Positions 1 through 64,000 of a DNA stretch of 64,000 bases are shown here, piece by piece (the first letter of the stretch is position 1; each line of letters starts with the position of its first letter). A model generated the notes under the pieces. That model was given only the letters and a program-made list of their open reading frames with translations, did no database searches and was not told the DNA's origin. Source of the stretch: Eutypella sp. D-1 (lineage: Eukaryota > Ascomycota > Sordariomycetes > Xylariales > Diatrypaceae); the NCBI GenBank assembly GCA_023313575.1, contig JAJTTP010000005.1, positions 1,426,001 to 1,490,000 of the forward strand, in the 5' to 3' direction. Position numbers and translations under genes: made by a program.

Positions 1-2322
1 TCGTCGTAGTCTCGTAGATAGTCTCGAACGCTATCATTATCATCATCATCATCTCGCAAATACTCCCGGTTGCTATCGTTGTCACTATCACCGCTTCCGC
101 TTCTCCTATCCGCTTCGCACACGACGTTATCTCGGATACCCGACGAGTTCGTCGTTGATGATGATAATGATCCGCCGTCCGCCTGCGGTGCGGTAAAGCG
201 GTAGCTCTTCTCGGGATCATATTGGTCGTTCTCCCGGGGTCGGTACCGGGTCCTAGCCATACGAAGAGCAAACCGACTCCCACCGTACCCTCTCCACTCC
301 GACTCTTTGCTCCCGTCGACCTGCGAAAACGTATAATCCCACAACGGTCGAAGATCTCCGTGTCCATCACGCACCCACCACTCGATCCAAGTGCGCTTAT
401 CCAGCCACTCCGACACGTTATCGAGAAGTTCCCCGACAACGCTACTCTTGTACGCCACGGGACCCGTCCACCCAGCCCACGACCAGCTCGGGAAATCCGG
501 AAGAGAATTCGACCTAGGCTCCCTGGATTCCGCACCAGTCCTCCTATCCGCGGCCCTTACCGGCTCCCAAAGCAATGCAAGGTCGAAATGTGAACTAGGC
601 AGGCCATGGATAAAAGGGGACTTCATGCGCCCCTCCATAAGATTCGCCATACCGCTGAAAGCGGCCAGGATATCCTTAGACTGCGACAGCTGCCGCTGCG
701 TATACAGCTCCACGCACTTCATATACACCCAGACGGCACGACTATTGAGCTGACGAAACATCTGCATCGGCGCGTCTTGTAGGTCAAGAGACCATCCCGC
801 GCCCCGACGGTCCGCGTAGATATCCTCCGACATCCCCGTCGATCGGCATTGAAAGTACACGCGGCCGTTAGCGAAGACGAGACAGCGACGCGAGAGCAGA
901 CGTTCCTGGAATGTCCAGGCCCGCTCGTTCCATCGCGACGCGCGTATGTAGATCTCCGGCGGTCGCGTTGCCATGAGGGTCAGGCCGGGTGCTACGGCGC
1001 GACGGCATTGGCGGGTGTTATGGGAAGCGGGACATATAGCGCGGAGACCGACCGAAGCATCGCCATCGGCGGCGCAGATCGTCAGGTCCGCGTTCCCGTA
1101 GATGAGATTCATATTAAATGCGTTGAGCTTCCAGGACCGTGCGGAATCCTGCACGATGCACAGCCGATCCACCCAAAGGTACGAGTACCCGAGGCGCCGC
1201 GTGAGATCAATGGCGTCGCGTATTGCCTGCGGGATCTGTTGTAGGACCTGCTCTAGCCCCCCGTGCGTCCGGTGAAGCATCACGTTCGTCGTCGTCGTCG
1301 TATACGACGGCGTCCCTTCATCCTCGCCCCACACGTAGCTAAGAGCCACATACCGCTCGTGCGAAAAAATGTCATGAGGATCCCGCTGGTGGTAATGTTC
1401 CCTTCTTCCCCTACGATCATGGCTATTAGGGTACTGATAATACTGAGACGCTGCGCGGTGCGGTAGCTTCGTAAGCTGCATATCGCGAACATCGATGACG
1501 CCGAAGTACGAATGGGAGATCATATCGAGGAAAGCGAGGGAATTCTCCTTGGAATCGCGATGCGCGCAGGGGCCGCGGTGGGTGTCCTGGCACAGGTCTA
1601 GCCAGGACTTGACGAGGGCCTGGTTCTCGACGTGCTGCGCTATCTTGCGGCCCAGGAACAGCGAGCTCTTGTCCCATACCCGGTCCGCGTCCGACGCCGT
1701 CCGCGAGTACGTCTCCGGCGCCACGTAGACCAGGTATGCGTCCGAAAGGTCAGGGTGGCTCCACCGCACCCGGATCCGTCGCGTGAGGCCCCGCGCGCCG
1801 TCTCTTGGCCCGTTGCGCGGACGTCCGGGAGGTGCCTCCCGCCCGTCGATCTCCCACGCGATCGAACATATTGCATCCTGCAGCCGCGCATCGACATCCT
1901 TCTCCCCTGACTCTGAGCTGCTGCTACTTCCCGGTCCTTCGACGGATTCGTCGATCAGTGCGCATAGCGCGCACGTCGACGATCGGGTCCTGATGTCCCG
2001 GATGCTGCCTAGTTCCCGACGGGCCGTAGAAGAGCGCAATGTGTCCGTGGACGGGTTTCTGGGCCGGCTAGAAGAAGAAGGTTGTACCTTGAAGCGGTCT
2101 ACGCTTAGCTGTAGCGAGGAACAGACTTCACATAGCGATTCCTGCGTAAGGAGTTAGCGTCCATCACTGTTTCATCCAGTAGGACGGATATGCAACTCTT
2201 TCAATTCGTACCTTGTGTCTCCGGCGCGATTGATCCGTCCCAGTCCTCGACTCCCCGGTAACTGATTGGGCGCCTGTTGAAGATGAACCACGGGGCCGAT
2301 TTGGATTTTCGCTCGTGGACAT
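1..2322 (-). CDS. HET-domain (heterokaryon incompatibility) protein, 3' end off the window
   Basis: The gene runs leftward and is still open at base 1, so about 750 residues of a longer protein are visible. Exon 1 is 2322-2212 and exon 2 is 2141-1. The 70-nt intron has a GTACGA donor, a CTAAC branch site and an ACGCAG acceptor, and the join is in phase. The N-terminus has LCEVC and then TCALC, a cysteine-pair layout usual ahead of fungal HET domains. The HET core follows: YVALSYVWG from about residue 301, then GYSYLWVDRLCI, an IYGNADLTICAADG segment and WTFQERLLS. FPSWSWAGW, a usual C-terminal mark of the family, lies near residue 585. The last visible stretch is low-complexity Asp/Ser/Arg. 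HET proteins take part in non-self recognition and can trigger cell death; the partner of this one is unknown. I see no frameshift, so it looks intact as far as it goes. Confidence 0.88.
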
Positions 2323-3179
2323 ATTGCTCAGCTATTATAAAGCTAAGTTCAAGTGTAAATTTTTTAGGAAATCTCAATCAGCGAAATGAGATTTCGCCGA
2401 AATCCCCGCCTCTCCGCCTCCCCCCGGTCCACCGACCTGAGCTGAATCGGAACCTGCGCCACCACCGCCGTCTCACCTGCATATTTAGATAGAGTCACCA
2501 TGCCCATGTCTATCTAGTTCACCAGGTAGGTGGGGCACATCACATTGTGATGCGACGACCCGGGTAGGATACCCTCAACCTCCCCCATCATATCTTGTAG
2601 CAAGGGTTTGTAGTCTCCCAATTTTTAGCAGTGAATTCCAGTCCCAGAAAGTCGCGTCTATATATACTAGGCCTCGGAGAAACTCATGTCGGGCCACTCA
2701 TGTCACCGTCCTATGACACGGCGGGGCCCTCCCTCCACCCCGAGCCTTTGTCCCGGGTACTTTCCCCGATCCTGACACCATCCTCTTCGTGAACTAGCCG
2801 GAGTAGGTATCTTATAACCCACTCACACCCACACATATATATAAAACTTACCAATTTCCGGTTTCTTGGGAGGTAAAAAGGGAGCCGGAACGCCTAAAAC
2901 CCTTTCTAATCGTGAACACCGTCGTGTCTAGTTCGACGAGGAGTGGCTGGTTTTCATCCGTGCCTAAATCTCCCCTCCTCCATCTCATTCATCCCATCTA
3001 TCGTATCCCATCTATCTCATCAACATTATCGAAGTGAAAAAGAGGGCTATTGTGTTACCGGCCGAGGTAGCCTCTTATACAATAAGATACTATATTCGAT
3101 CCATACCTTAACTTCAAAGATAATTAGTAATGACGATGATACTCTCCCGCTAAGCTGGGTTTCATTCCAAAATTTCACG
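2323..3179. other. intergenic, AT-rich
   Basis: This stretch holds the promoter of the HET gene (an AT-rich block just upstream of 2322) and pyrimidine-rich tracts. I looked for the C-terminal half of the neighbouring prenyltransferase-like relic and found nothing convincing. Confidence 0.4.
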
Positions 3180-3790
3180 CCTCAGGTATGTCTCCAATCT
3201 TCCGTCAGGAGACACAGCGTCCTGGTAAAATGGTGCGCCCTAAATCCCTCGAGAGCCACACCATCGCTCAGCCGGCCCCCGAACATCACGTGGTAACAGA
3301 TGGTCTTGAATGTATTTGGTAGCGTGGCAATGTACAACTTCACTCTGACCCATGGCCAACTGTCAGTATCTGGACTAGCCGTGCCTCGCCATCTTGGCTC
3401 ATAGCCCGGTACTCCAGACTGAGATCGAGAACAGGCCCGAAGAATCCCCGTGCAGTACAATATGCTTGATGAGGGTTACGGTGGCCCTGTCCAAGTCTCT
3501 TCCCGTGTCCATCTCATCAAGTTCCATAGACAGATACGCCTTCATAGAATTTTGGCCTCTATTTGGAAGCTGAAAAAAAAAGCCCGTGAAATAAGCACTA
3601 TACTTGGCACAAAGTTCTGAAGAAGAACTTCGAATCCCTCACTGGTCACCAAATACTTCGAAGTGAACTGCTTGACCCACCACATATCGAAGTTCATGGC
3701 CTTTGGAATGCGGTATATAGGACTCTCGGACCTAAGTGTGAGTTCTCCAAATCACAGGGATAACTTGCTAGCGTCGCTGTAGCTGGCACT
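3180..3790 (-). pseudogene. DMATS-type aromatic prenyltransferase relic
   Basis: Three ordered minus-strand segments match the layout of fungal indole (dimethylallyl-tryptophan synthase type) prenyltransferases. First, around 3720-3630, is IYRIPKAMNFDMWWVKQF, like the early region between the two N-terminal substrate motifs. Second, around 3548-3470, is MKAYLSMELDEMDTG, like the Lys-x-Tyr ... Thr-Gly motif. Third, around 3350-3260, is RVKLYI ... MFGGRLSDG, like the second Lys-x-Tyr plus Gly-Gly motif. The two lysine motifs are 67 codons apart, close to the roughly 70 of the family. Segments two and three are in different frames. A 66-nt GT..AG interval could be an intron but would remove expected residues. 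There is a stop upstream of segment one, and I found no start or C-terminal half. I read it as a decayed or partial gene. The assignment rests on motif recall, not alignment. Confidence 0.5.
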
Positions 3791-4506
3791 GTTGTCGAAC
3801 AGAGACCCGCTGGCCGCCAAATGCGCCTCCCGCTTTGGACCTGAAGCAGGATAGCTCATGCTTTGGATGATGAAGTCCTCCGAAAAGTAGATATAGACAG
3901 CCTATTGATCCGGGTCAATAAATACAAGACAGGAAACACAATGGATCGTCCGATATGCGCGGCTAATCTGGTCTTGTTTGAACTGCTCGCTAAGAAGGTT
4001 ACGACGTTGTGTTAGCTACATGTACGTCCCTGGTCGATTGCCTGATTAGACAAATGAGGCAAGGCTTCCATAGATAAACCTGACGATGTGACGGTATTCA
4101 TGCCCAAACCCCTTCGGACTCATGTCGTTTCGTATAGACATCCTATGTAGTTCATGATATACCAACATACACCACATGACACTACTATTTTCGGGTTTTC
4201 CTTTCACTACGTAAGGCACCGCACGGAAGAATCATGGCTCTGCGACAGCTCCAAGTTTCGCGTCACAGTTCTTTAGTTAAGGAAATTGGAGCTTAGACAT
4301 ACATGTTTATCTCATAAATCCTCTGCCAGGTACCCTGACGGCACTTCTGAACCTGCTTCATAATTCAGAGGCCGCTGAGCCTAAACCTACGAAAGTCCCG
4401 CGGCAAGTTTGGCCTGCTCTACGCCAAATGTAGGTTGGGACAATTTGCAGTCTAGCAAGATAGGATACCCACTGCCCCATACAATTCTTATTCCGGTCGC
4501 ATTTCT
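3791..4506. other. intergenic / possible decayed 5' part of the prenyltransferase relic
   Basis: No open frame of note occurs on either strand. If the prenyltransferase-like relic once had an N-terminal exon it should lie here, but I could not identify one. Confidence 0.3.
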
Positions 4507-5445
4507 CTAAAAGCTCCAGGTATCATTGTAGGCGAGCAGTTGGTCCTCTTGAAACCGCATCAACCGGTCCCAGTCAATGCAGGAGTGCACCACACCCCAG
4601 CTGAGGCCGTCCTCCCAGTACTCCCTGGGGCTTCCAGGTGGCGAGTCGCTCTCGAGCGTCATGTAGTCCCCACAGGTGATGCTCAGCCTCAGGTACTCGA
4701 AGCAGTGCTCCAGGTGGTCGATCCAGTCCCTATCGATGGGCGTGTCGGCCAGCGGATCTGTGGCACTGGACTCGTAAACCAGTGTATTGTAGCGCATGCG
4801 AATCATGTGCACGCAGTGCAGCTCGTGCATATTGTTCAGCACGTAGAAGTTGCGGAGGTTAGGCAGGCTGGCCACTGCCTCAGGCGGCTCATTGAAGATG
4901 AAGAAGGGAGCCCGGATTCCAGGGTCTTGAAGCCCGAAGGCCGCGGGCTTGTCCAGGTATATAGAGTCCGATGCTGTGGTGAGGATCGCTTGTAAGTAAC
5001 ACTGATTCATACGCTATCACACTAAATAGGCCATACAAGGCATTCGAGTTCTAGGTGAGTGTAGATAAGGCAGACAGAAACACACACCTTCCGTCAACCG
5101 GGCCCAATTTTTGGCAGCTTCTTTCGAAGGCCCCATATACTCGCGGTGTGGAATGAACGGCACGTCTTTACGCTCTGTGAATACTTCACGGGGAATTGGA
5201 TTCAGCGAACTGATACCAAAATCCTGCAAGTTCGATGTGGCCGATCGACCGCCTAGGAATCCAAACAACAGCCCGGTTGTAAGGCACAGGAGCATCACAA
5301 AGATGGAATTGTGCGACACCTTCCGCAGGCTGTCTAAGTATGCCGGCGCAGGATAGGAGTCTCGACTCTCAGTCTCATCATCTTCATCTTCGTATGATGC
5401 CAGAGGGCCATATTCAGATCTTTTGGTTTCTGCCAAGTCCGCCAT
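4507..5445 (-). CDS. UstYa-like (DUF3328) oxidase A
   Basis: Exons 5445-5088 and 4988-4507 join in phase (intron 4989-5087, GTGTGT donor, AAG acceptor) to give 279 residues. A cytoplasmic N-terminus is followed by one membrane helix at about residues 48-70 and a lumenal domain. That domain has the two family motifs: HELHC (H174, H177, C178) and LEHC (H214, C215) with a following CGD. UstYa-type proteins are membrane-anchored enzymes of dikaritin biosynthesis that oxidise or cyclise core peptides, and the His/Cys motifs are thought to hold a metal. The length and the intron position, just after the WxxL element, match the UstYa gene on the far side of the divergent promoter at 5446-6771. The target residue cannot be told from sequence. 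The acceptor is inferred from phase. Confidence 0.88.
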
Positions 5446-6771
5446 AATGTGAACGTCAAGGTACTGTTAAAATGAAGTTGGAACCCGGTGAACGCCTATG
5501 TCAGTCCGGAAAGCAATACATTCAATTAGAAATGTACGATCGATAAAAACCACTGATGAAGCGAACGCTTGATCCACCTAAATTTCGCCAACTTTTTTCC
5601 CGGACGTTTATGCACTCGCGCCATCGGAGGGACTCAGGCGGGCATAACTTAATAAGCACTGACGGCGTGACTACCATGGTCCCGAATACCCACGCCTTTT
5701 CGTACATAGGTATGCCTCATATCTTGCAGATCCCCTCGCAAGTCACCCACTAAGTAAGATATATGGGTCCATCTCGGACTTGAGGAGAAATTCGCATACT
5801 GGATGCAAAAGGAAGATTGAACCTCAAACGTATACAAGAAATGAAGGGGGGTGGACGTAAATATGCAACCCTGGACTAGTGCGGCGCTAATTTAAAACCA
5901 CTAACTTTCGGGATCTACCCGTCCCCACGAGCTTATTCCAGGATAGTGGAGAACTAGAGGGGTGTCTGTAACAAATCCACGGTGACACAGCCCTATGTAA
6001 GACATGTTAACCAGTGGGTCCCATCAAGGGTTAGAAGATCATATAGACGTATACCGTTGTTGGCTTCCGAGGTTGTCGCACCGATCTCTTTATAGGGCAG
6101 ACAGTACTAGGTATTCTCCATCCGTTGGCTGACACAAGCGCACACTCGACCCCGCACCGTAAATGATACTAGGGCCATGGTAACGACAAGCAGGAATATC
6201 AAGGTACACAGTCCCGCTGTACAGCCTGGGAAATAAACAGACGGATCTCGAAGAGCTTTTCCCAATGACCCGTCCGGTTTTTTGGATAGGCGGCCAAGTC
6301 CCGAAGAACCTTGCTCCTTGCTCCCTGTAGGCTGCTGACGTGCTTCGTAGCAGGATGGGATATTCGCTTTTGCATATTGGTCACCAGGTAGTGCTCTTGC
6401 TCTGCTAGATCATTGCAGATCATTGTCTTGCTATTTGTTGGTACCCATGACAAGACTCGATGGGTATCGATCCCGAAGGATGCCCGGAGAGACGGTCATC
6501 AGAGCAGGTTATCCTGCAGAAGGCCACGACACTTGCAAGTAGCGGGGCAAACAAACATTTCTCAGGGATGACACACTACTTGCCGGAATCGGTTCATCCT
6601 TGATTCTTGAACCAACGCCGCTTCTCCCACTGGGTTGCTTGCGTTGATGCCCCCCTCTACACTCTCTCCCCTATGTCATACAACTTTTGAGTAAAAGTCT
6701 TTCTACTTCACTTTTGCGAAAGTTCGTTCGTGGAGGCTCGTAGATAATTTCAGCTAGTTAAGCCCTCCAAG
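5446..6771. promoter_or_regulatory. divergent promoter region between two UstYa-like genes
   Basis: This 1.3 kb of non-coding DNA separates two head-to-head UstYa-like genes, so it must hold both promoters. I could not define a shared binding motif by eye. Small open frames here (for example 6199-6453 minus) have no recognisable features. Confidence 0.5.
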
Positions 6772-7719
6772 ATGCCATTTCCCGAGCCCAAGCATTCAGA
6801 TCCCAAATATGAACCCCTATCTCCTAGCGAGCATGAAGGAGTAGATGATCATGAAAGGCAACCCAGAATACGCCGCGGTTGGCTCAGCTGGAGCTCGGCA
6901 ATGATATGTGTCCTTTCCATGGGATGGCTTGCCACGGTGGTGGCCTGGTATCACAGTCGTTCTATCTCCTCTAATGGACCTCTACACGTCTACACCAACA
7001 CGCCCATCCCCAAAGAGGTTTTCAAGCCCGTCAAGAGGGTGTTTGAGCCAGATGAGAGATATGTGGGCGGGGGTAGCGAGGTCGAAGCAATGTGGGATCA
7101 GTTGGTTGCTGGTGCGTGTACTTCTCTAGATGATACCTTCGTCTGCATCATTCTAAATGCTGACAATGAGCGAAACAGGTCATGACGCGGTTTGGATTGA
7201 GAACCCATCACAATGGGGGCTAGGTGAAGGCATCGTCGCCCCTTACGACCATCCAAATACACCAGTCCCAAAGCCGCAAGATTTTTATGTCATATCTATA
7301 CTGCATCAACTCCATTGTCTCGTATGCAACATTCGTTTCTCTCTGATTACTCACGACGTCCCCTCGTACCTCAGTGATTACTCAAGTCATGCTAACTCCT
7401 GTCAATCGACACTCACACATAGAATATGGTTCGGTTCCAGTATTTCCAGGAGAAGAACCGAGTAGACACATCGACAGACCCCGATGCATTCAAATGGAAG
7501 GTCCACGTTGAGCATTGTTTCGAGTACTTGCGGCAGGGCATCTCGTGTGGTGGGGACCTTATCATCGAGGGAAACAGCCCCATCAAGGTGGGCAAGGGCC
7601 ACGCAACGTCAGTGACGGGCTGGGGAGTCGAGCATGATTGCATCAATTTTGATCTGCTGCGGCAGTTTCAGATCGACCAGGAGGCTAAGTACAACCTTAC
7701 GTGGCAGAATTCCGAGTGA
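6772..7719 (+). CDS. UstYa-like (DUF3328) oxidase B
   Basis: Three exons, 6772-7111, 7179-7321 and 7423-7719, give 259 residues in phase. Intron 2 (7322-7422) has a GCTAAC branch site and a TAG acceptor and interrupts the first motif directly after its cysteine-leucine. The spliced protein has a membrane helix at about residues 42-60, HQLHC (H156, H159, C160) followed by LNMVRFQYF, and VEHC (H192, C193) followed by SCGGD. The first intron sits at the same place as in UstYa-like A, in the same phase, which supports common ancestry. The protein is expected to be a type II membrane protein of the secretory pathway acting on the released peptide. Reaction and target are not deducible. Confidence 0.9.
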
Positions 7720-7935
7720 GTCCGAAGAAAGAAACATGTTATAATACCAAGACTCCCGTGGGGTGGTTATCAGATAGTTGAACCTATAAACCCTCGTTTG
7801 GCTCTACATGCCAGTGAATTCACATCTACACATGTTATTTGGAGTTCTGTTTCCGATCAACCCGCTCTTGCTCAATATTTACAGATGCCATGGAGCCATT
7901 CCCGTAATTCAGTAGTCCCCACCCTATGACATAGC

Positions 7936-8592
7936 CTAAGCAATTGCCTTCTCATCAGGTAGGCCATAGACGCTCAGATCTACACTCATGCCGGGGAGCG
8001 TATATACGGCTCCCGTGATGCCCCCGAAAACCTCCAAGACCCTTTCACCGCGGTCCTCAAAACCAAGACGCTTGAAGACGCCTCTGGAGGGAATGTTCTC
8101 CGGATTGAACAGGCCCAGGACGTCTGAGATGTCTTTCTCACGCTTCACGAACTCTAGCAGTGCTCTCGATGCCTCCGTCGCAATTCCTCGTCGGCAGTAC
8201 TCAGGGAGAACCGCGAACCCAAGATCGGGCGCAGCATAAGCATTCGGTGGTTCACCACGCATCAGTGACACAGTGCCGACAGGGGTGGAGCGGGCGGCGC
8301 GAGCTGGAAACGGAAGCACGCTTTCGTCTTCGCCAATATCATTTTGTCTAGATTTCAGAAGTATCAGGTACGTGCCGTACCCGTTGCGGGCGTGCTCGGC
8401 GCGAAATCGGTCTGCCAGCAGCGCCCGGGCTGCTTCCCGCGTGGTAATGGATGTCGGATTTCCGCCGATAGAGGCGATAAACTCGGCGGTGTTGTATAGT
8501 TGCACCAGAAAATCGCAGTGGGAGTCGTCATCAGGCTGGAAGTAGCATAGATAGAGCCGGTCAGACTCAATGAAGAAATTGGGGTCCGTCAT
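7936..8592 (-). CDS. GNAT-family N-acetyltransferase (RimJ/RimL-like)
   Basis: This single-exon gene encodes 218 residues. The order of elements is that of RimJ/RimL-type GNATs: an N-terminal strand ESDRLYLCYF, a substrate region, GTVSLMRGE, then the acetyl-CoA loop in PEYCRRGIATEASRALLEF (R/Q-x-x-G-x-A type) and a C-terminal NIPSRGVFKRLGF helix. It has no signal peptide or membrane helix, so it should be cytosolic. Such enzymes acetylate amino groups of proteins, peptides or small molecules. It lies 217 bases from the 3' end of UstYa-like B, tail to tail, in the middle of the cluster. A role in N-acetylating the trimmed peptide, or in self-protection, is possible, but a cytosolic enzyme would not meet a lumenal intermediate. 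It could equally be a passenger. Confidence 0.85.
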   Translation of the reverse strand: MTDPNFFIESDRLYLCYFQPDDDSHCDFLVQLYNTAEFIASIGGNPTSITTREAARALLADRFRAEHARNGYGTYLILLKSRQNDIGEDESVLPFPARAARSTPVGTVSLMRGEPPNAYAAPDLGFAVLPEYCRRGIATEASRALLEFVKREKDISDVLGLFNPENIPSRGVFKRLGFEDRGERVLEVFGGITGAVYTLPGMSVDLSVYGLPDEKAIA

Positions 8593-9889
8593 ATTGGTTA
8601 TTTGAATCTAAGAAAATATGAGGAATGATGGTTCTAGCCTTCACTCTACAGGATCACTTCAAGAATTGAATCTGGTGATATTGCCTGATCACCGAGGAAC
8701 ACAGAATCAATAAAAGGAAGCCTAACTCTCACGTCTATAGGTCGAAGATAGTATGTGGGAGAATCGTAGATTGGCATAAAAGGAGAAGGCCGAGCTTCTA
8801 GTTACAGAACGGGGGTGCCCTGGGCCTATATATACCCTGCCGATCGCCGGAGATACGGCTCACGTGATCGCCTATATCCGATTTTCCCTTTTAAAATACC
8901 CCTATTCTAAGTGAGGCTCAACTGGCCGTGATACTAACAAAGGAACAAGGAAATGTCAACAGAACAGGAAGGGGGCGCGGTAATAGGGCGTTTTGGATGC
9001 GAGAGGCCCATGAAACCCCTAGGCAGCCAACCCTCCTTTCTGAAACAGGCAACAGTACAGAAGTACTTATAACACCTACCTGTTTGGGATGCCTTCTCCT
9101 ACCTTTTTGATTGATTCTGGCATCGTTTACAATTCCTGTATGCCGGGACGGCAATTACAGAAAGGGGGGGATAGTTAGTTGTCAGGATTTGCATCCATTC
9201 CCCTATACCCCTTTCTTCTCCATACATATTAGAGTTAGACACTAGTACAAAGAGTACTTACGCCTACGGCCACCTCATGTAGACAATCTAGGACAAGCGT
9301 GTGTTCCTTTGTCGACCAACCCCTATACTGAGAGATTGTCCCTGACTATCCGCGCCCACGATCGTGACAACTTTTTCCTAAACTATTAATGGGATAAGAA
9401 GCCTGCGCTTTTATGCACTTGGTGGGAATTCTAACGTGATCGCTCCCCTCACAGCTGTACCCCACCTACAAACTGAGACCCACAATTGCTACGCATATAG
9501 AGAGTGCAGCCCACTTACTGAATATAGATTGACCTACGTAGACAATCACTATTACTTCCCAGTTTACGAACTTAATACTCAACGCAGAAGCTGTTGAATA
9601 ACTACTTGAATTTCGCTACGTGACCTTCAAGAAGTATCCATGGCTAACAACCAATTTTGGTATTACAGTTTTATTTAGCTGCTAGCTGGGGCGAAGTCAA
9701 CTCCATCGGGATCCCCTGATAAAGAATATCTAGGTGCCGAAAGTTTGTTCTCAATTCCACCTAAAAATGAAGAGATGAACAATCTGGTGTTATTTAACTA
9801 GTATTTCAATCAGGTTTAGATTGGAAGTCTGTATCGCAATCTAGAATTTTGGCAAAAGCGGATCTTGTTGGCAAGCTATCAACGGTAAA
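8593..9889. other. intergenic
   Basis: The GNAT promoter is here, with a CACGTGA element near 8861. The 3' flank of UstYa-like C is also here. No other coding signal was seen. Confidence 0.4.
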
Positions 9890-10807
9890 CTAATGATGAT
9901 GATGCCCGCCAGCGCCGGTATCTGCATCTGCATCATCTTCCATCCCATCCCCGAACGAGTTTCGGTGCCCGGGTGTGTGTGTTATAGTGCCATCAGTATA
10001 GCCAGAACCGTTAATCTTGTCAGAGCGGTGGTCGTACGCCCAGGAGAAGATACGGTCGAAGTTGCGGCACTGGTGCGTGGCACCCATGCCGTTGATGCCA
10101 ACCATGGTCAGAGGCTCAAAGGTCGAGTCACCTGCGCACATGATGGCCTGCCGGATGTAGTCGAGGCAGTGATCACGGTGCGCCACAATCTCGTCCGCCG
10201 GCATGTCCTCCACGGTTTCCGGGTAGTACGCGAACCGCAGGAAGTTCAGACAATGGAGCTGATGGAACATGGACACCCCATATACCTTGTGCGTTGCCGG
10301 GTGATTAGGCGCCGGGAGAGATGCCGGAAGGTGCACCGTGAACTCATTCGGCACCTCCACAATTCCGTCACCGGGCGGCGACAGTCTTTGCCACATCTCA
10401 TCAGTCTTATTGCCCGGCTCCCCGCCATAATAGTAGTGAGGCTGAAACGTCACGGGCGTGTCAAATAACACTAGGTTTCTCGTGGTTAGAAGACAGAATA
10501 CAGACGCATGACCCTTGCCTTCTAGGAAAAGGTATATCTTACAATCAGGTTCAAAATCGTCTTGGCGCTTGTCGGGATCACAATTGAATTTGCGCAATAA
10601 AACGTGAACATGACTCCAAACTGCCAAGGCAGAGACGAGGAGAAGGAGGTTGAGGGTCGTGACAGTTACTGTTCTGTTGAGGCATGTTCTTCTGTTTCTC
10701 TTCCTTAAGTCGAGCACAGAAGGTCCGGCCTCATCACGCAGGAGAAACTGCTTGGACTCGTCCATAGTATCTGAAGTGCGTGAGGAAAGGCTATCGTGGC
10801 TGCTCAT
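9890..10807 (-). CDS. UstYa-like (DUF3328) oxidase C with terminal His tail
   Basis: I start at 10807 (MSSHDS), because the open frame upstream lacks family features. Exons 10807-10543 and 10470-9890 give 281 residues. Intron 10471-10542 (GTAAGA..TAG) carries no in-frame stop, so an unspliced read would look like a continuous frame with a foreign insert. A helix at about 48-68 is followed by the lumenal domain with FHQLHC (H158, H161, C162) and HRDHC (H189, C190) plus MCAGDST. The C-terminus is unusual: an acidic run (EDDADADTG) and then Gly-Gly and four histidines at the stop. The His tail could bind metal. It shares a 774-bp divergent promoter with the 2OG oxygenase gene. Confidence 0.9.
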   Translation of the reverse strand: MSSHDSLSSRTSDTMDESKQFLLRDEAGPSVLDLRKRNRRTCLNRTVTVTTLNLLLLVSALAVWSHVHVLLRKFNCDPDKRQDDFEPDCKIYLFLEGKGHASVFCLLTTRNLVLFDTPVTFQPHYYYGGEPGNKTDEMWQRLSPPGDGIVEVPNEFTVHLPASLPAPNHPATHKVYGVSMFHQLHCLNFLRFAYYPETVEDMPADEIVAHRDHCLDYIRQAIMCAGDSTFEPLTMVGINGMGATHQCRNFDRIFSWAYDHRSDKINGSGYTDGTITHTPGHRNSFGDGMEDDADADTGAGGHHHH

Positions 10808-11581
10808 ACTTGATGATAATCTGGATAGAGGGTTGAAAGTTGATAGAGTAAAGAAGTAGTAAACCGGTCGCTGAATAGTTTTTTCGCTTCTCAATTGTCT
10901 TGTACGAGACGAAGAACCTCTGACTACCAGATCGCCCAACTCATACCATAGCCCCCCTATACAACGGTACAAGACAATTGTCTGAACAGAACTACATTCT
11001 CACCGTAAGCTCAATAAAGGCGGCAATTATCTAGGAGTCACAAATATGCATGTCTCTCCGATTCGGCCATCTGCTTAAGGACTGGATACAAGAGATACAC
11101 CGCATCAGAAAGGGGTGGGCATAGAATGTTACCTCGATAAGGCTGGCCACGCAGTCCACCATGCATTAGGCCATGCGTCAGGACATGCATTAGTGGGGGT
11201 TGGATGTGGGATCCCTGCATGACTCCACCAGCCATCATGTCAGGGTGGGATAACTATCCCGAAGCTGACGTCAAAAGCCAGGGGGTAAGATTAGAGGGCA
11301 CGAGGAGTGTGCATATTATGAAAGGGGTGAGAAGGAAGGCGAGAAGACAACATGTGGAGCGACATATGAATGCGAATACCAACATGGTGGCAAGAGGCAA
11401 GTCATGTCGATTGCACGAAACCTAGAACCAGATTCTTATACCCAATATGTCCGAGGCAAGCGCGATAATCCTATCAATCTTTACTTTATCTTAGTCGAGT
11501 CAGCTCAAAGCCAGAACCCACGCAGATATTGCGGAAGATTTCAATCTAGACTTCATTTCTATTCCCTCAAGATAGACCATC
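10808..11581. promoter_or_regulatory. divergent promoter, UstYa-like C / 2OG oxygenase
   Basis: This non-coding stretch lies between two head-to-head cluster genes. It includes direct GTCAGGACATGCATTAG-like and GCATTAGGCC words near 11160-11200. I saw no clear palindrome shared with the other cluster promoter. Confidence 0.45.
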
Positions 11582-12581
11582 ATGTCTTCCCAGGGTGTCA
11601 AAGAGGACTCTTCCCCGAAGATTGTCCCTAGAAATCGGCCTTGGTCACTCGTGAGCGTTTTCGCTCCTACTGTTCTGTCCTTGGCCGTTCTGAGATGGGG
11701 TGCAACTGGTTTAGACAAGTTGGGCTCCTTGATGAACCTCACTCATTATGATGATGCCAATGCCAGCTACAGCGCGGGCAGTGTCAATTCAAGTCACATG
11801 AGTGTAGACCAGCTCCGAGCGCAGTACGCCATGTCATGTCCGCCGCATCAATATCGGACCAACATCTTCAGCACAGACCCACTCATCATCTACGTGGAGG
11901 ACTACCTTTCCTCAGTCGAGGTCGACTACCTCTTGAATCTGGCGATGCCACTCTACCGTCAGTCGCCCGTCTCAAAAGGTCATCGACTCGAGACGTATGA
12001 CACGGAGATAAGGTCATCCATGTCTGCGGTGCTGCCTCGTGACCCTGTAGTCGGTTGCATCGAGGAGCGCTCTGTCGAGTTCCAAGGCTTCATGCCGAGG
12101 TACCACCTCGAGGACATACAAGTCGTCAAGTACACTATCGGAGACCACTTCAGGCCTCATTTCGACGTAAGTCAATCCTCTCTGAACCACGATAGTCGCA
12201 AAATGCGAAGTCTAGTTGATTCTAACGCGAGTACATCAGTGGTTTTCGGGGATGGAAAACCCGCGACTCTCGACATTCTTCGTCTACCTAGCCTGTGATT
12301 CGGGCGAGCTCGACGTAGAGGGCGAGTGCCGGGGCGGGGCGACCCAATTCCCACACTACGAGGGCCGGTTCTCCTCAAGCTGGTGCCAATTCATCGACTG
12401 CCACGACGACAGCGGCGTTGGTGGCGTCGCCTTCAAGCCCATCGTTGGCAATGCCGTTTTCTGGGGTAATCTCTATCCCAATGGTACAGGACACCCCGGC
12501 GTATGGCACGCCGGCATGCCAGTAACAGAAGGCAGGAAGGTAGGCCTGAACATCTTCACGCGTAGGGACAAATGGGAGTAA
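11582..12581 (+). CDS. membrane-anchored prolyl 4-hydroxylase-like Fe(II)/2-oxoglutarate oxygenase
   Basis: Exons 11582-12166 and 12240-12581 give 308 residues in phase 0 (GTAAGT donor, ATCAG acceptor). A short N-terminus precedes one hydrophobic segment at about residues 21-40, so the catalytic domain should face the ER/Golgi lumen. The P4H alpha-subunit fold is visible: YVEDYLS near residue 104, HFRPHFDWF with iron ligands H193 and D195, GECRGGATQFP, and GVWHAGMPVTEGRKVGLNIF with distal H285 and the 2-oxoglutarate-binding K295. All four key residues are present, so it should be active. Family members hydroxylate proline in peptides using O2 and 2-oxoglutarate, with ascorbate sparing. The likely substrate here is the neighbouring precursor, with Pro before the core or a core side chain as target. 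Such an enzyme is not part of the classic ustiloxin set. Confidence 0.9.
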
Positions 12582-14502
12582 GGGGTTGGGGTGTGGCCTC
12601 CAGGTGAGCGGATTTGGCATCGGAAAGCACACGTGTGGAGTGGTATATGTAAAAGCACAGAAACTAAAAATCACATCCTTCTGTTCCTAAGTACGGCTAC
12701 CTCTGCTAAATATGATAAACTACGTAGTCGTTCAATATCCCGTGTTTCAGTTGTCTAGTTCTACCTTCACTCTCAATGACTTCTATGTCTTTGGCGTTGC
12801 TTATGTCTTAGAGTTGGAGTCTCACTGGAGATCCAGAGACGTCAATCACACCCTCGGACTCCTATGCAGTGCATAGCCCCCTTTTACCCTATGCAGTAGT
12901 CTAGCATGCCGTAAAAGAAGACTTCACGTCTCACTGTCCATCTCATGATTGTGTTTAGAGACCTATTTTATCCCTAGCACCATTGGTTAAGAAGTTTCGA
13001 TCCGTGCATATGGCCAATCGGAGCCATTCATATCTACGAGCAAGACACACTGACAACTTTTTCAATTGTAGTAGCACATTGGAATTTATCCGGAAGCTTG
13101 TTTCAACTAGCCTAAAACAATAAAGCTATTATCAATAGCAATTACATTCAAGGCTCGAGGCTCTTACCTTTTGATTGGGTTTAGTACGACTACGGGCCTT
13201 TTGAGACACTGCGGGGATCTCCTCTGCTAGCATTTTCTTGTGCCAGATTAGATTATCATGAGAAAAAGAAGATGCCGTCCGTTAATTCAGTGGCTGCACT
13301 TGTGGTGTTGCGGGGGTGGAAGAACGTGCCTGTGTCTCAGGACTTGACCGCAAGACTAAGATCAGTTGACACGCTTAAGACCGTATGAAGGTGACGATCA
13401 AGTCCCGGGCCAACTAATAGACCCAAAACTTGCAGTAGGTCTTACCCTTACCCGTTGACGTATTCTGACGACTCCGCGTTTTATTTCCATTGGCTGCAAG
13501 TATAGGACGTCGACAGTTCGTGATTTGATAACTGCACGCCCTCAATTAGGTTTTGATTCGAAGGACCCTTGGGTATAGCCAAGACCGAAGAGTAAGCCGC
13601 GGGGAAGGCTATACCTGCAGCCCCCCGCCGCAATGTTTACGTAAAAGTCTAATCAGGTTTGATAGTTGCTGTCTAATGACTTCTCTATACACTTTGAGTC
13701 TCTATATTAGGCCTGCTGGTGCATTGCATATGTACGATGTCGGCAGTTACTTCGTGGTCTTCCCGGACCTTTCCTCTGAGTTTGCCACTCCCCTCGCTCC
13801 TCACCGATATAAGGGTTCTTCCGGGCTTGAATACATGCGGCTGGAAGCCGATGTAGTACAGTGAGGATACTTCTAAATCTATCTGCATCATTCTGAGTCA
13901 CACGCAAAATATCTATCAAATAACGTTATGCAGCGTAGAAGCATGCCGCATCCCGGCTTCCCAGGGCATTCGTCGATAGTTATTATCGCCTTTCAAGTTC
14001 TAACTACCTGGCTTCTCTTGTCACTGAAAGCATATTGCCATGTAGACCACTCGGCTTTACATGGAGAGCAGATAGGTATGAAGCATCTTAGTACTTGCCC
14101 CGCTTGTCTTTTCCGGACCCTCGAATCAAAAATTCAAAAACTCTCCAAGGCTGCATATCACTTGATACTCGACGAGGCGTGTACCTAGTTGTATCCTGCT
14201 CCTGTAACATTCGGTGGACAAGTGGAAGATAGCATAGCATGTCTTATCACCCATCCTCTACGCAAGTAACTTCTAATGCCCACTAGAATTCGGGGCTACT
14301 CACGCAGATCCCAGTGCAGAAGGGTCTATCGGAGAAAGGGAAGCATGCGTAGTAAAGAGTCAAGTATCTGAATATCACTGACATGCAGGTGCCTTGTGGT
14401 AGTCACGGCAAAGGGTCCGGGAAGTAATTAGGGTAAGGAGAACTAGCACAGTGAGCAACGTGTAAAAGGACTACAGAAATGGATCTCTGTAAGTTGTCTG
14501 TG

Positions 14503-14509
14503 GTATAAA
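14503..14509 (+). promoter_or_regulatory. TATA-like box of the precursor gene
   Basis: TATAAAG lies about 270 bases before the precursor start codon, a plausible spacing for a strongly expressed fungal gene with a long leader. Confidence 0.35.
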
Positions 14510-14675
14510 GGAAGACAAGTGTAAGCTCAATTTGTCAGAGGATCTTCTCCTCGTCAGGGAAGACAGATTCTAGCATTCTGCATTCCTACCTTTAGCACAT
14601 ATACACTCCTACGCTCCAGTCAATATCATTCCACCGTCTCACAACCAAATTGAACAATCAGCAATCAAGCTTATT

Positions 14676-14735
14676 GTAAGCCTTCCCGATTTATCTTCCA
14701 TTACTCCATCTAGCAACCGCTATTCACCAACATAG
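14676..14735 (+). other. possible 5' UTR intron of the precursor gene
   Basis: There is a GTAAGC donor at 14676 and an ACATAG acceptor ending at 14735, 60 nt in all. No coding frame is needed here, so it would be a leader intron. RNA reads would settle it. Confidence 0.35.
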
Positions 14736-14779
14736 ACTGGAGAGCTAACAAGAACATAAAGCAGTCTACCACATTCGCC

Positions 14780-15526
14780 ATGAAGACCACGTCCATGACC
14801 ATTGCAGCCATGCTGCTTCCTTTCCTCGCTGCCGGTGCGGCCGTCAGGCGTAACGAAGCGGCGGCGGCGGAGCCCGCCTACGTCTGGGCTTCCCCCAAGA
14901 GCGCGGAAAAGCGTGCTGAGGCCGAACCTGCTTACGTCTGGGCGTCAAGCGTCAACGCGAAGCGGGCCGAAGCCGAAGCCGAAGCCGAGGCTGCTCCTGC
15001 CTACGTTTGGGCATCGAGCGGGAAACGTTCCGATGCTCAAGCCGATGCCGCACCTGCTTATGTTTGGGCGTCCAGCGGAAAACGATCTGAAGCCCAAGCC
15101 GACGCTGCGCCAGCTTACGTCTGGGCGTCTAGCGGCAAGAGAAGCGAGGCTGAGACCGAAGCCGCCCCTGCCTACGTCTGGGCCTCCAGTGGCAAACGAA
15201 GCGAAGCTGAGACTGATGCTGCGCCAGCCTATGTTTGGGCATCTAGCGGCAAGCGAAGTGAGGCAGAGGCCGAGGCCGCACCTGCCTACGTCTGGGCATC
15301 TAATGGGAAACGATCTGATGCTCAAGCTGATGCGGCACCCGCTTACGTTTGGGCTTCTCCCAAGTCCCCTAAAGACAAGCGTGGAACGGCCGAACCTGCC
15401 TATGTCTGGGCGTCTCCCAAGAGCACTAACGCCTCGCCGGGGCCCAAGTCGGCGGAGAAGCGTGCCGAAGCCGAAGCCGAGGCTGCACCTGCCTACGTTT
15501 GGGCTTCTCCCAAGAAAGCCGAGTGA
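14780..15526 (+). CDS. repeat RiPP precursor (dikaritin-type), PAYVWAS core
   Basis: This single exon encodes 248 residues. A signal peptide (about residues 1-22, MLLPFLAAGA core) leads into 11 copies of PAYVWAS whose prolines are at 32, 50, 73, 92, 111, 130, 149, 168, 187, 206 and 237. Ten Lys-Arg sites separate them (44/45, 61/62, 82/83, 101/102, 120/121, 139/140, 158/159, 177/178, 200/201, 227/228). Each unit opens with Ala/Glu/Asp dipeptides such as AEAEAEAAP, a Ste13-type trimming spacer, and ends SSGKR, SNGKR or a longer PKS..KR follower. This is the UstA-type plan, and the surrounding UstYa-like genes make a dikaritin peptide much more likely than a pheromone. The Tyr-Val start of the core is like phomopsin-type cores. 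The Trp at core position 3 is distinctive. Confidence 0.9.
   Translation: MKTTSMTIAAMLLPFLAAGAAVRRNEAAAAEPAYVWASPKSAEKRAEAEPAYVWASSVNAKRAEAEAEAEAAPAYVWASSGKRSDAQADAAPAYVWASSGKRSEAQADAAPAYVWASSGKRSEAETEAAPAYVWASSGKRSEAETDAAPAYVWASSGKRSEAEAEAAPAYVWASNGKRSDAQADAAPAYVWASPKSPKDKRGTAEPAYVWASPKSTNASPGPKSAEKRAEAEAEAAPAYVWASPKKAE
14873..15508 (+). repeat. in-gene tandem repeats, central unit 57 bp
   Basis: From the third to the tenth core the spacing is exactly 19 codons, eight cores in register. The first, second and last units are longer or shorter. Copies differ mainly at synonymous sites and in the Ser/Asp/Glu/Gln/Thr spacer residues, while Tyr-Val-Trp-Ala-Ser never changes. Confidence 0.95.
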
Positions 15527-16395
15527 AGTATTGCCAAATCACGTCAACGGACGGGATTGCTATAAACCAAAATGGTTGTTGGTGGTTATGGGCTAGCTGG
15601 ATTATGTCTAAGTGGTATGGATTATCGGGTGATTGAAGACTGGACACGCCGCGCCGTAGGCAATACAACTCTCGTTTACACACTCCTGCTATATCTGCGT
15701 AGCATCGTCCGTGCTCTTTTTCTGTGGCGATTGTTAACTGCGACGCACTAGGTTCGCTCCGTTCCTGAAGTGCGACTCAGCCAGGTGCCTTTTGCGGCCA
15801 TCAATTGGTCAAAGAACTAGAACTGTAACCCCCCACCCCCCACCCTCTCCTCTTCAGCAAGCCAGCTGGCAGTATCCACCGTATCTTATACCATGATACA
15901 TATCAGGATGTAGTAGTCATTTTGTTATACCATATCATTTACTATTTTCGTCTGCTTCTCCTACCGAAAGAGCTCGTACTGGGCCGTGAAAACGCGATCA
16001 GCGAAAAGCGCTACCAATATGGATCTTTGATTCGTAAAGGCAATGCCTACGGGTGTCAGCCAGCGTAGTATTGCATAGCCAGATTGCATGCAGCTATAAT
16101 CTAGACCTTACCCAGCATTTAATTAAATGAGCAACGGTGCCATTAGAGCAACAGGAACGACCCAGGACCTAATCAAGAGACGGTCAGGCGGCAACATGGA
16201 ACCCCTAGAAGCATTCTATTTGCACGCCCTTTACCCATGTCAACAGGCACTAAATACGGTTAAGCTCAAGCTTAATTCTCATCCTACCATTCCCCCGCAT
16301 TTGGCTAAATACAGCAGGTAATAAAAGCTTATTTGATTTTAGCTTTTGTGTCGTTTCATTACCGGCACCCTTATATGTTACTAAGCGGAAAGTTT
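15527..16395. other. precursor 3' flank and intergenic DNA
   Basis: A cytosine-rich run lies near 15827-15845, followed by AT-rich sequence. The frame at 16127-16321 has no family features. Confidence 0.35.
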
Positions 16396-16990
16396 AACTC
16401 GTAGGCTTGCTCGCCTACCTTTCGGACGACGGTTAATGGTCCGATACGCTGCTAAGACCATTTCCGTAGTGGGCATCCTGGAAGATGATAACCTTTATGT
16501 AGCTTTAAGTAAGCGGTATCTCCGATATTAAACTCGAGCGGTGTATGTTTTTTATTATAACGTATTTTGGTATCCGCCGCTGTAAAGTCGGCCGCTACCT
16601 CGGTATCGTGCTGGTGCAATTGCCGTAAGGTGTTAAAATCGTATATAGTTGTCGTCTTGGGCACGTCGAGGATGGATATAGGCGATAACGGCTTAAAACT
16701 TAAAACTACCTTATTGGGCGACCGGCTTAAAACGTTTACGTAGGCATTGTTTAGGTTGTGCTGTAAAGCTAAGATACGTTAATCCAGGGTTCGTCCGATA
16801 AAAGGGCATGGTACCGCAGTGCTGTCTCGACGTTTTGGTTCCGTCGTTCAGCCTGGCCGTTTAACTGTGGGTGAAACGCCGTCGTAAAGCTAAGTTTTAT
16901 GCTTAGATGGCAAAACAGCGCCCTCCCTTTGCTAAATATTTTACCCTTGGGTTCGATCATATCGATTTACCCTATTTCGCATTTTACAAG
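16396..16990 (-). mobile_element. Ty3/gypsy integrase relic
   Basis: Minus-strand pieces read as the end of a gypsy polyprotein: TTAFHPQLNGQAERRNQNVE (integrase core signature), then a linker, then NKKHTPLEFNIGDTAYLKLH (the post-integrase segment of chromoviral elements). Several in-frame stops and no reverse transcriptase, gag or LTRs show it is a dead fragment of about 600 bp. AT-rich substitutions would fit repeat-induced mutation, but I cannot test that here. Confidence 0.8.
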
Positions 16991-17686
16991 TCAGATTTAC
17001 ATCCCACATCTTTAGTTACATGGTGTCTCTTCTTACGGTACATAATCGCCACGGCTCGTCTGTAGGGAAACTCCATCGCCGTTGGCCTACAAGACGTAGC
17101 CAGTCAGCCGTCGAACCTGTATAAGTTTCTTGCATACCGGCCAATCGATTCACCATGTCTCAAGCGAGCGGTGTATCATGAGGCGTTCATCATTCTCGCC
17201 GACCATACTAGAACTCGGATTCTATATCCGTGATGCGACGCTAAATAAGCCCTGCTGTCGGTTTATATTTCTGAGTAGGTAAGCAGCGCAGCCGCCACAC
17301 GTCTTGTCACAAATCAAAAACTCGGAATCTGTGGTGGGGACCCTTAAAACTTCAAGCGACATAATGTGGTTTTCAGTCCCCTAAATGCACCCCCTGCTGC
17401 ATGTCTTGTTTCTCATGGCTGTGTGTGACTACCTTGGGGCGAATACATGCTACGTGTGCGTGGCTTATCTGCACTTCTTGAACTTTAGAAAAGGCCGGTG
17501 AACAATGATGCCAAAGGAGACACTCACCGCCGCGCCGATCATGGTTCATGATAGGGATTGAAGTCGGCCCCCGGCTTTACCTCCTAATGTTGAAGACCCG
17601 CTGAGTCGTCAATGTCTACTCCTTCTCGGTGCTATCGTAGCCAACCGTCTCTCAGTCTCCCTATCACTATTCTCGGTTAAACCATT
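16991..17686. other. intergenic, possibly further transposon debris
   Basis: No supportable coding sequence was found. The part next to the integrase relic is AT-rich. The promoter of the DOMON/b561 gene is at the right end. Confidence 0.35.
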
Positions 17687-19240
17687 ATGGCTGGGCTTGT
17701 GTTCTTCATCAGTCTGATATGTCTTCTGCTCGCAGTATCGCACAGTCTAGCGCAGGCATCGCTGCAATATTGCCACGGGAGCCCAAATACGCCGGGTGGT
17801 CTCTGCGTGGTTGTTGAGGCATGGCAGAACACCACCGCCTCTTCTACAGATCTAATCGCCACCTTTGGCCATCAAAGATACGCACGCGATACCGGATGGA
17901 CGGCTTTCGGCCTCGGAAATGGCATGGTCGGGGCACTGATGTTTATAGCCTATGCAGCGGAAGGCAACAGTTCGTTCACATATCAAGTAATGTATAGAGA
18001 TATCTCTAGAGAGCTGACCCCACGACTCTATCTCTTCATCTAGTCCCAGTATTAAGCCTACGTTGCGGAAGGTCAGTTATATCCCCAGCTCTTTTATGAT
18101 GCGTAAGCTTAGCAACAAGTGCGCTATTAGGGGACACTTTGAACCGAAAGCCGGCGGGGCCATGCCGGAAATATCTGTTTTTGACATGACGATAAACAGC
18201 AGCAACTGGTTTGAAGCAAGCTTCACTTGCTTCGGGTGCATCGAAATAGATCTTGACGATAATGGACATAGCTTGCAGTCGTTCATCTGGGCCACTAACT
18301 CCGGCGGCGTAATCGAATCTGCATCAGAAGATGCAAAGCTCGAATTACACGACTCTTCTGGCCATTTCTCTTTCGACGTAGCAAAAGCCCTAAGCCACGG
18401 GAGCAGGCCCACTACTGGTCCAGCGATTGACTTCTCCGTACCTAATGAGGATGCCCGAATTGAGAACGAGGGGAATTCTCACGGGCATTCACATTCGCAC
18501 TCCCACTCTCATGACCATTCACACTCGCATTCGCTAGCTGTGCCCCTACATGGGATTTTCATGACAATAGCCGTTGCAGCATTATACCCCGCTGGGGCAA
18601 TGGCTATCAGGAGTGGGTCGAAAAGGGCCTTTCAGTTACACGTTGGAGTCCAAGCAATAGCGTCAATGCTGAGCTTCCTTGGTGTAATACTCGGTGGTAT
18701 TGCGATAGCATCGGACGTATGGGTAGGAAGAGACCTCCTGGTTCGTAGGCAGCCTTCATTCGTCCATGATGTCTAACAAAATCTCTGTCTATAGGGTCAC
18801 GTCACGCAGCCGCACGTTTTGCTAGGGATAGCGCTCATAGTTATGATTACGATCCAGATCTTTTTAGGGTACCGTCATCACATAGGCTACAAACAGATGC
18901 AATCAACTCTCAAAACCACAAGAAGTCACATCTATCTCGGGCGCTTGATCATACTGGGTGGATGTGCCAATGTCTTTCTGTAAGCTTGAATATTCTACCT
19001 ACCGAACTATTGAAGCAGGTAGTTATATGTACTAACCGCTCCGGTCTTTATAGGGGCCTGAGGTTAGCCGGCGCTCCAAACCTCGTTGTCATTGCTGCAG
19101 CATCTATAGGATTTGTCGATCTTCTGATCGTGGCAGGTATGACATACTTGCAGAGGAAGCAGCGTAAAGCAGAATCTGTAGGCCCTGCTGGAAAAGAAGA
19201 TATGGCTCCATTCTTAGGTGGTAGCAGTGAGGACGCCTGA
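17687..19240 (+). CDS. DOMON / cytochrome b561 transmembrane electron-transfer protein
   Basis: I built four exons: 17687-17991, 18044-18716, 18795-18979 and 19054-19240. The sum is 1350 nt, giving 449 residues in phase. A signal peptide (about 1-23) is followed by a DOMON-like heme domain (GWTAFGLGNGM at 70-80, then IWATNSGG). Next is a histidine-rich stretch at 248-264 (alternating Ser-His with one Asp) and a b561-type membrane domain. That domain has LHGIFM (H272), FQLHVG (H301), PHVLLG (about H333) and SHIYLG (about H364), the four heme-ligand histidines of a two-heme b561 core. Such proteins carry electrons from cytosolic ascorbate across a membrane to the DOMON heme. Placed beside the precursor, it could feed lumenal metal enzymes of the cluster. 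Exon 2's start depends on a donor chosen for phase. Confidence 0.87.
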
Positions 19241-20351
19241 TAGTGCATGCTCTACGGCTAATTAGAAATGGTAATAAGAAGCCATGGTCCCGCTATTTAC
19301 ACATCTTCCCGATTTCATTATGTATATCCTGCCACGAGTTGTACCTTGGGCATTTGTAGCAACGGATAGTCGAATCGACTCTGCCATACGCAAAAGCTGG
19401 GGGCTTTGATGAAGGATAACGCGATTTACCTATCTAGAACAATAGACATAAGCGGTTCGGCAACCTCTAGTCCACACGATGGGCAAGGACACAATCATGA
19501 TTCAGACAAAACACATCGACGTTTATTCAGCCAAGCCACCCACACAGGCTTCAGAACTTACCTGCATGTTTGAAACCTACCCTATCATCAACGCCGTTCT
19601 AAGGCTCAATGCTACATTCAGCGGCTGGGTGTATACCTATCAACCTCGCAGCTTCACCACCCTGATCACAACCACCAGAGGTCCCATGGCGTATCAGTCC
19701 ATTCTCGGACAGCAGCATCCCCGCCATCATGCATATGCAGGGCTGACATGCTTTGGCTTTCTAAAACATGGATGCACGACATGAGGGAAAGGGGTGACTA
19801 TATTGACGGCAGCGGGGTAAAGCCATGTCTAAAATGTGCATTGAATTGGTGATATCTCGGAGCAACCTTTGTATACCGTACCCCTCGTCACGACTATACG
19901 GAGAATTATTTCGTCATGGTCACGCAGAGCTTCTCTAGTGAGACAATTCATCCCTCTTTCACCAAGCGCTAGTTGTAAGTGGCCAACATGTTGTCCAGTC
20001 GATCCGGTAGATTACTCCCACCCCTTCGTCAGGCTCAGCCGATGGTCTCACGGTATCCCGCCCTCACAGCTACTTCTCGGTTCTCAAGAGCTATACCATT
20101 AGTTTCGACACCCATATTCTTCGGTTGAAGTTAGAGCAAAGTGCTAGGTAGCACTCGATGATTCCCCTGCGCTGAAATTCGTCGTAGGTAAGACCAAAAA
20201 CACTCGACTTTGATCATACTGTTACCAAGTTCAATCCAACGAGTAAGAACAGCACAGAGTCAGTTGATTCTTCACCCAAAGGTGGTATTTCCCACTGTTG
20301 GCGCCCTCCACGCGAACGCCCTTGGGCTGTCCATTGGAAATCAGCTAATTC
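19241..20351. other. intergenic
   Basis: This is non-coding as far as I can see. A 101-codon frame at 19479-19784 has no recognisable features and unconvincing composition. Confidence 0.35.
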
Positions 20352-21104
20352 ATGACGTTTAGCGACCCGAGAGTGAAGCTTCATCGGATCTCCCCAATGG
20401 AGGATGAGGAGGAACAGCTCCTTGAAGCCTTCAGTGGAAGCAAGAAACCGTCTGAGGCCGGCGGTCTCCATAGGGCATTGAGGTGGTATTTTGCATCCCC
20501 CTGGGTGATGCTAAAGGATGTTGTCCTGTTCTGTTTTGCAGTGCCTGGATTCGTTGCGCTCATAAACCCATCGATGGCATATGGCCACCAGGAGCCACCA
20601 CATTCGTAAGGGGACAGTTCTAGCCAGGAGGGCACCATGCTAACCGGACGGAGGACGACAACACCTTTGGGTACCTGTAACTGCGGTGATTCAGTGCGAG
20701 AAGCGAAGGCAATGGGATGTCACTTCGATATCCTCGCCGCCGCATGGTTGCCAGAGAAATGTCTGGATGAAGAGCTGACGGCCGAGTTCGAGCTATCCGG
20801 GGACGGCCCGGACGGCTCCTGGCAGTACTGGCTGGATTTGAATCACACCCAGGAGATATCCGTCGATGCACTGGGCGACCATGCCGACGACCCGGACTTC
20901 CGCTTTTATTCTACCACACAATGGCACGTGACGCACTGCCTCTTCTACTGGCGCAAGCAGCAGCGTGCCCGGGGCATCGGCGGCCCCATCGTTGAGCCTC
21001 GTTACGACACGGAACAGCACATCAACCATTGCAGCGGCTTCATCAGGGAGGGCAGGGATGGAGGTGTTCAAGCCGGGGTTGCGCTGGCTTCAGACTACCT
21101 ATGA
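20352..21104 (+). CDS. divergent UstYa-like protein D (CxCG/GCHFD subgroup)
   Basis: Exons 20352-20605 and 20654-21104 give 234 residues. The 48-nt intron has a CTAAC branch close to its GAG acceptor; it is needed because an in-frame TAA stands at 20607. The protein has an N-terminal cytosolic segment, a membrane helix at about residues 53-73, then TCNCG, GCHFDILAAAWLP, FYSTTQWHVTHC (H176, H179, C180) and QHINHC (H210, C211). This is a separate fungal subgroup of single-pass proteins with an HxxHC plus NHC pair, which I class with UstYa-like proteins on those motifs and topology. The start could be 20352 or the Met at 20397 (MEDEEE). If the intron is not real, the gene is broken by a nonsense codon. 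Confidence 0.75.
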
Positions 21105-21754
21105 GTTGACAAACGAGCAAAGAGAAATCGCATTGAATATTATGGTGGTTTGTTGATATTGAGGACTTCCGCTGCTTCCTCCGGGACTCGATAGGAGGGT
21201 GAGTGATCTCATTGCCAACCCATCGTGAAGGATCCACTAGAGCTCCTATAGGTTAAGCTCAGGCCATCTTTGGCGCCTGGAAATAGGGGAAACATACATA
21301 CTAAGTAGAGATCTAACAAACTATTACTTCAGTAGGGGCTTAGCACTAACTAAAAGCGGCCCGAGAAGCACCTAAACTGTACACCTAGGCAGGGTTTAGG
21401 GAGTAAGGGTCAGCTGACAAGGCGCGAACATAGCGCGAAAGAGCGCGACAAGACGGCAGGGCCGGCATGAACTTGCCCAGGTGTCCATCGGCCCATCTAC
21501 ATCATCTCACTTTGTCCATCGTTGGAATGAGAGACGCGCAAGCGATTTACTTTAAACCAATGAAATAAGTGATGTTTGAATTTGATGACTGAGACTGACT
21601 ACTACCCAGCTACCTACTGTCATAAATCTACATTTACCCATACGCACCGCTGTAGTGATCACGTAACTCTACAGCACAGAACTCTGATAATTGTACCGAA
21701 ACGCCACAATTTAGCCCTGAAGGTTGTTTTACATCACTGCAAGTGTGATTCGCC
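21105..21754. other. intergenic
   Basis: Promoter region of the FAD oxidoreductase gene. No gene was found. Confidence 0.4.
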
Positions 21755-23287
21755 ATGTCTTCCGAGAAGCTCTTCGAGGAGCACCATGCTGCCGTCAAAC
21801 GCATACAGGACCAAGTCAAGTACTTTTATGATAACAAGAAGCACTTCAGAGTCTACCATGGCTCCACTTCCTCGACGCGCCCGTTGTCCTTTCAGCGCGA
21901 TTCCATTGTCGACACCAGCGACATGGACCGCTTGTTCCCCGTGGATCTCGAGACCATGACAGTCAAGGCAGAACCCAAGGTAAGTTGGTCGATTAGAGGC
22001 GTTTATGCGATGCTCGTCCCTGCGGCTAACCATCTCCAGGTCCCGATGGATGCACTTGCGGCCCACACCCTGAAGCACGGGGTTGTTCCAAAGATCGTTA
22101 TGGAGTTCAAGGGCATCACTTGTGGTGGGGGCTATTCCGGCTTTTCCGCCGAGAGTTCCATGTTCCGCTACGGTTTGTTTAACAATACCGTCTCCGATAT
22201 TGAGATCGTGCTCGGCGACGGCACCCTCGAGATGGCGAGCCGCACGCATAATGCCGACCTTCTCGAGCATGCTGCCGGAAGCCTCGGCACTTTCGGCATC
22301 GTCACGCTCCTCACCATTGAGCTCATCCCCGCGAAGCCATTCGTGCAAGTGGATATACAGCTCGTCGGGGATGTCGACACGGCGCACGCAATTTTTGAGG
22401 AAGCCACTAAGGACGAGTCTATCCACTTCATCGAGGGTGTGTACTTCCGCAAGGGCTGCATCGTGGTCATGCTCTCGCGATTCATCGACGCGCCGCCGCC
22501 GAGTAAGAAGGCCCTCAAGAAGATGCAGGTGCACTGGTTCGCCGACACGATCGAGAACGTTCTTGTCAAGGAGAAGCCCACCCCCGAGAAGCCACATCCG
22601 ATCTACATGACTACGACCGACTACCTGTTCCGCTACGACCACGGCGCCTTCTGGGGAGGTAAGCTCGCGTTCCAACACTTCCACGTGCCGGAGAACGCGC
22701 TCACTCGGCGGTTGGCCGATCCCTTCATGGACAGCCGAACCTGCTACCATGCGCTGCACAAGTCTGGGCTCGCGAACGAGTACGTGGTGCAGGACTTCGG
22801 AATCCCCGCGAGCACGGTGTCACAGTTCGTCGCATTCGTCAATGAAACACTGCCCGAGCTGCAGATCTTCCTGGCGCCGTGCCGAACGGCGCGTGAGGTC
22901 GGTTTGGCGTCGCGCTTCAACCCGCGCGTCGCCGAGGTGCAGGACCAGCGCATCTTCGCCGTCGGCGTCTACGGCCGCGGGCCCCGCGATCCGACCGCTT
23001 TCCGCGAACTCAACCGCAAGCTCGAGCTCCGCAGCTCCGAGTTGCTCGGCGCCAAGCTGCTTTACGCCCGCACCTACTACAGCGAGGAGGAGTTTTGGAC
23101 CATCTACAACAAGGAGATCTACGATGAGATGCGCAAGAAATACCGCGCCGATACCTTACCATCGGTCTACGACAAGCTCAAGGCAGACATGAACACCGGC
23201 GCGGGCAAGAGGAGGCCCGTCCGCGGCATCGTGGAGACAATGTGGGACAAGCTAGTGGGAAATAAAGAATACCTACTCAAGAAATAA
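21755..23287 (+). CDS. FAD-linked oxidoreductase, DHCR24/DIMINUTO-like
   Basis: Exons 21755-21979 and 22040-23287 give 490 residues. The 60-nt intron (GTAAGT..CAG with a GCTAAC branch) has no stop, so it could be misread as coding. The FAD-binding (PCMH-type) half shows the GGGYSGFSAESS loop and LEHAAGSLGTFGIVT, the usual segments of the delta-24 sterol reductase-like branch. The C-terminal half has FWTIYNKEIYDEMRKKY and LPSVYDKL, also typical of that branch. Sterol reductases of this type need NADPH and a membrane anchor. No N-terminal helix is visible, so it may be soluble. In this position it could reduce or oxidise a C-C bond in the peptide product, but cytosolic location would be a difficulty, and a sterol or lipid role remains possible. 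Confidence 0.85.
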   Translation: MSSEKLFEEHHAAVKRIQDQVKYFYDNKKHFRVYHGSTSSTRPLSFQRDSIVDTSDMDRLFPVDLETMTVKAEPKVSWSIRGVYAMLVPAANHLQVPMDALAAHTLKHGVVPKIVMEFKGITCGGGYSGFSAESSMFRYGLFNNTVSDIEIVLGDGTLEMASRTHNADLLEHAAGSLGTFGIVTLLTIELIPAKPFVQVDIQLVGDVDTAHAIFEEATKDESIHFIEGVYFRKGCIVVMLSRFIDAPPPSKKALKKMQVHWFADTIENVLVKEKPTPEKPHPIYMTTTDYLFRYDHGAFWGGKLAFQHFHVPENALTRRLADPFMDSRTCYHALHKSGLANEYVVQDFGIPASTVSQFVAFVNETLPELQIFLAPCRTAREVGLASRFNPRVAEVQDQRIFAVGVYGRGPRDPTAFRELNRKLELRSSELLGAKLLYARTYYSEEEFWTIYNKEIYDEMRKKYRADTLPSVYDKLKADMNTGAGKRRPVRGIVETMWDKLVGNKEYLLKK

Positions 23288-24018
23288 CCTCCGCGAAAGG
23301 ATGGTCCGCTAGGGAAAGCCGAGCATAGATTAATAGTTAATGTGTATATACCCGTACTCGGACATCGAGTAATTAATGCACGGTTATCTCAAAGCTGGTG
23401 CGCGTCTACTTCAATAGACCGTCTTGCATAGATGCATTGTTCTTAATCTTCTGAGTTGCAAGACTAAGCCAATTGTCATTTACTACTATTCTTCTGAATT
23501 CATGACCACCAACACTGAATAGAAGATTTTCCTATCTCGACGATACGCAATCTGCGATTGATGGTAAGGAAATCGTAATGGCGCCATCCGGTGGGTATCG
23601 ACTTTGACAACGCGAGAAGATGTTCGATATAGTCGCCTTTGCGGGCCACGAAAAACCAAACATATCATTTCTTATCACCAAAGTTTGAGAGCCGCCTGTC
23701 GGCATATTTCCAAACCACGAATACTGTAGTGAAACCAACATTCAAAGTATCTCTCATAAGGTCCGACATCTACATTACTCGCCAACACCCTAAGTTAATG
23801 GTCATTGACCAAGTGATACATACCATTGATGAGAAAGCGGAGCTTCTTGACGTAGGCGGAAGTTAAACAAAGTCTAGAAAGCCCCCTCCGTTGGTGTCAA
23901 GATAATTAAGCGTAGTGCTAGCAAAGAGCATAAATAAGTTGGTATAGTGTTTAGGATACGCCGCGTGAATCCCCCACATTCTCCTCCCTTATTTTCTGTA
24001 TCTTCATAAAGGGCTACT
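23288..24018. other. intergenic
   Basis: Promoter of the amine oxidase gene, with a TATA-like CATAAATAAG near 23929. Open frames on both strands here lack features. Confidence 0.4.
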
Positions 24019-26632
24019 ATGTACAATCATCTTCTGGTTCTTTGCCTGGTAATCCAAGCCTCAACTACTCTTGCATCGTACCTACCAGTCAATCTTGAGA
24101 CTCGTTCTGAGCTCAACTCAAGGTTGACGAACGTTCACGTTTCTTTCGAACGACCTATAAAAGACAGCATCACATACACATATGGCGCTTGTGACGACCT
24201 ACGTCGTCACGATGCTCACCATGCCATCGGTCACAGTGCTGAGGCTAAAGACCTGCGCCTGGTATGGGTCCTTCCTGGGGACATGATGTCCGGCGGGTGT
24301 GTACATGCGTGGGACTCGCGGGATTCTTTGGTCGGCCGCAGCGAACCCCAGTTCCTGCAGAAGAAGAATTTAAGGAGGCGGGGACCATACAAGGTCCAGA
24401 TGGCGAACGAAACAAGCATCGACGCTTTGGGGCCTTGGTTCAATGGCGTTGCGCTGCTTCAGGGCAAGAACCTGAGCGTCGTTGACGTGGAGGCGGCCAA
24501 GTCTAAGGATATTGCCATCGTCGGCGCTGGGGCTGCGGGCTTGATGACCTATTTGGTCCTTCACCAAGCCGGGTTAACAAAGCTGAGTATCATCGAGGCG
24601 AGTCAGCGCCTTGGTGGCAGGATTCACACGGCTTACCTCTCCGGCGGCCCATTTGATTATTCCTACCAGGAATTGGGCCCTATGAGGCTCCCGGAGACGG
24701 TCATGTACTCTAATGTGACGTACAACATTACTGAGCACCAGCTGGTGGGTAATAGAGCCGCCTTCACGCATTCCAGAATGAGTTGCCATCTCACGCGAGG
24801 CTCCTCCACACTGACTCATCCAACGCACATAGGTGTTTCAATTGGCCAACGAGATGAACAGGCTTAATAACCACGACAAGAACTTCTCCGTCGATTTCAT
24901 TCCGTGGTTTCAGTCGAGCCCGAATGGCCTCGTGTACAAGGACGGCTTCAAGCTAGATAGCGGTCTGCCACCCACCGTGTCTCAGGTGGCTGAGAACAAC
25001 TATTTCCCAGATTCAGACACGACGAGTCTATCGTACGAAGCCCTCTCCAATGAAGTGAATACTTTCCTCACAAACGAGACATTCCTCCTGGAGGTCACAC
25101 AGAATGTGTTCAAGGCGCACAGAGACTGGATAGGTAAATTCTATTTGTGCACCCAAAGCCCACAATGAGCGCGACATTCCTTGACGTTCCCTGCCTGCCT
25201 AGATTATGGATTGAAGGGACTGGGTGGCGACACTTGGTCAGAGTTCGCGTACATGGTCCAGAACCTCAACGCAAGCATGGAAGACGCGTTTGCGCTAGAT
25301 TCGAGCTTCATGCTAAGTACGACTGATTGGTCGTTCTGGAGCGAGGTAAGTCGTCCTCTCAAGTGAATATCCTCAATCGCTAATACGAGAACTGAAATAG
25401 TTGTACGTTGGCGCATATTTCAAAGCGACGACTTGGAAGACGATCGATGGTGGTACGTTGACCTGCTAGCGATGATAACCCCTACATATATTGACAGTGG
25501 GACAGGGATGAGTCGCCTTCCCCTTTCTTTCCATCCCTTGGTCGATAACGTGACATCCATGAACCGAAAGATAGAGCGGGTGCAATTTAATGAGACGTCT
25601 GAGAGAGTGAACCTGCAGTGGAAGAAAAGCCGCACAGACCGAGGCTTCCAAAACGCCTCATACGACTACGCTATCATTGCCCTTCCATTCTCCATGGTCA
25701 AGCGAATTAAGCTTCCAGGTAAGCCTTCACACCCCAATCGCTTAGCCTCAGCCCTTACTTCATCCTTATTTTTACCCGTTTACGATTATGATACTGACAT
25801 CCCCAATCGCAGCGCTCCCTGAGGGCATCTCACAGGCGATCCAGAACGTACCATTCGGGTCGTCGTGCAAGGTGGCGCTGGAGTACCGGACGCGGTTCTG
25901 GGAACGGTTCGAGAACCCGATATATGGAGGCTGCTCAACAACGACGGACGCACCAGGGATCGGGTACGTGTGCTACCCATCGTACTGCCTAAACTGCACC
26001 GGGCCGGCGACCCTGATCGCATCGTACAGCATCCGCGACTGGGGCGATAACTGGGTCTCGGTGCTCGAGGAGGACCACGTGCGCTACGTCGTTGACGCCA
26101 TGGTCGACATCCACGGCCAGGTCGCCCGCGACGAGTACACTGGTAAATACGTCCGTCGCTGTTGGCGCCTCGACGAGTACGAGGCGGGATCGTGGGCCTC
26201 GCCCACTATCGGCATGCACCAGGCCTACATCCCGGAGTACTTCAAGACTTACAGAAACGTATGTACACAACTTCACCCTACCTATGTACAGCTTTTTTAA
26301 CCAGCATGGTCGGCTGATCCCTTCGGCCCCAGATGATCTTCGTCGGCGAGCAAACATCCTGTACCCACGGCTGGATCGCGTCGGCCCTCGAGTCCGGCAT
26401 CCGCGGCGGGGTCCAGTTGCTTCTAGGTGCGGCACCCGCAACGTTAAAGCGCACGATGCAGGATATTGACGTACGACATACAGAACTTGGTCTGGTAGAT
26501 GAAGCAAAGGCCGCTGTGGACAAGTGGATGGCGCGTTGGATAGAAGTCGTGAGTCCCGACCCTAGGCGCAAGTTTCCGATTTTGCATGATATGGTATGCC
26601 GTCTAACTAGTGATTCAAGTGATGCGTGGTAA
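24019..26632 (+). CDS. secreted flavin amine oxidase (L-amino-acid-oxidase-like)
   Basis: Seven exons: 24019-24744, 24833-25133, 25203-25345, 25401-25452, 25506-25718, 25813-26258 and 26333-26632. They sum to 2181 nt, giving 726 residues. A signal peptide (LLVLCLVIQASTTLAS) precedes about 150 residues, then the FAD Rossmann motif IVGAGAAGLMTYL, EASQRLGGRIHT and QELGPMRLP. The C-terminal FAD contact is VGEQTSCTHGWIASALESG. This is the L-amino-acid-oxidase type of flavin monoamine oxidase, which turns an alpha-amine into an imine and then a keto group, releasing H2O2. Several N-x-S/T sites fit secretion. As the last gene of the cluster, it could deaminate the free amino terminus of the trimmed peptide. 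A general secreted L-amino acid oxidase is the alternative. Confidence 0.87.
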
Positions 26633-28265
26633 GCCTAAGCCTCCGCGAGGAAAAAAAAGGTATAAACCATTCGGAACACAATGCCTTGGGAATACCAAAA
26701 TGATTGAGCACACCATCCCGTATGACGAGGAACCGCAACCCCTATAGGTGCGTCAGTTGACTAGGGTGTCGACAGCCAGATGTCACCAAGCCCATCTCTC
26801 CGCCAGAGGAAAACCCAGATCTAAATACGGCGAAGGACAAGGTGGTCGGAGGAATACACGCCCATATGTCTCCGATAGAGAAAAAACAAGGCGAAAATGG
26901 AGCTACGTGGAAGAGCCCCCTAGTTGAAACTCTGTTCACGCATGAATAAAGGCGCCAAGAATAACAGGGACAGTGGGAAGGGCGAGCCGGGGGTAGTGCC
27001 TACTTGCGAATACGACGCACCGAACGCCGACTAGAATTGAAGATACGTGTAGCCATAGAGGCCTTTTCTTCCAAGTTTGAAAGACAAGATCAGACCTAAG
27101 CCCGACATATAACTGCTAAAATATAAGTCCCTGGAGGATGGACGTAGGTGTTTCGAAGGGCGAGATGCTGCTTAACTTATTTGTCCCTACCTGCTAATCG
27201 AGTAGTCTAAACCCCTTTTGTGGGCCCTGCTCCTATTCGTTCAACTCCTTACCCCGTCTACACCTGGTCGCAGAATTTATATATTTACTTAATACATACC
27301 ATACCATAAATAACATCAGCCCAGGAACACAGTTCATAGTTCATAGCTCACGGCTTGCGGCTCAGCATCTGCAGCTCGTTTCAATTCGTCTTCTAGTTTC
27401 CATTCAACTACTTTTACAACAGGGACTACCGCTCTGCCGCACAAAAAAAAGAAACAAAACACAAGAGGACATGTACGCGCACGGGTGGTTTCTACAAAGA
27501 GGAAAACCCCCACCCACGTGCGCAATCCGATGGCCGTTTCATTCGCTCGCTCGCTCGCCCGCTTGCTTGCCTCGATTCCAGTTACTCTGCTGTTCTACAC
27601 ATCCCCCTTCCCCCGACCGTAAACCGCTCTACCTTTCCCAAAAAGGAAAAAAGGAAAAAAAAAGGAAAGCAAAGCAAACCCAACCAGGACCTGCAGCCAA
27701 GAAGCACAGAAGCCAGCCAGAACACAATCGCCAGAAACCCCAAAAAAGAAATGACGATGCCGATGCAGATGCAATGCAATGGGGGATGAACAGGAATAAG
27801 CGAAGCGAGCCATGCCGTGTGAAAAGTTCAGAAAGGGAAAAGAACATGGAAAAGAAAAAGCCAGCCGAGTAATAATGATGATAATAAAGACGAAAGCAAG
27901 CACTGTACTGTGTCGCCTCCAGTCGGAAGTCCCAACGCCTCCGAAACGCCTAGCTCAGCTCTTAAAAAGCCTGGATAATCAACCAAGTAAACCAACCCTT
28001 TCTAGTCCCCCCCAAAAAAGGCAAGGAAAAAGCGCAATGCATGCGCTAAGCCACCATGCTCCGGTCATACCATATTTATCAAAGTAGGTCTAAAACGGTC
28101 CCCTGTCCTTTCCCGTCACAACATCCGAAGAAAAAGGTGGGACCGGCCGGCTTATCTGATGAGCTGGACCCGCCCGTCCTCCAGGGTTTCCACACACTAG
28201 GGAAGAGAGGCCCGCGACGGAAGGATATCGATCGCGCTGTCCGACTTGACCAGCTCTCGCATGCT
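26633..28265. other. intergenic, right border of the cluster
   Basis: The 3' flanks of two convergent genes are here. An A-rich stretch (27640-27900) with AAAGGAAA repeats creates several spurious open frames. No gene is supported. Confidence 0.4.
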
Positions 28266-29621
28266 CTATAACGAGATCCTGGCTGCAAGTGGCGCAGCGA
28301 CGGGGGACGCAGTGACTGCTGTGGATGCTGTTGAGTCGCTACCGTTCGCGGCCGGCGGGGGTGGGGCCGGGAGCACGTTCAAGATATCGTCGAACGGAGC
28401 CGTAGATGACCGTGGCGTCTGTGGATCTTCGCTCATCGCCTCCGCTTTCGAGTCTTTCGAATCTTTCTCGCTTCCGCGGGAGCTCGTGATGGTCTGTAAT
28501 TGGGGTCTGCGCGCTGCCTTGGCGGATTTCGAGGTCGGATCACCGGCCTTTAGTTGGTAGAACTCGTCATCGTCCTCGGAAGTGTCGTCATCCACCACTA
28601 CTGGCGGTCTCGTTCGTCTTCTCATCCTACGTTTTGCTAACTCCCCAGACGCGTCAGACGATTCCATCGACAGGCTCCGGCTTCTAGCACTCTGCACGCT
28701 CTGCCTATTGTATGACGAGGCGGTGTTTCTCCTCCGTCCAGAGTCCGGCCTGCTTAGTGCAGGCGAGTTCTCGAATTCCGTAGGTAGTTCGCCACTCCTT
28801 AGCTTCGCCTCCATGGCCCTTTCGTGGACAAGTCGGCCTAGAGCTGGGCTGTCGCTTGTGGTCGTCCTGCGGCTTAGGTGGCTTACCATACTCCCGGTAC
28901 GACTGACAGGCACCTTGCCCTCCATAATCTTAGCGGCCGGTGGAGGCTGCAACATCCATTTGTGAGCATCCGGGTGAGCCGGTCGCTGTCTCACTATCGG
29001 CGGGTGGTAATCGTTTACCGGCGGGTTTTTCGGCGCGAAGTAGAACTGTTGGCGTTCTTCGTCGGTAATAGGCTTCGGCTCCATACCCAGGCTCGCTTCA
29101 ATGCGGCGGTGGGCTGAGGAGCCGGCATGCTTAATAGCGTCCATCAACCTATGACCGGCCCTCGAGAACTCGTGGCCCCACAACTCTTCGTCCTCCCGTT
29201 GGTACCGCTTCTTGTTCCAGTCCTCCGATATCGATGTCGTCAGGCTAAGTGTGCAGTCCTCGGCAACCACCGTGGGACTGCTCGGGTGGGGATTCGGGGT
29301 CTCGACGGCGACACTACTTCCGGCCGTACTCGGGTTGTCGTTCCCGGAACTATTCAGGCCTCGATTGGTGGCGGTCTTGCTTGAGTTGTATTTCCTTGAT
29401 TCAAGGTGAGGCCCCATCATGATCTCCTCGGACCAATAGGGGTTTGTGTTAAACGGGTCGGGGTGCTGGTATGTGTTGGGATGTTCGACTTTAAGGCGTT
29501 CTTTCTCCTTACGCTCCTCCTTGGCCCTCGCGGCCGATTTCTGGTGATGCCTCGCCTGTCTGCATGGTGTACAGGCGACCAGGTAGAATATGGCAGACTG
29601 AACAGCTACACAGAACGACAT
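28266..29621 (-). CDS. conserved fungal protein with N-terminal hydrophobic segment, unknown function
   Basis: A single exon of 451 residues. The N-terminus has a hydrophobic, cysteine-bearing segment (IFYLVACTPCRQ, about residues 11-22) followed by a very basic Arg/Lys/Ala/Glu stretch and NPYWSEEIMMGP. This head is, in my recollection, a conserved mark of an ascomycete family of unknown role. The rest is polar and probably disordered, with Ser/Thr/Pro runs, an Arg-rich patch (KRRMRRRTRPP) and acidic DDDTSEDDDE. The codon-3 pattern and the conserved N-terminus make the frame credible. It could be a membrane- or cortex-associated scaffold, but nothing visible shows an activity. Confidence 0.75.
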   Translation of the reverse strand: MSFCVAVQSAIFYLVACTPCRQARHHQKSAARAKEERKEKERLKVEHPNTYQHPDPFNTNPYWSEEIMMGPHLESRKYNSSKTATNRGLNSSGNDNPSTAGSSVAVETPNPHPSSPTVVAEDCTLSLTTSISEDWNKKRYQREDEELWGHEFSRAGHRLMDAIKHAGSSAHRRIEASLGMEPKPITDEERQQFYFAPKNPPVNDYHPPIVRQRPAHPDAHKWMLQPPPAAKIMEGKVPVSRTGSMVSHLSRRTTTSDSPALGRLVHERAMEAKLRSGELPTEFENSPALSRPDSGRRRNTASSYNRQSVQSARSRSLSMESSDASGELAKRRMRRRTRPPVVVDDDTSEDDDEFYQLKAGDPTSKSAKAARRPQLQTITSSRGSEKDSKDSKAEAMSEDPQTPRSSTAPFDDILNVLPAPPPPAANGSDSTASTAVTASPVAAPLAARISL

Positions 29622-32600
29622 GGCTTGGGGGTGAATCCCGTGCCGACAGGCTTCTGCGTGTTAGTGTCTGACGGGTCCAACTCGTTATCTAAATCTTACG
29701 AGTATGTCGAAGCCAGCTGGTCGATAAGTGATTGGAAACCTTAGAGGGTTTATTTGCACAGAAGTTAAAGTTAAATCTTATTCGGGTAGCGCATCCATGT
29801 ATGGGATTCCAGATACCACGGCGTTTCCAGCTTGAAGGTCGACGGTTGATTTCGCTTTTGACGGTACAGGAGGATCCCGGATACCCGAAAGCCCGGACAC
29901 GGTTTTCGGGCGCCGAAGTGGGCAACCGGTTTGAGTGGTATGTGCAATGCAAAGCGAGGCCCGCCTATCATGAGGGAATGCAATGTTTGCCAAGTTAGAG
30001 GCCAAGTAAAGAGCCAGCCAAAAGTCGAGTGGACCAAGCCCCAGTATCACCAAATAGTAATTGGTCGGTAATAATAATGCGTAAATTGCACGGGAATGAC
30101 GCGGCTTGTGGAGGCGAATGGATGTTTTTGTGCGTACGTGAGCAGATGTAAGGCCTGAGCAGATCGAATCTCGAATTGTTGATTGATTGGATGTACTGCT
30201 GTCAGTTCTCTCTCTCTCTCTCTTTTGTTTTTCTCTCTGCCTGGTCTATGTAACCGTGGGAGTATATATAGAACAGTTGATGTATTCAATTCTCAATCAT
30301 GAAGTCCGGTTCATCTGACGAAATGAATTTAATTGTATGAGAATCCGTGTTGAAGGTGGAAATGTTGAAAGTGGTGAAGTGAGGAAGGAATCCAACTTCT
30401 CAGTTTATTGGTTTCACGAGGAAGGAGTGGTATTTAAATAGGCAGGAGAAAAGGGATAAAAGGGAGCGGAAGAAGAGGACAGAGTTGGTATCAAGACGAA
30501 GGTTAAAGTTTACTGCAAGACTACAACTTATATTGGTTGACAAGAATAAAACGAAGGTGATAAAGTTCACGATATCGGGAACATTAGAATACCTAGGTAG
30601 GTAGGTAGGTAGGTATGTTAAGATTTGTTTAACTTTACTTGAACAGAAGAGACAAAAGACAAATGAGAGAAGGAAAGAATCGGCCTTTTCGCGACTACTA
30701 TGTACTGGGAATAGTGTCAAGGTTTGGAAGAACCTGGAGAGAGGGATGAATTCCAAGGTTAGATAATTCCAAAGTTGAATTTCCCACGATGGGTTTGGGA
30801 TTGGCTGGTTGTTGGTCGAGGGAAAAGCGACGACCTCAAAGTTGAAAGGGTAAAAAGCCGTAAAAGCATCGAGGCCCCGTTCTATGGATGTTGAATTGGG
30901 AAAGTCAGAAGTCCCCTAGTTCCTAACACAGTTACCCTTGAACCAATTAGTTCCCATAATACTTCCAAGGTTGTATCTGAGAACATTTGAAGTTACATAA
31001 GTACTTGAGTACCCTGCCTTGGTACGAGTTAGTGTTACCTAAAGACTGGGCAGGTCCACAACCCATGCGACACCCCATGCTCTCCTGGTCCTTCCCCCTT
31101 GACATTGCCCCCCTAGCCCCCCTGCCCCCCCATGCTCTGCATACTGCCTTTAGCCCCACATCATTCCAGACAGGGCAACAGGGCAGACACACAGGGTTAA
31201 TAGTAAGTTACGCTAAAGAATAACCTTGGATTTAGCTGCATTTTCACTTAAAGATTTAGTGTACTTGAGATACACTGACTACCCGAGGTACTTACCAAGT
31301 AAAGGAAGGTTTCCAGGCTGCCAGACTGCCTGACTGCCTGACTGCTAGGCGAGATAAGTACACGAGATCTTGTCAAATGAGATGTCCAGTTCTCAGCATA
31401 CGAAGCGGGGCATCTGGTTGGTGGTTCACGCAGTGTTCGCCTTTTTCGGGCCTCCCCAGGGCAAGCCAGGGCATTTCAAGCCCCTCCTTGGTCCCCTTTA
31501 ACCCCGCTAGTACTATCGAGATGTTTCATGCCATTATTATATGTAGTACTACGTTGACTACGTACTTTACGCATATCCATACTTATATCGTAGATCGCAG
31601 TGGATCGGATTGTGCATATGTATTTAATCCCCTCTCCCTTCTCGGTTTTCCCTTTTTAAGAAAATGGGAGGGTGAGGAGGGATACATACTGATAGATAGA
31701 GATCTAGAAGATCTATTTACCCAAGCGACCAGATCGTGTTGGGTTAATTAGTTGTAAGTAGTACCACGTCTCTACAAGCATCATCTCTGTTTCATGTAAA
31801 TAAGGCGATGGATAAATAAAATATCTACAGGATGGATAAACATCAAAACATCAAGCTCTGTACACGGGTTGTCGGACTCTCGGATTGCGGTTTGCCGTTT
31901 AGCGCATAATCAAATAATTCGAACCAATCTCGCCCGGAGATTTTTAGTGAGGCAGCCTAGGTACCTAGGTACCCCCTAGAGAAGTTGATCACTCTTTTAC
32001 CTGCCCAGGTGAGTATGTACGGGTGTAATTATTACGCAGTTTTTAGTTATTTGCTCCGAGATGTTTACGGCCACATAAATTCAGCATACATGCCACTCAT
32101 CCTCTCCTCTCCTCACCAAAGAGGCAGAGAGGCCAAGGGAGGAAGGAATCTCACACACATAAATTCACCACTACCGTCTCGCCATGTGTTTGATCCTTCG
32201 CCACGGAGATGCAGGCAACCGCCACCAACCGTCATAACTACCAGTACTCCGTATATATAAATAACTCTCTCTAACCTCTCCGTCCGTTTCGCCTGAAGTG
32301 CAGGTTTCCCAATGTGTGAAAGTTGTTGGGTAGTCCTCAAGTCCTGTTAGGTGTAGTAGGAAACCCCGGACTGTCAGGAGCAGTACAAGGTCAAGGTTCC
32401 ACAAGATGGTTGAACCGAACCGATTCGGAATGGATTCAATTCAATATTTTGCATTTGCATGCCTAGGATTTCCAGCCAAGTCCTCGTCTATCGCGGCTGC
32501 GAATGGCGCGCCAGAACGAACGCGGGGAAAGTAAAAGGAGGGGGGCAGTAAGACCAGATGCCAGATTGCCGGTTTACCCGGTCAGCCAACCTCCTTGCCT

Positions 32601-33844
32601 TTTTACTCGGGGCTAACTTTCTCGATATTTATCATCGCCTATGTCTATACCCGCACTCTTACGCTCGGTGCAGTAATCGATAATAATAAGCATGCAAGCT
32701 CTCTTGGTTCAGGCCTGTCCTATGGATGTAAACTGGTTTGCCGAGGCATTTGCTATGGAGTATAGGAGCTTCTGGTCTTCAATTCGTTATTTCTTGCGTT
32801 ACACGGATCGCCGTCCATCCCGGCGCGTCGGATCCACCACCACCCGTCCTGCCGCCAACCAGTGAGTTCCAGGACAGCCGGAGTGGACCCACCCAAATCT
32901 ACCGCCATTTCCCATTGTGCCTCATAAAAAGCAGATGACACCGGCAACATCATACGATTCGGTTGCCTCGCTGCCTCTTTGCCTCCCCGCCGTTCTTGGT
33001 TGCAGAGCCCAACCTGCCGGGCCCAGCTGGCGCCGAGGCATCGCCTGCTGTCACGTCTACTATGATTGGCAGAGCAGTGGGTTGTCTATGTGAGTTACGT
33101 AGGTAAACAAGCGTTATTACTAAAGCACATATCGACACCACATGTGGATTATATGTGCGTGTCGCGACAAGTCCCGCAGATCAACGTCATCGTGGAGCAT
33201 GAACTATCTATTTACGGCAGGGAACCCCCCGTGGGGGTTATCGGTCGGAGTATTAGCCACAAAGCCGTACGGCAGATGCCATTCTGGTATTGGCGGTCAA
33301 CTACTACAATATTTGATATCTGTCTTCATTATACCTAATAACACCCAACTCCCACCAGTGTCATGCAGCTAAGCCAAAGGGTTGTGCTAAGTGATTGTCC
33401 GTATAACGACTCGGTTGTCTCGGCGAGACTCCCACATTGGTCAAAAAATAGCAACTCGTCTGACTCTCCCATGCCCGTGAAACCTCGCCATCACAGCCCA
33501 CAGTCTCGATTACATGTCATGTATGTACGAGGTAAGAAACGCAGGCGTGAGTCGCGGGCGAACTGTGCTTGCGCTACCCAACATGTCGGTTCGACCGTCA
33601 TGACTCGCAAGGGCCGGCCTTATTTGACAAGTTCCGGCCCGCAGGTCTAACGGCTCCCCAAAAGGATCAAACGTCATTAGCCGCCCGAACCACGTGTGAA
33701 ATAGCGCCGGATCATGATCCCAAACGCCCAACAGTTGTTAGCGGATACCGGTTCTCGCCGCAGGCTGGCCTAGCCGGCATGCCCGCGCCTTACTGCCAAT
33801 TTCCCGCGTTAGCCGTTCCCGCGTCAACAACCCCTTGTCCGGCG
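29622..33844. other. long intergenic region with simple repeats
   Basis: This 4.2 kb has no gene I can support. It holds CT runs (about 30208-30222), a GGTA run (30592-30615), CTGACTGC repeats (31323-31345), TATA-rich blocks and paired CCTAGGTACC words near 31960-31973. Frames such as 33363-33650 have no features. Confidence 0.45.
30592..30615. repeat. GGTA tetranucleotide run
   Basis: About five copies of GTAG follow a CCTAG. It is one of many related GTAGGTA-type words in the right half of the window. Confidence 0.8.
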
Positions 33845-34912
33845 TTACCCGGGACAGTAGCCCTGGAGCGCCTGGTGGTCTCCGTTCTCTGCGCACGCGG
33901 CCGCGATGCCGAGGTCGTACTGCTTGATGCCGTAGATGGCGGAGATCAGGCCGAAGACCAGGCTGAGGAAGGCGAACAGGAATGCCCACAGGGCGATCAC
34001 CTGCGTCGCGTGCTCCCTCTTGTTTCGGCGGTCCACGAGGAAGTGCCACCAGTGTGTCGTCGGCCCCCTGTGGATGTCTATGAGCTTAGCGAGCCGTTCC
34101 GCGAAGTAAGGGAAGTTGTGTAAACTCCGAAGACGACTGGAAAGTGCAAAGGAATCCTCTGAAATATAACCCGGGTAGTTCGTCTTTTTCAGGAAACTCC
34201 TGGATGCTTTCCCTGACGGAAAGAGGAGGTGCATCGTTGCAAATACCTCCTCGAAGAAGCCTGTGAAGGGACGCGTTCCATGCAGAAGCGAAAGGTTGGT
34301 GCTCTCGGAAAAGAGTAGCAGTTGCCGCTCCCCGTTATCCTCGTGTTTTAGTTCGAGATGATGATTAACAAATGACGTCCACACCATCTTTACGCCGTAA
34401 AAGTATGCCAGGTTTGCAGCAGTAAGACTAAAGTCGATCTCGGCGGCGCTACCGGTCGTAAGCGGAGACCCGTCTGCCGGCAAAAGCGCAATAATGTTAT
34501 CTCGAACCGTCATCTCGGCGTCGAAGTTGTGCCGCATATTGTAGACAGTGGGATTGTCCACCGTCCCTGCAAAGAGCCTCAGCCAAGCGAACAACGTGAG
34601 CGCGATGTAGTGAGCGAAATTCTCACTTGGAAAGACAGGCTGACCCTGCTGAGGCCAACAGTGCTCGACTACCTCTCCCAGCGGCTTATCAATATAACAG
34701 CGCAGCTGTGTGATGGTCTTGGCGGCAAAATAAATATACTTGTCGTGCTCGTCTGGCGGGAGTGGAAGTTGTCGGCAAAACAGTTTTACCTCCTGGAAGT
34801 TGTCGGTTCGTGAATTACCGAAGGAAATGCTGAATCCTCTTCCTAAAGCGTCTGAAAGAGCTTGCCTCGCGTCGTCGCTGGAAATCACACCCTCAGCTGT
34901 CGGGGGCTCCAT
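33845..34912 (-). CDS. fungal protein with C-terminal membrane helix pair, unknown function
   Basis: A single exon of 355 residues. The N-terminal 300 residues are soluble-looking. The end has WWHFLVDRRNKREHATQVIALWAF and then a hydrophobic stretch, FLFAFLSLVFGLISAIYGI, and a short Cys-containing tail. The W-W-H-x-L-x-D-R-R-N motif just before a C-terminal membrane segment recurs in a family of fungal proteins of unknown function, mostly in Sordariomycetes. The protein is probably tail-anchored. It sits alone between long gene-free stretches. I do not recognise a catalytic motif. Confidence 0.75.
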   Translation of the reverse strand: MEPPTAEGVISSDDARQALSDALGRGFSISFGNSRTDNFQEVKLFCRQLPLPPDEHDKYIYFAAKTITQLRCYIDKPLGEVVEHCWPQQGQPVFPSENFAHYIALTLFAWLRLFAGTVDNPTVYNMRHNFDAEMTVRDNIIALLPADGSPLTTGSAAEIDFSLTAANLAYFYGVKMVWTSFVNHHLELKHEDNGERQLLLFSESTNLSLLHGTRPFTGFFEEVFATMHLLFPSGKASRSFLKKTNYPGYISEDSFALSSRLRSLHNFPYFAERLAKLIDIHRGPTTHWWHFLVDRRNKREHATQVIALWAFLFAFLSLVFGLISAIYGIKQYDLGIAAACAENGDHQALQGYCPG

Positions 34913-37424
34913 GATTGGGAACTGAGCGCTCCAAAATGGAACGAGGAAGTAGTAAGGAAGCCAGTATCAAGTCAATCGTGGTATCGAAGGGAAAAGAATT
35001 CAGGCGTGCCAACGCCTTCCATGAGGGTGGCTCTAATTGGCAGCTGACCGATAGCTATTTATCAGCGTCGCTCCAGCTCCAGCGAAGCGACCGCCCGCGG
35101 CCAACGCTGCCCAGCCACCACTCTACCCAATTATCTTGTTGCAGACTGGCATTCTTGTGTAGCACGAATATGGCATGGCATTGGCATGGCATTGCATACG
35201 ATCATGTCTTAGCTTACCGCCTTGCTCTTATACGCCTACCTGATTGGTAGCGATAGTTGATGCCACGCTAGAGTCGCAGGAGAAGAGATTTGAGGCTACA
35301 TTTAACTCTATCATCTACTCTACAATATATAATATAATGTAGACTTCCTGTAGTGGGCCGGGCTTTTGGTGTATCGGCAATGTGAACAATCTCACCCCCT
35401 TTCTCTCGGAGGTTGAACGAAGCTAAGCCGGGACGGGCCGGGACCGGGTCGGCAAGGGTGGAGACAAGGCTGGACCTTGATTCCAGGTTCTTCGGGGGTG
35501 GGGAGCTGGATAAGAACACTCGCTCATCCAAGCAACGCAAATGCAGGTTTTCCTGCAATTATCAATATCACGCTGACTTGTGATGTGCGCAAGATTCTGG
35601 CCCTCCAATACTCCAGTCAGTATATGCGCGGTGAAACACTGCACAAGGTGCGGTCTTGCTTGACTCTTCAAGGTAGATACTATCCTAAACAACTGAACCA
35701 GCCTGCTGCTCCCCCCCAACTACATGCCCATCCTATCATTTCCTTCGCGAGATAATCCACTAGATCAACTACCTGAGGCATTATGTTTCCCATCGGGTGA
35801 ATGGGGTTAGATCAGGGCATACCAGCCCAGCCTTCATCCATTCCCGTTCACAATCAAGTATGGAGAGTACGTATAATTTTCTTAGACAACTTAGTATCAT
35901 CAGGAAGTACCCCTTTCGTACATATCTCAGCCGAGAGGGGAAATGAATGCAACACGGGCGTCATTGATATGCGTGGAAATATGCAATTGGGCACACACAC
36001 ACATATATATAGCCACTTAGGTATAGATCTAGAAACCTCCGGGTAACGTGCTAGTCACAGTCAGAGACCTACATATGTACCTCTATGGACCACTACCTCT
36101 CAGACCTCAATCGATGCATGACGGTCAGTCTTGTCAGCTATGGTCGTAGCTATGTATTACCGATATGACCGAACAAGGCTGCTTCATTTATTACACTTAC
36201 GCCTATGAATTCATATCACATATCAATTGAGGTCACCTTATGCACCATTACGCACAGATAGATAAAAAGAAAACCATGCGTTACAGCGGCAGCCGATGTT
36301 GTAGGCCCTGTTCTTGTCTGTCGTGTGAGAAGAGCCGAGGAGGGATACCCAGAGACCGGGAGACGACCCATATACCCGGGCTCAGTCATTCAAGGTCACC
36401 TGGCCACCTCAGTATCATCCCAGTCCATCACGACCCGGACGAAGGACCGCCGGGCTGAGTAGTTGAGCCTTCCTTCTCCTTACACACATACAAACATGAG
36501 TACACAGATTCTCTCACCTGGGCAGCAAGTGGCCAGACAGACCAGACAGGAGCATTGCCGGCCGCCGGCTGGAGCACTGCCAACCACTGCCCTGCCACGT
36601 TTCCCTCGTTTTGTTTTCCTTTTCGTCCCTTTTTCCTAATATTCTCCGACCCCCTTCTCGTCCTTGTCCCTCCTACCTCGCCTCCCTGCAACACCACCCA
36701 AACCTGATGCAGTCCATCCTTGTGGCACCATGAACCGATTGTACTCTTTTAATAAACAGGACATAACACAGAGAAGAGGAACCGTTACAATAGAGACGAT
36801 ATGAAAAAAGAAAACAGTGACAATAGGCGCCGTTACTGCCGAATTAATGTTCTCGATGCTCGCTGGTAGTGCCTAAACCACACTGTGCTGTGACTTCGAA
36901 CGTGCATATAGCAGATGCGTGAGGCAAGTCGGCGGGTTGCGGAAGCGAGCCTGAAGAGCCGGGACTGCGCATTTGGAGCGACGACGGCAGTCGGGAGGGC
37001 GGAAGCACCGGTTCTGTTTGATTCACCACCAACTCCAGTGCCCGGGACAATACGAATGAGGACCCATGCGGATGAAGAATGGGATGCCATTTCAGTTTTC
37101 CTACCGGAGACCATCCAGAAAATATTTGGAAAAGCCTATGCCGCCCAATCCAAGCATAGGAAAAACATGGTTTTAAAAAATCGACAGAGCTTTATTAAAA
37201 AAGAATTCGCGGTTAAATGACTCCATTCCGCGCCATGAGACCGGCTAACCGACTGATTGCTGTCGGATGATAGTGTACAATGTACAGGGGGGAAGATGTT
37301 GTCCCGGCCATATTTAGAGAAGAGGGAGAGAGCTACGGCCAGATCCAGGGCCAGATACGATGCCTGTCAAATATATGTAAGAGAAGGGATGAGTGCCGGA
37401 TCTGCCATGTTGGGGAATACCCGG
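34913..37424. other. intergenic
   Basis: This 2.5 kb holds AT-rich DNA, a CACACACACA/TATATA run near 35991-36010 and poly-A-rich 3' flank near 36730-37220. No gene is supported. Confidence 0.4.
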
Positions 37425-38687
37425 TCATACGTCCCACTCCTTCTCCTCGTTATCGTCCTCCGTCTCCTCTGGTGTCAGGGCGGCGAATGACGAGGAGCTG
37501 CTGGCAATGATAGGCCGCTTGCTCATAGTATTAGGGGCCTGGGTGTTGTTACTGGTAGTAGTGGAAGTACCATTGGTACCGTTCGTCGCAGGAGCCGAGG
37601 CAGCCGAGGCCTCCGGGGCCGGGGCATCCTTCTTCTTGCCTCGCTTTTTGGTCTTAACCTCGCTCCACGACTCCTCCTGCCGAAGCATTTCCATCTGCTC
37701 CTCTTCTGAGGGCACGCCGGACAGCCAAGGGTCGGCATTCTCCTGATTCTTCGTGACAGCAGGAGCCGGGGCAGCAGGTTTCTTAGGCTCAGACTTAGGC
37801 TTAGACTGCTCCTTCTCGAAAGTGTCTAGGGGCAGGATACCGTCATTTCCACCATTGGTAGGCTTCTGGTCCCAGGCCTTGTTCTGGCTTGCGACGAAGG
37901 CAGAGCCATCCTTGGCAGCTCGGCCCTCAGCAACGCGTGCAGTTCGTCGCTGCTGCTCTAGTTGAACCTTGCGGATATCCTCTGCTTCATCGCGGGCAGC
38001 CTTAGCAGCCTCGGCCTTCTTGCGGTTCTGGCGCTGCTTCTTGGTTTCGACAACCTCCGTCTGTTGCTTGGGCTTCCGCTCCTTCGGCTTGGCGGAATCA
38101 GAGCCCGTCACACGTATAACAGAAGGGCCAGCCGGAGCCGGCTCCAGCATGTCGGAAACATCCTGGCCGTTCACGGCATGAGCGGTGGGGGAGGTAGGGG
38201 GCGATAGGTCATCATCAGCGTCGCCGGCATGAGAAGACGGGGCAGACGGCTTCTCGGGCACACCGAGGACCTCTTCGGCCTTGGATTGTTTGACCGACTT
38301 TTGGCGCTTCTCATCGGACTTGGTGCTGAACTTGGTGCCACTGTGGGCGCTGGCCAGCTGGCGAGCAAACTCGCGGTCGGCTTTCCTTTCGGCAGCCTCG
38401 GTGTCCTCGACACCGACATAGTTTACGCTGGAAGAAGTGGCCACGTTGGCCGTCGCAGGGGCCTTAGGTTTAGGCTTTGGCTTGACCGCCTTCTCGGCCT
38501 TCTTCTTTGCATCACTGGAGAGGGCGGCAGCATCGGTTGTTCGTTGCTGTCTGGCGGGTTGTTTAGCTGCTAAACGGGGGTTGTTTTTTGTGATGTATTT
38601 CTGATAGGCGACCAATCCAAGCAGTAGGATGACGGCCCATCCACCATAGGTGGTAATTGGTGAGACGTTTTTCTCCTCGTTATTCAT
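37425..38687 (-). CDS. conserved ascomycete membrane-anchored, charged protein
   Basis: A single exon of 420 residues. One membrane helix lies at about residues 13-30 (YGGWAVILLLGLVAYQKYI). A long, highly charged Lys/Glu/Ala-rich body follows with coiled-coil potential (RKVQLEQQRRTARVAEG). The C-terminal part has NADPWLSGVPSEEEQMEML, WSEVKTKKRGKKK, and an acidic end EETEDDNEEKEWDV. The WSEVKTKKRGKKK element and acidic tryptophan tail look conserved and may bind a partner, perhaps ribosome- or ER-associated. That is inference from composition only. Confidence 0.78.
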   Translation of the reverse strand: MNNEEKNVSPITTYGGWAVILLLGLVAYQKYITKNNPRLAAKQPARQQRTTDAAALSSDAKKKAEKAVKPKPKPKAPATANVATSSSVNYVGVEDTEAAERKADREFARQLASAHSGTKFSTKSDEKRQKSVKQSKAEEVLGVPEKPSAPSSHAGDADDDLSPPTSPTAHAVNGQDVSDMLEPAPAGPSVIRVTGSDSAKPKERKPKQQTEVVETKKQRQNRKKAEAAKAARDEAEDIRKVQLEQQRRTARVAEGRAAKDGSAFVASQNKAWDQKPTNGGNDGILPLDTFEKEQSKPKSEPKKPAAPAPAVTKNQENADPWLSGVPSEEEQMEMLRQEESWSEVKTKKRGKKKDAPAPEASAASAPATNGTNGTSTTTSNNTQAPNTMSKRPIIASSSSSFAALTPEETEDDNEEKEWDV

Positions 38688-41462
38688 GATGAACCAATGC
38701 TATTGTATGAATGGAGATGTATTCGAAGGATTAGAGTAGAAATGGGGACGAAGCTCGGGGCAGTCGTCGGTATGATCGATAATGCAGGGGTGGGAGATCG
38801 TCTGTTCCGAGGGCGTGGGCTAGGCGTGGGCTGGGCGTGGACAGATCGTGCTACGTTTTTTTCGGTCCTTCGAAGAGATGAGACAGAAATAATTATTGCC
38901 CTTCCTCGACTAAGTGGGAATCTGGAAAATGGACCCGTTATGGGGACGATAGATCAAGACACGATGGTGATGATGCAGTTCGACTAGTGACGGAATATTC
39001 GATGTCGATCGAGCTTGCTTCAGGGCTAGTCGTCCAAGGCCTCGGAGTGAGCCGCGACTTGTTTGGGAGAATGTCGATGTACAAACAATCACTCAACGAA
39101 TGGGGGACGAGATGAGGAGGATGGGGGAGGATGTTTGCCTTCCTCTTTTATGCGCGCAGAATGGGTTCTTTTTTGGCCAGGTGGCCAGAAATAAATGAGA
39201 AAAAAAAAAGACGCCAAAGAAATGAGGCTCAATTCCTGATGTCGCACGCGTTCAGGTCAAGTGTCGTAGAGAGGTCTGGGTGTCCTTTATGGAGAGAGAC
39301 CTTGGCCTTTCTCCGAGATGTCAGGCAAAAGGTGAGTGGGTGGTAGGTAGTATTTCGGCAGAGACACAGGTAGTGGAGGGAGGTAATGTTATCCACGATG
39401 TTATCAAACTGCCAACTGTATGTATGTACTACTGTAGTTGATAGGTTGGAAGGGAATTGCACGACTCTGACGATAAGAGGAAGAGGAAGTGAGAAGTGGA
39501 AAGGTGAGAGGTGAGTTGCTTGAAAATCGAGCGAGGATGATGATGATGACAACGTGGATGACGATGACCAAAAGGTAAGTAAGGTTTGAAGGGCGCCTCT
39601 CTCTGTCTTTCAAACAAGATCCAGGGGCTTCATCAAACCGAAAATGTTATGGTCTGTCAGGGTCAGGGTGAAGAAGGTAAGAAGTTCCAAGGTTTTGTCT
39701 TGGTAGTCAGGTTGTTTAGCAAGGTACGAAGTAAGGTAAGGGTTGGTCTATCTTGTCTGTCTGGGACTGTCTGTCTTGCAGGTGAGGTCGATCTCTCACT
39801 CACTCATTCATTCACTCACTCGCTCACTCTCACTCTCTGTCCGAAGTTGCCCAGGTGTTATTAAGTTCGACTTCACATCCTACATATGTACCTAGGCAGG
39901 TGTAGAAGTAAGTACCTTATAGTAGCTGCACTTGGACAAGTGAATGTGACCAAGACTGTACAGATACATATCGTAACTAAAGTTTGGCCTATCAAAGAGT
40001 AGCGACAAATGTTCCTATAAAGTACTCTGCCATTTAGATATGGTAAGCCTACATACACCTAGGTACCTACCCCCTACCTTAGGTAGGTACCTACGTAGGT
40101 TGGTAGCGTGCTGGCTAGCGTGGTTATGTTGAACTGTGCCTTCCTCAGCTTGTGAAATCTGTCCACAGCATCTTTTCTACATGAAGTTCTCAAGTTCTAG
40201 GGGTCTCTAATAGGCGTTTTAGGATTAGCCCTATTCTACCGGGCTGTCGGGGAAGAGCATTGGGAAATTAGTGTGCAGTGGAGTGGGGGCAATACGGTAA
40301 ATAGGAGAGAATCCATGGATGGATGGAAGAATATGCCCAGATTGCCCAGATGCCTTAGACGGCCCCAGGTGGACTTACCCTGACAGATTGTAGCCCAGAT
40401 TTCCAATACATAGTACATTGTATGTAGAGGCGGATCCCCCGCTTTTTTCGGCCAAGATATTACCGATCCATCTGACAATGTACATACAGACAGCTCAACA
40501 ATATTAATATTTGGGCATCTCTAGGGCTGGCAACTTTGTCAACTTTCTTGTTATCCAGTTATCTTATATCGAATCTGGATCTACATGAATTCAGATTAAC
40601 AACTTATTGAACAAATCTCTCTTGTTATCTATAGTCCATCTCTAGCACTGCCTCTTATATTATATGAGCTAATGGGTTATAGATGTTGATGTATTAAGCT
40701 TCCAATCTGCGTCTTACCAAACCTTAGTGGTTGTAAGCCATTAAGGTATCAAATGATCATCACATGATTAGACCAAAGAAAAATCCAGATGAACCAAGCA
40801 ATTCCAATAAGTTACAAGCTTGGCGTCTTCCATCCATCATTCCGGAAGCTATCTACACAGCAACCTTGGAACCTCACTTCATCCCCCCTCAACCTTAGGT
40901 ACCTACATGGGCAGATACATAAGTAGGGCACAGCAGGCTGTCAGACTGGCATACACACATGACAGATAACACATACATGCATACAAAGCAGCTACATAGC
41001 ATGTACCTACATATGCAGAACGAGCTACTCTGTACTTATCTGCTTTCCTATTCCCTCTTACCTAGGTACCGTTTGTGTGCGTGTGTGTGTGCATGTATGC
41101 AGGATCATTTGGAATATCAGAACGGGTGCTACTAGGTACAACCTTCGCTCGGAACGCCTGGGACCGTCGTGCTTCGCTGTACCATGCTGACCATGCTGTG
41201 CTTGCGGCACACCGACCTGCAGCAAGCAGAACCTGCTGATGTATGAGTGAGTTAAGTGGCACCGAAATACGAAACATTGGGAAAAAAACAAAGACAGCGC
41301 CAGGCAATATGTCGGATCATAAGGGAGGGTGAGGGGGCAGCAGAGAGCGAGTGGGAGAAGAGTGAATGATTGATCCATATGTAGGACTATATTAGGGAAG
41401 GATGAAACAAAGACAATACCAAGCCTGGAACGGTTTCTCTAACACACATATATCATATACCA

Positions 41463-41511
<49 letters not shown>

Positions 41512-42505
41512 CAGCCCATCTCACCTGTCAGCCATCCATATTTGAGGATAACATGTCAAAGGCACAGAAACCCTATTACTGCCCAGGTGACCTACCTTTC
41601 TCTGCAGGTTGTTTCAATTCTCATTATTATTGGTCAGGTACCTACCAACAGTATTAGCTCCAGCGCTCTTTCCATCCATTACTAATAGAAAGGTTGCGTA
41701 TTGAACTTGTTATCAGCTATCAGCACGTGTCAGCCAGGCAGGCTTACTATGTACATCTTGGAACGGGCCTTACATCTAACTACCGGTATTCCTACGTCCT
41801 CCGTCGGTAACCGATAGAACAAAATACGAATCAATAACCCGTTGAGCGCACTACTTAGTAACTTTGCATTCAGTCCTAAGTTCATAATAGGTGGACAACA
41901 ATACGACGGCCGAGCGCAACTACGTTATCTGCTCCACACCTGCTTGCTGTTTACTATGGAGAAAGCCAGAAAAATAAGAAAAGAAAAGAAAAGAAAAGGG
42001 CAAAAGAAAAAAGTATAACAATCGGCTAAAGTTTTAATATAGGCTCATCAGAACAAAAAAGAGATTCTTTTTTCCTCGTAACTTAACAGGGTTTGTATAT
42101 ATATGTCTTGCTAAGAACTGTTTGCACATATATCTCTGGCTTGTATTGTTTATCTCTTCGTCGGTCGGTCGGCTCCCTTTCTTTTGCTCTTTTCAGCTAT
42201 TCTATCTATTATATACGGCTACGAGTCCGACTTTGCTTGGTGTGGCGGCCGTTGTTTTTGCCTTTTGGCACTCGAGCTATTTCATCCGCTAAGAGATAGA
42301 GGAGCCTCCCCCCCTGTATCGCACCCACCCTCTACCCCCACTGAAAGGGTTACCCCGCGCACTCTCGCGAACGGTTTATGATATAAGACAAATCGGCGTT
42401 CCCGTTATAGACCGGCGTGGTAGAGAAGCATTACATAGCTGGGGCTAGACCTACTTACTATTCGCTGTAGCTGTTTTTTTCATCTTGTTGAAGAGGGCTT
42501 CCATC
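38688..42505. other. long intergenic region with simple repeats
   Basis: This 3.8 kb has no supportable gene. It contains CACT/CATT runs (39797-39835), dense GTAGGTACCTA words (40057-40100), AT-rich DNA that may be old transposon debris (40500-40800), a TC run (41465-41508), AAAAG repeats (41970-42010) and the nucleoside hydrolase promoter. Confidence 0.45.
41465..41508. repeat. TC dinucleotide microsatellite, 22 units
   Basis: An uninterrupted TC run of 44 bases, likely variable between strains. Confidence 0.95.
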
Positions 42506-44086
42506 ATGGCGCCAAAGAGCAAGATCATCATAGACACTGATCCAGGTGAGCCGCGAGAAGGGGGAAGAAGAACGGAGGAAGACCAGAAATAAAGGGGAGG
42601 CGAAAAGCAACAACACGAAAAAAAAAACCCCCCGTTCATAAAGTATGTCGTTGGTGACAAGAGGAACACGGACTAACTGACATATGTAGGTGGCGATGAT
42701 GTCATGGCCATACTGCTGGCCCTGTCCGCCCGGCCGGAGGAGCTGGAGCTGCTCATGATCTCCGTGACGTACGGGAACGTGCAGGTGGAGAGCTGCCTGC
42801 GCAACGTCGTCACCCTCTTCCACGTGCTGGACAAGGAGATGGAGTGGCGCCAGGCGCAGGGGAGGCCCCTGGGGTTCGAGACGCTCCGCAGCGGCAGGCC
42901 CGTCGTCGCCGTCGGCCCCGAACATGCCCTCGAGGAGGAGATCCTGAAGGAGGACGGTTTCCGTGAGTCTTTTTCGTTTTTGTTTTTTTTTCTTCGTGCT
43001 GTGAACCCGGTCTAGCCGTTCGGGAGAGGCGGTGTGGCTAACTATGGCATTGCAGATGGGTCGGACGGGTTACATGGTGTCCATGAGGCTGTAAGTTGAG
43101 CATGCGCCACTTTTCGTTTCCTCCGTTTTTTTCTTCCAAAAGACGACATCCAATAAATGACTGACCTATGGTAGCACCCTCACCTTTCACCCGCGGACAC
43201 GTGGAAATCCCTGTTCAAAGATGGCGTGCCCAGCGCGGAACAGGATCCCGCCTTCTACAAATACTTCACGCCCTCCAAGAAGCCGGCGCACCAGGAGATC
43301 CTCCGAATCCTGAGAGAGGAGCCCGCGGACACCGTCACGATCTGTGCGGTGGGACCCCTGACCAACCTTGCCATGGCCGCGGCCGAGGATCCCGAGGCGT
43401 TTTTGAGGGTGAAGGATATCGTCGTCATGGGTGGCGCGATTGACGTGGAGGGAAACGTCACGCCGGTCGCCGAGTTCAACACGTACGCGGACGCCGTCGC
43501 CACCGCCCGTGTCTTCGCGCTTACCTCGCCGACCCCTTCGTCAACGATGCCCCCTGTCCCCAAGGACAACGCCACCCTCGCATCGTACCCGGAGAAGCTC
43601 TCGAAACAGTTGAACCTGAAGCTGATGCCGCTGGACATTACGAATGGGCACCTCATGAACCTGAGCTACTTCACTAAGACGATAGAGACGCAGCTCACGG
43701 CAGGTAGCCCTCTAGGTGCTTGGATCAACACCTTCATGAGCGGGCTCTTCCGGCAGATCGTGGCGATGTACAGCGACGGGGCAGAGCCGGGCCTGTCGCT
43801 CCATGACCCGGTCACGGTCTGGTATACCATCGATCCGGAGAACCCGAGGTGGAAGCTGCACAAGGATGCGCCGGAGGATATACGGATCGAGACATCAGGC
43901 CAGTGGACGCACGGCATGCATGTAAAGGACCGGCGCGGCCGTGTGCGGGCTGTTGGTTTGGACGACGTGCCCGGCGATGACTATGGGTGGCTGAGTGCGA
44001 AGAAAGGGAACAGGATCAACCGGTTTGTCGACAGCCCGGGATCCGATACGTTTGCTTCTTTCTTGATGAACCGAATCTTTGGATAG
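42506..44086 (+). CDS. inosine-uridine-preferring nucleoside hydrolase
   Basis: Exons 42506-42545, 42690-42962, 43056-43090 and 43175-44086 sum to 1260 nt, giving 419 residues. The family signature DTDPGGDD is at residues 10-17; intron 1 splits it after the first Gly codon base. Its aspartates bind the catalytic calcium and attack water. Downstream are VTYGNVQVE, GSDGLHGVHE, TICAVGPLTNLA with VVMGGAIDVEGNVTPVAEFNTYADA (the second calcium/ribose segment) and SLHDPVTVWY with the family's late His-Asp. The enzyme hydrolyses ribonucleosides to base plus ribose for purine/pyrimidine salvage. No signal peptide is seen, so it should be cytosolic. Length is slightly above the 310-370 typical of bacteria and yeast and fits fungal members. 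Confidence 0.92.
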
Positions 44087-44547
44087 GGCGGCTAAGCAGA
44101 CAAATACTCTTATATAGACACGGTCTTGTGGACTAAGTACTAAAGTAGCGATAGGCAGACTAGCGAGTGAATGACAATTGAAGTTGTCAGCAAAGATGCA
44201 GATGTGGTATCATTTTAGACAAATTCGCGTACCCTATCAAGTGAAATAAAAAGGAAAGAAAATGAAAGAAAGAAAGAAAAGCCGCGAACCTCGTCGGAAC
44301 CCCTGATCAGAAATATGCAATCCCAATTTTCTCTTCCCCCCAAACGCCAGGTGATTATGCGATTATTCTCAGAGAAAACACCCCCCCCCCTTTTTTTTTT
44401 CCAGGAATGTCGAAGCTGGCAGTGGCCGTGATTTTCAGATCAGATGCGAGATGAGAAAAGAAAAAGGATAAGAATAGGTCGTTTCACACCGATGATATTC
44501 TTCGTTCTTTGTGTGCTTTGTATCCAACCTCCTTCCTCTCCCTCCTC
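44087..44547. other. intergenic between convergent genes
   Basis: The 3' flanks of the nucleoside hydrolase and Lsm8 genes meet here. It includes an AAAG-rich run (44250-44280) and a C10/T9 run (44382-44400) that could pair into a weak hairpin or act as a transcription end element. Confidence 0.4.
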
Positions 44548-45199
44548 TTATATGTGCTTGACTCCTCCGATGGCCGAACCCTTGACTTTGTTCCAGTTGA
44601 TGCTCTCGTCTAGCTGTTCGTCGACAAGGCCGACGAGACAGACGTTGTCGCCCCGGACAAGGTACAGGCCGAGCTGGACCTCCTGGGAGTCGTCGGGATC
44701 GTCAGGATCGTGGATGACGCGCTCGATCGTCTGCCCGAGTACCTGGATGAGAGGGGCAGGAGGGAGATATAATTAGTCTTCGTAGCTTCCGATTCGGTGA
44801 TCTTGGTGCACGTCATAGGGGCCGCCGTTACAGGGTAGGCAGGCAGGCAAGCAAGCAAGTATGAAGGGAGATCCGGGGTCAGGGGTAGGGGGTTAGGGGG
44901 TTAGGGGGTAGGACAGGCCGGGCCTTACTAGGTTCGTCATCTGGTCGCAGCTGAGCAGCTTACCCACCAGAGTGCGGGAGTCGGCGGTTATGATCAACAC
45001 CTTCTCTATCGGGCTGTTAGAAGAATCCATTTCGTGGCATGAGCTCTGATTTGGGCCGCGAGCGGGAATAATATTGGCGGCGGTAATCGGAAGGAGGTCG
45101 GCCGGGGGGGGGAGGAGGGGGGGGCAAAGACTGTGTGTATATCGATAGAAGATATGAAAGCATGGACTCACTGTCTACATAGTTATGAAGGTTCGACAT
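44548..45199 (-). CDS. lsm8: U6 snRNA-associated Sm-like protein Lsm8
   Basis: Exons 45199-45172, 45005-44929 and 44742-44548 sum to 300 nt, giving 99 residues. The protein reads MSNLHNYVDKKVLIITADS, then the Sm1 motif (DSRTLVGKLLSCDQMTNLVL), a typical fungal insert (HDPDDPDDS) and the Sm2 motif GLYLVRGDNVCLVGLVDE, ending GSAIGGVKHI. The acceptor of intron 1 (GATAG before AGAAG) was chosen because it alone gives phase and the conserved DKKVLI. Lsm8 marks the nuclear Lsm2-8 ring, which binds the 3' uridine tail of U6 snRNA for splicing. Intron 2 carries a telomere-like TTAGGGGG run on the plus strand. Confidence 0.93.
44881..44911 (+). repeat. interstitial telomere-like TTAGGGGG run
   Basis: Two TTAGGGGG units flanked by GTAGGGG-like partial units, inside intron 2 of the Lsm8 gene. 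Short and imperfect compared with fungal TTAGGG telomere repeats. Confidence 0.6.
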
Positions 45200-47427
45200 C
45201 TTGATGGCAATGAGAGGGTAGTGAAGGGTGGGCGACCTAGTATGTTGGAGGGAGGCCGTGATAGTGTTCGGTCGCGATAACTTCACTGTCCAGGTCGGTT
45301 GTCGGCTTTCGTAAAAATATCACACCGAAGAGGAGGGAGGGGAAAGGGAGGGGGGATGCTAGGATGACGCTATAACGCTAACTACAAGATTTTAAAACGA
45401 AGGCGACGTAACGACGTGACAACGTAACAACGTTAATGTGAAATCTAGTGACGTTGGCAGAGTTCCATCAATCGCGTGTATGGATCGATTTCTTAATACA
45501 GACAACGGAACTGAAAATGTAAGGTACGAAGTAGAGCTCTAGGTATGCATCTGCTACTATGGATACATCAAGTAGCTCTTAAGCTACAAGGTTGATGATC
45601 AGCTGCCAACTGCTCAAATCGGGCAGCTGTCAATGTGGGGCCATGATTTATCCCCACCTCCCCAAAAGTTTCCAGCCAGCCAGCTTCCCCAGATGGACTA
45701 GTGGGATCTCAGGATTACCTAACGTTGCTTTGATAGACTGATCGGGTTTAATGGGGTCAATGCGATAACATATGAAACCCAATCACTCTGCCACTCAGCC
45801 TCTTCTATACCGCTCGGCCGCTCGGCCGCTATAGATCGCTATGCTATGGAAGGTATAGTAGCTTGACAACCTTGACAACTTGAGTAGCTTATAGGATTTT
45901 CCCCTCGGGCCCTGTCCTGCCCACTGCATATCCTAATAATACCTCCCGTGGATCTGCACCTTTTTAAGCCTTGTTCTCACTCCGCCTCTTCGCAATACCT
46001 CCACCTCCATCTTTTTTCTTCTCTTTTTTTGGGCTTCTATTTAGTGGATACATTCATGTGCTTCGTCCACCAGCCCGAGGTACATGCAGTCATATGCAGA
46101 GAAGTTGAAGAGAAGTTTTGATACGAACTGAACTAAACATGCCGACATGTTACTACTGTCAAGGTCATGCTGTAGAGTGAAAAAAAAAAGTTTTAACAAC
46201 AGCATCCAGTCATTCGAGCCATTTGACTAACTGCGCTGCTGCAGTGCTCAGGAGAACGAACGTCCACATTCCCGACTGGGTAGGTAGCCAATCAATCAGA
46301 GGCCATAGACGCCAAGATGCTACCATAGTTGAAACGAGACCTCACAGGACGAGATCTACGAAACGGCTTTGTTTCGATTAAGTAGGTGGTTAGACAGGCA
46401 CATCATTCTGATTGGCTCAGCCGCCCATGTCGAGTAGATCACTAGGCACTCCCCGAGTCCCCACTTCATGGACAAAGCCGCCTGGCCGCTCAAACGCGGG
46501 CTTCAAAGGGATTTGGGGCTTTTGGGCTGCGGCCTGCCTACCAACCTGCATCTTCGGGCTTGTCGGGGCTGGCTGGCGGGCTGGGTCGGGGGGGATCCCC
46601 CCTGATCGTCCCTTGCCGTTCCTTCGCTGATCCCTCTTGAGTAGGTCGAGAACTATTCGCTCCCGAACGAAAGAAACAAAGAAAAAAGTGGGAGTGACCC
46701 TCCTAGTTAGCTTTGTTCTGAGCGTCGATTATAGCCAATAACAGTTAATTAACCTCGTGATATGGAAAGATGAAGGGGGAGAGTGTGGTAAGTGATAGGT
46801 CATGATCATGGTCATGGATAACTGGATTGTTCCGAGAGTTCGGGGTCTGCTTGTCTTTCGTAGAAAATGTCATTGTTGCTGGTATAATGCCCCCTTGTGG
46901 TCTCTCCCGCCTTGTTGTCCCAACTTCCCCTCCCCTTAACCCTACGCCTATCACGAGTTTATTTCTTTGTTCAACGCTCTTTGTTTAAGTCCAGTCCAGT
47001 CCTTTTCGGCCCATTCGCCTTTGTCAATCCCTACTTCGTGTTACCGGCGCCCGAAGTGCCCAACAGTCTGGCCAGCCTCCACCATAGAGAGTTTACACAG
47101 CCCACGATATCTATATAAAGACATCGCCAGCCCCTACCAAATCAGACATCATATCCACTCTCACAACAAAGCTCAGACCAAAACCACTCTCATTCGATTC
47201 TAACAACCCTGGTGTTACCCCGTTTGATACGGCCCTGCCACATTTTTATTCATTTTCGAGAATCCACACATTCACCGACCTATAACCCCAAGCCACGTCA
47301 GTTGAGCAAAGCTCACTCACAGCAACTCGTCAAGTCGTATATATAGACACCACAAGCTTCCGAAACAAGCAAAGCAACGAAAGCACTTCTCTCATTCACA
47401 CAAACACCACCAACAAATCACGTCAAG
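45200..47427. other. intergenic
   Basis: This holds the Lsm8 promoter at the left and, at the right, the leader and promoter of the secreted protein gene, with a pyrimidine/CA-rich stretch (47100-47425) typical of a highly transcribed fungal 5' UTR. TATATAAAG-like sequence is at 47110-47119 and TATATATAG at 47338-47346. No other gene was seen. Confidence 0.45.
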
Positions 47428-48117
47428 ATGAAGTCTCAGTTCTCTGTCGCGGCCGCTGCCTCCCTTCTCGTCAGCATCGGCGCCGCCCTTCCCACCCTGC
47501 CCCTGACCTACCCTCAACTGCGCGTCCGTAACGATTCGGAAACTTATGAGGGCCTCTCTGAGCGGTTGGCCAAAATCGTGCCCGAAAGCAAGTCATGCGT
47601 CGGCGGGACGGCTGATTGCCGGACCAACGCGCAGCTCGCGCCTTTCTTAGTCGATGGGCTAAAGAAGTGGGAAATCAACCAAAGGGAGGCCATTTCAGCC
47701 GTCATAGCTCTGACGGCCTTCGAGTCCGACAGTTACAAGTACAAGCACAACGTGTCGCCCGGCCGACCGGGCCAGGGCACATCCAACATGCAGATGGTCG
47801 GGTACAACGTCGAGTACGCGATGGAGTTCCCCGAGCTCCATGCCCAGGTCAAGGCTATTGGCATCACCCCTGAAAATGCCGATGCCGCCACCCCAGAGCA
47901 GAAGAACGCTCTTCTCGACCTCGTCACCCCCGACGATTACAACTTCGGCTCCGGCCCCTGGTTCCTCAGGACTCAGTGCCCCAGCTCCATCGAGGACTTC
48001 AACATAAGTGCTGAGAAAGGCTGGGATAGCTACATGAAATGTGTCGGTGTCGACGCCAACGATGAGGGCAGGCGGAAGTTGTTCGAGAAAGCTCTTTCTT
48101 CCGTGGGCCAGCCTTAG
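47428..48117 (+). CDS. secreted protein of unknown function
   Basis: A single exon of 229 residues. A clear signal peptide (about residues 1-20, VAAAASLLVSIGAALP) leads to a mature region with CVGGTADCRTNAQLAPFLVDGLKKW, then AVIALTAFESDSYKYKHNVSPGRPGQGTSN-type sequence and a late TQCPSSIEDF with a further Cys. Four cysteines suggest two disulphides. The Glu in ALTAFESDSYKYK followed by GRPGQGTSNMQ recalls, in pattern only, glycosidase or lysozyme-like folds; I cannot name a family. The upstream pyrimidine- and CA-rich leader suggests strong expression. It may be a wall-associated or effector-like secreted protein. Confidence 0.85.
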   Translation: MKSQFSVAAAASLLVSIGAALPTLPLTYPQLRVRNDSETYEGLSERLAKIVPESKSCVGGTADCRTNAQLAPFLVDGLKKWEINQREAISAVIALTAFESDSYKYKHNVSPGRPGQGTSNMQMVGYNVEYAMEFPELHAQVKAIGITPENADAATPEQKNALLDLVTPDDYNFGSGPWFLRTQCPSSIEDFNISAEKGWDSYMKCVGVDANDEGRRKLFEKALSSVGQP

Positions 48118-51100
48118 GTTCAGCAACTCCTGCATAACCGTGGAAGTTTCACCCGAAGCGGTCGGGACGCGTGTACGAGTAATGAGGATGCCTTGCTAGA
48201 GATGACTGGAGGATTGGCTGCTTTTTTCTTTTTAAGTTATTGGTTCATGACCGGGGTTTCCAATATACCATTCTGCTTTTTTCTTCTTCTAACACTACTT
48301 TTCGATGTTCTCTTTTCTGGTCAGTTGAATCAATCGCTGGCACTAGAACTTTTGTGTATATACGTACTTTCTTGAACAGAATTGGACTGGTCTTAAAAAC
48401 AAGTTAAGTCAGAGACGTAGACCAAGGCTGACTATAGCGTCGGTCTCCCGTAATCATTGAACCTGTAGTCGCACTGATTAGTCTCAGAAGATCAACTCGT
48501 CCATAAGCTCCTTTATTTTATTTTATTTTTCCCGCTTGTCGACGTCAGTGAGGGAGGGTGGATTTTAAACCTGGAACGAATAGGGTAACAATTCGAGTCT
48601 CGGAAGGGTTGCGTGAGTGCCGTAGGTTTGTTACAATTGATGCGATACCTGGAAACTCCGTAGGACCCTATAGTCGCAAACCCTCATCGGCCGAGACCAT
48701 AGATAGAAGAAAATGATTCTAGCAGGTTGCTAAGAAATCGATGTACGACTACTAGGTTGAGGGAAAACATGCCAATCGAACCAAACGGTCATTACTTTGG
48801 AGTTGGTCCCAGCTCCAGCCGCCTTGACTTCAGTGAGAGAAGCTATGACAGTTTTGACCCGGTAGCACGGGTCTCATAAGATAACCCCTTAAATAGAGTC
48901 GTTAATGAAGATCCCCACAATTAGTTTCTATATATGTTATCACTACAGATGTCTTCGCAAAATGATATGCTAGTAGTACCTAGGTATAAGCTTAATTCAA
49001 AATGTCCTTGAAGCGCGCTGACCGGGACTGCCAATGGAAACCAAGGCGAACGTCCATAATCTAGGCATTGTATAGGCGCGGCAACCTGTTGCGACATCTG
49101 ACTGGGCCGTCTTGAGGAATCTGGCACGACCCAGCTCATATATATGCGCCCTGAAAATATAACTGGCATTAGACGGGTAAGAGGAGCACGATGTCTCATC
49201 CAGCCCGAAATCTACCCTCAGCAGAAGTCTATACCTGCCTGCGAGCTGCTTTCCTCATGAGCTCCTCAGAGCCTTCACAATTTGCGAGGGAAATAAACAC
49301 CAAAAAGCCCGTCAGATTCAAAAAATGCAACCCGGCTCATCAACCAGTCCCACGGTTCGACAGAAGAACCTTGCCCACCGCACATGCCGGCCGATATATC
49401 ATAAGCAACCGACTGAAGAGTGACATATGGCGATGAGTAACGCGCGGGCGATCTCCTCAGGTTATCATCCATCGAACGAGAAAGGATCCCCTCGCATTGC
49501 GATCTCAAACAGCCTGGGACTATGCAGGAGGTCCGCCTGGCTTGCGAAAAGGGGGACGAAAATCCTAGAAGCAACAGAGGGTCCTGACGAAAGCCGGAGT
49601 TTAGAGAGGTCCTGCAGCAGCTTCTCGACAAATCGCTATCCTGGGACTGCTGGTACGGTCTGGCACGGCGTGGGGCGAACCCCCTTTTTCGTGTCTCGCC
49701 GAGACTGTTATCGCTGTCATCATGACTGCAGCCCCTCCCCCCCCCCCCCCCCCCAGGGCTTGCCTTCAGCGGGTATGGGCGGAACGGCCAGCCGCTGCGA
49801 TGATGAGACACATCTTGCGGGCCCACACGACGAAGTGAAGAGCCTCTTAGCCATGGGATTACTGCAAGGTGGCGGCAACTGGATTCATACCAGTTTACAT
49901 CTAAGGAAAGGATCACCCAGCCCAGTCCAGTCTGCCGAGCGACAATCTACCGACCCGATCGTCGGAGCAAGTCCTGCAAACCGAACCAGACATGGCCTTC
50001 ATGTGCCCTGCAAAGGCCTGCAATTGGTGTTTTCCCGTAAAAAAGCATGTCACGCTGGAGGAGGAAGATCCGCGGTGGATAGAGCTATCACCAGATCTTC
50101 CGGTGGTGATTGGCGAGAGCAGCATTGCGAGTTGCGGTCTGGATGCAGTAGCTTGGTCACGAAATGATTACCGGCGTCGGCTCGAAGTAAGTCATGGATC
50201 TGGAACCCCCACGCCCAAGTGTCGAGGAGGGCTATTCAACGCGATCTCTCCAGATCACTTGCGCTTTTCGGCTGGCTGCAGGTAGATACTGGATACTAAG
50301 AGGGAGCAAATCTTTCCTGCGGTGGCAATGGTAGGCGACGGTGACGCTTCGTAAGCGGTGATAGCATGCTGTAGGTAGTATCTCATGCTGGGTTCGCCGC
50401 TGGGGAGGTGCCCACTTGGCTCTCGAGATGCCGGCCATCCTTTGCGAGTGCCTTAGCACCCTTAAGCCACATCTCGCTATTCCACTTCACGGGGCCAAAG
50501 ATGTCCCACCTCAAAGCCAGTGACTAATCGTGTTGAGCTGGGATAGAAGATGATAGATTAGAATCGATGGTCACCAGGCGGGCATGGAAGCTCCTCGCCT
50601 TTGGAATCCTGGCCAAAAGCTGATGGGTTCATAGACACTCCATAGCCGATGGGCACGTCGGTGATTTCTCACAATGCCCGTAACATCCTTTCTTCCGGAC
50701 CTCATAGCCATTGATTGGAATAGCCCCCGAGCACTACCGTAGAAGCGGACAACGCCGAGGTTCGCATTTCTGATAAACCCGACCCAGTCGGTCGGCGTAT
50801 ATCAACTGGCGGCGTGAATCAGCACCACCACGCGCGCGATACACTATCGTGGAGGAGCGGGAAATAAAGCAGCCATAAGGTATAACCACAGAATAGATTC
50901 CTTATAAAGTATATTATATAAGCGGACGTAGTGGTCTCGATGAGGCTGCTTTTATCGGAGCTAAGGCCGGGTTTTCTTTAGGGGCGGGTGATCCACATTT
51001 CGCGGATAGGGGTTTGAAAGCTTCTAAGATTCGACCAATCAAAACTCAGCGGAACGGAGTGGAGCCTTGCCCGGACGGCCGGGATGCTACCTTTCGAGGT

Positions 51101-54100
51101 GCCACTGCAGCCGGGAACTCAAAAACAGTCGGGAGTCCAGAGCTTATCTTGTGGATGACCAACTCCGCCGTTAAAGTAGACACTCGGCGCCCCCGACGCC
51201 TAGGGTGCAGTCCGATCGCTACAACCCTGCTTTTTGCTGTAGCGAAAGATAAAGGTGCGGGCCCTAGTTGACACGATTGATTAATCAGTTGTGTGATGTA
51301 AGTCGACTCAAGTCCTAACAGCGAAGAGGAATATACTTCGTGACATTTCAACTCCCTTAAACTCCCCGGTAGCCAATCTAATTATTATTTTTTTGTTTTC
51401 GATTTGAGTCTACGTATGATATCTCGGGCTTCATTATTCCTGATGACTCAGCTCCATGATTAGGTAGTAGCTCGCAAGCTAGCCAGTATTTATCCCGTGC
51501 CGGGCCAAGCGGATAGGTTCCCAGGAGTCCGGAAGCATGATCAGAAAAAAAAGCCGCTTGTGGAACAATAAACTCCCCGATCCTCCCAGGGCGCGGGTGA
51601 GGCTGCATGTGATTGGTGCCCCTGTCCCGGAGAATTGGTTCAGCTAAAAGGGCCTGCCCGTGGGCTTGCTTGGTAGGTTGGCTTGGTTGGCAGGCATGTT
51701 ATCTATGTAGGTCGTAGAATCCTTCTGCTAGTGACCAACTATGTAGACGCTTGTGTCACTAGACAGGTAGGTAATCTAGAATGTAACGAAATCTAGGGTT
51801 CGCCGCCAGGCAGCGGGAGGTATGTCATCACGCATCACTTCAGCTCGGCTTTAAGGCCTTAAGTCCGCACCACCATAGTGTAGATTCATTGAGTGTACTT
51901 AGGTACACGATGCGTCATGAACTTCTCACGTTTACACAGGGATATGAGTATATACCATTCCGGCATTGGGGGGGGGGGGAAGGCTTATCATAGGAACAAG
52001 GTGGGAATGGCATGAACAAATATTAGGGGGGCTTGCCTTGTACGTGCCCCTATAATCCCATTCTGCCCGTTTCTCCCACGCCATTCACGCCGGTGCCCCA
52101 CATGTACACGCCCTGGTGGAGTGCAACTCGGACGCTCGAGAAAATTAATTGGATGTTACCATGCTGGGGTTACGTCGCAGACAACCGACCGTTTCGATGC
52201 ACCAAGCAGACAGTTATCGTTGGGCGTTCACCCCTTCTGCGTAAGGGCTCGACATACCTACAGCTTGTCGATCTGCCGGTAATGATCTACTTAATGCGGC
52301 TATGATGACTTGGGGTCGGTTTGTAAGCACCTGCCGCTCGCAAACAATCTACCTGAACTGATGATGTAGGTTATCTGCAGGTTCGGCGATGAGTCACCTT
52401 GGATAACCCTGCTTTTGTATGTATGAAGGTGTATCGCGGTGGTTTCTGTGGTGGGTTCCGAGTCCCTTTAAGTCTTCCCAAGTCTCGGTTATCATTGAAC
52501 GGGATACGGTGATATTGTCTAGACCGGTAGACTAATTGCTAGTCCTTGACCGGCATAGATATTAGATTGGCAACAGACGATGAATCCGAAACTCCAAACT
52601 ACCTAGGTATGTCTCGAGGTTCAGCCCTTGTATTTGTAGCGACTTTATAACCTGCGCAGCATTGAAGAGGCCAGACGGGGCAAGCATCTGACATATGACA
52701 TCGGACATCTAACATATGGAGTGGCCTGTTGGCATACTGGTGTACTGGCTACGTTCATGGTAGGTTGTGCTAGGCTGCTAGGCTAGTCAACAGCCTGGAT
52801 TACGTACCTACATACCGAATTCCATGCGGAGTTCATGAGAACACTTGTAGTACATAACCCGACTTAACGGCTTCTTCCCCTCTACCAATCAAGTCGTGAG
52901 ATTTATGAAATAAATCCCCATACCCCCATATTTCCAACTGTGACTCTTAGAAATGTACCCTTGTATATAGATCCAGACACGCTTGACAGACACGATACAC
53001 CTGTAGGCAAGTATCTGATGCGGGTGGAATTGGGCGGGATTGGGATCAGAAGTGGAAGCCCCATAATTCTAAGTATACTTAGATCAAATGCATAACTACC
53101 TTATAGGTAAGTACTGTCTGTGGGGACATGATGTACCAATTACTGCCTAGGAAGTATTAGGTAGTCGGGGCAAGCCTGGCAAAATCCCTGGAGGCTACAG
53201 GCAAACGGGATCCCCAGAGGTTCAAGCCTGACTCGAGAGCGTGTCTGCGTAGGTACTGGTAAAGATTAGCTTAGATACTTACATATCATGTACATACCTA
53301 CCTAGGTACATATGTATCCAAGTTCTTTATCCATTTTTCGAATATGGTGGGAGAGGAAAATCACCACCAATGCTCTCTCTCTCACTGCTCCCCTCATCAA
53401 CTCCATGAATCGTCGTCGCACGTAGACTGGTGACTTCCTAGGAGGCTTCTTGAATTATTGAACCTCCCACCTGTTCTCGATTATTCAAAACTCATATGTA
53501 TAATTGAATTGAGTTGCCTCATCAGGAATTGTATAGATCAAATCCCGTCGCGAAGAAAGAACTATCTTCAGTCTTATGAGAAGAGAACACGGTCCACGAT
53601 TCACGATCCACGATCCCCGTCACACTTTCCCTTCATTATCCACGATCGCATTGAGACTTGGATTTAAAAACTCCCCACCTCTTCTTCTTCCGCACGCCTA
53701 CGATACGACCGATATCTTCTCCACTTGGTAGCGATTTTGTATATAGGCAGCTATCAGGATATATCATATCAGCCCCGTGGGATAAATGCAACAACAGCTG
53801 TGCTTCCAGTAGGAATTTTCTCCGCCGGCCGGGTTTCGCGATAAAATACCATTCTACGTGCTCAACTCGATATCCATTAAACTCATTGGATATCCTTTTC
53901 ATAATCATCTTGGGACCGCCTTTCGGAGCCTCTATCGCGTGACTAGAAGACGAGACGACTTCGAAACAGCTCTCTGCCAACCAACTCTTCATACGCTTCA
54001 ACGTACGGACACTTAGTCCCAAGGGAACGCAGCGGTGAACCTCTTTCGCCCTGGGCTTCAGCACCGCGGGAAGGGTTTGCGTGGGAGCATCCTTTTATAT

Positions 54101-54485
54101 CAAATTCTACCCGGGCGATTACGTTAAGGGAACATTGAAAACGTCGGTATAGAGGCCGTGTGAGAAAACACCGTGGCCACCCCGCGAGCTTGTCCTGTGC
54201 CTCTATTATTCCTGCAGGCCAGCCTCTATCTCCGACGGCTCTATAATCACACGGGGGGCAGATACAACTCTTGAGCCGATCTCGGGTCTTCTATTGGCCT
54301 CCCGATTTCGCCTCTGTGCTTACAGAGGGACACCCCTGAGACTGGCCCTTCGCAGACTGGTATCTAGGTGGTCGTCTTCTTATATCATTCGACTTTCCTA
54401 AGTCCGGCATACATCCTTCGTACTAGAGCGAGCACCCTGATACTCGTTGTTCTATTCTTTATAATCAACGCGAGCGCTCTTCGAC
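48118..54485. other. 6.4 kb gene-free stretch
   Basis: There are overlapping open frames on both strands at 49275-50285, but none has a signal peptide, a domain or a coherent intron pattern. I do not call them genes. The region has an 18-C run (49737-49754), a G run (51969-51979), many GTAGGTA/CCTAGGTA words (51880-53310) and, at 53636-54064, a basic minus-strand frame without features. Right end: promoter of the Zn2Cys6 gene. Confidence 0.45.
49737..49754. repeat. poly-C run, 18 bases
   Basis: Eighteen uninterrupted cytosines. It frames a G-rich strand able to form quadruplex-like structure and is a likely site of length variation or sequencing error. Confidence 0.9.
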
Positions 54486-57340
54486 ATGACCCCCACACCT
54501 CCCTCCATCGCGACCTCCTCCTCGGGCCACTCGCCCGAGGAGCAGTACCGGGTGGTCAGGCGCAGAAATCGGGTGCCGCTCAGCTGCCATCCATGCCGGA
54601 CAAGAAAGTGAGTAGAGTCTGTGCTCGATTTATGTTTTCAAACCATATCATTGCTTCAATTATGATAATGATGGCGCCATCCATGCTAACTAAGCCTCCA
54701 GGTTGAAGTGTAATAGGGGCCATCCTAGTTGTGAGAACTGCATCAAGCGCGGCGACACCCAATCCTGTGTCTATGCTGCTCCAACGAATCGGAGGAAGAA
54801 TCAAAGTAGTTCAGGAGATTCTACAAGTCCTGATGACATGCAGAACCGTATTGACCGCCTAGAAGGTTTAGTGTTGAGTCTCATGCACGGCGGTGCCAAT
54901 ATCGACCCGTCGTCTGCCGCCGCCGCCGCTGCTGCCACGGCATCCGCCACCACGAACACAGCAGCTGGAGCGCCCTCTAGTACAGATGGCTCTTCGTTTG
55001 CTAGGATAGAATTAGACGACGACGCTGAAGGGGCCGACAGTGATAGCGATGATGGCCTAGCCACCTCAGTAGGTGTGCTGAAGCTCGACGTGGACAAGGG
55101 CAAGTCCATGTATGTGGGCCAGGAGCATTGGCACACGCTATTAGCAGATATTTCCGAGGTGAAGAATTTCTTCATTGCGCACCAAAAAGATCTGGAAAAG
55201 AGTTACCAGACAGTCATGTCGTCAAAGCCCCTGACCGCTCGGGAGTCTCCAATATTTTTGCTCTCCGCTCCACCTGCGACCGAGGTCGAACTCAGAGCTG
55301 AACTGCCTTCGAAGTCCGCGATAATGACCTTGGTGTCAAGGTACTTCAACTCGCTCGACACGGCTGCGAGTGTTATCCATGGCCCGACATTTCAGCAACA
55401 ACTACTCACGCATTGGCAAGATCCCTCAAAATCGTCCATCATGTGGATTGGTCTACTTTATGGAACATTATGTCTTGCTATGCTGAGTTATCACAAAGTC
55501 GGGGATGAGCCACCGGAGTGGAAAGGCAGGACACTCGAACTGGCCTCCGAATATCGCTTGCGGACCGTGCAGTGTCTCGTAGTCGCGGACTACACGAAAC
55601 CGGTCATGTACACAGTAGAGACGCTGCTGCTATATCTGTTTGGAGAGTACTCATCTCGTTGGGATGCTGACCTTGGGCTGTGGCTGATCACTTCGATAAT
55701 CACGAGAATTGCCATGCGCCAGGGCTATCATCGAGACCCCCGCTGGTTTCCGTCAATCACCCCTTTTCACGGTGTATGTCTTCCAGGTCATTGCAATAAG
55801 CGTCGTGCACTGTTTCATCAACTAACTTCTATACAGGAAATGAGAAGACGAGCGTGGGCCCTAATACGCATGGCGGATGTGACATTTTCCTATCAGGTAC
55901 GTCTTATTTTAACTCGAAAAGAATTCGACCCTGACGGCATTTTAAGGTGTCTCTGCCCACTATGATCTACGACCACGATACAGACACTGGGCCGCCGCAT
56001 AATATCTTCGATGAAGAATTTGGGAAGGACACGAAAGTTCTGCCACCGTCGAGACCGATATCAGAACCGACACCGATCGCTTACCAAATCGCGAAAACTA
56101 GGATAAATCTGGAATTTGGACGAATCCTACAAGCTGTCACTCGGGTTGGCCAGCACGTGACATACGATGAGATCTTACTTCGGGATCGAAAACTTCGGGA
56201 GGTCATGGACGATCTCCCCCCTCATCTTAAGATGCAGCCGCTTGAGGGGTCGCACGACCCGGCAAAGCTCATTATCGCTAGGCTGAATGTCAACATACTG
56301 TACAACAAGATCATGTGCATATTGCACAGAAAACACCTAGTCCTGGCTAGGCAGAATCCCCGATACGCCCCCTCTCGTCGCAGCGCTATCGAGGCGTCCT
56401 TAGAAACCCTTCGCCACTTCCGAGACGTGTTTCGGGAATGCCAACCCAATGGCCGCCTTCGCCAGATGAAATGGTACGTCCAGGCGACATCGAAGGACAC
56501 CCTATTACCGACAATGCTGGTGGTACTCGATCTACACCACGAGATACAAGCCAGGAACTCGGCCCAATATAAGAGTTCGCAGGTGGGGTGCTTCTGGACA
56601 CAAGAGCAGCGGCAAGAAATGATCGGGGCCCTCGAGACAGCACGTGATATTTGGAAATCTATCTCATCTGACTCCGTCGAGGCCTACAAGGCGGCGAACA
56701 TCATCGAGATCATGTTGGCCAAGATCAATAACCCGGACCCACCCACAGCCCCAGCGGGTGTACCAACAAAACCGGAGAGCTTGTTCAGCGGCTTCAACGA
56801 CACGACAATGCAACCTGAGGAGTCGGCAGCCATGACGTTAGGCATGCTCTCTAGCGGGTTGGCCGCACCGAGCTTCTCGTCCCAGTCACAGTCGCCTGGC
56901 GGAACGACGTACCCGTCTTTCGACATGGGCCCCAGCCCGGACTTCACTCCAGATCTACCGACCGACACTGGTATGAACGTTAGTGGTGCCAGTAACAATC
57001 CCACCTCACCATTCTCGATGTTTGCGAATCTGACCGGTGGCGCGGCAATGGATTCGAGCATTGACTGGGTAAGTCGCCTCTGTTTCCATAAATAACCTTC
57101 GTGGAAACCCCTGTTTTCCCTATGGGTAGGTACCCTGAGACAAGTGTTGACTTTAATAAAAACGCACAGGACGCAATTGACAACTTCGCTTCCACCACAA
57201 CCAACTGGGGAATCGACCAGTCATCGTGGGGCTTCTTCCCCCTCGGGGATCAGTCCCAGCAGGAATCATCCACCGACGAGTCGTACACCTTTATGAATAC
57301 CGGGGCGTCGGGAAACCCCCAGGGGAATCCTCCGGGTTAA
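54486..57340 (+). CDS. Zn2Cys6 transcription factor with fungal-specific (MHR) domain
   Basis: Exons 54486-54607, 54702-55773, 55837-55896, 55947-57068 and 57170-57340 give 848 residues in phase. The zinc cluster is split by intron 1: C34-x2-C37-x6-C44-x6-C51-x2-C54-x8-C63, preceded by a basic RRRNRVPLS and followed by a short coiled-coil (MQNRIDRLEGLVLSLM), the usual dimer element. An Ala/Thr/Ser spacer and acidic patch come next. The fungal-specific regulatory domain starts near LVSRYFNSLDTAASVIHGP and includes the RRRAWALIRMADVTFSYQ-VSLP element typical of the family. The Ser/Pro/Gly-rich end could activate transcription. It lies about 28 kb from the peptide cluster with ordinary genes between, so a link to it is not supported. 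Confidence 0.93.
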
Positions 57341-59243
57341 AAAAGGGGTGCGATGTGAATGAAAACACAGCAATTCGACGGATGACACCACTCAAGTACA
57401 CCTGACGGCGGCACTCGTGCCGCGAGCGACAAGCGGCTACTCCTACCTCATAGTGTATAGCTCAATCCCCACTATTTATGCGGCGATACTTCCTCCGGAC
57501 AGGTATCCACGAGGCATCCATCCGCATGGATCACGGAAGGGCGCTCGACTCCCGGGGTTGCGCGAGAGAACGGGGAACTCGTTTTATTATGGACGTACCA
57601 TATGCTAGACGTAGTTACAGAGACAGACTAGCCGCCTGCTAGCGAGGGGAGCCTGCTGGCTACAGAAGCAGCGTCCCCTCTTAACAGACACACCACCCTC
57701 CTCCAAATGCTGAGAAAATGTGTAATAACAAGAATTTTGACAACGGCGCCTGCTTGCTGGTCCAATGCCGTGATTTCCCTCCTGACTTGAAGAACGAATC
57801 TATGTGTGAGAGGCTGTGATTCAATATATCAAACAACAGGATATCAACGGAAGCTATCATACTTTGGCTGATTATCGTGATACATATCTATAGATCATAT
57901 TGCACCACCTACCTACTAACACTATCAAGATTGGATATTAGAAGGCAAGAAAACCCAAAAGAAATTGCTCCGACAAGCACATAAGGTAATGAATGATTAG
58001 GGGGGAGAAGGGAATCCAATCCTCCAAAGGAATATTTATTGATTCAGTGTCCAGTAGTACTAAACGATTCCCGTGCCTCGCCCTCTCTCCCTAGCCACTC
58101 TGTCATAATCCAAGGCACCACGAATTGACTAGTACGAGCCTCCCATCCCCAGTCATACGCCCTATGAGGATGGGAAAGGCAGCGGTGGTGACTCTCGGCC
58201 TTGCTTAACATGCAATGACAGTGGGCGCTGAGCATAGTAGAGGGCCGGCTGATGACTTCGAAAGACCCGGGAGAGGGTTCCTGGTGACATGTAGCAGGTC
58301 GCCCCCAAGGTCAGGCGGTGGCGGCCCGCTCCTGTCGAAGCGAAATGATGGAAATATAAACCGACCCTGGGGCTAAACAACAGGGACGAACGAGATGAGT
58401 GTGTAGGAATTGACACTTACCAGGTGCGCAGCCCGAACTTCTAGACATGGAGTTTGCGAATGTTCGGGATGTTTAGTCATAGGCTGCTTACAGGGGGGTT
58501 AATGGCCCCTAAGTTAAAGATATTCTTATTGATACTGTGAAAGAAGTGTAGAATGGCAATCCACAGTTTCTAAACCTTTGCCTCGCAGTGCCCTTGAGAT
58601 TTCAATCGCGCGGGGAATAAGTGGACGGCTCCAGGGTCTAGTTGAGGATTCCCAGCGTCACAGGGCAGCTCCAAAGGAGTTCCGTGTAGCAGGCGGAGAA
58701 GGTGGGTCATCATAGAAGCAGCGCTCATTTTATTCTGACTAGACACGAATATCCTTTGGTACCACGTCATCCCCTATTCCAAAGCGCGTGTCGTGGCCCT
58801 CAATAGTATATAACCAGAGGCGTCATATGCGCCAGAGAAAGGGTGGTATCGATAGCCTACATGAGATATAATAGTCTAGCTATGCGCACATCTTAGAACA
58901 TGATCAGTTTTTCTTAAAAAAACCCCAAAAAACCTAGACCTAGACTAGAAACCCTCCTCAATCACGATATTCGGGTTCGGCATAGCATTGGATCCGGCAG
59001 ACGGGACGCCGTCGTTATACATCGCGTACTCAGAATGGCACTTCAAATTTCCAACCCCGGAAAGGCTCTCGTGGATGTGCCTGTCTGCCTACCTTGTTGA
59101 AGGAGAGTTTTCGAAATAGACGTTATCGGGCAGATAGATGTACCACTATTCCCATCACTGACTTAACTTTGCAAGTACACATGGTGATCCTGGTTGGACT
59201 CGAGAACGTTTGAGGTCTTCGCATTAGAATTCGTGACATTAAT
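57341..59243. other. intergenic between convergent genes
   Basis: This 1.9 kb is without a supportable gene. Minus-strand frames at 58044-58416 and 58570-58770 lack features. Confidence 0.4.
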
Positions 59244-60105
59244 TTATGAAGCTACAGCGCCGTCCTCCTTGGCGACGCTATGGGGTTTGAAAAAGTCTGG
59301 GTTACCCTCGAGCTCTTCCTTGACCTGTAAAGAAGGTGATAATTAGTAAACTGGAGATCAGCGCCGTCAAGCGAAGGGGCGGGGGAGGTGCAGGACTCAC
59401 AATATCCAATCCACCGACCAGCTCCCCATCAACCCACAGCTGCGGGTAGGTCGGCCAGTCCGCAAACTCCTTCAGACCCTGCCGTACCTCGTCATCGGCC
59501 AAGATGTTAAAGAAGCCGTACTTAACGCTGCGTTCGCGCAGGATTGCGACCATCTGGCGCGAGAAGCCGCACTGAGGCCCGCTGGGCGTGCCCTTCATGA
59601 ATAACATGACGGGGGCGGCTTTGACGAGGTCTCCCAGTCTCTTGAACAATTCCTCCTTGGCCTTAGCCGGGTCGACGGGAGCCTCAACCTCCGCTGGTTT
59701 ATCGGTTGCGCCGCCGGCGGTAGCAGCGACATCGCCGTTCGTGGCGGGGGCGGAATCGGCCTTCTTCGCGTGCGTCTCGATTGCGTTGCGCACCTTGACG
59801 GCGCTGCTGCCGCTCACCATGTCGACGACCTGGCCGTTCCGCTGCAGTACCAGGTAGGGCACGGCAGTAACGTCATAGGTCTCGGAGATATCGCTCAGCT
59901 CCTCGGCGTTGATGGAGACCCAGCTCGTGGCGGGCGGGTTCGTGACGGGGTATTCGGAAGCTAAGGTCCGTAAGACGGTGGACATCTGCGCACACGGGGC
60001 AGCCCACGGTGCATGGAAGGAGATGATGAGAAGGGTTGAGGCTGGTAGGGCGGCGACGTGGGCACGCCACTCATCCTCGGTCGTAATCTCCTTGATTGTC
60101 GACAT
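59244..60105 (-). CDS. grx4: monothiol CGFS glutaredoxin (Grx3/Grx4 type)
   Basis: Exons 60105-59401 and 59324-59244 give 261 residues. I start at MSTIKEITTEDEW, because the 28 codons upstream lack family character. An N-terminal thioredoxin-like domain has WAAPC (W34-C38, with a single cysteine) and DVTAVPYLVL. An Ala/Glu/Pro linker (about 116-150) leads to the glutaredoxin domain with LFMKGTPSGPQCGFSRQ (CGFS at 179-182), the glutathione-binding WPTYPQLWVDGELVGGLDIV and the end KEELEG. Grx3/4 proteins hold a bridging 2Fe-2S cluster with glutathione and BolA-type partners, and report iron status to regulators. One glutaredoxin domain, as here, is normal for fungi. The gene symbol is by family only. 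Confidence 0.93.
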
Positions 60106-61399
60106 CGTGAAAAGTGGTAGGCAGCCCAGTAGTATATTATCGTAGTATTGTTGAGGTCGTGCCTCCGATATCGACAGGCCAAGTTCCAAGGTTGATTGAT
60201 GACCTATTGGTAGGCTAAGTAGGTAGGTAGGTGAGTATTTAGGTAGGCGATAATGTAATTTCTGACAGAAATTAAATTGTCCTCAAGGTTCTATGTTCGA
60301 CCTGTCTTAGAACTCTAAGTACTTACGTAGGTACTGTAAGTAAGGCTCTATAGAACACTTAGAAGGCTTTAAGCTGCTTGATTACAGCACATATGTAGCA
60401 CACAAACCAATGGCGGGGCAGTTGATTACCCCCCCAGCTTACAGCAGTTACCGAGTACTTACGTAGCTCAAATGCCGTTTGCGCTGCCACTTGCCACGCC
60501 ACCAGCGAGCAAACCAGCAAGCAACACTTGCACACCAGCACGCTATTTTGGCTCTTCTCCGCCCTAACTCTCTTTATCGATAAGTCATCAAATACAGAGG
60601 GGCAATTGCGTCATCGGAGAATCACGTGTTATCCTGGCAGATAGTATGCTTATGTAATGCATTTCTGTTTCCTTAGCAGCATTCCGTTCCGCCCGTTGTC
60701 AGCTCCGGCTTGCGGACTCGGAGCCGCCTCTAATGGGATCCACCTTTCACCATTCCCGGTGGTTGATGTCCACTAAAATCCGGATATCCACGGACTGTTA
60801 TATCACAAATGAACTCCAAATGCAGGACGTTACTGGATTGACTTTCCCAACGGAATGATGAACATTAGCAGCAGCATAGCGTTATACCCCCAAAATTCTC
60901 CTATAGCCAGTGTCTTAGGCGTGATATATATCTAATGGCTTTAGTCTTCTAAGTACAATGCTTTAGCAACCTTTCGGAAGAGACTCATACCCGAGCAATA
61001 TTATGTAGACCTTAGACCAGATGGCTTGGCCTGAATGCATCTGCCTGCCGACGACGATTCAGCCAGTGCCCAATTGGGCGTAACTCTTGCCGAACCACAT
61101 AATATCGATCCGGGCCACCCGGCTCAAGGTCAGCTCCCATCAAGGCCGAGAAAATCAGCTGTCAATAGTTTGGACGTTGTGTGATAACTCTGCAACCTGG
61201 AATCAAAACTCCTCCAGCTGGGAAGCAAAAGACACCGGCCGTTCCATGTAGCAGCATAGACTCGCTGGGGTCCAAGTCCAGATCCAGCCCAGCCCCTAAT
61301 AGGTTCGGCGGGGAACAAAAATCAACACTGAGGGATGGGACGGACTACGTAAACAGCGACGACAGCGAGGCGGAGGACGATAACAGGCTGCCTCAATCC
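60106..61399. other. intergenic
   Basis: The glutaredoxin promoter contains a GTAGGTAGGTAGG run at 60219-60233 and ACGTAGGTA words. Otherwise I see nothing. Confidence 0.4.
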
Positions 61400-61560
61400 A
61401 CGATGAACGACACCACCGGGAATCCGCGGTTCGCGTACCCCTGCTTGAAGCGGAACCTACAGAAGCACATGAACCAGAGGGCGTGTTCGAGTCCCGGAAT
61501 GGCCGTCGGCCCATCACCACGTGAAGTCAAGCCCTGTCGGGCATCGATTTACGTTCTCGT
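61400..61560 (+). pseudogene. relic of a fungal C2H2-like (CPYxKR...RACxGPGW) domain
   Basis: The stretch reads RFAYPCLKRNLQKHMNQRACS in one frame and, one frame over, PEWPSAHHHVKS. Together these resemble the domain F-A-C-P-x-x-K-R-x-P-x-K ... R-x-C-x-G-P-G-W-x-x-x-H-R-x-K-E-H found in many fungal proteins ahead of a C2H2-like finger. The first Cys is displaced (A-Y-P-C), a frame change occurs near 61496, and a stop follows. I read it as a decayed fragment. Upstream acidic DSEAEDDNR fits the usual leader of that domain. Confidence 0.5.
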
Positions 61561-63732
61561 AGCTGACCACACCGACCGACGGTAGCATGACCTACGAGTA
61601 TTCGCGAATCCCGAACAACAAGAACGCAAGGGAAAATCTGCAGCCGGATAGAATTGAGTAGCAAAACAGCAGCGTGCTCTCATTAGCGGAGTAAGCTCTT
61701 GGTAGCGAACGACATAGTTGGACTACTGACCTCTAAGTTGGGGGGGGGGGCATAAATTAGTGGCAAGAGGTAGTAAGTCGCTCAACTAGTATCATGCACA
61801 CGCATTCTTGTGTGGCGTTTTAGATGGCTTTGCCTAGCACACAGCTAAAATGCTCATGAAGCGGACAACACAAAATCTACTTGATTTCACCTGATCCCTT
61901 TGAAGCACGCTTAGACACCTTGCTAAACTCTTGTTGAGGTTTCTTCTTCTTTCTCTTCGTTAAGGATATCCGTGGCGGGCGTTGTTGTCACGTGATAACG
62001 TGCTAGGGGGCAACTAGCCGGCAGCGCGTGGCAGTGCCCCTATTTGTAAGCGACGTATGGTAGACTAGATTTGTTCTATGAGTAAGGGGTGGCAGAATCC
62101 AGGATCTTATCCTAATCTCTACCTGTATTATATATTAAGCTATCTCACAATCACGACCCCTGGCTTCTTATCTCTCGCCCTGTACCAGATCCTCTAACAA
62201 GGTGTGTCTGTGTGTGTATCCATGACCCCCCACACGGCTGTCTATTCGATGCAGTTTGAGCTGTATACTACCGGACTGCTCGAAGCTCCTATATGTGCCA
62301 TTAATACGTGAAGGCCTCCCCGGCCTGTGGTATGCGTGTCGCGTACGAGTTGAGTATTTGCCTCCCACCGTGAACTCCCGAGCGGCCACCTCCCTACCCT
62401 GATCAAGACGATGATACTGAATCCTTCATGGAACGACACTTCTCCAGGGTCATTTGCGCACTATTTGGAGGCCCGACCTCTCACTATCTACCGCATATCC
62501 TATTCCTATAATATAGGTAGGGAAAAGGTGACAAAAGGACGAGGCGATACAGCTGTAGGACAAAAACCGTGGCTTCACGCCCGTGATCGCATTGAAGAAT
62601 TTCCCTCCCCCCCCGTTTGTCCACCCTTCTCCGCTTTCCTACGCTGGCGGGGAAAGCAGGGGCGGGATGATGGCACAGCGGTGCCAGGAAGAGCTCACGA
62701 ACCGATCAAAGCTCGCTCGCGTTGCAGCCGACTGTGGTGGGGTGCAAGTGGAACCGTAGCCGTTATTCTCGGCAGCTCGGCCGGGCGACTTGGGGGGTGA
62801 TGATTATGGGATGTAGCCGCGAAGCTAGGGAGTTCCTGGGTTTCCCAGCCAGATTCGATGGTGGTAGGTATGACGTGGGCCATATGGTGCTTACAGCATA
62901 TGGTAACTGGCAAGCAGCAGGAAATTGCCCGACCTCAAAAGAAGCCGCAATGCGATACAACAACCCCAGCATCGCCTGCTCTCACCTTTCGGTCCGCGAA
63001 GTCCTAGCGGCCCAGGTTCGCAACTCAATATTTATGCTTTCGATGCCTTCCAGATTCTGCATCGCATCATCTGGAAAAGTTCTCCCAGATTGGAGCACAG
63101 ACGCCTAAGTAGGTGTGGGCGTGGGCTGTTTTGGTCTACCACCCACGCTCCGCGAAATGACGGCGGCCGGCTGGCTGGAAGCCACAATCACTTATTCCGA
63201 TATCACATACAGAACGAGAAAAAAATACATTAAGCAGAAGAGAAAAAGTCGCGGGCGTGCTATATTGCTAGCAGTCGAAAAAAGAAAATAAGGCGGGGGG
63301 GTTAAAAGGAAACCCCCAAAATGCATAAACTTTGACCAACTCTTTCGTCTATTATCATGACTTTGGTCCGGCCGTTACGCAAGAACAAAAACATGCCTGC
63401 AATTTCCATTTCCTCCCCCGTTCCCCTCCTAAATCATCGGTCGATCGGTCAGTCGTTCGATCGTCGTAGTGCGCCGTCTTTGATTGTCGAAGTCTAGGAG
63501 AGCTGCTTCTTTCTCCTTCCTCAGGAAGGGAACGAGGTAAATTTGAAACCTCATTCCCTGCGGCCGATCGATCCAACTACGGCAAAAATACCGTTTTTTA
63601 TGTAGCGTAGGCGCATGGTCACATTACCCCCTTTCCATAGCCACGCAAGTAGCTCGCACCTCGGCCAACCGGGTACGCATCCCCCCCTTTTATTTCATGG
63701 GGAGCGGAATCTAAACCCTGATCGGGACGGGA
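61561..63732. other. intergenic
   Basis: No supportable gene was found. It has G10 at 61741-61750, a short GT run (62205-62218), poly-C (62606-62613) and T/C-rich DNA that is probably the 3' flank of the minus-strand gene at the right edge. Confidence 0.4.
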
Positions 63733-63915
63733 CTAGCAGATCTCGAAACAGCACTCGCAACAGTCGCAGCAGGCATCGCAGACGAAGCAGCAGCACAACG
63801 TCGCGAGACAGGCCTTGAGACAGCTGTCGTTAGACTTGGACTCCTGTGGCGGCGGCGGCTGCTGGTAGCCCTGCGGCGGGTAAGGCTGCATCGGCTGCTG
63901 AGGAGGGTAGTAGCC
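63733..63915 (-). CDS. last exon of a small Cys-rich C-terminal (CYSTM-like) protein, partial
   Basis: The final 60 residues plus the stop are visible. They begin after a probable acceptor (CGATAG at 63916-63921, with a GCTAAAT branch-like site upstream); the 5' exons lie beyond the window or could not be placed. The sequence has a Tyr/Pro/Gln-rich segment (GYYPPQQPMQPYPPQGY), a polar hinge, and a tail with 12 cysteines in its last 29 residues (CCCFVCDACCDCCECC). This layout matches small fungal and plant cysteine-rich tail-anchored proteins (CYSTM-like), which are linked to membrane attachment and stress or metal tolerance. Confidence 0.65.
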   Translation of the reverse strand, partial: GYYPPQQPMQPYPPQGYQQPPPPQESKSNDSCLKACLATLCCCFVCDACCDCCECCFEIC

Positions 63916-64000
63916 CTATCGAGGTGATTTAGCGTGAGCGCTCCATCATGCGACGCACGATCTATCTCAGGGACAGAGAATGATTTGAACCAGCGGGCGA

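What the first reader, a model, noticed from the sequence alone, without database searches (positions are those of the whole stretch)
3180..26632. Candidate undescribed dikaritin-type RiPP cluster with a YVWAS core
A secreted 11-repeat Kex2-processed precursor is flanked by four UstYa-like proteins plus a 2OG oxygenase, a DOMON/b561 protein, two flavoproteins and a GNAT. The precursor architecture and UstYa neighbours are established marks of dikaritin pathways. The core and the partner set do not match the ustiloxin, phomopsin, asperipin, epichloecyclin or victorin sets as I know them. The product would be a modified Tyr-Val-Trp-Ala-Ser peptide.
Basis: partly seen in the sequence, partly recalled or inferred. 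Interest (0 to 1): 0.95.

Follow-up and report, generated by a model that had tools for sequence, protein, structure and literature searches.

The report
Fungal ribosomal peptide cluster, new core
A fungus carries an uncharacterised gene cluster that appears to cut eleven copies of one short peptide out of a secreted protein and modify them with copper enzymes, beside a membrane electron carrier that could be the missing power supply for such enzymes.

Summary
Window 14780-15526 encodes a secreted 248-aa precursor with eleven identical PAYVWAS units; ten follow a KR site. Inside the core synonymous codon changes are common (194 of 385 codon pairs) and amino-acid changes absent (0 of 385); both flanks vary. 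Within 22 kb lie three Pfam-verified UstYa genes, a fourth UstYa-like gene supported only by its double HxxHC motif, a P4H-type oxygenase, a CDH-cytochrome/b561 membrane protein, two flavoproteins and a GNAT. Best reading: a dikaritin-type RiPP cluster whose Trp sits where ustiloxin and phomopsin cores have the cross-linked Ile. It lacks their tyrosinase and S41 peptidase. One relative with the same core was found, in a metagenome. The kind is known: 1758 such precursors with UstYa neighbours are catalogued. Less ordinary: a UstYa-family enzyme was shown in 2025 to be a binuclear copper enzyme needing an electron donor not yet identified, and this cluster encodes a plausible one. That role, the product and expression are untested. 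The fourth UstYa-like frame has an in-frame stop, so the cluster may be partly disabled.

The parts
14780..15526 (+). precursor gene: signal peptide plus 11 PAYVWAS units, 10 KR (Kex2-type) sites
   Evidence: no Pfam
14873..15508 (+). core array, first P codon to last S codon (YVWAS starts 14879, 14933, 15002, 15059, 15116, 15173, 15230, 15287, 15344, 15401, 15494)
4507..5445 (-). UstYa family protein UYa, 279 aa, one predicted intron; HELHC...HLEHC; N-terminal TM
   Evidence: PF11807 76.5 bits
6772..7719 (+). UstYa family protein UYb, 259 aa, two predicted introns; HQLHC...HVEHC
   Evidence: PF11807 114.2 bits
9890..10807 (-). UstYa family protein UYc, 281 aa, one predicted intron; HQLHC...HRDHC
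   Evidence: PF11807 115.2 bits
20352..21104 (+). divergent UstYa-like protein UYd; HVTHC...HINHC; one in-frame stop near 20608 (short intron or disrupted allele); the start could also be a later ATG
   Evidence: no Pfam hit; hhalign aligns both HxxHC with UYa-c, E 0.0019 but probability only 14%; relatives P0002-P0008
11582..12581 (+). 2OG/Fe(II) oxygenase, prolyl-4-hydroxylase type, N-terminal hydrophobic segment
   Evidence: PF13640; PDB 2jig prolyl-4 hydroxylase E 5.9e-14
17687..19240 (+). CDH-type cytochrome (DOMON) domain + His-rich linker + cytochrome b561; candidate electron donor
   Evidence: PF16010 54.1 bits, PF03188 23.7 bits; four b561 His shared with a paralogue
21755..23287 (+). 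FAD_binding_4 (VAO/cytokinin-oxidase type) oxidoreductase, no N-terminal hydrophobic segment
24019..26632 (+). secreted flavin amine oxidase, L-amino-acid-oxidase type, 726 aa, six predicted introns
   Evidence: PF01593; PDB LAAOs, best E 1.8e-37; model
7936..8592 (-). GNAT acetyltransferase (Acetyltransf_3), no N-terminal hydrophobic segment; membership of the pathway uncertain
3107..3475 (-). weak tryptophan dimethylallyltransferase-like stretch, probably a remnant
   Evidence: PF11991 E 6e-4, 19.7 bits (one of six pieces) and 20.8 bits, E 0.004, one stop, both below cut-off 25; not above shuffles pairwise

Best explanation
It is a dikaritin-type RiPP cluster. The precursor enters the secretory pathway, Kex2 cuts after KR, and exopeptidases trim the acidic linker. 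Membrane-anchored copper UstYa enzymes then oxidise and cross-link the PAYVWAS core in the lumen; the likeliest bond joins Tyr to Trp at i+2, where ustiloxin and phomopsin join Tyr to Ile. The P4H-type oxygenase probably hydroxylates the core, Pro being one candidate, and the secreted amino-acid oxidase may oxidise the freed N-terminus. The CDH-cytochrome/b561 protein probably carries electrons across the membrane to the copper or iron enzymes. Shown: genes, families, motifs, core conservation. Inferred: every reaction, the order, the electron-donor role.
For: Core under strong constraint: 0 amino-acid and 194 synonymous differences in 385 codon pairs; 187 of 385 and 99 of 165 non-synonymous differences in the left and right flanks. 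A metagenomic homologue keeps the signal/leader and APA[YF]VWAS three times. Three UstYa genes over cut-off; hydrophobic N-terminal segment plus double HxxHC in all four UstYa-like models. Eight of ten predicted proteins have an N-terminal hydrophobic segment, which suggests a secretory-pathway location. UstYa/DUF3328 CctR is binuclear-copper, O2-dependent, needs electron input, and its authors posit an accessory protein for electron transfer or Cu(I) delivery (PMC12435403, whole text). CDH passes electrons through its cytochrome domain to LPMO, its physiological partner (PMC10278072 abstract; that LPMOs are copper enzymes is recalled). Tyr-Ile cross-link and YxI cores: PMC7329392 passages.
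Against: No expression or metabolite data. No tyrosinase or S41 peptidase, and no methyltransferase or transporter among the gene models scanned. UYd has an in-frame stop. A Ty3/gypsy remnant separates the precursor from the CDH-cyt/b561, UYd, FAD and oxidase genes, so the right half may be a separate module. CDH-cyt matches lie near 1 of 11 UstYa loci in this genome. The b561 match is barely over its cut-off, is not among the five that the genome-wide PF03188 search listed, and no solved cytochrome matches the protein by sequence. One of three cores in P0001 has Phe for Tyr. No shared promoter motif above the null.
Confidence: 0.75

Rival explanations
1. The cluster is real but decaying: UYd and a prenyltransferase-like gene are broken and a retroelement has landed in it, so this strain makes a truncated product or none.
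For: In-frame stop in UYd where relative P0002 reads on; a 48-nt intron there would have an unusual acceptor (read from the sequence); weak DMATS-like stretch with a stop; Ty3/gypsy integrase remnant at 16251-17000.
Against: The models of the precursor, UYa-c, P4H, CDH-cyt/b561, FAD and amine oxidase are complete; the core shows no amino-acid change in 11 copies; a 48-nt intron would remove the UYd stop in frame.
Confidence: 0.2
2. Two neighbouring modules: a left dikaritin cluster (UYa-c, GNAT, P4H, precursor) and an unrelated right group (CDH-cyt/b561, UYd, FAD, amine oxidase).
For: The retroelement remnant lies between them; the right group's enzyme types are not, as recalled, part of the characterised dikaritin sets; CDH-cyt is near only 1 of 11 UstYa loci.
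Against: UYd with its double HxxHC sits in the right group; CDH-cyt/b561, UYd and amine oxidase have N-terminal hydrophobic segments like the left-group enzymes except the GNAT.
Confidence: 0.3
3. An unmodified secreted repeat peptide (pheromone-like or signalling KEP) that happens to lie near UstYa genes.
For: Most KEPs (6120 of 7878) lack UstYa neighbours (PMC7329392 section 7); a Ste13-like dipeptide pattern precedes the core, as in alpha-factor-type processing (recalled).
Against: Three UstYa genes within 10.3 kb to the left of the precursor and UYd within 5.6 kb to its right; 21 UstYa matches, which I group into 11 loci in 48.5 Mb, make chance clustering unlikely.
Confidence: 0.06

Closest known systems
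Ustiloxin and phomopsin clusters (dikaritins, YxI core)
   Same: Signal peptide, KR-separated repeats, UstYa homologues, Tyr and a bulky residue at i+2
   Different: Trp instead of Ile at i+2; PA precedes Tyr; no tyrosinase and no S41 peptidase; P4H, CDH-cyt/b561 and amino-acid oxidase present
Asperipin-2a cluster
   Same: Repeat precursor and UstYa homologue without tyrosinase (four genes, PMC6514808 passages)
   Different: One UstYa homologue, an isoflavone reductase and a transporter there; four UstYa-like genes and other oxidoreductases here; core FYYTGY there
CctR / ApnU / AprY, DUF3328 copper enzymes
   Same: N-terminal TM segment and HxxHC(x)nHxxHC (paper on CctR; window)
   Different: The CctR paper posits but does not identify an accessory donor; a candidate is clustered here
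Other Kex2-repeat + UstYa loci of the same genome (L034, L038)
   Same: KEP-like ORFs QYSPAALRIAE and NPDYIYTDVDAIE type, about 1.5 kb from a UstYa match
   Different: Other cores; no CDH-cyt match on C5 or C13

Membership tests
dikaritin pathway (broad: KEP precursor + UstYa homologue) | secreted precursor with repeats separated by Kex2 sites | tested here: met
   11 cores, 10 KR, N-terminal hydrophobic segment
dikaritin pathway (broad: KEP precursor + UstYa homologue) | UstYa/DUF3328 homologues next to the precursor | tested here: met
   three PF11807 hits over cut-off; fourth by motif only
dikaritin pathway (broad: KEP precursor + UstYa homologue) | core cyclised by UstYa | not testable with these tools
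   needs mass spectrometry
phomopsin-type dikaritin (conserved set named in PMC6514808 passages) | tyrosinase in the cluster | tested here: not met
   20 PF00264 matches in the genome, none on contig C45
phomopsin-type dikaritin (conserved set named in PMC6514808 passages) | S41 peptidase in the cluster | tested here: not met
   one PF03572 match, on contig C3
phomopsin-type dikaritin (conserved set named in PMC6514808 passages) | zinc-finger regulator in the cluster | tested here: inconclusive
   none among the gene models from 4.5 to 26.6 kb; a Zn2Cys6 ORF starts at 54694; no genome search was made
ustiloxin/phomopsin-type core | YxI core | tested here: not met
   YVW in 11 of 11 repeats
UstYa family (for UYd) | PF11807 match | tested here: not met
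   one of 8 family members matches, at E 0.062
UstYa family (for UYd) | HxxHC(x)nHxxHC after an N-terminal TM helix, each motif in a helix | tested here: inconclusive
   motif and hydrophobic segment present; model of relative P0002 puts both motifs in helices, mean pLDDT 60.4, second motif helix mostly under 50
cytochrome b561 electron carrier (17687-19240) | four haem-ligand histidines in TM helices | tested here: met
   H271, H301, H335, H373 align with a paralogue; that these are the ligands is recalled; Pfam score only 0.7 bits over cut-off

The most novel reading that the evidence does not exclude
A RiPP cluster that carries its own lumenal power supply: a CDH-type haem domain on a b561 membrane channel, with a His-rich loop, reduces the copper pairs of several UstYa enzymes, which make a Tyr-Trp (i to i+2) cross-linked, hydroxylated peptide from PAYVWAS. 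This would be the accessory electron-transfer protein that the CctR authors postulated.
Probability: 0.2. Interest if true: 0.75.

Novelty: new variant of a known kind. Interest (0 to 1): 0.5.

Why it matters
Few dikaritins are characterised (five by a 2022 review) against 1758 catalogued precursors with UstYa neighbours. A Tyr-Trp pair in the cross-link position would extend UstYa chemistry to an indole. More importantly, how copper UstYa enzymes get electrons in the oxidising lumen is an open question put in print in 2025; a clustered membrane haem protein gives a concrete, testable candidate.

Tried and rejected
Shared promoter motif across ten upstream regions: best k-mer sharing lies inside the null from 200 random draws. 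PDB relatives of the UstYa proteins: none by UYc alone (best E 0.46, an unrelated protein) or by a three-sequence profile. The CDH-cyt/b561 protein found no cytochrome in the PDB, only a weak match (E 0.022) that runs into its His-rich part. Naming UYd by Pfam failed for it and its seven relatives. The DMATS reading of 3107-3475: profile support only and below cut-off; five neighbouring pieces gave no family at E up to 1; tblastn with the genome's two intact DMATS gives 20.8 bits against 23.9 for the best of 40 shuffles, so it is not counted as a cluster enzyme. A wider search for the precursor: only P0001 at E under 1e-3 (only the 7990 candidates sharing most words were scored) and nothing beyond itself from P0001 (259 candidates). 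Literature: no paper in the library holds YVWAS, PAYVWA or AYVWAS; asperigimycin, recalled as a fungal RiPP with a joined indole and phenol, gives no paper, so it could not be compared; benzofuranoindoline gives two papers, one opened, where the passage is a reference to a bacterial peptide. Among the 30 of 36 papers listed only PMC10668714, not opened, counts both DOMON and a dikaritin term; among the 11 of 12 listed none counts both DUF3328 and cytochrome b561. PMC12048977 (outline), PMC9233826 (passages) and PMC7099791 (passages) were opened and not used.
Full report
WHAT IS THERE. The window is G000:C45:1426001-1490000 of a 48.5 Mb, 72-contig assembly. Predicted introns, a HET-domain gene and UstYa genes mark it as a filamentous ascomycete (inference). 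The best-scoring named UYd relative, 60% identical, is from Xylariaceae sp. FL1651; the species of the window was not identified. The precursor ORF 14780-15526 has no predicted intron and no Pfam family. It holds eleven YVWAS and ten KR.

THE CORE. Aligned on Tyr, positions -2 to +4 (PAYVWAS) are identical in 11 of 11 copies although their codons differ: 194 of 385 codon pairs differ synonymously, 0 non-synonymously. In the seven codons to the left 187 of 385 pairs differ non-synonymously, and in the three to the right 99 of 165. Position -4 is Ala in 11 of 11 too. So selection acts on PAYVWAS, and the flanks behave as spacers. After each KR stands one small residue (S, A or G), then dipeptides ending in Ala or Pro, then A-YVWAS; 8 of 10 KR-preceded units fit throughout and 2 have one Glu-Thr dipeptide. 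That is what a Ste13-like dipeptidyl aminopeptidase would trim, provided the first residue is removed; inference. A passage in PMC6339444 says that STE13 is not predicted to process ustiloxin and phomopsin precursors, so this would be a difference. The only homologue found is P0001, a 136-aa JGI metagenome protein with a like signal/leader and APAYVWASSGK, APAFVWASSGRK and APAYVWASGG; KR does not separate its repeats, and one core has Phe for Tyr.

THE UstYa PROTEINS. UYa, UYb and UYc pass PF11807 with 76.5, 114.2 and 115.2 bits. Each has an N-terminal hydrophobic segment and two HxxHC motifs 23 to 32 residues apart. UYd has the same layout (26 residues between the motifs) but no Pfam match. 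hhalign pairs its two motifs with those of UYa-c (E 0.0019, but probability 14%), and one of eight family members reaches PF11807, at E 0.062. An AlphaFold2 model of its relative P0002 shows a long N-terminal helix and both motifs in helices, with mean pLDDT 60.4 and the second motif helix mostly under 50. I call it UstYa-like, not UstYa. Its frame has one in-frame stop near 20608; P0002 (96% identical over the alignment; 90% over 94% of the query by BLASTP) is uninterrupted there. Either a 48-nt intron with an unusual acceptor is spliced, or this allele is disrupted; intact copies exist in relatives.

OTHER GENES. The 2OG oxygenase matches prolyl 4-hydroxylases and keeps HxD and a distal His (read from the sequence; motif recalled). 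The 17687-19240 protein has an N-terminal hydrophobic segment, a CDH-cyt domain, a linker HGHSHSHSHSHDHSHSHS and a b561 domain whose H271, H301, H335 and H373 align with those of a paralogue on contig C7. Its b561 score is only just over the cut-off (23.7 against 23), the genome-wide search for that family did not list it, and no PDB cytochrome matches by sequence. The amine oxidase is a complete 726-aa model with an N-terminal hydrophobic segment, closest to L-amino-acid oxidases. The FAD protein is of VAO/cytokinin-oxidase type and, like the GNAT, has no N-terminal hydrophobic segment, so these two would act in the cytosol or not at all in this pathway. A HET gene bounds the left side. Two overlapping ORFs at 27198-27872 on the right were not searched.

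GENOME CONTEXT. PF11807 gives 21 matches, which I group into 11 loci. Twenty stretches, from all ten other loci and the window's left neighbour, together with the window gave three repeat precursors by a simple filter: the window's, a QYSPAALRIAE type on C13 and a NPDYIYTDVDAIE type on C5; a fourth flagged ORF was low-complexity. The filter covered about 10 to 30 kb per locus and single ORFs only, so misses are possible. So this fungus has at least three such loci, and this one is not exceptional in kind. Of 11 PF16010 matches, only the window's lies near a UstYa locus; the next on the same contig is about 100 kb away. Tyrosinase: 20 matches, none on this contig. S41 peptidase: one, elsewhere. 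A Kex2-type P_proprotein domain matches once.

MECHANISM. Shown in print: UstYa homologues are needed for cyclising ustiloxin, phomopsin and asperipin-2a, with Tyr-Ile linkage in YxI cores (PMC7329392, passages and section 7). CctR of the same family is a membrane-associated binuclear copper enzyme, proposed to lie in the lumen, that uses O2, needs electron input and is helped by ascorbate, NADH or NADPH in vitro; the authors hypothesise an accessory protein for electron transfer or Cu(I) delivery (PMC12435403, whole text). CDH passes electrons to LPMO, its physiological partner (PMC10278072 abstract). Inference: the clustered CDH-cyt/b561 protein fills that role here, directly or by keeping lumenal ascorbate reduced, which would also serve the P4H-type oxygenase. 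That animal b561 proteins feed vesicular copper monooxygenases is recalled. Against: only one of 11 UstYa loci here has such a neighbour, a retroelement remnant (TAFHPQLNGQAERRNQNVE) separates it from the precursor, and no functional data exist.

KNOWN OR NEW. In 1461 fungal strains 7878 KEPs were counted, 1758 with UstYa neighbours; in Ascomycota about 5.3 KEPs per strain, 30.1% with such neighbours, so one or two dikaritin-like loci per ascomycete are expected. What differs is the core and the partner set. No paper in the open-access library holds the core in its text; supplements and subscription papers were not searched. A survey of 14 Hypoxylaceae/Xylaria genomes reports a ustiloxin-like RiPP cluster in some species (PMC8403587 passages) without giving cores in the passages seen. 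Verdict: a sound, mostly ordinary genome-mining hit with one testable, non-ordinary feature.

Noticed in passing
window 20352-21104: UYd frame interrupted by an in-frame stop near 20608 while relative P0002 is uninterrupted; short intron or disrupted allele.
   Followed up: partly
window 3107-3475 (-): Weak tryptophan-dimethylallyltransferase-like stretch at the left end of the cluster, with a stop; possibly a remnant of a prenyltransferase that could have acted on the Trp of the core.
   Followed up: partly
window 16251-17000 (-): Ty3/gypsy integrase remnant between precursor and CDH-cyt/b561 gene.
   Followed up: partly
L034 4763-5059 (-) and L038 8187-8756 (+): Two further Kex2-repeat-like precursors (QYSPAALRIAE type; NPDYIYTDVDAIE type) about 1.5 kb from UstYa matches in the same genome.
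   Followed up: partly
P0001: Metagenomic precursor relative with the same core but without KR between repeats and with one Tyr-to-Phe core.
   Followed up: partly
G000:C23:1218308-1227320: A flavin amine oxidase match lies about 7 kb from another UstYa match; possible second UstYa/amine-oxidase pairing.
   Followed up: no
G000:C12:2684794-2692694: Tyrosinase matches lie about 7 kb from a UstYa match, a pairing like that of ustiloxin and phomopsin clusters.
   Followed up: no
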